Assembly (NCBI GenBank): GCA_033439255.1
Contig: CM065887.1
Span: forward strand, 1,364,001-1,428,000
Length of the DNA: 64,000 nucleotides
Direction of reading: 5' to 3'
Origin: Hericium rajendrae
Lineage: Eukaryota; Basidiomycota; Agaricomycetes; Russulales; Hericiaceae
The position numbers were made by a program, and so were the translations under genes. Positions 1-64,000 of this stretch are shown piece after piece. The notes under the pieces are model-generated. The model made no database searches and was not told the origin of the DNA. It worked only from the letters and a program-made list of their open reading frames with translations. The first letter of the stretch is position 1. Each line of letters starts with the position of its first letter.

Positions 1-844
1 CCCGTGCACGTGTCCTTCCTTCCTTCCACCTGTGCCACCATTTGTCTCCGTCTGGACTCTGGCGCCTCGACCAGCTTGTGGTTCACCGCCGATGAGCCAC
101 AAACGGCACCTTGTTCTTCCTCATTCACTTTGTCATTGTCAAAGTCTAGATTTCCTGATCTCGTAGAGAAGGGGAAACTCGACCATATTGTGGACCCAGA
201 TATTGCGATGAGACTATCGAGGAAGGTAGGTGGACTTGTTGTGGATGTGTAACTCAGCAGGAAGGAAACAAAGCCACCTCACCTCAGTCATAGTGAAGGG
301 GAAGAATAACCGACGAAGGAGGATAGGAAGGCAAGCTCAGCGATATAAGAAAATACGACAGATGCCTGAACATTTCCATGACATCATCTACAAGCAGAGC
401 CTGTCGGCAACTAGAAAAAAATACAACCGAAACGGACGAAGGAGAGATTGTTCTCGTCGCCCATCTCTTGGATATTCTGACATCTTCGTGTCCAAAAGAT
501 TCTCCGTCTGCAACACAGCATGCGATGTTTTGTTCTCAGCAACAAGATTGTACGTTGCTTTCCAGGCCGGTCCAGAAGTTGCGCTCAAGCCACCTGTTCG
601 ATGACATGTACGCACGGCGCCCGTAGCCGCAAACCCACAGCCGAACGCCATAATTCCTTTGAGACACCTCAGTATCACCGTTCGGGCACCGGGAGGCCCA
701 GCCGGTGCGCCTCTTTCTTTTTGAATCTTATCATGAAAATTTGCGATGCCGCGTACGACGCGAGAGCGCTCGAGTCAAAGCGGTTGGTCAATGCGGTGGC
801 AGGGTGAGACTGGCTGGAGCTTGTGAAACGTTTGTCGAGGCAAC
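1..844. other. No gene recognised
   Basis: No open frame here has a recognisable domain or a consistent set of splice sites. The second exon expected for the BTB relic that follows (it would lie here, on the minus strand) is not found: the IWDALPSLCGF-type ending shared by all family members is absent on both strands. Confidence 0.5.
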
Positions 845-1103
845 GGTCTTGGCTGTGTCTGATGACGCAAAGCTCATGTGCTTTGACGAGCAGAGGAGAG
901 GTCCTCCAAACGCCTCGCCATGGGTGACATCGGCTTTAAACGTCTCTCGAAAGACTAACGAATGGACTCCCAGGATGCATTTGTCGACGCGAAACCCAAT
1001 TCACGATGTCTCCGTGTTCTATAAAGCTCGAACCGTAGGCCACACTCTAAGCATGGTCAGACTCACCTTCAATTTCTGCATCGTGCTGAGGCGTCGATGC
1101 CAT
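845..1103 (-). pseudogene. BTB relic C: decayed exon 1 of a BTB/POZ gene
   Basis: The minus strand is a visibly decayed copy of exon 1 of the BTB gene at 61118-62217. The start context (GCAACCATGGCA, ATG at 1103) is shared. Further in, pieces equivalent to GDIV, GFRV-x-KC and VF-x-E-x-F align at nucleotide level. Most of the N-terminal region is missing, there is a two-base deletion next to the ELWLEHGD position, and the frame is broken several times. Similarity fades near 845, before the intron, and no second exon follows. Upstream sequence (1104-1260) also matches the upstream region of 61118, so this is the remnant of a duplicated gene and not chance similarity. Confidence 0.75.
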
Positions 1104-1646
1104 GGTTGCCAGTAACGAGTGACTTGCAGACCTGAGTACAGCGGTATCGCTACTAGTTGAAACAAAAGGGAAAAAGCGACAACAGAAAATGAATAGCTCA
1201 ACGCGGCGGTATCGAACTTCAGATGAACAAACAAACGGCCCGCGACCGGCCCAGAAGGAGAGGTGTGGTGATCCACATGTTTAGAATATACGCGGGAGCC
1301 ATTTGGGCGCAACATCTGTAACGCAATCATTCGAAGTTTTTGGACAAGAGAGTCTCTCTGGGGCCCGCTTGTCAATGCGTTGCAATAAGAACATATATCA
1401 GTATCAAAACATCACAACCTATATGCTCAGCATCGTACAAACCGATCATAGGATACAAAAAATCCGAGCGAACAACATACAAATCGCTCGAAATGCAATC
1501 TGGGTGCTCCGGCGTCCGACGCGAGCGTGAACGTGGCGCAACGGTTTCCTTTCCGCCATGCTGCGTGTCTGTGAATGCGCAGATCAGTCAAATAACAACG
1601 ATGAAGCTGTGAAGGCCACATAGAAATCCACTCACGGTCGTGTGGG

Positions 1647-2739
1647 TCATGCATCCGAAGTCGATGGGTTGTCCTGAGTTTTCGTCGTCATTGATGCCGC
1701 CTGGGCCGCTTCGACTGCCGCCCAGTCTTCAAATCCGCAGAGCGAAGGGAGGGCGTCCCAAACTCTCTTTTGCAAAGCAATCCAGTACTGCCGGACGTGG
1801 TCCTTGAAGGCTTGACAGCCAGGGAATTGGCTACTGTCATCCTGTCCGACTATTTTTGGAGAAAAAATATCTCCCATAATCAGCCGCCGCAACTTGTTCT
1901 CAGTGTCCCGCATAGGCTCATCCAGGAGACCACAACACCCGTCTTGAGGGCACCTCCAGTTCCCATCTGAACGGCGGCACCCGTTCTGGAAAAGCCATTT
2001 TTCGCCCGCACGATTGTCCTTCAGCGCCTTATCGATGAGACCCATGAGATCATCGCGGAAAATCGCGCAGGCCCATCTGGTCTCGTTAGATGCGGCGCTT
2101 GTCGTTGGGTGGGCGATCTCGTTGAGAGTAAAGAATGACGACATGTAGAAAGCCATCGGAAGCATGATGGGGATGTTGTACGTTTTGGCTAGCTCAACAG
2201 CATACATCTCATCTGTATCTCCAGGTAGGTAATCACGTTTGTCGACACTCCAGGCTGAGAATGTCGAGGGGAAAATGGAGGCAAGCGTGTCGACGATTTC
2301 TTCATGCAGGTCATCGATCATATATTTGGTGGATAACTTCAGAACCGCCGCAAGCACCTTGAAGGCAGGCTTCGATTTCTTCTGTATGTACCTAAAGGAC
2401 TCGAGATAGTTATACATGTGCATCAAGCTGCCAGAGGTATGAAACGCACTGTCTGAAATGCATGGCTTTGAGAAGATGGTACATCTCCTCGGCGGAATCT
2501 TGAAGCCGCACGACAGATAGGCCCTCAGACACCTCACTTTGGGCCGGGTCAACGGTCGCGAACATGTCTTGGAAGACAGTCGAGTTCAGCGCCAAGATGC
2601 ACTGACTCGCGCAAAAGCCAGTGGTGTCGCATACGAGGACGATATCGCCACGTGCAAGCCAGAGGTCAGAATGGCGCGTCCAAGCCGGTGCCTCAGGATC
2701 ATCCTCGCGGGGACGTTTGGCGGCAGGTTGTGTGACCAT
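1647..2739 (-). CDS. BTB/POZ domain protein A
   Basis: Predicted 344-residue protein from two exons (2450-2739 and 1647-2391) joined across a 58 bp GT-AG intron in phase 2. The start is the ATG at 2739: the open frame extends upstream only to a TTG, and the paralogue at 59334 begins at the same place. The order is a basic KRPRED patch (about residues 7-12), a BTB core (W-L-x-R-GD-I-V-L-V-C ... F-Q-D-M-F, about 25-96), a BACK-like helical part starting at KLSTKYMIDDL, and the family C-terminal domain with a C-x4-CC pair and the WDALPSLCGFEDW ending. BTB proteins commonly dimerise and act as CUL3 substrate adaptors or transcription cofactors; which applies here is unknown. It is the inverted-duplicate partner of A' and has the same exon lengths in codons. 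Confidence 0.9.
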
Positions 2740-3005
2740 GTCGGGCAATTGTGCTGTGAGTGCATATAGATCGTGTGTTGAAACCTATAAAACCTACATA
2801 GTGTGTAAAAGCAAGGCGACAAAGCTTTGTATGGAGGACGACGTACCCTGACAAGGTATCTGGCAAGTCTGCTTCAACAATTCTCCTTTGAAACACAGCA
2901 GAGTTGATCTCCCACCGGTCTACAGAAGTTGAGACTTGAAAGAGACGTGATGGTCGACCGACAACCGTCAATCGATACCATGGGATGGTGCAGAGACTGA
3001 ATGAC

Positions 3006-3024
3006 ATCGGGCCGAAGCCGGACC
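3006..3024 (+). promoter_or_regulatory. GC-rich element in the A / relic D divergent promoter
   Basis: The 19-base sequence ATCGGGCCGAAGCCGGACC lies between the starts of BTB gene A (2739, minus) and relic D (3256, plus). Near-identical elements occupy the equivalent position between divergent BTB genes at 59058-59076 (one difference, reverse strand), 46647-46664 and 44645-44662. The spaced CGG/CCG triplets resemble sites bound by fungal Zn2Cys6 regulators, which is inference only. Confidence 0.5.
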
Positions 3025-3255
3025 GCTCGACGATGCCACGGTTCGACAAGATGTGACTTCAACGTCAACGTCGCTGCCGCTGGAGCCTGTTCCTGAGGCC
3101 GCGTACTATCTGGTCTGCATAATCAAAGGTGAGCCTGAAATTGATCAAATTATTACAAGGGGAATGTGGATGATTATGCTTCCTAGCAGCCTCTCTTGTC
3201 ATTCGTGCCGCGCTGACATTCAGAGGCTCTAGGATGGTTTTCCGGGTGCTGTGCC

Positions 3256-3335
3256 ATGTCTGCGTCTACGCGCTCTTCGAAGCATCGTAGACAGGAGAAA
3301 ACCGAAGGGACAGCTTGGGCTCAATATGCGGAATC
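3256..3335 (+). pseudogene. BTB relic D: first 25-30 codons of a BTB gene
   Basis: The plus strand starts with an ATG at 3256 and encodes the same N-terminus as the minus-strand BTB gene at 57777-58815 (STRSSK-x-RRQEKTEGTAWAQ). Similarity stops near 3335, where the BTB core should begin, and a stop codon follows soon after. The upstream sequence is also shared with the promoter of 58815. The rest of the gene is absent from 3340-3572. This shows that the D gene was present before the inverted duplication and was later deleted from this arm. Confidence 0.8.
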
Positions 3336-3572
3336 GAAATGGCCATGAATCAACTGGCAGTAGAAAATAAGCAGTACTAATAAGGTGAGTAGAGGAACGG
3401 TACAGAGGCATTATCGGTAAGGTAGCGCTTTACAGTAGCGATATAAGGGAATGAGGGATAGAGGTGTCAGCGGTGTGATGAGATGGTGGCACGTGGGCCT
3501 TCTGCCCTTCAAAGGATCGGTGCGTCAGATAATTATCAAATATCATTGATCATACCCAGCAGACCCCACCAG

Positions 3573-4635
3573 CTATGCCTTGGATCCCGCAACAGCAGCC
3601 TGAGCAGTCTTGACAGCCGCCCAGTCCTTGTACCCGCAGAGCGACGGCAAAGCATCCCATACCTTGCCCTGCGCCGTAAGCCAATACTGATCTACGCGGG
3701 TCCTCAGATGCTTGCAGATCTTGTTATATTTCGGATGCATTCGGCCCAGGCCTGGCGAGAAGATATCGTTCAGTGCAAGGCGCTGGAACTTCTGTTCACT
3801 GTCCGCGAAGGAGCTTTCCGTTAAGACACAACACCCGAGATCGCACTCCCGCCAGCACCTCGCACCAAAGGCTCCGCGCTGAACATGCCGTGAGTCCTTC
3901 TCGCTTCTGCTATCCGACAGCGCATTATATGCGACGTTCGCAAACTCGTCGCGGAACATGGCGCAGGTCCATCGCGTCGCATTTGAAGCTCTGGTCTTCT
4001 TCGTCATGCTGATTCGCCTTGCGGTGTGCAAGCTGGCGAGATGGCATGCTGCGGGGAGGATGATGGGGACGTCGTGCTGTTTCGCGAGCTCGACGGCATA
4101 CATCGCGTCGAGGTCTGGTGGGAGGTAGTGGATCTTGCTGTCGGTCCAGGCGGCCAGCGATGAAGGAAATATCAAAGTGAGCGCATCGACGGCTTCTTCG
4201 CGCAGGTCGTCGATCATGTATTTTGTTGATAAGTGGAGGATTGCCGCGAGGGCTTTGAATCCGGGCCGCGATGTCTTTCGGACATATCTGCATGGTGGCA
4301 GCTCGCCCGTCAGCAAAATGAGAGGATAAAAGAGGTGACACTCACTGTCTGGAATGCATTGCCTTCAGCAGATGATACATATCATCTGCAGGATCATGAA
4401 GCTGCACAACCGAAAGACCCTCGTATGTCTCGTTCTGAGAGGGGTCGACAGTCAAGAACATCGAGTGAAAGATCGATGAGTTTAGTGACAAAACGCATTG
4501 GCTGACGCAGAATCCAGTGGTATTGCATACGATGACGATGTCACCGCGGGTCAGCCAGAGGTCTGGATGGCGAGTCCATATCCGCACGTCGTCTTCGCGG
4601 CGGCGTTTGTTGGGAGGGGGCGTTATAACATCCAT
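3573..4635 (-). CDS. BTB/POZ domain protein B
   Basis: Predicted 334 residues from exons 4346-4635 and 3573-4287, with a 58 bp phase-2 intron after the H-S-R-Q version of the family motif. The ATG at 4635 is chosen because it aligns with the MDV-x-TP start of its partner at 55776; the frame extends upstream only to a TTG. The N-terminus has a KRRRED patch, followed by the BTB core (LTRGDIVIVCNTTGFCVSQC), the KYMIDDLREEAVDAL helical part, and the C-terminal domain with C-x3-CC, FSPGLGR and WDALPSLCGYKDW. Only one cysteine remains of the second cysteine pair (ICKHLRTR). It is the left-arm copy of B' at 55776-56847. Confidence 0.9.
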
Positions 4636-4963
4636 CGAAGAGGCTTCAGCAAGTTTCAACTGAGCTCCGAAAGAGAGAATGTCGCTATCTTCCGGTATGT
4701 ATTGTAGGCTTGGTGAAAATATCCACAGACGGCTGCAGGAAGCGTAAAATACCTGAAATCTTTGAAAACAATGTTATTATCTGTATGCCTAATGTTTCAT
4801 ACCTTGGCTCAATATAGACTGGTGACCGTCTCTCGATACACAATGACGGAAGAGTCGAGTATTGCTCAATATGCAGACTGCGTTCGTACGAGTGTCGAGG
4901 AATACACGAAGGAACCTCGCGCCCGAAGGCAGGGGGTCTTGCCAGAGGGGCTCACAAGCCACC

Positions 4964-4976
4964 CCGGGCCGATCGG
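4964..4976 (+). promoter_or_regulatory. CCGGGCCGATCGG element upstream of BTB gene B
   Basis: A CCGGGCCGATCGG sequence lies about 330 bases upstream of gene B. The matching stretch upstream of B' (55482-55502) carries an 8-base inverted repeat, ATCGGCCC and GGGCCGAT. Both share the GGGCCGAT half-site with the elements in the divergent BTB promoters. A functional role is inferred only from recurrence. Confidence 0.35.
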
Positions 4977-5294
4977 ATCTGGCGTGCGATCGCCATTTCT
5001 TCGACCTGGATGCAGTTCTCAACGAGTTAACTGTTAGCTTGTCGAATAACGTATGGTATATGGTAAGTATGTGGAGGGCAGACTGACTTTGCGCGTTGAT
5101 GCTGCGGGTTTTTGAAGGGGATCTTCCAGCGGAGGTTGCTTACCTTCATTATAGTAATAACATAGTAAGTCTAAGTACTTCCTCGATGTCGTGCGGCATA
5201 AATTCGGTCCAGTCATACAAGGTATAGCTACATGTGGCATATCCAGAACGAAGTCCAAGAAAGAGTCAATCATAAAGCATCACAGGTCATAACT

Positions 5295-6415
5295 TCATGC
5301 AAACAGCGCCCTCCCGGAGAGCCTTCTCCCACCAGCAACAGGTCCATGGCAACTCACCGCCTGCTGCACCGAAACACCCTCATACCGCGCAGCCCTCAAC
5401 ACCTCCAGCTCGCGCCTCTGCACCACACACAGCCGCTGCACCTCGCCATACGCCCGCTCCCGCTCCCCAATAACCCTTCGCTGCCTCTCCACCTCCCTAA
5501 CCAACCCCCTCTCCCGTTCTCCCGCCTCTTCGATATACCGTGCCGCTGCACACCAATCAGCCCCACCCCACCTAACCTCATAAAGGAAAACGACGCACCG
5601 GCATCCACGACATTGCGCATCGCCGTCCGCCGGCGCTTCCACTCGGCCCCAAGCACGCTCGCAAAATACGCCTCCGGCACGGCCCCACGCAGCCTATCGA
5701 GCGCGCCCGCCCGCTCCGCGCGCACCACGCGCTGTTTCACCGCGTCCTCGCTGTCCACGAGGCGCCGCTTTGTGCCGCGCGGCGGGGGCGGCACCCAGAG
5801 CTCGACGGAGAGCGTGGACTCGGAGTGCGCGGCGCGGTGGTGGGTCGGGCGGAAGGCGGTGGACGCGGGAGCGGGCGGCGGCTCGGAGTGCCGGCTTTGG
5901 GGCGCTGGGTCCGGCTTCGTCGGGGGCGGGGAGGGGAGGGAGAGTTTCCAGTCGTCACTGTCGAGGTCGGACAGCGCGGGCGAGAGGCCTTCCGGGGATT
6001 TGCACGGCATGGCCGATGGCGCGGTCGTCTGCCTGGATTCCAACGCGTCAGTTGAACGCGCGGCGCCCTGTGCTGGGGCACGTACCATGGAGCCTGCGCG
6101 TCCGTGTTGAAGGGTGCGTCGAAGTTGTCGTTGAGCAGCTCGGAGAATGGGGTCGAGAGGAGGTCTGGGGACGTGTGTGGCGACAGCGGGCTGGTTGTGC
6201 TGCTTTGTGTCATGTCAGTGAAATATGCTGACGATGATGCGCCAGAGCACGCACCGGCCACAGCCGTCCCCGTCGGGCAAGCACATCGGATCGTCATGGA
6301 AATAGTCATGTTGGTCGTGATTCATATTCAGCTCCGGGCCAAACAGCTCTGCGAAGAGCGGGTCTTCGTCGGGGCCTCCGGAGGCCACGATCACCGAGTC
6401 GTAAGGACAGGACAT
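5295..6415 (-). CDS. Putative bHLH-type regulator with coiled-coil tail
   Basis: Predicted 320 residues from four exons (6255-6415, 6086-6202, 5599-6032, 5295-5545) with introns of 52, 53 and 53 bp; all phases close and no stop is crossed. The N-terminal half is acidic and Ser/Pro-rich, as in activation regions. From about residue 200 it has a basic stretch (RGTKRRLVDSEDAVKQR), a helix (RAERAGALDRLRGAVPE), a loop with WKRRRTAM, a second helix (RNVVDAAARYIEE) and then a heptad-like coiled coil (GLVREVERQRRVIGERE). This order resembles a bHLH-zipper protein, but the basic residues do not match the E-box-binding consensus closely, so the family call is tentative. The gene model itself is well supported. 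Nothing nearby indicates its targets. Confidence 0.65.
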
Positions 6416-8595
6416 GGTCTACACGTCACGAAAACAAGATAGCAGGACAGCAAAGCAAGACAGCGAGACGAGACAGAGACAGAAAGCGAGAAAACAATGA
6501 GACGGGAAGATCTAGTGTCCATTTCCCGGTGAGCCAGCTGGCGTTGATATAAGTAGCAGCAGTACAAGGAAGTGGGGCCGCCAGAAAGCGGGGCGCAGGT
6601 CATTGGGATTGCCGCCTTTGAATAGGTCCTTGTAGTTTGTCGTGATAGCGACACCGGGAAGTGGAATCACAAGGACGGAGCTGCATATAGTAAGCCCGGA
6701 CGCGGACAAGCAAATGCTGAAGGTGAAGACCTCGCCATATGATCCTGTCAATGAAGAGCGGTCTCGTAGGCGACGTATGGAAGAGCACCAGGCATCATCG
6801 CAGTACTTGGGTACGTTCAAAAGCCGTTAGAGCTGTAGCTACGCACGATGTCAGCTTGTGTGTCGTCGCGATCAGTATCTGTCAAGGCACTTCGGATGTC
6901 TTGTTGAAGTCTGTGGTCGTCAGCTTGTCGGCAGCAATTCCACCCCCCCATCAGGGCCCTACCAAATAAGAAACAAAGGACATCGAGGCCGCCGATAGGG
7001 AAAATACAAGGACAGCAGCCGTTCGCGTCTGTGGTGATGGAAACGTTGCAGGAAGCGCTGGTGGCGCGAAGGACGGCGTCGGAGTTCGCCGCAGAGTCGG
7101 CTGCTGAGCCGGAGACCTGTCTACTTCTTTGCCCCGCACTTTGGTCTGTACATCTTCCGTCCACTGGCAACACAAATATGCCATCCCACAATGTTACACT
7201 GAGTACATTGCCGTAGGTAATCCTTGATTGGAAAAGGACAGTATATTCGTCCTTCAGGTTTCAATATATCTACAATCTAAAGTTTGGGAGCACCGCATGC
7301 TCAAGAGCTCAACGCCTCGTCTGGGGCATGCCTGGAACTCGATATCATTCAGTCGTAAACATCGGGCTTTCCCAAAAGGGGGAGAACGGTCCTACGCGTA
7401 AAAAGCCATGCACTCCAGCCAGCCCGGCCATTTCTTGCAGAAAAGTTGCCCTGGCCTAGTTCTTGCTTCATGTAAGTCGGACCTTCGTGTGAACTGAACC
7501 TGGCTGTTAACAAGGCAGAAAAGGTCACATTAAAGTTGGTACGCATGATAGCCCGCCATTTTCGGAGCTTGCGAGTCGAGATGCTGATGATCATGGGATC
7601 TGTGGGAATAGTTGGTCCACGACAGACGGAAAGGTGGCAGAGATATCGACCTGGGTAAGGTCCACTAGCTTGAGGAAGTCTCCTTGCCGCTTTTCTGCCT
7701 CCAGTCTCTGAGACCTACGCGTGTTTGGGTATCATGGAGGAGCGACGCTAGCCCCGCAGCCGATGGTTGAACGTCGCTTGGAGGAGTGGATGGAAATGGC
7801 GAATTAAGGCTCTGCATTACGTTGAGGCCAGGCAACAGTCCGTTTGACCAAGGGGGATCCAGCACGTTGCGAGGAGCCTTACCTAGGAGCCTGCCTTTGA
7901 CGTGACCTTCCTCGATTGGGTCTCCGTGACTTGTAGCTCCATATCACACAACGGGTAACGGCGTTTGAGACGGTTTAACTCAATCCCAATGCGGCAGCAG
8001 CAGCGTCGCCTTGGAGCCTTGAGGAAGAAGCAGCCCGAGATAATTAAAACAGATGTTGCATTGGCCTCTAGTGCAGTGCCGGGCCTCTGATCGGAAGCTT
8101 CTCTCCCATATTGAATTTTCTATACGTGGTCCACGGTGAAGTGTGGTGAGCGAGAACGACGCATAGCAGTGGCCTGTCATCTGAGGCGATATACGCATTA
8201 TGAAACGGGGAAAACTGACAATGTCAATGAACTCAGAGTCGGAGCCCGTGCTATCGGAATATTGGCAGTCTCTACACACTTTTGGCTGTTACTCTGCGCA
8301 TCCAGCTGCTGTTCCAAAACGTTCTCCTTTTCGTGTAACTATTATAAGGTGAATTGCATCCCCAGGCCGTGAATTGTGCGCTGCGGTAATACAGGGTAAT
8401 ATGTTGGAAGTTTTGTCGCGAGATTGGTCGTTGACGAACATTGAGCGCTGAGCCGACGCGGTGGCTGCTGCAAGCGTGGGAAAAATAACTTTTGGCCTGC
8501 CTCCTGCTGCAGCGACCACCGTCTGCACCCGCTCTACAGTCGGGCGTCCTTCTCCTCCTCGACCATACCTTCACGGATCTTCAAGAATCGCAGCA
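6416..8595. other. Long stretch without a confident gene
   Basis: About 2.2 kb separates the bHLH-like gene from NOG1. On the minus strand, 6512-7184 has open frames with hydrophobic stretches (for example TAAVLVFSLSAASMSFVSYL near 6960-7020 and HFLVLLLLIST near 6540), so a small multi-intron membrane or secreted protein is possible, but I could not join the pieces with convincing splice sites. I see nothing in 7200-8500. The NOG1 promoter should lie just upstream of 8596. Confidence 0.3.
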
Positions 8596-10969
8596 ATGTC
8601 GACGAGCGGATTGAAGGCGATTGCGCCTGTGCCCACAGCGGCGGATTTCTTGGACATTGTCTTGTCCAAGACCCAACGGAAAACCCCCACCGTGCGTGTC
8701 TTATCTTTGAACGATCGAGCAATGTCTGACAGGTCGAACTTCTGCATAGGTTATCCACAAAAACTTCAAAATCAGCCGTATCCGCAACTTCTACATGCGC
8801 AAGGTCAAGTTCACACAAGACACCTTCGACGAAAAGCTCGGTGCTATCCTCACCGAATTCCCCATGCTTGATGTTCGTTAGTATTGCAGCCAATTCGAGC
8901 TTTTTCTGACCTGTTCAATGTTCTCAGGATCTCCATCCGTTCCTCTCATCTCTCATGAACGTTCTGTACGACAAGAACCACTACAAGCTCGCCCTCGGTC
9001 AGCTACGGACCGCCCGCCATCTCATTGATCAAGTCGCAAAAGACTACGTCCGCCTCCTCAAATTCGGAGACAGTCTCTACCGATGCAAGCAGCTCAAGCG
9101 AGCCGCCCTCGGTCGGTGCGTATGCCACCATCTCCCACATACCCCATACTGACCGATCGCAGGATGGCGACCATCATGAAGCGGCAAAAAGACCCGCTCG
9201 CCTACCTCGAGCAGGTCCGACAGCACATTTCCCGTCTCCCCGCGATCGACCCGAACACGCGCACGCTGCTCATCTGCGGGTACCCGAACGTCGGCAAGTC
9301 GTCGTTCATCAACAAGGTGACGCGCGCGGACGTCGACGTGCAGCCGTACGCGTTCACGACCAAGTCGCTCTTCGTCGGGCACCTCGACTACAAGTACCTC
9401 CGCTGGCAGGTCATCGACACGCCCGGGATCCTCGACCACCCGCTCGAGGAGATGAACACGATCGAGATGCAGAGCATCACCGCGCTCGCGCATCTGAAGA
9501 GCTGCGTGCTCTATTTCATGGATCTGAGCGAGCAGTGCGGGTACTCCGTCGAGGCGCAGGTGCGTAGCCCCCTCCTCTTTGTCCAGCGCGATGCTCACCG
9601 ATCGCACAGTGCAAGCTCTTCCACTCCATCAAGCCGCTCTTCAGCGGCAAGCCCACCGTCCTCGTCATCAACAAGATCGACGTGACGCGCCTCGACGACC
9701 TCACGCCCGACGTGCGCGCGCTCGTGCAGGAGATCATCGACGCGGAGGACGTGCACTGCGTGCAGGTCTCGTGCCACTCCGAGGAGGGCGTCATGGAGCT
9801 CAAGAACAGGGCGTGCGACGCGCTGCTCGCGCAGCGCGTCGACAGCAAGCTCAAGGGCAGCAAGATCAGCACCGTCATCAACCGCATCCACGTCGCGCAG
9901 CCGAAGCCGCGCGACGAGGTCGTGCGCGGGCCGTTCGTCCCGGCGGTCGTGCAGGAGCGGAAGAAGTACGACAAGAACGATCCGGAACGGAAGAAGCTGG
10001 AGAGGGACCTCGAGGCGGAGGAGGGCGGCGCGGGCGTGTACAACATCAATATGAAAAGTGCGTCGCCGTTGCGCTGTGCTTCTTGCGCATATATTGACGT
10101 TTGATGTGGCAGAGAACTACCTCCTTGCGAACCCGGAGTGGAGGGAGGACATCGTCCCCGAGATCATGGACGGGAAGAACGTCGCGGACTTCATCGACGC
10201 CGAGATCGCGGAGAAGCTCGAGGCGCTCGAGCGCGAGGAGGAGCGGCTGCAGGCCGAGGGCTTCTACGACGACGAGGAAAACATGGTGCGCCCCCTTACC
10301 CCTTACCCTTACCCCCTCCCTTGTCTGCCCCGCTGATGCGTGCTGCAGTTCGACTCGGACGACGAGCGCGAGGCCGCGGAGATGCAGGTCGCGAACGAGT
10401 ACAGGAACGACGCGCAGAGCAAGAAGAAGATGAAGAACAAGGCGCGCCTGCCGCGCACGGCGGGGCTGCGCACGCTGTCGGACATGACGGCCGACCTCAG
10501 CAAGGCGGGCCTCGACACGAGCCGGCTCGAGGAGCGCGCGATCATGCTCGCGAAGGTCCGCGGCGAGCAGCGCAAGCGCAAGCGCGAGGAAGGGGAGGGC
10601 ATGGACGTCGACGAGGCGGGCGAGGGCGAGTGGATGGACGTCGACGGGGCGGACACGACGCCGCAGAAGCGCGGGAAGGCGAACTCGGGCGCGGTCGTCG
10701 CGCGGAACAAGCGCGAGCCGCGGTCGAATCGCCAGCTGGCGGGCATGCGCGACGACGCGCAGGCGGAGCAGGCGATCAAGATGCGCAATGCCAGGCAGCG
10801 GCCGCGCAATATGCAGGCCAAGGCCGGCGAGGGCGACCGCGTCATCCAGACCAAAATGGTATGTCTCGTGGTTCTGTTTTTGCGCGATGGCATGTTGATT
10901 GATTCGATTGTGCAGCCGAAACATTTGTTCGCTGGAAAGCGAAAGATGGGCAAGACCAGTCGCAGATAG
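8596..10969 (+). CDS. NOG1: Nucleolar GTP-binding protein 1 (60S ribosome biogenesis)
   Basis: Predicted 662 residues from eight exons (8596-8691, 8750-8872, 8928-9115, 9163-9559, 9610-10057, 10113-10285, 10349-10858, 10916-10969); every phase closes. Yeast Nog1 is about 650 residues. The N-terminal helical region ([17 protein letters not shown]) is followed by an OBG-type GTPase domain: G1 [10 protein letters not shown]3 DTPGILD, G4 NKID. The C-terminal half is charged and Lys/Arg/Glu-rich and ends in a basic [10 protein letters not shown] tail. Nog1 is an essential nucleolar GTPase that associates with pre-60S particles and is needed for their maturation and export. Codon use is strongly GC-biased compared with the BTB genes around it, as expected for a highly expressed gene. 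Identification is secure. Confidence 0.97.
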
Positions 10970-11273
10970 TTGGTGCCGGCTGTTATATCGCAGGGCTTGT
11001 TATATCGCGCATTTATTGTATTCCTCATGCTTGTATTCTCCTTCATTCTGCTTTAATATCAGATGGATCATCTAGAGATAGATGCGGACGCTACGTCCGA
11101 TGCCTGGCAGGATTTGTCTCGTTAAAATGAAAGCAGCAAAAACTGGCCCGTGGACGAAAGGATAGGGTGTATTGCAAGCATCACATCGTGTAACAAGCAC
11201 CACATCGTGAAAAGTGACTAGCTAAATGGCAACGTGGGGAAATCAACATTATAATCCTGTCAATCAGTCCGAG

Positions 11274-12471
11274 TCACCAAGCTTCAGTACCACTGAGCGC
11301 CTTAGGAGGAGAGAGACAACGAACTGAATAATGCTCTATATCATATTCACTCTCGTCGTCCGAATTATATCCGTCCTCTTGCGTGTACGGCAACCCTTGC
11401 GCCTTGAACACCGCCGGCCAGCTCGTGAATCCGCAGAGAGTCGGCAGCGTATGCCAGACCTCGTGCCGAATCGGCGTCCAGTGTCTGTGGATCTTCCTTT
11501 GGCAGAGCGTACAGAGATCCTTATGTTGCGACTCGCACAAGCAGGGAGAGAACACGCCCGGCCACGCCAGCGAGCGCAACTTGTTCTCCATTGCCCGCTC
11601 GGGCTCGGCCTTAGACAACACACCGTCGCAGTCGTCGCTGTACAGACACGTAGACGGATACTTGCTCTTTTCGAGTTTGAGCCGGAAGGGGTTCGCCGGG
11701 TTGGAGTGGCTTCTGTCCAGGATCTTGGTGACGGCCTTCATGAGGTCGTCCCGGAAGAGCGCGCATGTCCAGCGGGTGGAGGCCGATGCCGCACTGGTGT
11801 CCTGGTTGTTGATCTCGCGCATGGAGTGGAAGGCGGCGACGTAGCAGGCGGCCGAGAGGATTATGGGAACGTCGAATTGCAGTGCCAGCTCGACGGCGAG
11901 CATCTCGTCTGCGTCGAGAATATATTTCTCGAGATGCTTCTCGTTCCATGACTCGAGGTGCGGCGGGAAGATGGTGATCAGAGCGTCGATGATATCTGAG
12001 CGTAGATCATCAACCATGTACTTTGTGGATAGCTTGAGGATCGAAGCAAAGACGGAGAAGGGAGGTTCAGATTGAATTCGACCATATCTAGGTGACCCGA
12101 CTGGCGTTCAGCATGTTGAAATATCCAAAATCATATATATTAATTCACCTCTTGTAATGCATCGCCTTCAAGAAGTGGTACATGTCCTCGGCCTTGTCAG
12201 GAAAGCAAACGACGCACTGACCCTCGTACACGTCGCTTTCACCGGGATCGAGGCTCTCGAACATCTCCCTGAACACGGACGAGTTCAGCGTGAGGATGCA
12301 CTTCGAGATGCGGAACCCAACAGAGCCGCAAACGGCGATTATGTCGCCGTGGTCGAGCCATAAATCCTGGTGACGAGTCCACGTGGGTTCTCTCGAGGAG
12401 CCATTGCCAGGCTCAGACTCTTGTCTTCGGCGTTTGGCACGCGTGGACTGGGACATCCCTCCGGATGACAT
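11274..12471 (-). CDS. BTB/POZ domain protein, solitary copy with acidic tail
   Basis: Predicted 378 residues from exons 12149-12471 and 11274-12087; the 61 bp intron is at the family position and in phase 2. The N-terminus has AKRRRQE, the BTB core reads LDHGDIIAVCGSVGFRISKC, and the helical part begins LSTKYMVDDLRSDIIDAL. In the C-terminal domain both cysteine pairs are present (C-x5-C, then CTLC followed by RKIHRHW), and the ending is LPTLCGFTSW. It extends about 45 residues past that motif with an acidic YNSDDESEYD tail that other copies lack. It lies between NOG1 and an O-methyltransferase, apart from the two BTB blocks. Confidence 0.9.
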
Positions 12472-12958
12472 GCCTGAATATCTCTCGGTGTAAAAATGAG
12501 AGTTACATCGTCGGTTCTTTGTAAGTTGATAGTAGAGTCGCAGATGGAAGGAATTGGCACTGACTTGGTCTCAAATCTTGCGAAAACCCTGTCTGGAGCC
12601 TAGTCGAATCAGTCGATGTTGCAAGGCCTCAACTAGACAGTGCCAGTTCCCAGACTCTGCAATATGCGCTCCCAGAGACTTCGACTGACGTGTCTGCAAT
12701 TGACGAAGTCACAGAAGCTTGAAGGTTGGAGCGTTGGAGTTCAAACGTTTAACGACGTTGCCGATGCCGTGGGAGAAGTGGGAAGCATGAACGTTCTCGA
12801 GCTCCCGCGTTACACCGTATCGATCTACAGATCTGGACAATTAACCGCTTGAGCGGAACAATACCACTCTCATTACCACAGAATACATTGTCGTAGGAGG
12901 TAAATGTTTATTTCCGAGAGTTATTGTCCCATCATATGGACATTTGAATTCGCAGACC

Positions 12959-14804
12959 TCACTGCTTTAACCTGAACTCACATATTCCCGTCTCTACGCA
13001 GTCCCAGAAGCGAATGAACTCCAGCCCCGCACGGTCTGCAAGGCCCGCGACGTCTTCTGCAGAGCGCTCCTTCGAGTTTGCGGCACTCATGATATTGACG
13101 TCCATCAGGAAGGGCCGGGCGCCGCCCGCGCCGTAGTTGGGAAGGAGGGGCGGCGGGGCGTCAAGCGCATGCGCGTTGACATTGGAGGAGGAACTGTTAT
13201 CGGTGGGGATAGTCAAACAGAAATCGTCTGAGGAGGATTCATGTGAGTGAGATTATAAAAAGGGACAAGGCGGAGCGCATACGAATGAGTAGACGGCTAG
13301 AGGGCTTCATGGCTTTGGCGACGTTCTTGAGAATGATCAGGGCGATATCATCGGGCCAGTCGTGGATGATAAAACGCATCTGCCAGGGCTATCATGAGCA
13401 TTTCCGTTTTAATGTCTCACACTCACGACATACATAGTGAATATCCTGGCCTTTCACTGGTGATTCTTTTAAAAAGTCCAGTGGCACGAGGTGGGGATTG
13501 TTAGTCTCCGCTCCTTGCGGATATTCCTTCTTCAAAAACTGGGGAAAATGCACAGTCAGCGAAAGTGAATGTTAACAAGAAGCCAGACCGTCACGCACCT
13601 GCTTGGCCTGATCCAGGACATGCTGCTGGTCCTGCAGCGTGAATTTGAGCTTGGGGTTCGCCTACGCAACGCCAAGAAGGACGTGTCCAAAGCCACCACC
13701 GACGTCGACCCAGGATGTCCCAGCTGGAAGAGATGCTATGGGAAAGACTGCAAGCAAGTCTGAAAATAGCTCCATGCATCGATTGACAAAACGATCTACA
13801 TTCCTGGACATTGCCTAGTTTGAAGGAAGTCATGGCATGGTTGAACCGCTACAACATCCGTAAGCTCGCCTGAAACGGACGAAGGTAATGCGAACAGCTT
13901 ACCTGGCCTTTGTCCTGCTATAAAGACGAAAAGAACATGAAAGCATCATTGGCAGCCACGTAAAGGGTAAGATTGAGGTGGACGAACATGCTTCGCATAG
14001 TATTCGAATATCGTCGCATCTGGCATCTCGTTTCTGATCCCATAGCTGAACGGAGCCTTCCTGTGGTCTTGTGAGGGGCCGTATTCCGGATCGGATAGAG
14101 CTTCCCAGAGGTTGGCAAAGCCCGCCTGGTTCATCTCGCCCAGCATTAGCCCTGCAAAAGCGGAGGCAGGACAAGCGGAATGCAGGCTATAGGACACACG
14201 GTTGTTCGCGAAGACATTCTTGGAAACTAGACAGGAATGTGTTAGCATGTTAGGCGTAATTGGATTATGAGACGATGTCGGGGAACCGCACCTTCACGAA
14301 AACAGTGCTTGACGGTCAAGGCACGCAGGGTGCGACACAACTTGTTCTGATCCAACGCGGTCGCCTTCGCGATCTCCGAGATGTGGACGCCCTTGGGCTT
14401 GCCGTCAAGAATATCGGCGACTTTAGCTTCCACAGCAACACGCATGCATGCCGCCTCAATGGGGGCCCAAGAGCGCTGGATATCCATCAGTCGAGGGGAC
14501 TCAAGTTGTGGTCCACCAACCGGCTCACCGACATCACGCTCAAGTACATCGGCGATAGCATCGTGCTAAGCTGGAAGCACGAACCATCCAGCAATCGCAT
14601 GGCACGCAACATAGAAGGCGACGGCGTCCTGTCCTCCGCAACGTCGTCGAGCATCGGCACGGTTCCCTCGTGGTCCTCCCAGGCGGCCATCGTGTCCTCG
14701 GCCGCGGTCGAGATGAGTCGGACCAGCGCGCGCACTGAGGCTTTACGCTCTTCGAGAGCGGCCGGGCTGGGGCGAACGTGTCCTTTGGAGGTAACAGTGG
14801 TCAT
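12959..14804 (-). pseudogene. O-methyltransferase 1, disabled by one in-frame stop
   Basis: Eight exons (14529-14804, 14292-14475, 13988-14226, 13800-13848, 13599-13747, 13434-13538, 13283-13379, 12959-13227) give a continuous 455-codon frame with one TAG at 13662-13664 (codon 278). The TAG lies just after the SAM-binding motif (VDVGGGFGHVLL). The protein is a plant/fungal-type class I SAM-dependent O-methyltransferase: an N-terminal dimerisation/winged-helix part (LDGKPKGVHISEIA), the glycine-rich motif, and a catalytic-region motif (MRFIIHDWPDD) with the histidine expected for this family. The paralogue at 40100-41935 has sense codons throughout. All other phases close, so the stop is recent, an assembly error, or recoded. 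Stopping at the TAG leaves 277 residues without the catalytic half. Confidence 0.8.
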
Positions 14805-15983
14805 ATTTGCAAATGATAGGCGGGAAATTCGTGAGGAGATGGCAGATACGGGTTGAGCGCAGCGAGGACCTTATGTAGTCCCGCCTCCTTGAGGAGGGAG
14901 GGAAGCCGGCGGAGAGGTTGCGCAGCTAAAGGTTAGCGGGAACGGACGCGGACGTCCGATTCGGAATTGGAACATGTTGTCCCCGCCGAGCAGCAGACTG
15001 AAGAGAAAGGCTGAACGTTATTTCATTTTTGGGGTTTTTCGGTAAGCCTGAACATGGCGGGTGCTAAACAAGTTGAACACTTGTTCAATATTGGTTAGGC
15101 TCGTGATCACTCAACGCGATCCATTCCACGGATAGTATACGTTGGAAGACTGTCTTTTTGTGAGATCAGCAAAGGAAATTAGCAGAGGACCGGATTTGCA
15201 CATGGACCTATTTGAAGACACGGATCGCCGCTGATCACCGTTTTCGCATGCTAGTCCCCTTTTTTGACGAGCGCAGGAAACATCCCGCAGCAAGATCGTA
15301 CAGAGGAACTTGAACTTGTGAATCGGCTGGGTGGCAGGTCTCATCGACGGCTCGATCAAACGCGCACGCTCGGCGCTTATCATTGTTGCGCAGCGGTTGC
15401 GGTCGCCTTGTTGACTGGAAATGAAAAATCCAACAATTGAATTCAAAGTCACTAGTACTCACGTATCAAACGAAACTACAGGCAGAATCAAAACCCCCAT
15501 CTCACTTCCCTCCAACACACATGTAAGTACAAAACAAAACACGGAACATAGCAGATCGATCAATATCAGTAAGTTTGTAAATAACAGAGCGCAGGAAGCA
15601 GAGAACGGGACGCCCTGTGACGGAGCCCAAGAGGAAACGGAAAGGTTATATCGTCGGCCAATCGGTCGATAGCATGAGGTATATCGTAAGAGTCGGTAGC
15701 GGGAGGTATATCGCTGTGGGGTAGGCGTGAGGGGGTCGTGAGGTATCGCATGAGAGATCCTTCCACAAGCAAGAACAGTGCAACAGGAGGCAGGAAAAAA
15801 GAGCTGGGGGGAGAGGAAGAGGGAATCAAGCGAAGTATCAATCAAAAGGGAATTAAAAGATAGATATCCAATCTATCTTTGTTCGTCTGTCCGAACTAGA
15901 ACAGGAGCAGAACAGAGGAAAGGGCCAAACCACAAATCCGAGGAAGGTATCCAAATTGCGACGTGAAGGTGGTAAGCTGAGAC
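14805..15983. other. Intergenic, no gene seen
   Basis: About 1.2 kb between the O-methyltransferase start and the aminopeptidase stop. It should hold the promoter of the former and the 3' region of the latter. Open frames here lack recognisable domains. Purine-rich tracts run from 15440 to 15960. Confidence 0.5.
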
Positions 15984-18900
15984 TTAGTCCCAGTTGACGA
16001 TCATGCCTCCTGGCAGGGCAGGCTGCACCCCGATGGGGCGCTCTGCCTCGCGCTTGAGCCAGCGCAGTGCACGCTTATCGTCCTTCAAGTAAGGCTCGAG
16101 CCGCGTAAGACAATCTCTGTTGTGATCCTGTGAAATGTGTCATCATTTAGTACATAAACGTCTGGATGTGAGACTGGACAACGCACGATGATCCACTGAC
16201 GCTCTTCCTTCGAGAGTAGGAATTCTTGTACCATCTTGGTCTGGATCGGCACACATGTAAGTCGCTCGAAGCCGAGCCAGACATCGCCGTTGTACTGGTG
16301 CTTGGTCTGCATCACCATGATCACGATTAGCTCCATCAAGAAGTGTTTGAAGAGTGAAGAGCCAAACGCACATTCGCTCCCCGGACGACGAGCATCGACT
16401 CAATGCGAATACCCCATTGGCCTGCCATGTCTGTTTTGTCGTGTCAGTATATGGACGTAGGCCTGCGAATAAAATCACGCACAGAACCCAGGCTCATTCG
16501 TGATGACGTGCCCTGGGACAAGCTGCACCTCGTTCGAGAACGAGTGCGTGCCCTCATGTACACTTAAGAACGAGCCGACGCCATGTCCGGTGCCATGCTG
16601 AACACGGAATCAGCTTGCTATTCTTGAAACACCGACATGGCGACGCTTACCCCGTAGTTCAGTCCATCTGACCACAACGCCTTGCGTGCCAGGACATCAA
16701 GCTGCCGCCCAGTCGTACCCTGCGGGAATGTTGCTGAATCAATTGCAATCTAATGTAACCGATTCACGTCAACGGAGGCATTCGTAAGATAGCAGGATAC
16801 GTACATGACCCTGCAGTACCCTTGTGTACGCCTCGCACATCTGCGGCGTCGGCCGCCCGAAGTGCACCGTCCGCGTCGTATCGCATGTGCCATCGCGATA
16901 CTGACCGCCCGAGTCGCTGGTGTAAATCGTAAGTACACGAAAAAGCAACCAGATGAATGACAACTCACTTCAGGTATGGAGTCTCCTTGTCAAGCAGACG
17001 ACATCCCTCTTTCATTGGGGTATAATGTGGCAGAGCTGTCCGTCAAGCCCGCAATCAGTCATCCCCGCAAGCGACAAATCCACCACACGACTCACCTGCA
17101 TTCGGCCCGGTCGCACTAATGCTCTCATATGCGCCGCTCACGTAGTTCTTCGCCTTCCGGCGGAACTCGTCGAGGTACCATCCCGCCGCCCACTCGCTCA
17201 CCTCGACACCCTGCGCCATCTTCTCCTCGAGCCACGCGAGAAAGCGCACGAAGCACGCCCCGTCGCGCACGCACGCACGGCGCTGGCCCTGGATCTCGAC
17301 CTCGTTCTTGACGCCGCGCAGCGTATCGATGTGCGCGGGCAGCACCGTGTAGCGGAAGTGCGTGAGCATGAGCGAGAGCGCGTACGACGTCTGCGGCGAG
17401 ATGATCAGCTTGCCCTCGCCCCATTCGCGCCGGCGCAGGAACGTCCAGATCTCGTTGTACTCGCGCAGCTCGACCTGCAGATTCCCCAGGTACTCCCGGA
17501 TCGGCGGCTCGATCTTGTCGAGGCTGATGAATAGCGTGGCGGACGACAAGCCGATGAACAGATACGCCGCAAAGACGGGCGTGAACGGCACATCGTCGCC
17601 GCGCAGGTTGAGTACCCATGCGATGGAGGTCAGCGATGAGACGAGCGTGCCGACGTTCATCTGCGCGGGTGTCGGCGGGCCTTTGGCGTACGACGGCTGC
17701 ACCGGCGCCTGCCCCTCGATCCAGCGGCGCACTTCCGCGAGCTTGCGGCCGGCATCGCGCCCAGTATATTCGATGGGCTGCAAGAAGATCGGCCGCTTAG
17801 AGCGCGGCGGCCTGTCCTTCCAGACGAGGTCGATGAGGTTCTGCGGCGGGAAGGTGAGCTTAGAGCTTTTGGGCTGCGGCGTGATGAGCGAAGACAAGTG
17901 CGTTGCGTGCTCGTGCGACACCATGCGCGCGTCGATGCCAACTTTTGCGTCCTTCACGCGGTCCTGCGAGTCCACGATACGAGATAAGCACGCAGATCAA
18001 AGACGGAAGGGAGGCTACGCACAGCGAGGAAGTCGATCCAGTCGGCCGGACCGCCCGGCGCTCCGCCTGGGATAAGTGTCCAGTTTCGGTCGATTTCCAT
18101 CTGGGCTTGTGCCCAATAGCGTGAGTCTGTGACAAGGTAGGCAGCGGACTTGGACACGATCGCTTGACCAGCTGAGCCTGTGAAGCTGTGGGCGAAGAAA
18201 GTAAGAATCCAAGGGTTGGACAAGCGTGAGGAAATGAGACTCACCCCGAGATCCAAGCGCGCCGTTTGTCGTTGGGCGCCGTATACTCAGAACCGTGAGC
18301 GTCTTCGGAAGGAACGACGCTGTCAAAAGTAAGGGAAACATACCGTCAACATCTGTTCAAAAATGAGGAAGAGAAGCAAACGCACTAGTAGTCAAGACCA
18401 TCCTTCGCCATCAGCTTCCTCAGCTCCGCGAGTCTCTCCGACGTATCCACCATAACCCTCGGCTCATCAACATACTCCTCCTTGCGCATGATGGCCGACC
18501 CAACAAGCGTCCTCTGCGACTCGCTGTCGCTCCTGCTCTTCATCGACGGCCGGCCGCTCCCGCTCGACGCCTTGCTGTCCTGCGACATCTTCGAGCGCTG
18601 CGAGACATGGCGCTCCGGCCCGCGCGGGGGCGACATGCGCACCTGCGGCCTCGTCGACGGCGGCGGCGAGGGCGGGAGCGGGTCGCGCGGGTACACGGGG
18701 AGAATTGTCTCGCTCGAGGAGTGCGTGCGTGTCTCGAGCAGCGCCTCTCTCTCTTTTTCCTTCGTGCGCCCAAGCCCCCAGCCATAGCCTAGGTTGAACG
18801 AGAACCCCCGGCGCTTCTGCGGGGTCGTCGGAGACGCCGCGTGCGTGTTGTTGCGCGAGAGCTTCGAGCGCGTGCGGTCGAGCTTTGGTGGCGGTGGCGG

Positions 18901-19341
18901 TGGGACGGCGTATGACTCCGAGTCGGACGAAAACGTGAGCTTGTCTGCGTGGGAGGAGCTCTTGCGTGGGACATGACCGTGCGGCGGGAGATAAAGCGAT
19001 GCAGCGTCGGTAACCGTCGCTGTCGGAGAGTACGAGGCGGAGCGCGGACGGCTCCGGGATGTTGCGCTCGTCAAGCTGGCCCGTCCACGATCGCGCTCGC
19101 GAGTGGGGGTGCCGGTCCCACTGCCGCCTTTCTCTCTTTGACCGCTGCCGCTGGCATGGCCTGCCCTGGAGGAGCGGGACGCTTGGGAAGAGTGAGGAAC
19201 GGAGGAGGCGAACGACCCGGAGCGGGTGCGAATCGATGGTTTCTCGTCGAATGTGTCAATCTGCTTGTTCTTTGACTTGCGAGTGAAAGGAAGACAGAGA
19301 GGCGGGGGAGGCGGTGGTGGTGGAGGGGGCGGGGGAGGCAT
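15984..19341 (-). CDS. Xaa-Pro aminopeptidase (aminopeptidase P, M24B) with long N-terminal extension
   Basis: Predicted 925 residues from eleven exons; the largest are 18386-19341 and 17096-17963, the last is 15984-16127, and all phases close. Residues from about 300 ([18 protein letters not shown]) form a complete eukaryotic aminopeptidase P: the creatinase-like N-domain ([20 protein letters not shown]), a second such domain, and the M24 catalytic domain. All five metal ligands are visible: D in DSGGQY, D in CDTTRT, H in GTGHGVG, E in NEPGF and E in RIESML. The family removes an N-terminal residue before proline and is usually a cytosolic protein of about 600-650 residues. The preceding 300 residues are low-complexity (a 13-proline run, Ser/Arg-rich, second PPPPPP run) and share exon 1 with the start of the enzyme. 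A shorter start, or a further upstream exon near 19450-19510, is possible. Confidence 0.9.
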
Positions 19342-19936
19342 GGTGGAAGTGGGTGGTGATGCGAGAGTTGGGTGTGCGCGTGCCTACCGCAAGTATGTAA
19401 GAGGCCACGAGGCCAGAGCAGGCTGGAAGACGAGGAGCACGACGAGGAGGACTCACGAGAACGGCCCAAGTCGGAGTCCTGGTGAAAGATTTCTCGGCGC
19501 TTGCGATCAACACGTTTCATGGGCTTACCTAATAACTCTTCAAGAACGCCCGACTTTATACTCGCAGCTTCCAGCTGTGGAGTCGTGGACAGTGCTCTGC
19601 CCCTCCCTATGAACTACGCGAGACTATATCTGATCCTCAGGGCCCTCACAACGAACACTCCAATGCCCCTCCACACGGAGAACCCATCAGATCCGGGGTA
19701 ACAAGGATGTCGATATCGGACATCGGCGCATCCGTATCCGCGCCGCAATCGTGTACCTTCTCTGCAGAACACCAGACAAGCCCCGGCTCGTCTCCCCGCT
19801 CGTTAATATATCTCGTCTCTATCGCTGTCAGTCGTGTTCCAATCCCTTTCCAGCCAAGAAGCGTGACACGCCCATATCGGGCGTGCCGCCACGATGCAGC
19901 ATTGGCACTTACTCAGTGTTCTGCTGACCCCGGTGA

Positions 19937-20299
19937 TCAATCCGATATAGCTACATGATCGTATCGGACGAGCGTGTATGCTGGGCCTGGATGGGTACTT
20001 TGTCTCCGGATTTGACGCACTGACTGTAGTGTATTCTGGAAAGTACCGGGCGATGGCGGCTTCGTGGGGAGACCGTCGGCCCGAGAACAGTCAGTGTGAA
20101 CGAGAGCCGCATTTGCTGCTATGGAAGAGAACAAGGCTGTGGCAGTAGGAAGTAGTAGAGAGAATAGGAGTGCGACGCGTGTCCGTGTATGTGGAAGACT
20201 AGAGAAGAGAGTCTCGTCTGCAGCCGCGCCTGCCGCCGGGATGGAGAGGAGAGCAAGGTTCAGGGCAGAAGTTGAGACGTTGTAGACGAAGGAGTACAC
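19937..20299 (-). CDS. Possible small membrane protein
   Basis: A 120-codon minus-strand frame with two hydrophobic stretches (around SALNLALLSIPAAGAA and VALLFSLLLPTATALF) and a conserved-looking Ser/Leu/Ala composition. It may be one exon of a larger gene, since no clear start context, upstream exon or domain was found. It could also be a chance frame. No function is proposed. Confidence 0.25.
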   Translation of the reverse strand: MYSFVYNVSTSALNLALLSIPAAGAAADETLFSSLPHTRTRVALLFSLLLPTATALFSSIAANAALVHTDCSRADGLPTKPPSPGTFQNTLQSVRQIRRQSTHPGPAYTLVRYDHVAISD

Positions 20300-22079
20300 G
20301 ATAGTCCATAGGAAAGTGCTGCGGAGGATCTAGAGATCGAGAGGACATGCGTTCGGCTTCTAGCGTGTCCTCGGCGTGTTCTTTTGGGAGAATAAAGGAC
20401 AGAAGTTCTAGCTGCATCCGTTGCTGTTCACGGGCGGCTGTGAAAGAGCGAATGCGTGATAGTAATGAAGCAGCGGTAGAGAGATGAGTGGCATAGTCAT
20501 AGAAAAAGGCTCAAACAAGGTTATAGACAGTTGTGAAATCAGGCATGCAGAGGTTAGAATAATGCTAACCTATCCCCAACTCAAACGTGCTTGACCAACC
20601 CAGTGTCAGTGCTGTATTGACAGCGAATCGCATGCATGGTGCGATGCTTGGCCAGCTGATAGCGAGTGCGGATCATGGGCGATGTTTGAGAGTATGATAT
20701 GTTAATATGTGCGACAGTTGCACCCAGGGTGCCTTTGATTTGGACATCAGCACTAGCATTTGGGAAAAAGAGAAGTGACCACAATCGGACTGACCTGTCG
20801 AAATAACTGTGCTATGCACAGACAATATCTCGATCGCACAGATCCCCAAATGATCAGATGCGTAAGGTTTACTGAACGGCGAACAACCTCGTGGCTGTAT
20901 ACTTTTGTCCACGCCAGCTGTCCCTGGTAACAGCCTATGTGGATACGATCGCGTATAAGCAACATTGTTATCCTTGAAAACATGCCGATAGCCGGCTTCG
21001 AAGAAGACAGCAGTCGAAGGGTGCTTGCATCTGAAAGCGATCGGTATTCAGCGGTTTGATCGCCACAGAAACGATCCACCTTATATCACCACACGAGGCA
21101 GAAATGGACACTCACGTAAAGGTCATGCATAGTCTCTCGCCTCCCGCCAGAGACTACATAAAGCTAACAGAAGCAGCACCGTATTAATCAAGCGCATATA
21201 CTCACCCTACACTGCGCATACATAGCAGTATCCAGCGAAGTGCCATCGGCCACAATCCTTCGACTGCTGCTGGAAGGGTCGGTGGCAGGCAGGAAGACGA
21301 GTTCGCAAAGACTAACAGCAAAGCAAGCCAGAGCGATTATCATGATGCGTGACAAGCTTCCAGGCTTCTTGCACGATCAGGGGGATGAACGTGCCAGTAG
21401 CTTGCCGCCGAGAGACCATCCAAACGAGCAGTTATTTTCCTGGTTAAGAGAGAACAGTGAAAGGCGTATCCCGCTGCGATAACAAGGACTTACCTGAATT
21501 CTACATTCTGTGCTAGTCAAATCCCTTCTCTGCCAACCAGACGTGCAAGACGCCATGTGGCGTCCCACCGAGATGCCTGGCCGGAGGTTGCAACAAAGAA
21601 CTTCTGGATGAAATGCAAGCAAAACAAGGCCAGTAATTTCGTCGCTACATTGCACAGTGCTCCTGACGCGTGAATCTGGAGAAAAACGCGTCGAGGACAA
21701 GATACGGGAGAGAGTACAAAGAAAGGAGTGAGTGGAATGCAATCATGCCAGCCAAATGTCAGCTAGTGAGGTCACCGACGACCGGCAAGGCCGGGCCGAA
21801 GCCTCCGGCCAAAATGTGTGGGAAACCCGGCCACATTCGGCACAGCCTGTGTCCCCGACATCCCACAGTAACCGCTCGACATCGCCGTCAACAACGTTTG
21901 CGCAAGGTAAGCCCGTCATTTTCGCTGTTACGATTGCGAGAGGGCCAGTACCGTCCGGTTACAGCCATTCTATGCGGTGTTATTGCGTCGGATGGGTTGG
22001 ATTGGCGGTGGATGGCGCCCCTTTGGTTTGGATGACACTGACCAGTTTTCGCTCCGCAGACCCCCTCTCGGCCCTAAAG
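20300..22079. other. Intergenic, no gene seen
   Basis: Open frames are short and carry no recognisable domains. A GGCCGGGCCGAAGCC sequence near 21790, about 290 bases upstream of the uS13 start, is similar to the elements in the BTB promoters, which warns that this GC-rich pattern may not be restricted to BTB genes. Confidence 0.4.
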
Positions 22080-22709
22080 ATGTCGCTCGTTCTCCCTGAG
22101 GCCCATATACAATTCCAGGTTCGCAGAATTGTGGACGCATCGCTAGTGTGCAACTGACCGGCTTTGCAGCACATTCTCCGTCTCCTTAACACCAATGTTG
22201 ACGGTAAAAGGAAGATCATGTACGCCCTGACGGAGATCAAGGGTGTCGGTCGCCGTTACGCCAACTTGGTCTGCAAGAAGGCCGATGTTGACCTCAACAA
22301 GCGGTGCGTCGATTACACAGTACCATCCAGAGCGTGGTCTGACATTTTGTTGTATCATCAGCGCCGGAGAGCTGAACTCGGATGAGCTCGAGCGTGTCGT
22401 CACCATCATCCAAAATCCGACCCAGTTCAAGATCCCTACGTGGTTCCTGAACAGGCAGCGGGACATCGTCGACGGCAAGAACTCGCAGGTCCTGTCCAAC
22501 GGCGTCGACTCGAAACTCCGCGACGATCTCGAGCGCTTGAAGAAGATCCGTGCTCACCGTGGTCTGCGACACTTCTGGGGCCTGCGTGTCCGTGGCCAAC
22601 ACACCAAGACGACCGGTACGTTTCTGCATTATTTCGTATCAGGGCGCCTGCTGATTGCTCTTTAGGTCGTCGCGGGAAGACTGTCGGTGTGTCGAAGAAG
22701 CGTGGTTAA
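22080..22709 (+). CDS. RPS18: 40S ribosomal protein uS13 (S18)
   Basis: Predicted 156 residues from four exons (22080-22118, 22170-22303, 22362-22615, 22666-22709); phases close. The sequence is strongly conserved: [27 protein letters not shown], the [11 protein letters not shown] and [20 protein letters not shown] segments, and the [16 protein letters not shown] tail. uS13 lies in the head of the small subunit and contacts the P-site tRNA and the large subunit. A 13-codon first exon followed by an intron is common for fungal ribosomal protein genes. Identification is secure. Confidence 0.98.
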
Positions 22710-23140
22710 ACGATTCTTCTCATTATGCATTCCCGACATATGCCCTGCGCCTGTTTGTGCACTGTTCGCATCTCTCCATTTCTTTCCTTATGTATCCTAG
22801 GTACAGCGCGTATGGTCCATCAATGCTATGCTCTGGTCCCCATGTGTTTTAGATGTTTTGAGAATATTGGGATCATCTGAACGACCTGCGCCATCATCTG
22901 CATCCCGCTTGTTTGTGTGTCTCGTGTGTTGGTATCAATTTTTTTGAAAAAAACTTGATGGGATTTCTCCTGCCTTGTGCACAACTCTTGCATCGAATCA
23001 GCACGCCAGCGCTTTTGCCGCTGTAGTGAGGTTCATCGAAAAATCAGCGGCGACGTGCAACGTGTTTACAATCGTTATCCAGCTATTCAATCGTTAAAAG
23101 ACATTCACTGGGCAAGACAACGCTGCGTCCAGAGAGAACT

Positions 23141-24230
23141 TCAAGATGCCGCCTGCGCAGCTCGCACCGCACCCCAGTTTTTATATCCGCACGCCTCTGG
23201 CAGTCTCTCCCAGATCTTGTGATTGACCTCTTCGTCGAACTCCTCCAGTCTTGCAGCGCAACAGGCGCAAGGCTCCTTGCCATTCCTGAGTCTCTGCCGA
23301 ACGCTCGAAGAGCGAAAGCGGAAGAGGTCCTGCTCAAGCGCACCATACGCCCGCTCGATCGCCTGTCTCTCTGCGTTGCTCACATCCTCACACTCCGTGC
23401 AATCTATCACCCGCGGATCTCGCGGCCACGGCATCGAATGCATCTGGGTCACGTCCAGTGCATCGGCGATGATCTTCGTGAGCTTCTCTCGAAAGATAAG
23501 GCACATCCGCTCCGCCGCGCGGCTGAGCTGCATAGGCGTGCTGTTGGAGAATGTGACCCGCGGACCGTCGAGCAGGCTCGCGACGTCCTTCAACGCAGTC
23601 CAGTAACACGCCACAGGGACAATTGCAGGGATGTTATAGGTGATCCCCAGGTCGACGGCTACGGCTGCGTCGAAATCGGCTGGGAGAAGGGCCTGAAATT
23701 CTTGAAAGTAATACTGCTGCAACGCCGTCGGGAACATGGGCTTGATGTGCTCGACGAGCTCTTCGCGTAGCTCGTCAAAAGCATATTTGGTGCTCAGCTT
23801 GAAGAGCGACAGAAGCGTCTCGAACGCGACGACGGACCCTTTCCTCGCGTATCTGCGAGACCGACCGCGTCAGACGCTTCGCAACAAAGGCGTAGCTGCG
23901 CTCTCACTTGCGTGAATACAACGCCTTCAGCAGGCTGTGCATGTCGTGGGCCTCGTCTGACAGACGCGCGACCACGCAGCCTTCGAAGGTCTCGTTGCAG
24001 TCTAGGTTTGCGTCCCCGACGATGAGCATGTCCTTGAATACCGTTGAGTTGTATGCTAAAATGCCCCTATGGACGCGAAACCCAGTCGTTTGGCAGACAA
24101 TGATGATGTTGCCATCCTCGAACCAGAGTTCTGAACGGTTGAAAGGAGAGGAGCAGTCGGATGTCCGCTCTGCGACCTCCCGGGGTCTGTCTTCGTTTCG
24201 CGCACGTTTGGCGGGTGGTTGGACGGACAT
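23141..24230 (-). CDS. BTB/POZ domain protein, tandem subtype copy 1
   Basis: Predicted 344 residues from exons 23908-24230 and 23141-23852 with a 55 bp phase-2 intron at the family position, here after Y-S-R-K. The N-terminus is MSVQPPAKRARNED; the BTB core is FEDGNIIIVCQTTGFRVHRG. The helical part reads KLSTKYAFDELREELVE, and the C-terminal domain has CTEC and CACC pairs followed by the LPEACGYKNW ending in place of LPSLCGF. With the next two genes it forms a same-strand array spaced 470-560 bases apart. These three differ from the other BTB genes in the FDELRE-type helical part and the PEACGY ending. Confidence 0.9.
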
Positions 24231-24790
24231 ATTTAGGGGCAGGCGGCAACTTTGTATGAAGGGACCGGGGTGATCTAGATCTACAGTTAGGATGTTGCTG
24301 TTCCATCTGAAAATTCATTGCTCACCTAAAAGATGTTAAAAATATGTTCGCGTCAAAGAGATACTCTTGATATACTGTCAACTTGGACCAGTTGGTGGTC
24401 AATTGCAGGAATGACGGCGGGTTGTCACGACATGTGACTATGTAATCATCGGCCCTCTGGGAACTGAAGACAACAGGTCTGTTCTAAAGACTCAGTACAC
24501 AACGGGCAGATCGTAAAGGATGAGGTCTATTGAGAGGAGAATATCTGAGTTTGAGATAGCGGAATTATGGCTAGTCTCCAATACGCAGATCTTGACAGAG
24601 AAATGGTGCTCGAATTGATCTTCTGATCGAAGGGTGCGCCCTTACACCTTGTGGGAGAGAACAATCTGTAAAACTCATCGGGGGTTCCCAAATTATGTAG
24701 ATAGTAAGGCTGTTGGAACTTGGGACACATAACAATACATGTAGAAACTGTGTTCATCCTCCAACGAACCTACAGATTCGGCGTCGATCA

Positions 24791-25908
24791 TTAAACACTT
24801 GAAGCTACCATCTGCGCCTTGTGCACTGCGTCCCAATCTCTATAGCCGCACGCCTCTGGCAGCCTTTTCCAGATCTGACCAGCGATATCGGCACCAAAGT
24901 CCCCAAGCCGCTTCTGGCAATTAGGACATGGATCTCTGATGCCGGTGTGCTTGAGAACAGACATCGAGAAATGGTTGCCCGGTCGCAGAAAATTAAAGAT
25001 GTCGTCTTCAAGCGCCCTGTACGCCTGCTCGACGGCCTGTCTCTCGCTCTCGCCGATCCCTCCGCACAAAGCGCCGCATCTCGTTCCCGGCGTAGAACTC
25101 GGCGACCATGGCGTGCGATGGAGTCTCTGAGCCGTGCACAAAATCTCTGCGACGATTTTTGCCAGCTTTTCTCGGAAGACGAGGCACATCCGTTCCGCCG
25201 CGCGGCTGAGCTCCCTAGGTGTTCTATACAGGCCATCCAGAAGTCTCTCGATGCTGTCCTGGGCGGTGTGGTAACATGCCACGGGAATGATGGACGGGAT
25301 CTGGTACGTGATGCCAAACTCGACGGCGATGGCTGGGTCGAAATCGTCAGGGCAGAATGCCATAGGTGCCTCCGTGCTGAATTCATCCAGCGTCGTCGGA
25401 AACATTGCCTTGATATGCTCGACGAGTTCGGGGCGAAGTTCGTCAAAGGCGTACTCGGTCGTAAGCTTAAAGAGCGATGCGAGGGTCTCGAAATCGATCA
25501 CAGTGCCTTTTCTAGCGTAGCTGTGAGACCGAAAGAATCAGCGATCCTCACTGGCTATGCGGAAATGTGCACTTACTTTCGCAAGTACAGTACTCTGAGC
25601 AGTCTGAGCATGTCCGTGGCATCGTCCGGCAATCGTACGACCACGCATCCTTCAAATGTCTCGTTGCAGTCTGTGTTCGGATTTCCGAGTGCAAACATGT
25701 CTTCGAAAACCGTTGAATTGAGCGCAAGGATACCTCTATGGACACGAAAGCCTGTCGTGCCACAGACGATGATGATGTTGCCATCCTCGAACCAGATCTC
25801 CGTTGGGGAACGGGAAAAAGGAGGGGAAGAGCTATCAGATGTTCGTCCTGCGTTCTGCGGAGGATTTTCTTCATTGCGCGGTCGTTTAGCAGGTGGCTGG
25901 AAGTCCAT
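24791..25908 (-). CDS. BTB/POZ domain protein, tandem subtype copy 2
   Basis: Predicted 353 residues from exons 25577-25908 and 24791-25520 with a 56 bp phase-2 intron. The start is the ATG at 25908 (MDFQPPAKRPRNEE), matching its tandem neighbours; the frame stays open upstream. The BTB core is FEDGNIIIVCGTTGFRVHRG. In the helical part the usual STKYAF is replaced by TTEYAF. The C-terminal domain has C-x3-C and CPNC pairs and the LPEACGYRDW ending. It is closest to the copy at 26381-27492. Confidence 0.9.
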
Positions 25909-26170
25909 GGTGGTAAGGAAGCAACGTCGGTCCGGTTTCTCGTAGAACAAAGTAGACTGGTGACCGTGTCTCTCGTACACAATGACGGACGAGCCGAGTA
26001 TTGTGTAGAGAAGAACAATGAGCGAATGCAAGACTCGGAGTTGGAAGTACTTAAGTGATCACGTGAGAGGCGCGTCGGCGGCGGCGGCGACGGTCGATCT
26101 GCCGGCGGACGACGACGGAGGGTGGTTAACGTAGACAGACGATCCTGAGGCACGAAGCGTTGAGTCCTGT

Positions 26171-26232
26171 CTACTCTGCCTCTGGGAGACTAGGTTAACG
26201 CGACTTCCGTCAGTATCCCAGAGGCAAAGTAG
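26171..26232. repeat. Inverted repeat between two tandem BTB genes
   Basis: Left arm CTACTCTGCCTCTGGGA (26171-26187) and right arm TCCCAGAGGCAAAGTAG (26216-26232) are complementary over 17 bases with one mismatch, around a 28-base loop. It lies about 150 bases past the stop of the BTB gene at 26381 and about 260 bases before the start of the one at 25908. It could be an RNA hairpin in the 3' region, a regulatory site or a small element remnant. Confidence 0.6.
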
Positions 26233-26380
26233 ATAGATACTTATTTGACTCAACCATCGTGCCTAGGATCGACGTATCTGAATTCCCTTTTCCAGCTCGC
26301 GTTCTTTAAAGCAGGCAAGCGCGTATACGGGCATCAGACGCAGTTCAACAAGTCTACAAATTTGCTACAGATCCAGATTG

Positions 26381-27492
26381 CTACATACTCGAAGATGTAG
26401 TCTGCGCCTGGCACACCGCATCCCAGTCTCCATATCCGCAAGCCTCCGGCAATCTGTCCCAAATCTGCTGATTGACCTCGATGTCAAAAGCCGTCAGCCG
26501 TCCATGACAAGATCCGCATCGGTTTATGTAGTCTCTGAGGTTTTTGAGAATATCCACCGATGAGGATTCTCCAAATGGCAAGATGCGGAAGATGTCGGTG
26601 TCGAGTGTTCTGTACGGCCGCTCGATGGCCTGTCTCTCGACGTCGGTGATCCCTTCACAGTTAACGCAACCCAGCCACGGATTGGAATACAGCTTGTTCA
26701 CGTCCAGTGTCTCCGTGATTATCCGTGCCAGCTTCTCCCGGAAGACGAGGCAAGTCCGCTCTGCTACGCGGCTGAGCACCATGGGAGTGCCGTTGGAAAG
26801 TGTCTTGCGTGGACCGTCGAGAAGCTCCTCGATACCTTGGAGCGCGGTGTAATAGCATGCCAGAGGAACGATGGATGGAATGTGGTAGGTGATTCCTAAT
26901 TCAACGGCAATGGCTGCGTCGAAGTCGCTAGGAACGGTTGCAAGGTGCGCTTGTTTGTCGTGTACCTCTATCTCCGTCGGGAACATGGGCCTGATAAGCT
27001 CGACAACTTCCTCCCGCAGTTCATCGAACGCGTACTTGGTGCTAAGCTTGAGGAGTGACACGAGCGTCTCGAAGGCAATGACAGATCCGCTCCTGGCGTA
27101 CCTGTAATACCGATCAGGTCAGAAACCTCCACAGAATATTCAGAGCTACGCTCTCACTTTCGTGAATATAATGCCTTCAGCAGGCTGGCCATGTCATGGG
27201 CATCGTCCGGCAGGCGCACGACCACGCATCCTTCAAAGGTCTCATTGCAGTCTGGGGTCGCATCCCCGATCGCAAGCATGTCCTTGAACACTGCCGAGTT
27301 GAGTGCAAGAACACTCTTGTGGACACGAAAGCCTGTCGTCCCGCAGACGATGATAATGTTACCGTCGTCAAGCCAGGCCTCCGACGCCGGGGAACGGAAA
27401 AATGGAGGAAAATGGTCAGATGATGTTCGCTCTGCACCTTGCGGAACGTCTTCGTCATTGCGTGGACGCTTGACTGGCCGTTGGGGTTCCAT
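26381..27492 (-). CDS. BTB/POZ domain protein, tandem subtype copy 3
   Basis: Predicted 351 residues from exons 27158-27492 and 26381-27101 with a 56 bp phase-2 intron. N-terminus MEPQRPVKRPRNDED; BTB core LDDGNIIIVCGTTGFRVHKS with FKDMLAIGDATPDCNETFEG; helical part LSTKYAFDELREEVVELI. The C-terminal domain carries CVNC and CGSC pairs and the LPEACGYGDW ending. It is the first-transcribed member of the three-gene same-strand array. Confidence 0.9.
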
Positions 27493-29167
27493 GGAGGCAG
27501 TAGCAGCGTTGTGCAGTCTTCTGGTAGGATGGTTGATGAGAAGGGGGGCCGTTCAGGGCTATTGAGCATATGAAACGTGAGGGCACCGATTAGAGACGCG
27601 TTGTCAGGCGTTGTAGTGGGGTTGTCTGGCAGTGGCAACTGCCGGACGCGAAGTGGGTTGGACGTCGATCGTGCACCGTTTCCACTGCCCGAATAACGTC
27701 AACATCGAGGGCCAACTCACATAAAGCTAGAGCAGTCCAGTGCTGGATACAACAAGTCAGTTGGGACTCTGGGAGGGCAAGATTAAGTCCCGAATTCATT
27801 CCTGGATGAGCGGACCGGTACGGCCCGCAACCGTGGATGCTGCAGAACTTCGCAAACGACGCGGTTCACACCTTCTCTACTAGTAACTTACAACGTCGCG
27901 GCATTCTCAGCCCTGGCGGCAGCTGTATACAGCAGCGAGGAGCTTATCGACCCGTATTCGGGTGGGAGTGACGTCGTGCAAGAGAGGAAGGGAAGTTCCA
28001 GGGCTGGGAGAGACCGTTATGTTGCAGCAGCATGACACCCTCATCGATGTACACGCCATACCGCACCATCATCAACGACTCAAAGTGCCCCACACCCCCG
28101 CGTCGGGAGTCGGACATCACGCACGATCCATGACTCCCGCCGTACCCCGCCGCTGTCGCCACTCGGATAGTACAACGGCGCACGCTGTTCATCTCCGCGC
28201 CTGGCGAAACGTCGGGCGCGCATCATACTCACTCCGGCGGCGATTTCGTCGTATCAATCGCCCCGCAGGTGACGTCGACGAGCGCACGAGAGTCGGCAGC
28301 GGGAATTGTACGTACATACCCTATACATCCTATTTGACATCTGCACCGCACGGCGGACGCGTAGATGCGATGGTCTCATCATTACTCCCGCGGCAACGCT
28401 CGGCGAATTCAGAACCTCTGCTGCTCTTCTGGATCGCCGCTTATTCACACATCTTTCATTGCTCGAAGACATTCGCTTGATACACAGTGTTCTAGAGCGA
28501 GGAGCCTCATGGCGAGCGGCGCGGCGCTGCCAGCATGTCGCGGTGACCTGGGACCGCCTCGGTTAATCCTGCCCACCGACTCCACTTTCTAACAATCCGC
28601 GACAGCTTCATTGACTTAGTTAGCACGCCTCGTGCGCGCTGCGTACGCCTGTGAAGTTGCAACTCAGCGCCTCGCTTCGCGCCGCCAGCTATAGAGCGGA
28701 CCAATGGCCAGCCACGGTGCGTCCTCCTCCCCCCTCTTCGTATACTACAGCCCGATATCAAAGGGACAACCCCGGCGAAACCACACTCTTTTGGCCTACG
28801 CGTGCCTATACTTGCGCCTTCGTTCCTTCTCTTCGTGCTGCAGACCACATCCCGCATCCCCACCTGGTCAGCACGTCCCTGTCGCTCTTTTCGCCTTCCC
28901 ATTTCGCAATCAAGCAAGCGCGCGGCGCACTCTTCGCGTTCTCATCGGTCCCCGGGCGCGAAGTTTCGTACCGTCGTCCCCGGTCGCGCTTCTGTGCACC
29001 TCGGCCTCAGCGCGAAGCAAAGGGTATAATACGAGCGAGCAGCATCTTGCCTTGCTTTCCTTTCACCCCCACTTCATATCACACTCGCATTCCTCCCCTT
29101 CCCCATACCCCGCATACCGAAGTTTTCCCTTGTCCTTGCCCAGCCTCGGACTGCCTAGTATCGCATA
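27493..29167. other. Intergenic, no gene seen
   Basis: About 1.7 kb between divergently transcribed BTB and sugar-transporter genes. A GC-rich CGGACCGGTACGGCCCG stretch near 27811 is loosely similar to the BTB promoter elements. A C/T-rich tract precedes the transporter start. The open frames appear non-coding. Confidence 0.4.
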
Positions 29168-32100
29168 ATGGGTGCCGGACCTGCGATTGCCACTGGCGGG
29201 AAGAACTATGCAGATTTGACTGATAAGTCGAGGCCGTGGTGGATGAACAGGCGTACGTCTGGTTCAGCATCCAGCCCATCTTCGCATTATTGACAAGCCG
29301 CCTCAGGCCTGCTCGCATTGAATGGCTGGATCGCGCTGCTGTGCGTGATCTCTGCTCTGGGATGTTCTAACTAGGATTGTGCTGATCTGTCGGGATAGGC
29401 TAATCACGTCTACAACAAACGGCTATGACGGGAGTATGATGAGTACGTACTTGTCTCGTCGGAATAAGACAGATGGTCTCAAGCCCTATACCCACAGACG
29501 GCTTGCAATCCCTGCCACAATGGGTTCAAGACTTCCATGATCCCTCTGTTAACATGGTATGCTCTACCGCGTCTTTCCGTCGATTTTTTCCTTAAGTTCC
29601 ATCTCCTTCAGCTCGGTCTGCTGAACGCTATTCAAGTAAGCCAGCTCTCGATTTGTACGCATGAACATTTGATAGGCGTTAATCTGCCGCGGTAGAACAT
29701 CGGCAGCCTTTGTGCATATCCCTTCTCTCCATATGTCACCGACGGCCTCGGGCGGCGCATGGCCATCCTCCTCGGCGCGACCATCATGCTTATCGCCACC
29801 GCGCTGCAAACCGCCTCCAACTCGGTGAACATGTTCATCGGCGCACGGTACGTCTGCCCTTCTCAATCCCGGATGTCTTCTTCGCTCGGTGCCAATGCCC
29901 GGCCCGCTGAGACTGAACTGCGCGTGGCAGGTTTCTCATCGGCTTCGGCCTCACGTTCGCCGCGGCTTCCGCCCCGCTTCTCGTCACGGAGATTGCGTAC
30001 CCGTCCCAGCGCGGGCAGGCCACGTCGATGTACAACACGCTCTGGTGCGTCTGGCCTCGCGCTTTGCCGCCGGTGGTTGTTGACCTGCGTGGACCGCTAG
30101 GTTCTTCGGGAGTATCATGTACGTGCGTCTCACTTCTCGTCGCGCGCCTTTTCACCTGGAATCCGTCGTTCTCTTCAGCGCCGCGTGGACAGTGAGTAGC
30201 CCACAATGTCCCTCAGACACGGGTTGACTGATCTATCGATAGACCTTCGGCACCTTCACGATCCCCTCGAGCTGGGCCTGGCGTACGCCTTCCCTCATCC
30301 AAGGCCTCCCGTCCGTGCTCCAAGTCAGCCTAATCTGGTTCGTGCCCGAATCACCTAGGTGGCTTATAAACAAGGGCAGGTCCGTGCATTTCTCGCAATT
30401 CTCCACGTACCAGGGCTGAACTCACTGCCCATAGGGAGGCCCAAGCACTGCGCACGCTCGCGTACTACCACGCCAATGGCAACGAGTGCGCGCTTCTGCT
30501 GTCCTCCCGCCGTTCTCGGCTCTAACGGCCTCGCTTTAGGCACGATCCGCTCGTTGAGTACGAGTTCGAGGAGATCAAGGCGGCGATCCAGCTCGATCGC
30601 GATGTTGCGACGAGCGTCGGCTGGCTGAGCCTCTTCAAGACGCCCGGCAACCGGCGCCGCATGCGTATTATCCTCGCGCTTGCGTTCTTCTCGCAGTGGT
30701 CTGGGAATGGGCTTGTGTGAGTAGTGTATCTTGCTGTGTGATTTCTAGAGCGATATTGATTATTTGGGTGTGGAATAGGTCGTACTGTGGGTGGCCCGAT
30801 GTGCTTGATTTTTCTCAAGGGCATTATTCTTACAATGTGTTGTATCAGATCTCAAGCGCGTCTGTGATTCCGTCGGGAGTACGCTATTGTTTTGTTACGC
30901 GCCTTTCCTGTACTGATATTAGTACTACAGTCACCGACCCGACAACGCAGCTCCTCATCGTATGTTCTGTGTCGTTTACCGAGGCCCATCGTCTTCATAT
31001 ATCTAACGTCTCGCAGAATGGCGTTCTGAACATCTTCAACTTCTTCGTGGCGCTCATTGCTGGCCTTCTGTGCGACAAGGTCGGCCGTCGGGTGCTGTTC
31101 ATCACTTCCACCGTCGGTCAGTGCCTGCCATAGCGGGAGCCGCTTGCGCTGGCGAATCTGATATTGTTTTAGGCATGCTTGTGTTCTGGATTATCCAGAC
31201 TATCTGCCTGTCGATGTATGAGCAGCATGGCAATCCTATGGTCGGACGTTCGGTCATCGGCATGATCTGTGAGCATATATTCCGTGCTATCGCTGTGATG
31301 GCTTACGCATAAAATTTCCCCTGAAAGTCTGCTATTACGCATTCTGTGAGTACGCCCACCTAGTCGAATATTGAGCATTCACTGACGTCGGGTCTATTGC
31401 AGACGACGTACGTCCCACCCCCGCATCTCCCCACCCGAAACTCGGCTAAATAGCGTATGATTCCCAGATTGCCTTCACCCCGCTGATCGTCTCGTGAGTC
31501 GCACCCGTCCGTTGCATGACCCCCGCTGACATTACCGGCAGATACTCGGTCGAGATTCTGCCGTACTCCATCCGCGCGAAGGGCTTCACGGCGTTCAATT
31601 TCGCCGTGTCAGCGTCGCTGATCTTCAACCAGTGCGTCGACCGCGCGGCTTTCTGTGGGGCCGGTTACTCACGCTTGGTTTCGCGACTGTAGGTATGTGA
31701 ACCCGATTGCGTTGAATGCGTGAGTTGTTGTGATTTTGTTGGGTCAGTGGGGTGTTGCTAACTCTGGTGTGGTGTAGCTTGGGGTGGAAGTACTACGTCA
31801 GTGGCATGGGATTGTTATACTGCTTGCTTCAGGCTGATTCGGTGATATCCAGCTGGTCTACGTCTGCTGGATCGCCTTTGAGATGGTATTTGTCTTTATC
31901 TACGTAGTGGAAACGAAGAACGTAAGCCTTCACCTATTCGCGCGCTCCTCCGCCGACTCACGAATTCTCCACAGCGCACCCTGGAAGAGACCGCCGCGTA
32001 AGTGAACTGCATCCCGTCCCGATTATGAAATCTCACACGACAGCTCCACAGGCTGTTCGACGGCGACGACGCCCTCGAGAAGGTCACGCAGCACGCAGCC

Positions 32101-32199
32101 GAGGTGGCCGCCGAAGAAGTCAAAGCCAAGGCCTCGGGCTCGCTCGACGCGGAGAAGGCCTCCAACTCCGTCGAGGAGATCAGCGAGGAGAAGCAGTAG
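29168..32199 (+). CDS. MFS sugar transporter (hexose/lactose permease type)
   Basis: Reading splice sites gives about 26 short exons and a protein of about 534 residues from the ATG at 29168 to the TAG at 32197. The sugar-porter signatures are all present: NGYDGSMM in helix 1, DGLGRR in the loop after helix 2, PESPRWL after helix 6, SQWSGNGLVSYY in helix 7, CDKVGRR in the later loop, and VVETKNRTLEE after helix 12. Twelve hydrophobic segments are expected, and the C-terminus is a long acidic/alanine-rich cytosolic tail. It should be a plasma-membrane sugar importer; the substrate cannot be read from the sequence. The exon density (many exons under 50 bases) makes automated models error-prone here. 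Confidence 0.9.
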
Positions 32200-32502
32200 A
32201 GCTCGACTGCGACTGTAGGACTGGGCTTCCCACACCAATTCGCCCGTTGTCAGGCGGCGGGTCAGCGCCAGATGGGTGCTTGTATGATACGATACCTACC
32301 ACGATTCGAACGTTTCTATGTCCTGTAGCCCGAACTTCACACATTATCAGATACATATTCCAGTACCAACCGCAATAGAGAGATGATCAGCGCATGATTG
32401 CGACCGAATCACGCTCATATGTCGAACCGACGTAGGTCATTCGCAGGTGAACAAAGCCAATGCGAATGAAGCAAGAAGTGCACGCTTTCAGTACAACGGA
32501 CA

Positions 32503-33121
32503 TTATACACTGCTCTCCAGTTCAGGACTGCCACAGACTTTCGAGACGGTCACGCCCGCCGGCCCCATCCCCATCGCCACAGCATCGCTATACCGCCCCG
32601 CCTCCGCCCGCGCCTCCAGCTCCACGCGGCGCAGCCAGCCCTCGCCCTCCTGCGCCCCCGCACCCTCGACGCGCACGAATCCCGCCTCGGCCAGCGCGCC
32701 GAGCGCGGAGAATACCCACGTGAAGCAGCTGAACCCGCTCGCGGGGTCGTGGTTGAGCGGGACGGCCTGCGTGCAGCGGAGGAACGCCGGGACGCGCGCG
32801 GCGGAGACTGTGCTGACTTGATGCAGGAGTACAAGAATGGGGGACCTGATTATGCCTGTGGGAAGTACATCGCGGCATGAGCACAGTATCGCAGGAGTAC
32901 TTGTGGCGAGACGGAGACGACGCACCGGTGGTCAGCGTCTCCTTGTAGCGCCATGTTCCCGCCTCCAGGTTCGACACGTGGATCTCGTAGCCGCCCTGCG
33001 CCTCATCGAGGTGAAGGTAAAGGCCCCAGTGCCACTCGTCTGGCTCGGGGCGACAGCGGAGGAAGAGGTACAAAGACTGTGCTGGGAGCGCTTGCGCGAG
33101 GCTTCCGCCGTACAACGACAT
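32503..33121 (-). CDS. Conserved fungal protein of unknown function
   Basis: Predicted 166 residues from exons 32926-33121 and 32503-32807; the 118 bp intron is the least certain part. Visible features are SLYLFLRCRPEPDEWHWGLY, then GGYEIHVSNL-x-x-GTWRYKE, and in exon 2 a VPLNHDPASGFSCFTWVFSAL segment. I recall similar W-H-W-G-L-Y / Y-H-V-x-N-L / C-x-T-W proteins as common, uncharacterised agaricomycete proteins. No signal peptide or membrane segment. No function is proposed. Confidence 0.7.
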
Positions 33122-33341
33122 GTTAGTGGCAGATGCGTATGCTACGGCAAGGTGTCGATGCGATTGAAGTAGCTTACAGACGACGCACCGGCCTGCATAG
33201 GCACGCAGCAACCATGCCAGACGCCCGCGGCGCCAAACAAACCGGCTGTGAAAATCCTAGAATTTATAAGTACCCGTATGTTATCCAGACGCAAGGCCAG
33301 CATATCTACTATTATGGTATCTCTCCGTCCGGTACGTCCTC

Positions 33342-34969
33342 TCACGCCAGCTCGCGCGTCACATAATGCCATATGTACTGGGTCCAGCCCTCGATGACAC
33401 CTGTGCCCGTGACGAGGTGGAGACAGTCGCCGCTCGCGTGCGCGTCGGGTCTGAGCAGCGCGGGGCGGTCGATCGGCAGGAAGTGGATGTCCGGGAACGA
33501 CGCGGACGCCAGCAGCTCCTGCACACATTCCCACATTCAGCCCCGCACCACACACAGCAGTGCACCAGGCGACGCACCTGAAATATGCGGTTGAAGTCGC
33601 CGATCCACGGCCAGTTGTAGAACTTCCACGTGTACGGCTTCCACACCTCCCACGGGCGCAGGATGTTGTGGCAGTCCTCGTGCCCGGGGAGGTACGCGCG
33701 CACGACGACGCGCCGCCTCACGAGCTCGACGCCCTGCAGGCCCTGCCCGCTCAGCCGCGCGGCCATCGCGCGGCGCGCCTGCGCGCGCTGGTCCATGTCG
33801 AGCGCGCGCTGCACGGTGCCGGCCCACGTGCGCATCGCGTCGCCGAAGAAGTCGAGCACCTGCGCGATGCCGTAGCCCGCGTCCTCGCCGGCGGCCTCGT
33901 CGCGGAAGCCGGCGAGGAGCGTTGTCGTCCAGTGCCCGGCGGTCGCGACGATGAGCGTGCTGTAGCGCGCGGCGGGGAGCGGCGCGGTCAGGAGCGGCAT
34001 GTATTCTGTGGGGCTGAGAGACCAGTACGCCTCCTCGCTGAAGAGCTGGAAGTGCTTGGAGGGGTCGGGGTCCGTGTAGAGGTCGGGGTGCAGCTTGCGG
34101 TGCAGGTCCTCGAGTTCGGGGCGCGAGAGCAGGAGGTCGACGCGGCGGAAGGTGACGAGGGGCGTGGATTCGATGGAGAAGTTGGTTGGGAGGCGCAGGG
34201 TGGGGATGAGCGGGGAGGAGGGGTTGAGGTATAGGTTCTGTGGCCACGCGCGGTCGAAATACGGGTTTTCGGTGTAGTTGGGTGTCGCGCGGACATGAGG
34301 ATAGAGCGAGCACGACATGGAGAAGAAGTGGTTCTCCGATATTGAGTCTATGATCATAATGAGTTACATCCCATGAAACAGTACTAGACTGGCGACAGTC
34401 TGTCTGGACATGGAAATGCGGGCATTCTATCGGCATACATAAGAGGCGAACTTGTACCGATAGAATGTCCGCCTCCCATACCAGTCTGAATACTACTCAC
34501 CTCCAAGTACAAGCCAGCCACCCTGTTCCGCGAGATCTCGCACAAACGCCTCGGCTTCCAAAGGCCGCACGCCCTTACATTCCGCGCTCGGCTGCCACTG
34601 GTAGCTTGTCACCTCTGGGAAGCGGCTAAACGACTCATTATGATCCACGCCCAGATGCCAGAAGAATTCACGATCTGCCGCACAGCCCTGCAGCTCATTG
34701 AACCTGAACACATCCTCTGCTTTCGTGAGGGTTGTATTCGGGTCCGTTAGAGGTGCGTAGTTCGGCTTGGGGTTCCACCGTCCGGCAGACCATGCTTCAG
34801 GCGAGCATGTGCTCGTGATGCGCGACGGCGACGATGAGTGGGGAAAGAGAGACGAAAGAAGGCGCGAGTGGACGGATGCGCCGGACCAAAGGTATAGAAA
34901 GCTGAGAACGGACAGTATCCCGCCCACTGCGATGACCTTCGCGACGAGGGCACGTGGCGGGGCTACCAT
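33342..34969 (-). CDS. Membrane-anchored PC-esterase / SGNH-like acyl-esterase
   Basis: Predicted 471 residues from exons 34501-34969, 33578-34347 and 33342-33518; phases close. An N-terminal signal-anchor helix (VIAVGGILSVLSFLYLW) precedes a short linker and a lumenal or extracellular domain. GWLVLGGDSISENHF contains the GDS motif, split by the first intron, and SGDCLHL near the C-terminus supplies the D-x-x-H pair; this combination is that of the PC-esterase family related to plant TBL/PMR5 and Cas1p N-domains, which act as polysaccharide acyltransferases or esterases. Likely role: acetyl transfer or removal on glycans in the Golgi or at the wall. Family assignment is moderately sure; substrate unknown. 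Confidence 0.75.
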
Positions 34970-35642
34970 CGCGCGTCTACAAGAAAGTTCCTAAGATATT
35001 AGACACCCGTAGTGCAGCGTAGAAGGGAGTGGGGGGTATAGGACGTGGTACAGGACATGCAGGTATTGGAACGTTGCAAGTCGCAGTCGCCTTCGCCGCA
35101 AACAAATTCTGGCGGCCGCCCTTCCTCCGAAGCGCTGACTTAATTATAGAGGCCTGGGCCTCTGCATCGTGGAAACAACATCCGTACATTCATCCTATCT
35201 GACAGACTGCGTGTCGCACAGCATCTCTGCTTCTTTTAAGTATGGGACTTTTGCTAAAGTGTCTGTGCAGAATCGTCCGCGCTATAAGAGGGATGATCTG
35301 CAAGACGCCAGAACGTTGAAGACGTTGTGGTAGCTAAGTAGATGGTTTTGCGGAAGTCGACATCGTGACATTAGTCGCCAATAGACCACCATGCCAAGCG
35401 ATCAATGACAATCTTGAATCTGTTTCACCGAACCATTACCATCGACGCCCCCGCCCGAAAGCGAGAGCCTGAGCCAGTCTACAAACAACCCTGAAGGATG
35501 TGGTGAGTAAATTTACTTTCCATCGTCGGCCTCCGCGGGCACTATGTTAGGAAGAAGTCTCGTAGATTGCCGCGCAACGTTGATGATGTTCTCAGGTCGA
35601 CTTCTGCAATGGTTGTAACTTCTTTCGTTTCAGAGTTCGACA
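34970..35642. other. Divergent promoter region
   Basis: About 670 bases between the PC-esterase-like gene (minus) and the NRPS-like gene (plus). It should contain both promoters. No conserved motif was recognised. Confidence 0.4.
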
Positions 35643-38600
35643 ATGCCTGGTCCGCCGACGCCCCAGGGCAAGAGCAGCGCGACATGGCAATGCCCGCCGC
35701 TTGATGGATCACTGACGGTCCCCGAAATCTTCGAGTTTCACGCCAGAAATAGCCCAGAGCACCCTCTCTTCGTCTATCCAGACAATCGCACCGGATCGCG
35801 AACCATACTCTACCCCGAAGCGCGTCGTGCATTTTGCAAGGCCGCCAAGATAGTTTCTGGACATTATAAAGTCTTCAAAGAGAAACATGGCCATGCGACT
35901 GCATCTACGATTGGCATTCTCGCCGTCGCTGGCAAGTCACCGCGATCCTGTCTGATCTAATCATGCCGATCCTGACACCATCCCTAGATACCATATCTTA
36001 TTTCTCCTTGATGGTTGGGATCATGCAGCTGGGACTGACCGTCTTCCCCATATCGACGCGGAACTCCGCCGTCGGCGTCGCGCATCTCATTCGCACGACT
36101 GGTGTCCAGCAGGTGTTCGTGAGCTCAGACTCGGCAATGCAGCGCATGAGCCAGGAAGCGATCGACATTCTCGCGAAGGACAGGGTTTCCGTGGAGCTTC
36201 TGCCGTTTCCCCAGTTCAGCGATCTGTTTGATGGGAGCAGCTCTGACGAACTAGATATCATCCCGTTGAGCAAGCTTAGCAAAGACACGACGGCGTTGAT
36301 CCTGCATTCTTCCGGTAAGTAGTACACTCCAATGCATCTTTGTTCTCTTTCTAACGGACGGCCATGTTCTGCCATGCCTGTCAGGGTCCACCGCATTTCC
36401 GAAACCTATCAAAGTCTCCCATTTGAATTTCCTTCAATGGGGTAAAGCACTACGTACGATTCTTCAGCACAGTTCAGCATGCGTGGCTTTTGAAAGCAAA
36501 TGCAGACTATGGCGAAGTTGACATCTGCGGAAAAGTCGTCGCGGCACATGCCCTGCCCATGTTTCGTAAGTTCTGGCATTTTTCTGAGATTCTTCAATAA
36601 CTGAACACCGCACTCATAGATGGAATGGGCGCAACTGTGATGACATGGGCGGTCGGTTTCTCCGTTTCTCTGCCGAGTGCTATGTTACGGATTCATGAAC
36701 CATTATTCCAGGCCTGCTCTGGCGTATTGATGGGCTGCTTCGCACCTTCCTCCCCGCCCGTGCTCCCAAACCCGGTCAACTTCCTCGAAGCAATCGTCGC
36801 CACCAACAGCGACTTGGTCTCTTGTGTCCCCGCACATGTCGAGGCGAGTTCTGTGATCCCCCTACATTTCTCATCCTGATTTATGCACAGGCATGGTCTC
36901 GTTCGCCAGCGAATCTTCCGATTTTACAGAAGCTCATGGGCATCGTGCGTCCTTCAACTTGGAGCGCCGTCGTCATCCTCAGATAAGTCACAGGTATTCG
37001 GCGGTGCACCTCTGAACAAGGAGGTCGGAGATGCCCTCTCCAGCGCAGGCGTCAAATTGACGCCTTTCTACGGAGCGTAAGCTCCTTTTTCCTTTACACA
37101 CTCCATCTAAGGCTAAGTATCTTCAAGAACGGAAATCGGCAATGTTATCCTGAGCGACGGAATGGGAATACTTCCGATTTTCGCCCCACCTGCGCGTAGA
37201 GTTCCTTCTGCAGGAGGGCACGACTGACATTTTCGAGCCTGTTGTCCTTGTCTGTATCCAATCGCTCGTTGGCCGGAGAGGTTGCTGATTGTTTTCTCAG
37301 AGCTCGCCACCGTACACACCGAACGTGATCAACACAGAGATAAATGGGATTCCTGGGTATAAGACAAACGATTTGGTACAGCGACACCCCGTGCGCAGCG
37401 ATTACTACCGGATCTACGGCCGTTTGGACGACCAGCTGATGTTGTCGACTGGAGAGAAGGTTTGCTTTTGAATCCCGTCACACGGCCGAGCATGCTAACA
37501 AATCTATGATATTAGACTAATCCCGTTCCTCTCGGTAAGCCCGACTTTCCATGTTACTAGGAGCGGATTTGATTGATTAGTATCGCCAGAGACGATCATG
37601 CTCCAGGACCCCCACATCGTCGCGGCTCTCATGTTCGGGCGCGGCCGCTTCCAGAACGGCGTGATCATCCAGCCGAAGGATGAGTTCGATCCAAATGATA
37701 TAGTGAAGCTGGCTGAGTTCCGCGATGTCATTTGGTGCGTTTTTTTATTCGGACGAGCAGGACTGCAACAATCAGTTTATGGTCGTGCCGGCAGGCCCAT
37801 CATTGAGAGAGCGAACGAGTATGCGCCTTCTCACTCCAGGATCTTCAAGGAGGTGCGCTCAAATGCCTATTTATGCGCCCTTTGTAACGCTGTGCCCTCA
37901 CAAGTAGATGATCATCGTCACCAGTCCCGCCAAGCCCTTTGAGTACACGCCGAAGGGCACTCCGCGCCGCCAAGTATGCGTCAGCGCCTATAGCGACGAA
38001 ATTGGTGCGGTTTATGCGGCGGTGAAGACGTCGTCCCAGACGGACCTAGATCCGCCGGCGTCCTGGACACCTGAGCTGATCTTGGACTTTGTGCGCGCTG
38101 CGGTGGGGCGGATTATGAAGGAGCCCGTGCGGGACGAGGACGACCTGTTCCAGCATGGGTGCGACAGGTGAGCTTGTGTTTCGTCTAGACAGCCCGCGCG
38201 AGGATTCTGACGTTGGGGATGTCAGTCTCCAGGCGACGTGGATCCGGAACACAATTTTACGCGCGCTTCGCTCCTCGTCGCGCGTCTCCACCCACGATGT
38301 CCCCTCTGCCTTCATATACACACATCTCACCATACGTGCCTTGAGCGACTTTATCAGCATGCTCTTCTCAAAGGGAGGTGCTGCTCAAAGCAGTCCGACC
38401 ACGCGCGAAAGCAAAGCCCAGGAAATGTGGGCGCTCGTGCAGAAGTACAGCCAGAATTTCGTTCAGACTTCCGCGCGAGATTCTGGATCTGCTGGGAATC
38501 ACGCAGGGGAGACGGTGCTGCTGACCGGCACTACCGGTCGTCTTGGCTGCCACTTGCTGGCGACGCTCCTGCGCAAACCCGATGTCTACCGAGTCTTCGC

Positions 38601-39801
38601 TTTGAACAGGGACCTGTCACATGTGGGTCTGGAGGAGCGGCAGCGCCAGGCGTTCACGACGTGGGCCTTGGATCTGGGCCTGTTCTCGTCGCCAAAGCTG
38701 ACGCTGTTGGTATCTGACCTGTCGAAGGAGAGGTTGGGACTGGACCAGGAGGTATATGAGCAGATCCGGCGTTCGGTTACGATCATCATCCATAATGGTA
38801 CGGGCTGTTTCATCGTCCTTGTTCGTTGCTTGTTTTGATTGACTTCTGTCTCAGCTTGGAGGGTCGACTTCAATCTTTCCCTGTCCTCCTTCGAGCCTTT
38901 GATAGCCGGCGTCAGGCATCTCATCGATCTTGCTCTGAGCTCTACGTGTCCAGGTGGAGTACGTTTCGTTTTCACGAGCTCGGTTGCTGTGCTCCGAAGT
39001 GAGTTCGTCAACCGCCTTGTCATATTGAAACTTCTGATCTATCTGGCGGTAAGACCACAGCACAGCGCATCCAGCACCAGAAGAGCCTATCTCGAACCCT
39101 GAGACTTCTATCGGACTCGGATACAGCGAGAGCAAATGGGTCGCAGAGCAACTCCTTCTGACGGCAGCAAAAAGCACGGGTCTTCGCAGCACCATCGTCC
39201 GTGTCGGGCAGCTCAGTGGCGACACAAAAACCGGAGGTTGGAATACGAAAGAGTGGTTCCCCGCGCTGATGGCGGCAAGCAAGACATTGAATTGTATCCC
39301 TGAGAGAGAAGAGGTGAGTGTCCCAATCGTTGCTGCCATTTTCCTTTCGAATCTCACCTCTACTGTGATTATTATAAGCTGGTTACATGGGTCCCTGTGG
39401 ACGTCGCTGCGTCCGTTCTGGTCGAGATGGCGACGGGGCCGTACGAGCCGGTCCTACACCTCATCTGCCCACGTTCAATCCCATGGAACACACTGCTCAA
39501 ACCCGTTGCTACGCGACTTCATTTGCCTCTCGTCCTCTACTCCGAATGGCTCTCGCGATTGCAAGCCAAAGTCAACACCGATCATGCCAACGCATCTCAA
39601 TCGCATAGGCACAGTACGACGTTCAGCCTTGGAGAGTTCTTCCAGAGCGGCTATTTTGGGGACAATGTGGAGCTTGATACGACGCGGGCTGTGAGGACCT
39701 CGAGCACGCTGGCGGGGCTGCAGGCTCCGGACGAAGAATGCGTCTGGAGGTCGATATTGTTCTGGAAGAAAGTAGGGTTGTTTAGCTCTGGTGATCAGTA
39801 G
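35643..39801 (+). CDS. NRPS-like adenylate-forming reductase (A-T-R) with apparent frameshift
   Basis: A multi-exon gene with the order adenylation, thiolation, thioester reductase. The A domain has an HSSGSTAFPKPI phosphate loop, FGGAPLN and YGATEIG. The T domain carries the phosphopantetheine serine in HGCDSLQATW. The R domain has a Rossmann motif (LLTGTTGRLGCHLLATLL) and a YSESK active site. Such enzymes activate a carboxylic acid, load it on the T domain and reduce it to an aldehyde or alcohol. Two introns use GC donors (35932-35987 and 36844-36890). Just after TEIGNVILSD the frame breaks: EWEYFRFSPHLRVEF continues one base out, so one extra base lies near 37157-37160 (about codon 375). 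All other phases I checked close. It is either a young pseudogene or a sequencing error. Confidence 0.85.
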
Positions 39802-40099
39802 CTTTTGGGCAATGATAAGCCTCGGGAAATTTTTGACACGCGTTCGCGCCTTTTGAGGTATCTGTGCAGATGGATGTCCTCACGCAAATGCGAGAGCGTG
39901 GCCAACGGCCAACGGTAAAATGGCATGAGTCCGAAGAGCATGTAGTCGATTTAAGACATGATCGAACGAGGGCAATCCTCAGCTCAATTCTATCGCAATT
40001 GAAAGTAAGCTCAATCCACTATAGTAGTATCACGTCCATGAGTTCGGTCGAAAGAGTATCATGTCCTTGAGATCCGGGTCGAGTAGAAGAACAGAACGT

Positions 40100-41935
40100 C
40101 TACGCAGGCCTGTACTCAACAAGCGACCTCTCCACACAGTCCCAGAACTTGACAAACTTCAAGCCGGCTTGATCACTGCATAAACACATCCTCAGTTTAA
40201 ACCCGGACCGCGCCAACGCCATAGAGATATACGCACCCGAGGTTGATAAAGTCCTGCAGCGTGCGCTCTTTCGAGTTCAGCAGCGCCAGCATGTTGATGT
40301 CCATCATGAACGGGCGTTGCCCGCCGGCGCCGTAGTAGTTGGGGAGCAGCGGCTTCGGAATGTCCTGCGTCTGTGCCTGAGAATCCAGGCTCGGCAGGAC
40401 GTAGTCGTCTTTGAAAGGGCCAAGCGAATGAGAACATCGCATGTCGAGTGTGAAGGAGACTTACGGATGAGCAGGCGGCTCTGCGGGCCCATGGCCTTGC
40501 GGACATTTTTGAGGATCTGAATGCACTCGGCGTCGGGCCAGTCGTGAATGATCATGCGCATCTAGATCGGAGGGCTGTTGGTATTCTCGTTCGTGCTCAT
40601 TTCAGAAGACTCACGTAGTACACGTCTTGATAGGGCACCGGCGGCTCTTTAAAGAAGTCCATGGAGACAAATGAGATGCGTTTCTCATTCAAGACGCCGG
40701 GGCATTCCTGTGCAAAGTGCTGAGGGAAACGTCAACTCGTGCCGCGGCACGACATGGATGAAACAGACCTGTTTCGCCTCTTCAATGACGTGGGGCTGAT
40801 CTTGCAAGGTCAGGCGGAGCGTGGAATGCGTGTTTGCGACGGGGATGAGAACGCCGCCTTGGCCGCCGCCGATGTCGCACCATGTTGCACCTGCCGGCAG
40901 CGAGCCGATGGGGTAGACTGGGCAGACGGACGTCAACATGCATTTGAAGAAAGTGATGTGTCTGGACACTGACATTCCTGTACACCACCAGCATCGAAGG
41001 CAGTCATCGCTTTGCCAAACATCTAATAAACGAATAGTAAGCTACAAGCCCTGCATTTCAAACGGCGTAAAACCAACCTCGCTCTTCTCGGGCTACGTGG
41101 ATGTGCAGTGCGATTATTACCGCTATCGCCTTATATGGAAGATACCAACGCACCCGTTCTGCAAGGTAGCCGAAGAAAGTGGCGTCCGGCTTCTCCTTGC
41201 GCATCGACCAGCTAAATGGTGTCTTTGTCGGGGAGTTCGAAGGGCCATATTCCGGGTTGGCCAATGTAGAGTAGAGGAAGGGCCAAGCATTCTCGTGGCA
41301 GATGTCTGAAAACGTCGAAATGAGGGCGGCCAACGGGGTGGTAGAGCGAATCGAGTGTGATAGGCGGTTGTTAGCAAATACGTCCTTCGACACTTGAGAT
41401 ACGAGCAAGACGTGAAGACTTGACTGAAAATTAGACAATCAAGCGTACCTTCTTTGAAGCAGTGCTTCACGGCGAGCAGGCGAAGGACACGGGCGAGCTT
41501 TTCAGCTGGCAACTGGGTCTTCTCCGCGATGACGTCGATGTGCAATCCCTTCGGATGCCCATCGAGGACATCCGCAATCTTGCCCTGCGACGCAACGCCA
41601 AGGCATGCAGAGTCAATCGGCGCATACGACCGCTGCAGTATAAATCATCGGTAAAGGTTCTGAGAAAAAAAATCACAGGGACATACAGTGATCATCGACA
41701 CGCTTGTCGGCATCAAGGTTGAACAGAGCTGGAAACAAGCTGATTCCAAAAGACGCATGGAACGCAACAGCTCCGGAGCAACCGCCCGAGTGTCGTCTAC
41801 GGGCTTATCGAGCGAGGGAATGCGACCAGACTCTTGCTCCCAAGTGTTCATTGCATCTTCGGTGACCGTGGAGATGATCCCAATCAGGGCGCGAACGTTC
41901 TGTCGTTCGACAGACTCGTTGACGGCAGCAGGCAT
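40100..41935 (-). CDS. O-methyltransferase 2
   Basis: About nine exons with the intron positions of the paralogue at 12959-14804, plus one extra intron before the last exon (DQAGLKFVKFWDCVE). The start is MPAAVNESVERQ at 41935. It has the dimerisation/winged-helix part (LAVKHCFKE, VFANNRLSHSI), the SAM-binding motif (WCDIGGGQGGVLIPVA) and the catalytic-region motif (MRMIIHDWPDAE), then GAGGQRPFMMDINML. No internal stop. Class I SAM-dependent O-methyltransferase of the plant/fungal secondary-metabolism type, acting on a small phenolic or similar acceptor. It is 0.3 kb from the NRPS-like reductase and converges with it, which suggests a shared pathway but does not prove it. Confidence 0.88.
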
Positions 41936-43288
41936 CCTTATAGAAAGCGCCGAATGTGAGATAGAGGGAGGAGTGTATCTCGAAAAGCGGAGATGTCAGG
42001 TATGCAGGAAGACCCGACACCTTTATAAGTGCGCCATCCGCGCCTTCGAAAGAGGGTGGTACTGTGCATGCCGTCTATCTGGCCGAGATGGTCAGCATTT
42101 CTTGTCGGCTCCGGGACATAGAAATGGGATAGATCCACATCATTGAGGCGAACTAACAATTGGAGAATGATCAGTGGTCTCCTCGGGCCCTGCGAACGCG
42201 CAGATATCGTGCCGCAGCCTCCACCGCGGGCGCTGCGTCGCTGCGGGGCACTATCAGTGCACTTGTGGCCTTGTTTCTGTCATCAGTCTTACTTTTTCGA
42301 TCTCAAATCCGCAATCACGACCGGTGCTGAGCGTAGTGAATGGGAATCGTGGAAGAAACGTCCACTTGAAGGTCTTGCAGTCGTTCAATTTGAATTTAAA
42401 CCGAACGTCCAGCTCGGACGCCGTGACGACGTGTTGCGTCACACGAAAGTCACACAACGCGTCCCGGATGCTCCGTCGCGGTCATTCTCGATCAGTGCAC
42501 GAGACAACGCGTTCGGGGTTGCTGTATATGTTCAGAGCCTCAGAGACTGCGTGCCCTCGGTTTCAATGAGTAAAGCTGTAGTGTTTTGTTATAGCCGAAA
42601 CCCGTAGATCTGGAGCTGAGTCTTGACACGACATCTTGGCCTTTGCTTTTTGGGAGGCGGGCGAATGCTGCTCGTCGCGAGATTCGTACAAGTGCGAAGG
42701 GAGATGAAACTGCGACGCCTGACATGCTCGGATGCCTTCAAGCCGACGTTGGGTCGTGTAGCTAATCCAGACTTTTGTGAAGGCTTCAGGTTGCGTATGG
42801 ATCAGGACTGGCGCCGATTGCGGGAGAACATCTGAAATCGTTTGCCGTCTCGTCATGGCTTCGAGGATTAGGCAGCGGTCAGGATAGGCCAGGAAGCTAA
42901 GAGATCTGGAGAGAAATAGCAGCTCACTTTGCAGCAGACACAGGATCCGTAACCATACACATCACCAATTAATGGTCCAAGACTAACCGTACTTGAGACG
43001 AGAGCGGATTCAAGATTTCTCCACGGCGGGAAACACGAGTCAAGACGACGCAAAGGTCAGAATATGTGCAGTATGGCGTCGAATGTTCTCGAGGAGACAG
43101 GGCGAAAGGTTGAGAGTGTCGTTTGAACAAAATATGATACTGAAATTTGAAACAAGGTGAAGAAATTCGTCAGCTAAGGTGACACCGACTTGTTTTTCGG
43201 GCACACACCATGTAAGCATGGTCATCCATAGACGTCAGTCCGATCCAGAAAGCGAGTTGTTTCCGTCAGATGATGAATCTGCATGTCC
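41936..43288. other. Intergenic, no gene seen
   Basis: About 1.35 kb that should contain the O-methyltransferase 2 promoter at one end and the 3' region of a BTB gene at the other. Open frames on both strands lack recognisable domains. Confidence 0.4.
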
Positions 43289-44367
43289 CTAGTCTCCGGT
43301 CACAGTCTTCTGAGCGGCTCTCACTGCTGCCCAATCCTCAAACCCACATAGGGAAGGTAAAGCATCCCAAATCTCGCGTTGCACACCAACCCAATGCTCG
43401 TCAACACGTTTCCTGAGAACTTGGCAGCCCAGACTGGCCTTGCCCAGTCGACCTAGTGATGGAGAGAAAAAATCACTCTCGCCAAGTCTCCGAATTCGAA
43501 TCTCGAGATTTTGATACCATCTATCGATCAAGTAGCAGCACTTGTCCTCGGCGCAATTCCAATTACCCTTTGAGTTGCGCAAGTCGTCCTTGAACAACCA
43601 CTGGTCGACATCATGAGCGTGCTTCAGTGCTTTGTCCATGGCTTCCATCAGTTCATCCCGGAAAACAGCACATGTACATCAAGTGGAAGTGGATGCTAAG
43701 CTGGTTGATGGGTTCATGATTTCTTTGACGGGACGTAGGCTGGACATATAGCAGGCTACTGGGAGGATGATTGGAATGTCGTATTGCTTGGCGATTTCGA
43801 CCGCATACAGAGTGTCGAGGTCGTCTGGGACATAAGCATCAGATCGGTCCATCATGGATGACAAGGTGGATGGAAATATTGCAGTCAACAAGTTGATGAA
43901 CTCTTCGCGCAGATGATCAATCATGTACTTGGTTGACAGCTTCAGAATTGCTGCGAGGACCTTGAATGTCGGTTTGCATTTCTTTCGAGCGTACCTGTAC
44001 AGAATCGATCATATGAGCTCTGGCTTCAGTATAGCGATCCGCGGAGCACGCACTGTCTGAAATGCATCGCTTTTAATAAGTAGTGCATCTCCTCCGCATC
44101 GTCTTGAAGATTCACAACAGGAAGCCCATCACACGTCTCGTTCTGCGCCGGATCAACTGTCCTGAACATCTCTCGGAAGACCGGAGAGTTCAAGGACAGG
44201 ACGCATCGGCCAACGCAGAACCCGGTGTTGTGGCATACGAGTATGATATCGCCGCATTCAAGCCAAAGCTCCGGATGGCGAGTCCACGTAGTCGATGTCG
44301 TTAGAGATACATTTCCGTCATCGGCTTCACCTTCACGGCGACGTTTGGAGGGACTTTCGGTGACCAT
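43289..44367 (-). pseudogene. BTB gene with one nonsense codon (pair 1, minus member)
   Basis: Exons 44054-44367 and 43289-43994 with a 59 bp phase-2 intron give a 339-codon frame interrupted once, by TGA at 43679-43681 (codon 210). The closest paralogue at 45282-46379 has TRCTCAIFRD here; this copy reads T-stop-CTCAVFRD, so an arginine CGA has become TGA by a single transition in a CpG. N-terminus, BTB core (LECGDIILVCHNTGFCVGRC), helical part and the C-terminal domain (C-x4-CC, FSPSLGR, WDALPSLCGFEDW) are otherwise intact. A truncated 209-residue protein would keep the BTB and helical parts but lose the cysteine domain. It pairs divergently with the relic at 44788. Confidence 0.85.
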
Positions 44368-44644
44368 GTCAGATATATGAGATGACCGTGACTGTCGACT
44401 TGCGTCCATAGACGAGTGGAGAGGCGCTACAGTCTGCAATGAGCATGCCCTGATGGATTTGCTCACTGGATCAAGCCGAAAGCAAGACTCAGTGAACCGA
44501 TCTCAGTACTTAGGAAGAGAAACAACACATACCCAGAGGTGTCGAAGTCACGGTCCTCGTAGTAGCCACCACCGTAGCTTCTTGTACTATGTAGCTTGGT
44601 CGAAACACGAGAAAGACTCGAGAAAGTGTAAGTCGTACAAAGTG

Positions 44645-44662
44645 ATCGGGCCGGGCCGGGCC
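44645..44662 (+). promoter_or_regulatory. GC-rich element in BTB pair 1 promoter
   Basis: ATCGGGCCGGGCCGGGCC lies between the starts of the divergent BTB units at 44367 (minus) and 44788 (plus). It corresponds in place and sequence to the element at 46647-46664 in the neighbouring, duplicated pair. Confidence 0.45.
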
Positions 44663-44787
44663 GCCCAAGCGGGATACGATCGGATTCGGATACGGTATTT
44701 CTTCACTCGAATTTTTAAGTCAACATTGCAGTGGTTAGTGTCCGTCCCAAGTCTAGGTCATCATCCGTCCCCGGTGGGTTCGAAACC

Positions 44788-44910
44788 CATGACAGCCTCA
44801 CGTCCCACCAAACGTAGTCGACAAGACGAACCAGAGGACAATGGGTGGACTCGACATCCAGGGCTCTGACTAAAAGATGGCAACATCGTCCTTGTGTGCG
44901 ATGATATGGG
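44788..44910 (+). pseudogene. BTB relic (pair 1, plus member)
   Basis: From the ATG at 44788 the plus strand encodes an N-terminus close to the intact gene at 46769: TKRSRQDEPEDNGWTRHPGL, then a TGA where the family has tryptophan (TGG), then KDGNIVLVCDDMG. The frame is lost at about 44910 and no BTB core, intron or second exon follows. It is the truncated counterpart of 46769-47827. Confidence 0.8.
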
Positions 44911-45281
44911 ATAAGTACTGTCTGCTCTGCTCTAAACGCGGGATACTGCGTATGGGATGGTCATGGCGTGCGTTCAGGGTGCTTGAATGTGATCTCGATT
45001 ATGGACGCATCCAAAAATTACACCACCTGCCACATTACATAGGACACACCCTGTACAACAAATTTGAGGTAAAGACAGACGAAACGTACAGTAAACCTTA
45101 GATGGCTGATACAAGAAATGCTTCAAAAACACGTCCCTCCTTGGATAGGAGTGGCGGCGCAGTTGAAGCTGCGCGAAAACTCGTACAAGCTGCTGTAGCA
45201 GTCCATACGTCAAATCGGATCAGCAGCATATCAACGTTGCATTTCGGGAGCAAGGCAACTTACCTCATGAGTCACTAGTGC

Positions 45282-46379
45282 TCATGACGCTGGAGGTTTT
45301 GCCTGGTCTTCAGCTGCCGAAGAAGCTGTGTGGGCCGTGTTAATTGCAGCCCAATTTTCGAATCCACATAGGGATGGCAAAGCATCCCATATCTTGCGTT
45401 GTATACCATCCCAATGCTGATCAAAACGTCGTTTGAGAGGATCGCAGCTGCGATTCGGTCCAGTTAGTCGGCCCAGGGTCGGCGAGAAAAGGTTCTTCTC
45501 GGTGAGTCGTCGGGCCCGGACCTCGATATCTTCGATCCATGCACCATTTGTGCTGAAGCATTTGTCCCCAGCGCAGGTCCAGCCACCGCCTGAATCGCGT
45601 AGGCTGGCCTTAAATAACGAACTGTTGGTAACGCGATCCCGCCTCGTCGTACTGTCCACGAAAGTCATCAGCTGGTCGCGGAAAATGGCGCATGTACATC
45701 GAGTGGCGACGGATGCTACACTGGCTTCCGGGTCCATGATTGTTTTGATGGGCTGGAGGCTCGAAATGAAGCAGGCCGCAGGAAGAATGATGGGAACATC
45801 GCATTGCTTGGCAAGTTCGACAGCATATAGGGTATCCAAGTCGTCCGGGATGTACCCACTAAACCGGTTGGCCATTGCTGACATAGTAGAGGGGAAAATC
45901 CCCGTCAAGATGTCGATGATTTCTTCTCGCATGACCATCAACCATGTACTTGGTCGACAGTTTCAGAATTGAGGCCAGGGACTTGAACGTAGGCTTGGAC
46001 GTCTTTCGAACATATCTGTATGTTGTTCGTTCAATGAAATCTATATAACCTGCAAATAAAGCACGTACTGTCTGACGTGCATTGCTTTCAGCAAGTGGTA
46101 CATCTCTTCTGCATCATCGTGAAGACGCGCGACGGGAATGCCGTCGAACGTTTCGTTCTGCGCTGGATCCACCATCCCGAACATCTCTCGGAAAACCGGA
46201 GAATTTAAGGAGAGAAGGCATTGGCCGACACGGAACCCAGTGTTGTCGCAAACGAGTATGATATCGCCACGGTCAAGCCACAACTCCGGATGGCGGGTCC
46301 AATTCAACGATATCGTCGGGGCGCCCTCGTCGGCAGGTTCATCTTCGCGACGGCGTTTAGCTGGAGGCTCGGTAACCAT
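45282..46379 (-). pseudogene. BTB gene with a one-base frameshift (pair 2, minus member)
   Basis: Exons 46069-46379 and 45282-46015 with a 53 bp intron total 1045 bases, one more than a multiple of three. The extra base lies near 45932-45937: the sequence reads GTTGATGGTCATGCGAGAAG where paralogues encode VDDLRE, so the frame shifts inside KYMVDDLREE at about codon 131. Downstream everything is intact in the shifted frame (EEIIDILTGIFPSTM, C-x4-C, FSPTLGR, WDALPSLCGFENW). It is a close sister of 43289-44367. Either a recent pseudogene or an assembly error. Confidence 0.85.
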
Positions 46380-46646
46380 TCCAGAAATACGACAGGGATT
46401 TCGCTATCGATTTTTATCTACTGCTTGCAAGGACAATGCCTCGAAAAATCTCGTCACTGTGTCAATAAAGCAGTTAGAAGTAGTACTCATGAAATCGAAC
46501 TCATTACCTGGAAAACGAATGGCACGTACGTCACGGATGCGCTGAAGTCTTGCGGCCCAGTTCTTAAGATCTTAACAGCGAGACCACGGCTCTGAAACGA
46601 GAAAGATGCAAGTCGAAATCCCAGACGTCGCAGTGTGGACAAAGCC

Positions 46647-46664
46647 ATCGGGCCGAGCCGGACC
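46647..46664 (+). promoter_or_regulatory. GC-rich element in BTB pair 2 promoter
   Basis: ATCGGGCCGAGCCGGACC lies between the divergent starts at 46379 (minus) and 46769 (plus). It differs from the elements at 3006-3024 and 59058-59076 mainly by lacking one purine in the centre. Confidence 0.5.
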
Positions 46665-46768
46665 GGCTAAATTGTCTGCAGGCAGCTGCAGGCAGGCGTG
46701 TCGTTCAACAAGACTTCAACGATGTCCTTGCTATCCTCCCCGACAATATTATAGATTCGAAGCCCGGC

Positions 46769-47827
46769 ATGGCCTCGCCTCCCGCAAAGCGTCGTCGACA
46801 AGATGGACCAGACAGCGACGCGTGGGCTCGGCATCCAAAGCTCTGGCTGGAAGATGGCAACATCGTCCTCGTATGCGAGGATGTGGGATTCTGCGTCACT
46901 CGCAGCATCCTGTCCTTGAATTCGCCGACCTTCAAAGACATGTTCACCATTGTCGATCCCACTCAAGGCGAAATGTATGACGGCCTCCCCGTCGTGCGTC
47001 TGCCTGATACGGCAGATGAGATATATCATTTACTCAAGGCCATGCATTTCAGGCAGTAAGTCTATTCCCTTCACGTGCTCTGCGTTAGCTTGACCATGAA
47101 TTGTTATAGATATGGTCGAATAAAGTCTCGGCCCAAATACTACGCTCTCACCGCCATTCTGAAGATGTCCACGAAGTACATGATTGACGATTTGCGGGAA
47201 GAAATCATCGATACCCTGGCCATCAGTTTTCCTTCACATCTGGACAAGGACTACGACGAGCGCTATGTTCCTGAAGACTTCACTTCCCTGGATGGCCTGC
47301 ATTTAGTGCAGCTGGCTCAGCAAACCAACGTTCCATTGTTGCTTCCATACGCATGCTACCTCACCTGTCGTCTTCCGCTGGAGGACATCATCGACTCGCC
47401 AGACAGCATCTCAGATACCACTCGTCGCACCTGTATCTTGTTCCGGAACGGATTCGTCAAGGCCGTATCTAGAATCTTTGAGAAATGCAATGCCTCTCCC
47501 GATAGCCCATGGAAACGGCTCAATACGAACGGCCGTTGGATATGTGGTGCAGACAACTGTGTCGGTGTGCATGGCAGGGGAAAAGAGGGTGCGGAGAACC
47601 TATTTCGGTTCCCGGATACTTATAGTCGCGACATATTCTGCACAATGCAATGGACAAGTGGTCGCAAATGTCTAGGGTGTCTTGGGCGCATAGACAAATA
47701 CTGGCGCGAGGTGCAGGTCAAGATATGGGCTTGCTTGCCATCTCTCTGCGGATTTAAGAATTGGAAGGCTGTTTCGGATGCACAAGAGGCCGCATCGCGC
47801 AGGGAGTTGGAGTCTTCAGAGTCCTGA
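46769..47827 (+). CDS. BTB/POZ domain protein (pair 2, plus member)
   Basis: Predicted 334 residues from exons 46769-47055 and 47110-47827 with a 54 bp phase-2 intron. N-terminus MASPPAKRRRQDGPD; BTB core LEDGNIVLVCEDVGFCVTRS; helical part MSTKYMIDDLREEIIDTL. The C-terminal domain has both cysteine pairs (C-x4-C and CLGC before RIDKYW) and the LPSLCGFKNW ending. It is the only undamaged member of the two duplicated divergent pairs in 43.3-47.8 kb and resembles the D-type gene at 57777-58815. Confidence 0.92.
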
Positions 47828-49361
47828 GCTTGATGGCATAATCCATGAATACGGTGCGTACAATTATTTAGTTCAGAATCCGGTGGCTGATATTTATTGC
47901 AGCTCAACTGCGAGATGACCGGATATACAGCGTGTTCCGCGCACTTTAGGTCTCATGTCCTCTGTCGACTAACGTACCTCAGAGCACGTCGTTGTTATAC
48001 TATCTATCGTGCTCTCCGATTTTCTTGCTGGGCGATTCACGCGGCTCAAGCTGTGCCCGCCAATCTGCAGTCGGCGGTAGTCTTAAAGTGAGGAATAATG
48101 CGTGCCTTATTTGACGAGGAGCCCCGCTCTTCTGGTAGATCGTAGACATACCCCCCTCCCCGACGCTCGGCTTCGCCTTCACCATCATCAAGAGACAGCA
48201 TTCCCGAGCAGGGTTGCAGATGTGTTGTTCGATGGTGAAGCACGGCCGTTTGACCAATGTCGGATGGCCCTATTAACAAGGACACAATAGATCCACCAGA
48301 TCCACCAGTACATCGAGCAGCACCTGTATCGGGTTCTAAATCCAGAACTGCATAGAGTCAGGTATGTTTTCATGTCCGGAAGATCCTGTCATGATGCATG
48401 ATGCATGATGACCCAGTGTTCCGATGACAGTATTGGACGCTGATGCCAGCGAACTTGAAATGGCGCATACTACTATATTCGACGGATCCAGATGATCAGG
48501 AAAGGCCATCACGCTAACCCATGAGTGTGTGCCCTGCGCAGATCCGAGAACTGCATGCCTTGGAGTTGGATTAACACGTTCGCGGTCCGCCTGCATGTAC
48601 AAAGTAGGGACACCGTATCTAGCGCCGGCCCAGCTCGCACCGGCCGCTTCCCATGTCATCGTCAAACGCAGAATCGCACAGAGCCCTTCGACGGCCCATG
48701 TTGGACGCCACCATGTGTGCGCGAAGTCGAAGCCCACATCTCGTGGCAGTCCGCCAAGAGAGGGGCTACCACATTCGCGAGGACGCCGGGCGTGCCTCCG
48801 CGCTTGCAGCAGAACTCTACTTTGCAAGACGCGTGCGCAAGTTCGCAGCAAAAGGCCCGACCTGACCGATGGCAGCCAGTCTCATATCGGTCGCTGGGAG
48901 ATTCGGGCGCCGAAAACGCCGATCGACCATTGTGAGGACCAAGAGCGCGGCCTATGTCCATTCACGCAGATTCTCTGTGGTATTGTATTATCAGCGCGCG
49001 GGCGGTAAACAAGACGGGATGGGACTAGTGAACGAACAACAAGCAACAAAGCAAGGACCCAACGAACTAAGGGTAAGCTTATAGGGAGGGGGTAGCCGAG
49101 TAGTAAGCGGGAGGTATACAGTAGATCATACATACAACAGTTCACCTGTGTATACAGCGTGTAAGTGCGTGTCCGGCCTTAGCTACAACCGCGCTGCCTG
49201 GAATCGGGTTCTAGAATAGAACAATGATGGCGAGAGGATGGGGGCAGGTCTCCAGTCGTTAGCCTCCGAGGAGCAAGAATGAGAAGGCAGCGAACACCCA
49301 GCATCGCGGAATGAAACCGCAGGATGAATGAGAAAACGCGTCGGGAAAGCCATATGCCGTA
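47828..49361. other. Intergenic, no gene seen
   Basis: About 1.5 kb. Long GC-rich frames overlap on both strands in 48336-48960 but show no domain, no coherent splice pattern and no preferred frame. A short CATGATG repeat occurs near 48395. The end nearest 49361 should be the 3' region of the membrane-protein gene. Confidence 0.35.
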
Positions 49362-52300
49362 TCACTCCTCCGGTCTAGCGAACCCATACGACGATCCGTT
49401 GTACGGGTTGTATCCCGCGCCGCGCACCGCGGCGGGAATGAGGTTCTGCGGGTCGGACGGGCGCAACGTGCGCTGCGGCAGCGCTGTCGGCGGCGCGGGA
49501 AACAGAAACGCGGAGAGCGAGGGCAGCGTGCCGCCGCTGCTGCTGCTCGTGCTGCTCGGCGGCTGCGGCGTCGTCGCGCGCGCGGAGAGGAAGGACGCGT
49601 TGGACGGCGGGGGCGCAGGCGGCAGCGGCGCGAGTGCGAGCGTGGAGTGCGAAGATGTGCGGCTGTGCGTCTGAGAGGGCGGGAGGGGCACCGCGGCGGG
49701 CGGGAGGCCGAGCGGCTGCGGGAGCGGGCGGGGTGAGGCGACGGGGGACGGATATGCGGTGGAGAAGGACGCGGTGCTTTCGTAGCTGGAGGTGCGCGAG
49801 TGTGCGGGCGAGTCGTAACGGGGTGGGGTGGAGACGATGGCGTCGGGCGAGAGAAGAGGCGGGGACTGGACGGGCAGGGAGGTGGGGACTGAGGAGGATG
49901 AGGATGCGGCAGTCATGTAGGTCGAGTGCAAATTCGAGTCAGAGGGGAGAGGAGGGAGTGGCGGACGGTATGGCTTGGCATTGCGCTTCGTTGGCGAGTC
50001 CTTCGGTGTCGGTGGCGAATAGGCAGTGAAGGGCTGCATTGGATTCTCATATCAACAAAGGTCCAGATAGATGAAATGATCCCACTCACATTCTCCCGCC
50101 GCGACATCGGAGTTGGGGGCACGACCTCCAGGCTGGCCCTGCGAATATCCGTGCTGCCCGTCCCCGGCCTACTCTCCCACTTGCGTCCCTGCTCGTGCCC
50201 ACTATGACTCGCGCTCCCACTCGCAGTGCGCATGCTCGCGCTCGCCAAGCTCTTCGACTTCATCCCGGGCCCCGAGCGCCGCGAACCCGAGCTGCCAGTC
50301 AGCGCAGATCCGTGGGTCGCGCGCGTGCTCAGCGGCGACGAGAGCATCGATGGCGCATGTGAAAAGCGCGTCGGCGACATGATCGACGTCCCGCGGGACC
50401 CTCCGCTCGTCGGCGTCCACTGCGAGCTGAAGTCTTCGTGCCCCTCGCGCGCGACGAGGATCACGCTCCTCTTGCTCGCGCTGATGTTCATCACGTCGTC
50501 GCCGTCGCCATCCTCCGCCACCGACGCGTAGTTCGCGCCGCGCGAGCCCCCGAGCGCGCCCATGATATACGCAAGCGCAATGGCGGCCTTCGCACGCGCA
50601 CGCGCGGTCCCACTCCCTGTGCCCGTGCCGAAGCCGCCCAGGTCGGCCGTGCCGTCAGGGGCGGGCGATGGCGCAGCTGACGCGCGCTTCGCCTCTTCCG
50701 ACGCGAGGTCGTCCAGCTCGTGGGTCGCATCGCCGGCGCGCTCCCCGTCGATCGTGAACGCCGTCGGCGCGGCCTGCGACTGCACGGACACGATGCCCGG
50801 GCGCAACACCGCGCATGCGGCGCGCCGCACGGCCCTGCGCGCGCGTGCACCGAGGCCCCGCGTGCTCTTCGCGCTCGGCCGGCTGCCGTCGCTCGCGAGG
50901 GACAAGTTGCTCGCGTGGCGCCCCTTCGTCTCGAGGAGCGAGTCGTGTGCGGCCCCGTCGCCTGTGGAGGCGGAGTGCTTGTGTGCGGGTCGGCGTCGGC
51001 GCCGGCGGCGTCTGTGATAGATCCATGCGGCGCCGAGGCTTGTGATGAAGACGAGTGCAACAATGATGGGGGCCAGGATCTGCGCAGTGGTCCATTGTCT
51101 CGGATGCGATGCTGTGGGAACGAGGTATGAGTTTCAGTTCATCATTAGATTCGCGTGGTTGGAAGTTATATAGAGCGAACGCCTGTCGTTCTGGCGGAAG
51201 CTCAAAAGCTTCCTTTGTCCGGTTCCGTGGACAAGAGCACGCGAAGGCTACAAAGATGCACTATTGTGGAGCAATTGCAAAAAAGCGGGGGGGGCTTACA
51301 TTGCAGGGCCTGCACCAAGTCGAACACGCCGTCTTTCGTGAGGGAATTGTACGCCCAACGGGGGACATCCGCGTTATCTGCGACCCCGTGGTCTGGATGA
51401 TCTTCCCAGAGCGCATGCGGGCACTCTGTCGCCCAGGTCGGATAATCCGGCAGCGTTCCGCTGGACGCGGAAGAAGACGACGCATTGCAGAGCGCACACG
51501 CGGAGAGAAGGTTGTACATGACCGTATTGCTGCAGATGTCAAGTATGTCAGGTCATGTGACGCGCACGGTTTGAGGAGAGCGAAAGGAAGCGACAAGAAA
51601 AGGAACGGCGGACGGTTGCAGGAAAGGCAATTGCAGGGGGAGTATCCGATGGGAATGTGAATGGACGGAATGCAGGTCTTGGATGGACATATCCGGACGT
51701 TGGAATTCGAGCGCGAGGAAGCGGCAGAAGCGTCGGAGTGAGCCCGGCAGCACTACCTCTCGTGCCTTCCAGTCCCATGCTCCCGTCCCCTGGTACAGAT
51801 ATAGCCTGATAGCGCGTTCCAGCCCGGATGAAATTCCGGGCGACGAGGATAGCAAAGGTTCCGGGGCGCGAGCGCGCACGTAGGAGGATATGACCGACGT
51901 TGACTGCGGATGGAGAACAAACTCACCAGCTGCAGTTGTCTCCGGCTGGTAATCGCAGAGTAATAGGCTCAGACAGAATTCAATGTAATAGAATTGGATA
52001 GTGCGCACCTTGAGTGGTATTCAGCATGCCGCCGCACGGCGCCGCCAAGCTCTGTGCAACGGTACATGGAGTGTCTCCGATCTTGTTGTTCAACTGTTTC
52101 GCGACCAGACACCGTCCCCATATAACCCAACCCATGTTAGTGCATAGCAAGCGCTAGGAAATACCCACGTACGCTCACGAATTCGTCGGTGGTGCATGTG
52201 TTGTTCTGTCTCTATCAGTCTCGGCGCAATTCGCGGGATATTAGAATGAGACTCACCGCCTGTGCGCTTGCTCCTCGGACCGACAGGGATAAGATGAAAG

Positions 52301-52410
52301 ATATTACATACAAGAGTCGTGAAGACGAGGGCGTCGTCATCGCATAGGATGCTCGCAGACGCGAACGAGACGAAGAGGAAGAAGCAAGGAGTGGATGAGG
52401 GGCAGCCAGG
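49362..52410 (-). CDS. Single-pass membrane protein with cysteine-containing ectodomain and disordered tail
   Basis: Exons read with closing phases: 52179-52205, 52009-52093, a 19-base microexon 51927-51945, 51300-51529, 50090-51111 and 49362-50033. A further 5' exon ends at 52312 and includes a signal-like FFLFVSFASAS; its start is not fixed (an in-frame ATG lies at 52656). The ectodomain reads GDTPCTVAQSLAAPCGG, then CSCNTVMYNLLSACALC, a pattern I recall from uncharacterised agaricomycete membrane proteins. A transmembrane helix (ILAPIIVALVFITSLGAAWIY) is followed by eight arginines and about 500 low-complexity Ser/Pro/Ala-rich residues. Possible surface sensor or scaffold; function unknown. 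Confidence 0.75.
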
Positions 52411-55015
52411 GCGGGCGCTCGCGCTGACAGCGGTGGCGCTGTGCGGTGAGAGAGTACGTCGCGAAGCGGAGGCGGTCAGAGGATGGAGGCGCGCATGGGG
52501 ATATATTGGGGATGATATGCCATGGACGTTGATTCCTGAAAACGGTGGTGGGAGGCGATGTCCTCGAATCAGATCGTCCTCTCCTTCGGCGCTTGTCAGT
52601 AAATAATGTGCCTTCACCTCCTTGCCGTAAGCGATATGGTCATATAGATCAGCCATCGACTCAACATCTTCTGACCGGCCGAGGTTTCTATGGTTCAGAT
52701 ATCGTCACGGCCACGTACTGTCCTTTTGTTTTCTGGAATCGAGGCTCCTTGTTTGCATGCGTCGCCACGGTTCTGTGTCTCCAGAAAATGGGGATTGTCT
52801 GGGATTGTGCGATGCTGGCTCAGGACCATGCCGGACACTCGTGGGGACGGACGAGCGCCACGATGCCGGCTATACCTCCGTCGCAATCTTGAAGATCTTC
52901 CCGACAATCTGACTAAGCGTAATCAGTGTCGTTCAACATTCAACGTCAACGATGACGACGACGACGACGACTTCTGTTCTGCCATTACAAGCTGCCAACA
53001 CATATGATCAAATCAAACTGTAAGGTATCCCTCCTTTTTAGGCTCATTTTATGTGTTTGTGCCCTTTGAACCGTTTTCGTTGACTATTTTCACTGCACAC
53101 GTACGACCCTCATGATGAATGTCGAGCTCCCCATGGCCACTCTGCCCATGAACCCAGGACACATAGAGGACAGGTCTTAAACGGGAACAAGTGGAGCCTG
53201 CAGACCAACTCGTCAAACAGCTTCCCCACTGTTTTCAAGGAAAGGTTATATGACACCTTCTAATCAGCGCCCACAAGGACAGCAGCATACAGTGGCCCTG
53301 CATGAATTCTGCCGGCGCACCCCGCTTGCGGCACGTTCCATCAAGATGTTCGTTCATTTTACACGTCGTGTTTGCATCCGCAGCTCGGTATCGCAATAGC
53401 CATACCCGCGACCCCGCCCATTTCTCGAAGCTCCATCCAGTGCAGCACTGTTGAGCACAGCACCCTGCGCATCCTCGCCCGGCGTACTTGTCTACGTCAT
53501 ACCAGCGTGAGTTTTCCTGCCATGCCGCACAGCACCTCCAGACTTATCTTAAGGCTGTAAGTCTGCTCCACCTGCGACAATGTTTCCGTTCGCCCTGTGA
53601 CAATCCCGAGAAACGCACTCCCCGATGGTCATGAAATCGACGATCCTTCAGCGTTTTTGCTTTCCTCAAAACCGTGCCGGAACAGCTCAACCTCCGGGCG
53701 TGTTGTTCTCCGGCGCGATGTGGAGCTCTTCCGACAATGTTCTAAGAGATGCAGATCATCGAATGCAACCTGGCATCGCGAGCTTGTTAGCCGATTGATT
53801 CCTTGCTTGCATCGACCCACTGCGTCCGTCTCCTTGCCGGCAGGCTAGCCAACCGTTCGTCGTCTGTCGAACTGGTACGCAAAAATTTCTAGTCCTCTCC
53901 GTTTTCAACATTCCGCGCACGATGCTATGCTCTCCTGTCGCGGTATGTCATTCAATGGCTCCGCGCGAAGTCACATCTCCAGACCGGATCCGGGTTGACT
54001 CCGACCTGAGGTTCAAGTGCGTATGGATATTGTTCCGTGTACAGCAAGGCTATCTCTCCGTCCCGGCATTGCGGTTTACTTTGGTGAGTTCGTGTCGATG
54101 AATATAGGTCCAGACCAGAAGTTACTAACACTGACTTCCGTGCCGCCTCGTGTAGAGATGTCCATCGACCCACGATCATACCGCTCTCGGGCCACCGCTC
54201 CGGTCAGAACCAGCTTCTCACGGCGCTATTCTAGTAAGGCTGCATTTGAGGACGTCTTCCTCTCCATTATGCCTCGCGCCATGCTCATGTAGAAACATAA
54301 ACGAGTACCGCGTCCGGCTCGCGTCTCCTACCTTTTCGCAGCGCTCTTCTATTTTCACCTAGCGCGCGCCGCTACCGCCGTGGTACCTTGGGTGCTTCCA
54401 CGCGCCCCAATCGCAGTAAGCCAGTTCGCCCTGCGGCGCCTTCGGAGACAGGGCGGGCCCTTTCCTCAGGACAGTTCATTTCGCGCAGCGCCCGGAGTAC
54501 TTAGTGAGATCCGCGGCTGCAGGGTGCGTGGTAAGTGGACCAGATACACGCAGTCCCTCGCCTCGGCTTGCTGATAATGAGGACAGCTGAAAGCAGATTC
54601 GGGTTTGCGTTCGAATTTGTGACATGTTGTCACCGCGGCATACTGCCGCTCCGGCGCACTGGCCAGGGCGTCTCTGAGGGTGATGCGCACCTCCATTCGT
54701 CCACTTGGCGCGTCAATGCGCATGTCCCGATATCGGGTTCGTCCCATGGCCCACGTCGCGACACGAGGCTGCGCGACTGCCGGGCGATATGCATTGCCAA
54801 GACGATAAGGCCCGCAGTTGCGACGAACCTGATCGACAGATGAGTGATGTGGCCTGGGTGGGTGCCACTGTATAGGCGTGGGCGCAGGGGTGCGTCCGTG
54901 ACGAACCGTCTACCATCTTTCAGGAACTCTTGCTTGACACCTCCCTTTATATTACCTGGTTTGTACGACGTCGAAGGACCTGCGATCAAATGCCTCTGAT
55001 TCGTAGAGACTATGC
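52411..55015. other. Long stretch without a recognisable gene
   Basis: About 2.6 kb. A short GAC/GATGAC microsatellite lies near 52950-52972. Frames from 53370 to 54850 are short and broken, and I could not match them to the upstream part of the tyrosine recombinase that follows, although that is where it would lie. Confidence 0.4.
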
Positions 55016-55414
55016 GTGGTATGCTGGGTCCCTGGAGACGGTTCAGCATTCGTGCGAAGAAGTCCGCCCTCCAAACTATGCCTCGGCACCACATCTTTGT
55101 CCTGGACTGTTCGCGCATCTGCCATCGTATGCCAAATATGCCGCAACTTCATAAACCTCTGGAGCCGTGCCTCTGACAGTATGCCGACGCAGACCTGGTT
55201 CATGCGGCGCTCGCGCGCTCATTTTCTGTCCGACATTAGTGGTCACTTTCTCCGTGCAGGGGGTGCCACGGCGTTGGCGGAAGACGGTGTCTCTCTTGAT
55301 TATATTCAGTTACTCGGTCGCTGGTCCTCTGACACTTTCCAACTTTATAGTAATGCTGCAGGATATTGCATATTCGTTATTCAACTATCTGCCACCATAC
55401 CATACTTTTTCTGA
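55016..55414 (+). pseudogene. Tyrosine recombinase C-terminal remnant (Crypton/DIRS-like)
   Basis: The frame contains the end of a fungal tyrosine-recombinase catalytic domain: PTQTWFMRRSRAHF, then SGHFLRAGGATALAEDGVSLDYIQ with the H-x-x-R pair, LLGRWSSDTF with the R-W box, and the FQLY nucleophile tyrosine. The N-terminal part with the first catalytic arginine is not found upstream, and the sequence after the tyrosine is not the usual I-R-K-N-P. Such domains occur in Crypton and DIRS elements of agaricomycetes; no reverse transcriptase or RNase H is seen. The remnant ends within about 30 bases of where similarity to the left arm begins. Confidence 0.7.
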
Positions 55415-55481
55415 CAGATTACTCGTAGATGGTTGCATACAAGTCGAAAAGTTAAATTTAGAGCACGACGCTGCACGCCTG

Positions 55482-55502
55482 ATCGGCCCTGGCCGGGCCG
55501 AT
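55482..55502 (+). promoter_or_regulatory. Palindromic GC-rich element upstream of B'
   Basis: Inverted half-sites ATCGGCCC and GGGCCGAT flank a five-base TGGCC centre, about 275 bases before the B' start. The half-site matches those in the divergent BTB promoters. Confidence 0.4.
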
Positions 55503-55775
55503 AGCTTATGAGTCCTCTGCCCTCGGGCACGAGGACATTCTTTCTGTGTTCCTCGACACTTGTACGAACGCAGTCTTTGTACTGAACCAAGGTATGAAAC
55601 CTGAAGCATTCATCGTGTCATCTCTCTGAAAGACCGCAGGTGTTTTACGATCTAGGTCCCTGTAACAATATCAATCTGGACAAGTATTTTCACTAGCCCA
55701 TAATCCATACTGGAACATAGCGACATTCTCTCGCTCGGAACCACTTTGAGACTCGTCTGACTCTAATTTTCTTGA

Positions 55776-56847
55776 ATGGATGTCACAACACCTCGTCCCA
55801 ACAAACGGCGCCGCAGCGACATTTTCGAAGTGCCGGCGTGGACTCGCCACCCAGAGCTCTGGCTAACACGCGGTGATATCGTCATCGTATGCAATACCAC
55901 CGGGTTCTGCGTCAGCCAATGCGTTTTGTCATTGAACTCTTCAGTCTTTCAGTCGATGTTCGTGACTGTCGATCCTGCGCAGAATGAGACACACGAAGGT
56001 CTTTCGGTCTTGCGGCTCCATGATCCTCCAGATGATATGTACCATTTGCTGAAGGCAATGCATTTCAGACAGTTCGTCTTGCTTCCTCTCGAGCTCCTTG
56101 TTTTCGCTCATTAAATGGAAATCACTATGCAGATATGTTCGAAAAACATCGCGGCCCGGATTCAAAGCCCTTGCCGCAATCCTCAAACTATCGACAAAAT
56201 ACATGATCGACGATCTGCGCGAAGAAGCCGTGGACGTGCTCACATCCATATTCCCATCATCGCTAGCATCTTGGACCGACCACACGATCTTTTACCTGCC
56301 ATCAGATTATGACGCAATGTACGCAGTCGAGCTCGCAAAACAGCACGACGTCCCCATCATCCTCCCCGCAGCATGCTACCTCTCCAGCCTACGCAGCGCA
56401 CGGCGCATTCTCGAGACGGAGAACAGCATAGCTTCTAAAGCAACGCGATGGACATGTGTCGTGTTCCGTGACGAGTTCGCGGACGTCGTGCACAAGGCGC
56501 TGTCGGATAGTAATTTCGAGCAGAACTCAAAGCACGCGCTGCGTGGTCTCAATGGCAGAGGCGGCTGGCGCTGCTGCGAGGGCGGGTGCTGCGTCCTGAC
56601 GGAGGAGCCCTTTGCCAATCAGGAACAGAACTTTCGGCATCCTACGCTGAGCGATGTCTTCTCGCCGAATATGGGCCGGAAGCATCCGAAGTATAACAAG
56701 ATTTGCAAGGATCTGAGGAGCCGGGTGGATCAGTATTGGCTTATGGCACAGGGCAAGGTTTGGGATGCTCTGCCGTCGCTCTGCGGATACCAGGACTGGG
56801 AGGCTGTCAAGGCTGCTCAGGCAGCTGTCGCTGTGTCTAAGGCGTAG
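55776..56847 (+). CDS. BTB/POZ domain protein B'
   Basis: Predicted 336 residues from exons 55776-56071 and 56133-56847 with a 61 bp phase-2 intron after H-F-R-Q. N-terminus MDVTTPRPNKRRR; BTB core LTRGDIVIVCNTTGFCVSQC; helical part KLSTKYMIDDLREEAVDVL; C-terminal domain with CCEGGCC, FSPNMGR, ICKDLRSRVDQYW and WDALPSLCGYQDW. Only one cysteine of the second pair is present, as in its left-arm partner at 3573-4635. No defects seen. Confidence 0.92.
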
Positions 56848-57776
56848 GGCGTTATATAGCTCGTAAATATCCGTCGGTTTCGAGACCAGATAGTAAAATT
56901 TGGCTGATGCGTCAGATTTTCGGTATCTTTACAGTCTCCGCAAGTCGTCGGTTGCCCCATCACGCAGAACAAAGGCATCAGAGGACCACTTCATGTTGCT
57001 TCTTTGAACAGCCAAAGACCTGGCCATCTCATCACATCGCTAGAACCTCTATCCCTCGTCTGCTCTTTATCCTTACTACCAAGCGCTACCTTACCGATAC
57101 GAAAACGTTTCTGACTACTCCTCTGCTTTCCTTATCCGCCGGATTTAATACCACATATTTACTATCCCCTGTTGATTAACGACCACTTGTGCACTGGATG
57201 TGCGGTGATTTTGGCAGTCCGTCAGCTGTGACTGAGTGTCAGTTTGTTCAAGCTTATTCTCGTCACTGATTTCGGTCTACGCCGCATGCAGGTTTATTGG
57301 CAGGTGACGGTGCAGACGCGAACCCTTCACTTCTCCGCGTTGAGCCATTCGGAGCACCCGAGCGGTGATTTAGATGCTATGTGGTGAGCATTTTTCAGGC
57401 GCTCGGGCGGGCTGCTCGCTCTACGTTCTGGCTGTTTGAGATCATTCGATTCGTTATGTTTGCAGTCGTCGTGTCCGACTCTATTCAGTCACATTGGGTA
57501 TTATCGCAGGATACGGAGACGTCAATCTGATAGAAGTGTCGGGCAAACGATCCTGACCGTCGGATTCAAGCAAATGATATTGAGCGCGAGACAATCTAAC
57601 AGGTCTTTAGGACTTGCCTCGCGTCCAACCTGAATAACGCCGGGCTTTCTCGGGCACTCCTTCACCGGGCACCTCCTTGTCGATTGTGCTACGCAAAGCT
57701 AGATGGACCATGTGAGCTGAGATCCATTTACAAGGACGACGGCAATACCGCTGACCTTGGCACAAACGGTGGAAGA
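56848..57776. other. Intergenic, no gene seen
   Basis: About 0.9 kb between two converging BTB genes, so it should hold two 3' regions and no promoter. No recognisable coding sequence and no clear match to the left arm was noticed. Confidence 0.4.
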
Positions 57777-58815
57777 CTATGACATAGGGGTTTCATCCCC
57801 TTGCGCATGCACATCCGCCCAGTCCTTGAACCCACAAAGCGTCGGAAGGACAGTCCATATCTTGAGCTGTATGCCGCGGTAGTATCTATCCATACGCTCG
57901 CAGCACGACACGCAAATTGAGCCGCTCGCCTCGAATCCCAACGTCGGATCGAAGATATCGCCTGGGGTCAGCCGGCGAAACGTGGCCTCGAGGTCACGCT
58001 TGTACTTGTCGTCCACAAACTTGCATGCGCGCCCGAGGCAGAGCCAATGGCATTTATTGCGTAACTTCCACGGAAAGTCCGGGTCTGCAGCGCTGTTGTC
58101 CATGAGGTCAGATATTGTGGCCATGAGCTCGTCTCGGAAGATTATGCAGGCATTTCGTGTCTCCCATGATGCCATGCTGCTGTTTGGATCCAGGACGCGC
58201 CTCGGTGGAAGCAGGGCGGACAGGTAGAAAGCAGCTGGGAGGATGGCCGGGATAGATAATTCCTTCGCCAGCTGTACAGCGTGCATCGCATCCATGTCAT
58301 TCGGTGTGTATCGGAGAGACTTGTCGTTCCACCCTGACAGAGTAGATGGTAAGATTGCTGACAAGATGTCGATGGCTTCTTCTCGCAGGCTGGTGACTTG
58401 ATACTTGGTCGAGAGTCGCAAGATCGATGCGAGTACCCCGTAGCTAGGCTCCGAGCTCCATGTAGCATACCTATGCAACGATAAATTGGAGCGGAGGAAT
58501 GGATAAGCGTGAGTAGATTGCTTACTGTCTGAAGTGCAATGCCTTTAAGAGATGGTACACGTCGTCGGCCGCATCATCAAGCCGCACAATTGGGATATCG
58601 TCATGCCTTTCAGTCGTTGGACCAAGCTCCTTGAAAATATTCCCAAAGACCGGAGAATTTAATGCCAGAGGGCTGCGAGTGACAAGGAATCCCACGTCGC
58701 CGCATACAAGCACAACGTTGCCATCATCCAACTAAAACTCCGGATGTTGAGCCCAAGCTGTCCCTTCAGTTTTTTCCTGTCTACGACGCTTCGAAGAGCG
58801 CGTAGATACAGACAT
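57777..58815 (-). pseudogene. BTB gene D' with one nonsense codon
   Basis: From the ATG at 58815, exons 58526-58815 and 57777-58470 (intron 55 bp, phase 2) give 327 codons in frame with one stop, TAG at 58732-58734 (codon 28). Paralogues have tryptophan TGG here (PELWL-type motif), so a single G-to-A transition created it. Everything after it is intact: LDDGNVVLVCGDVGFLVTRS, helical part, both cysteine pairs (C-x4-C and CVSCC) and LPTLCGFKDW. Reinitiation at the next methionine (about codon 30) could still give a nearly complete BTB protein lacking only the basic N-terminus, so loss of function is likely but not certain. Its left-arm copy survives only as 3256-3335. Confidence 0.85.
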
Positions 58816-59057
58816 AATATAGCACCCCCGCAAAAATTAACCTAGAGCCTCTGAATGTCAGCGCGGCACGAATGACAAGGAAAGCTGCTAGGAAGCATAA
58901 TTGTCCGCATTCTACCGTGTAGTAATTTGATCAATAACGAACTCACTTTGGATAATGCAGACCAGATAGTACGCGGCCTCACAATCAGGTTACAGTGGCA
59001 GTGACGTTGACGTTGAAATCACATCTCGTCACCGAGCTGCAGTAGGCATCGTCTACC

Positions 59058-59076
59058 GGTCCGGCTCCGGCCCGAT
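59058..59076 (-). promoter_or_regulatory. GC-rich element in the D'/A' divergent promoter
   Basis: On the minus strand this reads ATCGGGCCGGAGCCGGACC and differs by one base from the element at 3006-3024. It lies between the divergent starts at 58815 and 59334. Confidence 0.5.
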
Positions 59077-59333
59077 GCCACTCGGTCTCTGCAGTCTCTG
59101 CACCATCCGATCATGGTATGAAATGATAGATCTCCGAGTCGGTCAACCATCACCTCTCTTTCAAGTCTCAACTTCTGTAGACCGGTGGAAGACTGGTTTT
59201 CTTGTCCCTCGAAGCAGATCTGTCGAGGAAGACGGGACAAATACCTCGCCAGGGTATGTCGTTCTCCATACCATGCCTTTACACACTACTGTACTCACAC
59301 GATCTGAATGCCCTCATAGCACAACCGCTCGAC

Positions 59334-60427
59334 ATGCTCACACCTCCTCCCGCCAAACGCCTTCGTGAGGACGATTTTGAGGTACTGGCTTGGACGCGTC
59401 ACCCTGACCTCTGGCTTGCGCGTGGCGATATCGTCCTCGTATGCGACGCCACTGGATTTTGTGCGAGTCAGTGCATCTTGGCGCTGAACTCGACCGTCTT
59501 CCAAGACATGTTCGCGACTGTCGACCCGGCTCAAAACGAGGTGTTCGAGGGTCTCTCCGTCGTGCGGCTCCAAGATTCTGCTGAAGAGATGTACCATCTT
59601 CTCAAGGCCATGCATTTCAGACAGTGCGTTCCATCTCTTCAGCTGCTTGATAAATGTGTATGAACTGTTTCGAGTCATTTAGGTATATACAGAAGAAATC
59701 GAAACCTGCCTTCAAGGTGCTCGCAGCGGTTCTGAAGTTATCGACCAAATATATGATTGACGACCTGCGTGAAGAGATTGTCGACACGCTTGCCTCCATA
59801 TTTCCGTCAACATTTGCGTCCTGGAGTGTCGACAAACGTGATTACTTACCCGAAGATACAGATGAGATGTATGCTGTTGAGCTAGCAAAAACGTACAACA
59901 TCCCCATCATGCTTCCCATGGCCTTCTACATGTCCTGTTTCTTTACCCTCAAGGAGATCGTCCACCCAACGACCAGCGCCGCATCAAATGAGACCAGATG
60001 GGCTTGCGCAATCTTCCGCGATGATCTCATGGGCCTCATCGACAAGGCATTGAAGGATACTCGCGCCGCCGAACAATGGCTCTTCCAGAAGGCGTCGCGC
60101 TGTTCAGATGGGAACTGGAGATGCGCTGAAGATTCATGCGTTGCTCTAATTGATGAGTCTGTGCGAGAGCATGAGAACAAGTTGCGGCGACTGGTTGTGG
60201 GGGATGTCCTCTCGCCGCTGGTGCTCCGACAATATGACGGCAGCCAAGGCCCTGGCTGCCAGACCTTCAAGGACCACCTACGGCAGTACTGGGTTGGTAT
60301 GCAAAAGAGGATCTGGGATGCCCTCCCTTCGCTCTGTGGATTTAAAGACTGGGCGGTAGTCGAAGCGGCCCAGGCAGCTTCAACAGCGACGAAACGTCAG
60401 GAGAACTCATCGACATCGGATGCATGA
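59334..60427 (+). CDS. BTB/POZ domain protein A'
   Basis: Predicted 344 residues from exons 59334-59623 and 59683-60427; intron 59 bp, phase 2. Both exons equal those of gene A in length (290 and 745 bases), and the proteins are very similar along their whole length: PAKRLREDD, LARGDIVLVCDATGFCASQC, KLSTKYMIDDLREEIVDTL, C-x4-C, WDALPSLCGFKDW and an identical STSDA end. The start aligns with MVTQPAAKR of gene A as MLTPPPAKR. Intact, and paired divergently with D'. Confidence 0.92.
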
Positions 60428-60890
60428 CCCACGCGACTGTTGGTGAGTTTCCGTCTGGTCTTTGCAGCTTTATTATCGCCTATTTGACTGACCTGCGCAT
60501 TCTCAGACACGCGACACGGCGGCAAGGATTCCATCGTACCACATTCACGCTCGCATCCCGCGCCGGAGCACCCAGATTGCATTTCGAGCGTTTTGCATGT
60601 TATTCGCTCGGAGTTCTTTGTATCCTATGATTGGTTGTACAATGCTGAGCATATAGGTATTAGGCTGTGATGCTTTGATATTAATATGCGCACCGTTGCA
60701 GCGCATCAGTAGCAAGTGGGCCCCAGAGATACTGTCTTGATCCAAAAAAAAAAAACTTTGAATGTTTGCGTCACAAATGTTGATCGTAGGTGGTCCTCGT
60801 GCATATCTTAGACACTTGGATCACTATACTTTCCCTCCTATTCATGCTGTCTTTTCTCGACGCCTGGGCGTTAGAAATGCTTCTTCTGCC

Positions 60891-60906
60891 GGGCCGGATC
60901 CGGGCC
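60891..60906 (+). promoter_or_regulatory. GC-rich palindromic element upstream of C'
   Basis: GGGCCGGATCCGGGCC lies about 215 bases before the C' start and has a self-complementary CCGGATCCGG core. The equivalent site upstream of relic C (1237-1252, minus strand) reads GGGCCGGTCGCGGGCC. Confidence 0.35.
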
Positions 60907-61117
60907 ATTCGTTCGTTCATCCGAAGTTCGATGCCGCCGCAAGCTCTTCAACTTCTGACGTCGCTGTTTTCTTCTACTAGGCACCACTTTGTTCCAACTT
61001 TTGGCGAACCCGCTGCACTTTAATTTGGTCTTCACTTGGACAGCTCTTTGCTCGGTCTGGTACATCTACACAAACCTCTGCTGCTTTTGCCTCCGAAGTC
61101 ATCAGTCACTAGCAACC

Positions 61118-62217
61118 ATGGCACCGAAACGCCCCAACAAGAGACGCAGGGAACTTGAGGACGAGCCTGGACAAGCTGCAAGCGAAACTTCTACAGTGTC
61201 AGCTCCAACGCAGACGTGGACCTCGCACCCTGAGCTCTGGCTGGAACATGGCGACATCGTGCTCGTATGTGAGAAAACTGGGTTTCGCGTCGGCAAATGC
61301 GTCTTGGCGGCCAACTCGTCGGTCTTTGGAGAGATGTTTACGGCCGCTGCCGCTCATGGCGAGATGTTCGAAGGCCTTCCGGTCTTACACCTTGAGGATT
61401 CTGAAGGCGACATGTATCATTTGTTGAAAGCGATTCATTTCCGACTGTAAGTCTCTCCTCTCCTCTTTAATAGCTTTCTAATAAACCGATGGCCTCATTC
61501 TTGTGATATAGATGTCAACCAACTTTAGCTTCCCTCATGGCAGTTCTCAAGCTCTCTGCTAAGTACGGATTTGCTGATCTGCGAGCAGACGTCATAAAAT
61601 CCCTGGCCGTGATCTTTCCCTCCACTCTGTCGCCTCACTCCATGATCTTCAAGTACTTACCAACAGATCTTGATTATTCTCTTGTGGTGGAACTCGCGAA
61701 ACAATATAACGTCCCCCTCATCCTTCCCGCCGCCTGCTACATGTCTGCTCTACGGCCTGCCAGAGTCATCGCCGATCCCAATTTCGGCTCAGCGGCCATG
61801 TCTACGCGATCTTTCTGCATGGTTTTCCGTGACGAGCTCATGATCACCGTGGCGAAGACATTGGCGGACAGCTACGCCAGCGATACATACATCTGGAAAG
61901 ACCGGGCACATAAGCTAGCTTGCAGCGGACTTTGCCCAGTAGACAAGTGCTGCCGCTTACGGCTCAGCCGTCCCGAAACGCTGCTTCGCCAACTCGCTGG
62001 CGATATCTTCAGTCCGTCCTTCGGCCGATTGACGGTTGAGAACGGGGATACAGCCGTCGGCTGCAAGGACCTCCAGACGATGATCGATCGGCACTGGTCT
62101 AGCATACAGCAGAAGATCTGGGATTCTTTGCCGTCACTTTGTGGATTCCAGGACTGGGAAGCGGTCAAGGTTGCTCATGAGGCTTCGCTGAGAACGACAA
62201 ACGAGAAGAAGCTCTGA
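61118..62217 (+). CDS. BTB/POZ domain protein C'
   Basis: Predicted 344 residues from exons 61118-61446 and 61512-62217 with a 65 bp phase-2 intron after H-F-R-L. N-terminus MAPKRPNKRRRELED; BTB core LEHGDIVLVCEKTGFRVGKC. The helical part is divergent (LSAKYGFADLRADVIKSL in place of LSTKYMIDDLRE). C-terminal domain with C-x4-CC (CPVDKCC), FSPSFGR, a single cysteine at the second site (GCKDLQ) and WDSLPSLCGFQDW. Same length as A and A'. Its left-arm copy is the relic at 845-1103. Confidence 0.92.
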
Positions 62218-62732
62218 ATCGCACAACATGTTATGGTAGGTAAAGCTCGTTGCTTCTAACATGCATTCACCTGGCTTATCAGACGTATTACGGCCATCTG
62301 CAGTTTATTAAGAACCGCGCTAGTATCCAAGGTAGTATAAGCTACATGGCGAAGCCCGCTATCTTCAAACGCCGGTCTACTTATACGCAAAGATTTTTCG
62401 TACGCCTCTTTGTCCTGTTGGTATCTTGTCTCGGCACTGTGATGTGGCATTCGTTGTACTTGCTTTCATGGTATCCATAGATAGTTTTGACATTGTAGGT
62501 GTAACTCAATCAGACCTCTATGTTATTCATGTTTCAAATTATTGGGCAGTGTCCTTAATATCCCGGCCGTGCGCTCTCTGCGATCAGGCCATCTCGAAGC
62601 GGATAACAGATGCGGTACATATGATGACGTTTCGAGGGCCGTTGACTAGTGTCGCCAATTAGAAAGTGACATATACATAACGGTCAATGCAGAGCTCGAT
62701 TGATTTACACTAGGCAAATTACCACGAATAAA
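62218..62732. other. Intergenic, no gene seen
   Basis: About 0.5 kb between converging BTB genes. Short open frames carry no recognisable domains. Confidence 0.4.
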
Positions 62733-63972
62733 TTATTGTCCTTTATGCCGGTCTCGAGCCAATGCGGCCTTCTGCGCGTCATTAACGGCCTCCCAATTTG
62801 CAAATCCACACACTTTTGGAAGTTGCTCCCATATCGCTCTCTGGATCGAGTATAGATAACTACGTGAATCGCGGTCGCAGCAATCGTGGTCGGAATCTGT
62901 CCAAGGGTAAGTCAGCAAGAAAACATCAGATTCTAGACGTCGGATTGTCTTTTCTTGGCTGGCTTTGATTTGGTCCGAACGCCCGCCACAAGAGCACCCG
63001 TACACATGCCACTGTCCGTCATCCAGACGCGACCATGGGCTTCGAGGTTCAGATGAATAGGACATGGAACGGGGACCTGAGTTTGCGTTAGCGCGGACGT
63101 ATATGTCCTCAATGGCACCCATGAGATCGTCCCGAAAGGCGACGCACATCCGGCGCGTGGAATCATCGACGAAGCTGTCCGTGGAGTCAAGGATCCCCCG
63201 CACGCCAAGCAACGCAGAACCGTAACATGCTGCAGGGAGGATGCATGGGATCTCGCATGTGCGGCTCAACTGGACGGCCTGGAGAGGGTCTACGTCATCG
63301 GGACAGGCGTATCGAAAGGCATTGAAGAAGGACGGCGGTGAACGTGAACATTCGTAGGTATCACTGCGTGATGAGAATATCATGGTAAGGATGTCAATCA
63401 TGTCCGCACGGAGGTCGTCGATCATGTACTTTGTTGACATGCGAGTGAGGCTCATGAGCAATTTCCAGCTGGGCTTGGATTTCTTCCTACCGAATCTGAA
63501 AAAAAAACTGTTGAAAAGCTTCTCGAAATAAAGGAGACATTACTGACCGTCTGAAGTATATGGCCTTCAACATGTTGAGCACGTCATATTTGCTGTCCGG
63601 AAGATGCACAACAGCACAGCCTTCGAAGACTTCTTCGCCAGATTTATCTCCTAATATGAACATGCCTTCGAACACCTTCGAGTGCAGAGATAGGACCCCG
63701 CGGCCAACGCGGTACCCTACTGCATTGGAGACGAGAATAACGTTGCCGTCCTCCAGCCATATCTCGGACGCACGTTTCCAATGTCCGGGTATTGACTTCA
63801 GCTGGGCTTCATCTGCACGGCGGCACCTTGGTGTATTTGAAAGGACTTTTTTGTCGGGGAGCAAGACTGTTTGCGTGCTCACAGTTTTCGTCTCTGTCGC
63901 TGGCCTCTGCGCAGGAGACGGCCATTCTGGTTTCTGAAAAGTAGATGTCCTTCGGGAACTAAAGAAGACCAT
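62733..63972 (-). CDS. BTB/POZ domain protein, divergent long copy
   Basis: Predicted 395 residues from exons 63548-63972 and 62733-63495; intron 52 bp, phase 2, at the family position after Y-F-R-R. The N-terminus is about 50 residues longer than in other copies. The BTB core is LEDGNVILVSNAVGYRVGRG, with serine in place of the usual cysteine. A 15-residue insertion (SDTYECSRSPPSFFN) interrupts the helical part after MSTKYMIDDLRADMIDIL. The cysteine domain is altered (CSC, later CC), and the ending is LPKVCGFANW. It is the most divergent intact copy and belongs to neither duplicated block. The start is the first ATG in frame, near the window end. Confidence 0.85.
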
Positions 63973-64000
63973 GATCTCCGAGTTAGGAGTTGTCGCATGC

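Follow-up and report, generated by a model that had tools for sequence, protein, structure and literature searches.

BTB proteins in general act as ubiquitin-ligase adaptors, for example for Cullin-3, and BTB/POZ gene clusters of fungi reflect lineage expansion. One paper lists BTB/POZ with the ubiquitination-related families whose developmental expression is conserved (PMC8893723). With respect to inverted duplicates, a Drosophila study describes how staggered breaks and end joining at an inversion leave such copies at the ends of the interval, and it includes a case in which a 7.1-kb intact copy faces a 2.7-kb copy worn by deletions (PMC3355041).

We analysed a 64,000-nucleotide window of Hericium rajendrae (contig 10, positions 1,364,001-1,428,000, in a 46.8-Mb genome of 19 contigs). 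The window carries two arms, about 50 kb apart, that constitute an inverted segmental duplication of a block of BTB genes (Table 1). As in lineage-expanded fungal BTB/POZ clusters, many paralogs lie together here, some intact, some fragmentary and some stop-bearing; unlike in those clusters, the genes have a 240-aa second-exon part with neither a Pfam match above threshold nor a solved-structure match. Among open-licence papers on BTB families in basidiomycetes, we found no account of such a block. The arms resemble the Drosophila mojavensis cases 2h and 2q (PMC3355041) in that inverted copies of a non-repetitive segment, each a few kb long, lie on either side of an interval, one of them intact and the other reduced by deletions. 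They differ from those cases in that the Hericium arms are far more diverged and that inversion of the Hericium interval is putative.

Extent and gene content of the duplicated arms

Comparison of the arms by self-BLAST gave a chain of collinear blocks in inverted orientation. This chain takes in intergenic DNA, which bears out the original prediction that a continuous segment was copied in inverted orientation, with collinear match beyond BTB coding sequence: positions 55400-55610, 58848-59270 and 60430-61110 are largely covered, the stretch 61020-61110 being without a BLAST match. Self-comparison of the 264 kb of contig 10 around the window gave 89 matches at E <= 1e-10, and the A part of the arm pair ranks second among them. 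When globally aligned, the arm flanks have identities of 0.65-0.80, compared with a mean of 0.415 and a maximum of 0.498 for 30 random pairs of unrelated 500-base pieces; for the short B intron the value is just 0.50 (58 columns). Neither arm was found to extend further, outward or inward, in the 264-kb self-match, the flank alignment or the junction-flank BLAST.

Table 1. Coordinates of the arms, their genes, the aligned blocks and neighbouring elements (window positions; blocks are given as left arm / right arm)
Feature	Position	Strand	Remarks
Left arm	898-5037	-	outermost and innermost BLAST matches
Right arm	55411-61379	+	self-BLAST
Gene C fragment	893-1103	-	matches C' exon 1 (query 55-90, 56% aa)
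Gene A, intact, 344 aa	1647-2739	-	exons 2739-2450 and 2391-1647
A-D intergenic DNA	2740-3255		389/489 aligned positions same as right arm
Gene D fragment	3256-3348	+	start codon and about 26 codons, other sequence, stop
Gene B, intact, 334 aa	3573-4635	-	exons 4635-4346 and 4287-3573
Short dispersed repeat insertion	4815-4864	+	8-base target duplication; missing from right arm
Remnant, weakly tyrosine recombinase-like	54850-55415	+	PF00589 E 0.0017, 18.6 bits vs cut-off 27.1
Gene B', intact, 336 aa	55776-56847	+	exons 55776-56071 and 56133-56847
Gene D'	57777-58815	-	TAG in frame at codon 28; both exons otherwise open
Gene A', intact, 344 aa	59334-60427	+	exons 59334-59623 and 59683-60427
Gene C', intact, 344 aa	61118-62217	+	exons 61118-61446 and 61512-62217
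Chain block	898-1001 / 61379-61276		76% identity
Chain block	1135-1260 / 61019-60880		69% identity
Chain block (longest)	1253-3332 / 60839-58739		79.9% identity, 2,131 columns
Chain block	3337-3486 / 57188-57024		68% identity
Chain block	3573-4821 / 56847-55571		76.5% identity, 1,283 columns
Chain block	4875-5037 / 55576-55411		69% identity

The gene order had been given as C(-)A(-)D(+)B(-) on the left and B'(+)D'(-)A'(+)C'(+) on the right, with C and D surviving as fragments on the left, a stop in D' and A and B intact on both sides, and our gene models agree in each respect. A, A', B, B' and C' have one-intron models, all open, and A and D are arranged head to head. Only the start of C' lies within the shared arm; the match of left C to C' ends inside exon 1, and nothing was found further on.

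The left D start codon at 3256 (+) matches the D' start codon at 58815 (-), with 70 of 77 bases identical, and past this match the left frame passes into different sequence and ends at a stop. The body of D' (right 57188-58739, ~1.55 kb) has no left counterpart, and a DNA search of the genome gave no other match to it. On the simplest reading, the left D body would have been lost by a ~1.55-kb deletion. This reading is preferred because the D start codon and N-terminus lie within shared DNA on both arms, and for the same reason an insertion of the D' body on the right was rejected.

Against the BTB/POZ model (PF00651, curated cut-off 20.5 bits), A scored 23.9, A' 22.2, B 21.8 (exon 1), B' 22.9 and C' 27.7, all above the cut-off. 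The second-exon ORFs had no Pfam match above cut-off, and a BACK or other known domain after the BTB, as in Cullin-3 adaptors of the BTB-BACK type, was not found; an adaptor role for the arm genes is putative. The second-exon part gave 0 matches at E <= 1 against solved-structure sequences, and its fold, modelled from 8 sequences (pLDDT 75.7), gave 0 matches at E <= 0.001 against solved structures. No known RNA or tRNA genes were found.

The ~50-base dispersed repeat of the left arm occurs again at window 25953-26003, with at least 29 genome matches, itself included. At locus L036 the repeat stands at the head of a 1,530-base element flanked by 9-base direct repeats, and that element is 99.4% alike in L039. 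Exact target duplications accompany copies of 49 bases (8-base duplication, window 4815) and 55 bases (9-base, L037), and target duplications were seen by eye for copies in L040, L042 and at window 25953. It was unexpected that copies of the tip only should have target duplications of their own. Rfam gave no match at E <= 5 on 4700-5000. 

Further observations concern the surroundings of the arms. The left arm's outer neighbour, left of the window, is an FHA-plus-kinase gene (L012:8463-9753), presumably of the Rad53/Chk2 kind, as recognised by eye. An inverted match of 57.5% over 544 columns (E 4e-7) joins window -2662..-2143, in the left outer flank, to 51058-50540 in the interval, away from the junctions, and junction-flank BLAST returned a 61-base match of 50821-50880 to 65473-65533 (E 5e-4). 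Another set of duplicated segments, likewise among the 89 self-matches, occupies window -78.7..-54.3 kb, left of the window on contig 10, with a direct pair of 2.2 kb at 90% (-72546..-70367 and -58469..-56274) and an inverted pair of 1.9 kb at 75.7% (-78209..-76352 and -54340..-56202).

Age, selection and possible exchange between the arms

For A and A', dS was 0.53 (0.41-0.69) and dN/dS 0.172 (0.12-0.24); for B and B', dS was 0.64 (0.49-0.83) and dN/dS 0.225 (0.16-0.31). Both pairs are under purifying selection and have been retained as proteins. Judged from sequence divergence, the duplicated arms are old. Since the dS intervals of the two pairs overlap, one event suffices, and we regard a single inverted duplication of the B-D-A-C block as highly probable, although non-coding divergence differs between blocks (identity 0.79-0.80 for A flanks vs 0.65-0.70 for B flanks, p 4e-6), which could also mean two events or regional constraint.

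B and B' are alike in amount of change. A comparison of A with A' gave 30 vs 8 changed sites (chi-square 12.7) when the 43-kb BTB locus, w43, served as outgroup, and a less clear 18 vs 10 (chi-square 2.3) with B'. These counts hint weakly at faster change in A than in A', the w43 outgroup having an interrupted frame.

The original prediction also held that the arms could pair or recombine and invert the genes between them. Their ~76-80% identity, the lack of any perfect run longer than 39 bp, dS of ~0.53-0.64 and the 50-kb spacing speak against this, and recombination between the arms today appears unlikely. In shuffles, the longest perfect run of 39 exceeded the mean in both the A block (28.1, p 0.04) and the B block (21.5, p 0.0045), as might be expected if the arms still exchanged sequence or drove inversion of the interval. 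However, this mild excess of long runs can be explained by protein constraint without exchange, fourfold-site identity is low along both genes (A, 83/127; B, 82/130), and neither fourfold profile contains a long homogenised patch. We therefore consider continuing exchange or inversion very improbable. Gene conversion between the arms is disfavoured by the same shuffles and profiles, despite the small excess of long runs.

We also compared the non-coding flanks with fourfold sites. The flanks of A were more conserved than its fourfold sites, both on the A-D intergenic side (Fisher p 0.0014) and on the 3' side (309/392, Fisher p 0.0029), whereas the flanks of B (275/410) and its fourfold sites were alike (p 0.40). 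This comparison was made after the data had been seen, and gapped alignment favours non-coding DNA in it. Identity across the A-D intergenic DNA is uneven, being lowest beside the A start (28-31 identical columns per 50 across 2911-2762), with conserved stretches at 3332-2994 and 2961-2912. The matching first 77 bases of D are likewise more conserved than the fourfold sites of A, though they belong to a gene that is broken on both sides. Six D codons differ there, 4 of them with a changed amino acid, which means that the D protein is not what is conserved. Selection might be preserving the dead D start and the A-D intergenic DNA because they regulate the live A gene, a suggestion that we consider doubtful; the middle head-to-head pairs lack the conservation pattern. 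If it were true, the pair would permit a direct test of a live gene keeping the promoter side of its dead divergent partner.

Origin of the two copies

As a whole, the locus is somewhat more probably than otherwise an old inverted segmental duplication in a birth-and-death BTB cluster, with a staggered-break origin preferred. Taken separately, the staggered-break origin is a tentative choice. The 50-kb interval would have been inverted by staggered breaks, and the filled-in break ends would have left the block duplicated at both junctions of the interval, with 898 and 55411 as the new junctions. The inverted duplicates do sit at both ends of one interval, as the product of such an inversion requires. 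We infer that the right copy is nearer the parental state, because C' is complete on that side and the BTB cluster goes on beyond it: further BTB loci follow to the right of C' (window 62.7-127.7 kb), and the same search found none over the 90 kb that precede the window on its left.

Against staggered breaks, the junctions bear no diagnostic mark. BLAST for an element common to them (left-inner/right-inner, left-outer/left-inner and left-outer/right-outer) gave no match at E <= 0.5. The recombinase-like remnant runs up to the right inner junction, the start of the right arm, and four further diverged copies of it (70-78%) occur elsewhere in the genome. It may mark the junction, or it may be a later or unrelated insertion at 55411. 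One of its copies, at contig 4:905872-906037, lies within the contig 4 BTB matches (889-935 kb).

A possible alternative, nearly as likely as staggered breaks, is that the left block is a copy of the right one that was inserted there the other way round, the interval itself never having been inverted; 898 and 5037 would then be the new junctions. The same alignment facts fit this reading, and other dispersed duplicate pairs do occur nearby on contig 10; by itself, however, it leaves unexplained why the copy sits inverted at the interval's other end. An improbable third course, for which the tandem and head-to-head pairs of the cluster (e.g. window 43-47.8 kb) offer a precedent, is a tandem or palindromic duplication whose copies were later separated by rearrangement or insertion of the interval. 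It requires more events, and NOG1, ribosomal S13/S18 and other conserved genes lie in the interval. An assembly artefact, for which we found no support, has practically no chance of being correct, because a contig end assembled twice should give near-identical copies, and these two are set apart by about 20-24% of their positions and by the 1.55-kb deletion.

Birth and death in the surrounding BTB cluster

The interval had been described as housekeeping genes. Conserved genes are indeed present: 9 of 20 interval ORFs matched Pfam at E <= 0.01 (2 of the matches falling below curated cut-off), and the matches include NOG1, the creatinase/prolidase N-terminal domain and ribosomal S13/S18, as well as sugar transporter, AMP-binding and NAD-binding domains. 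The description was incomplete, as the interval also contains seven BTB loci (near 11-12.5, 23-24, 25-26, 26-27.5, 43-44, 45-46 and 47-48 kb) and two BTB fragments (near 42.8 and 44.8 kb). Across the genome, the BTB family model gave at least 103 matches at E <= 0.01, each exon being counted separately.

A tree was built from 28 of the 31 BTB loci of contig 10, three fragments with <150 usable columns being excluded. A pairs with A' and B with B', each at 100/100, and the two pairs are joined at 88/78. D' pairs with the 46.8-kb locus at 96/89. Window 42400-48000 contains two tandem head-to-head BTB pairs, 43(-)/44.8(+, fragment) and 45(-)/46.8(+); the D-like plus-strand gene at 46.8 kb is open, and the frames of its partners on the minus strand, at 43 and 45 kb, are interrupted. 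Gene fates in this middle block are opposite to those in the arms.

The BTB region is a birth-and-death cluster, and the duplicated block is a readable snapshot of that process, in which, in all probability, one event gave equal copies of four genes that then met separate fates in each copy. It is a well-preserved but ordinary case of gene cluster growth and shrinkage, and it leaves the existing picture of how such clusters evolve unchanged.
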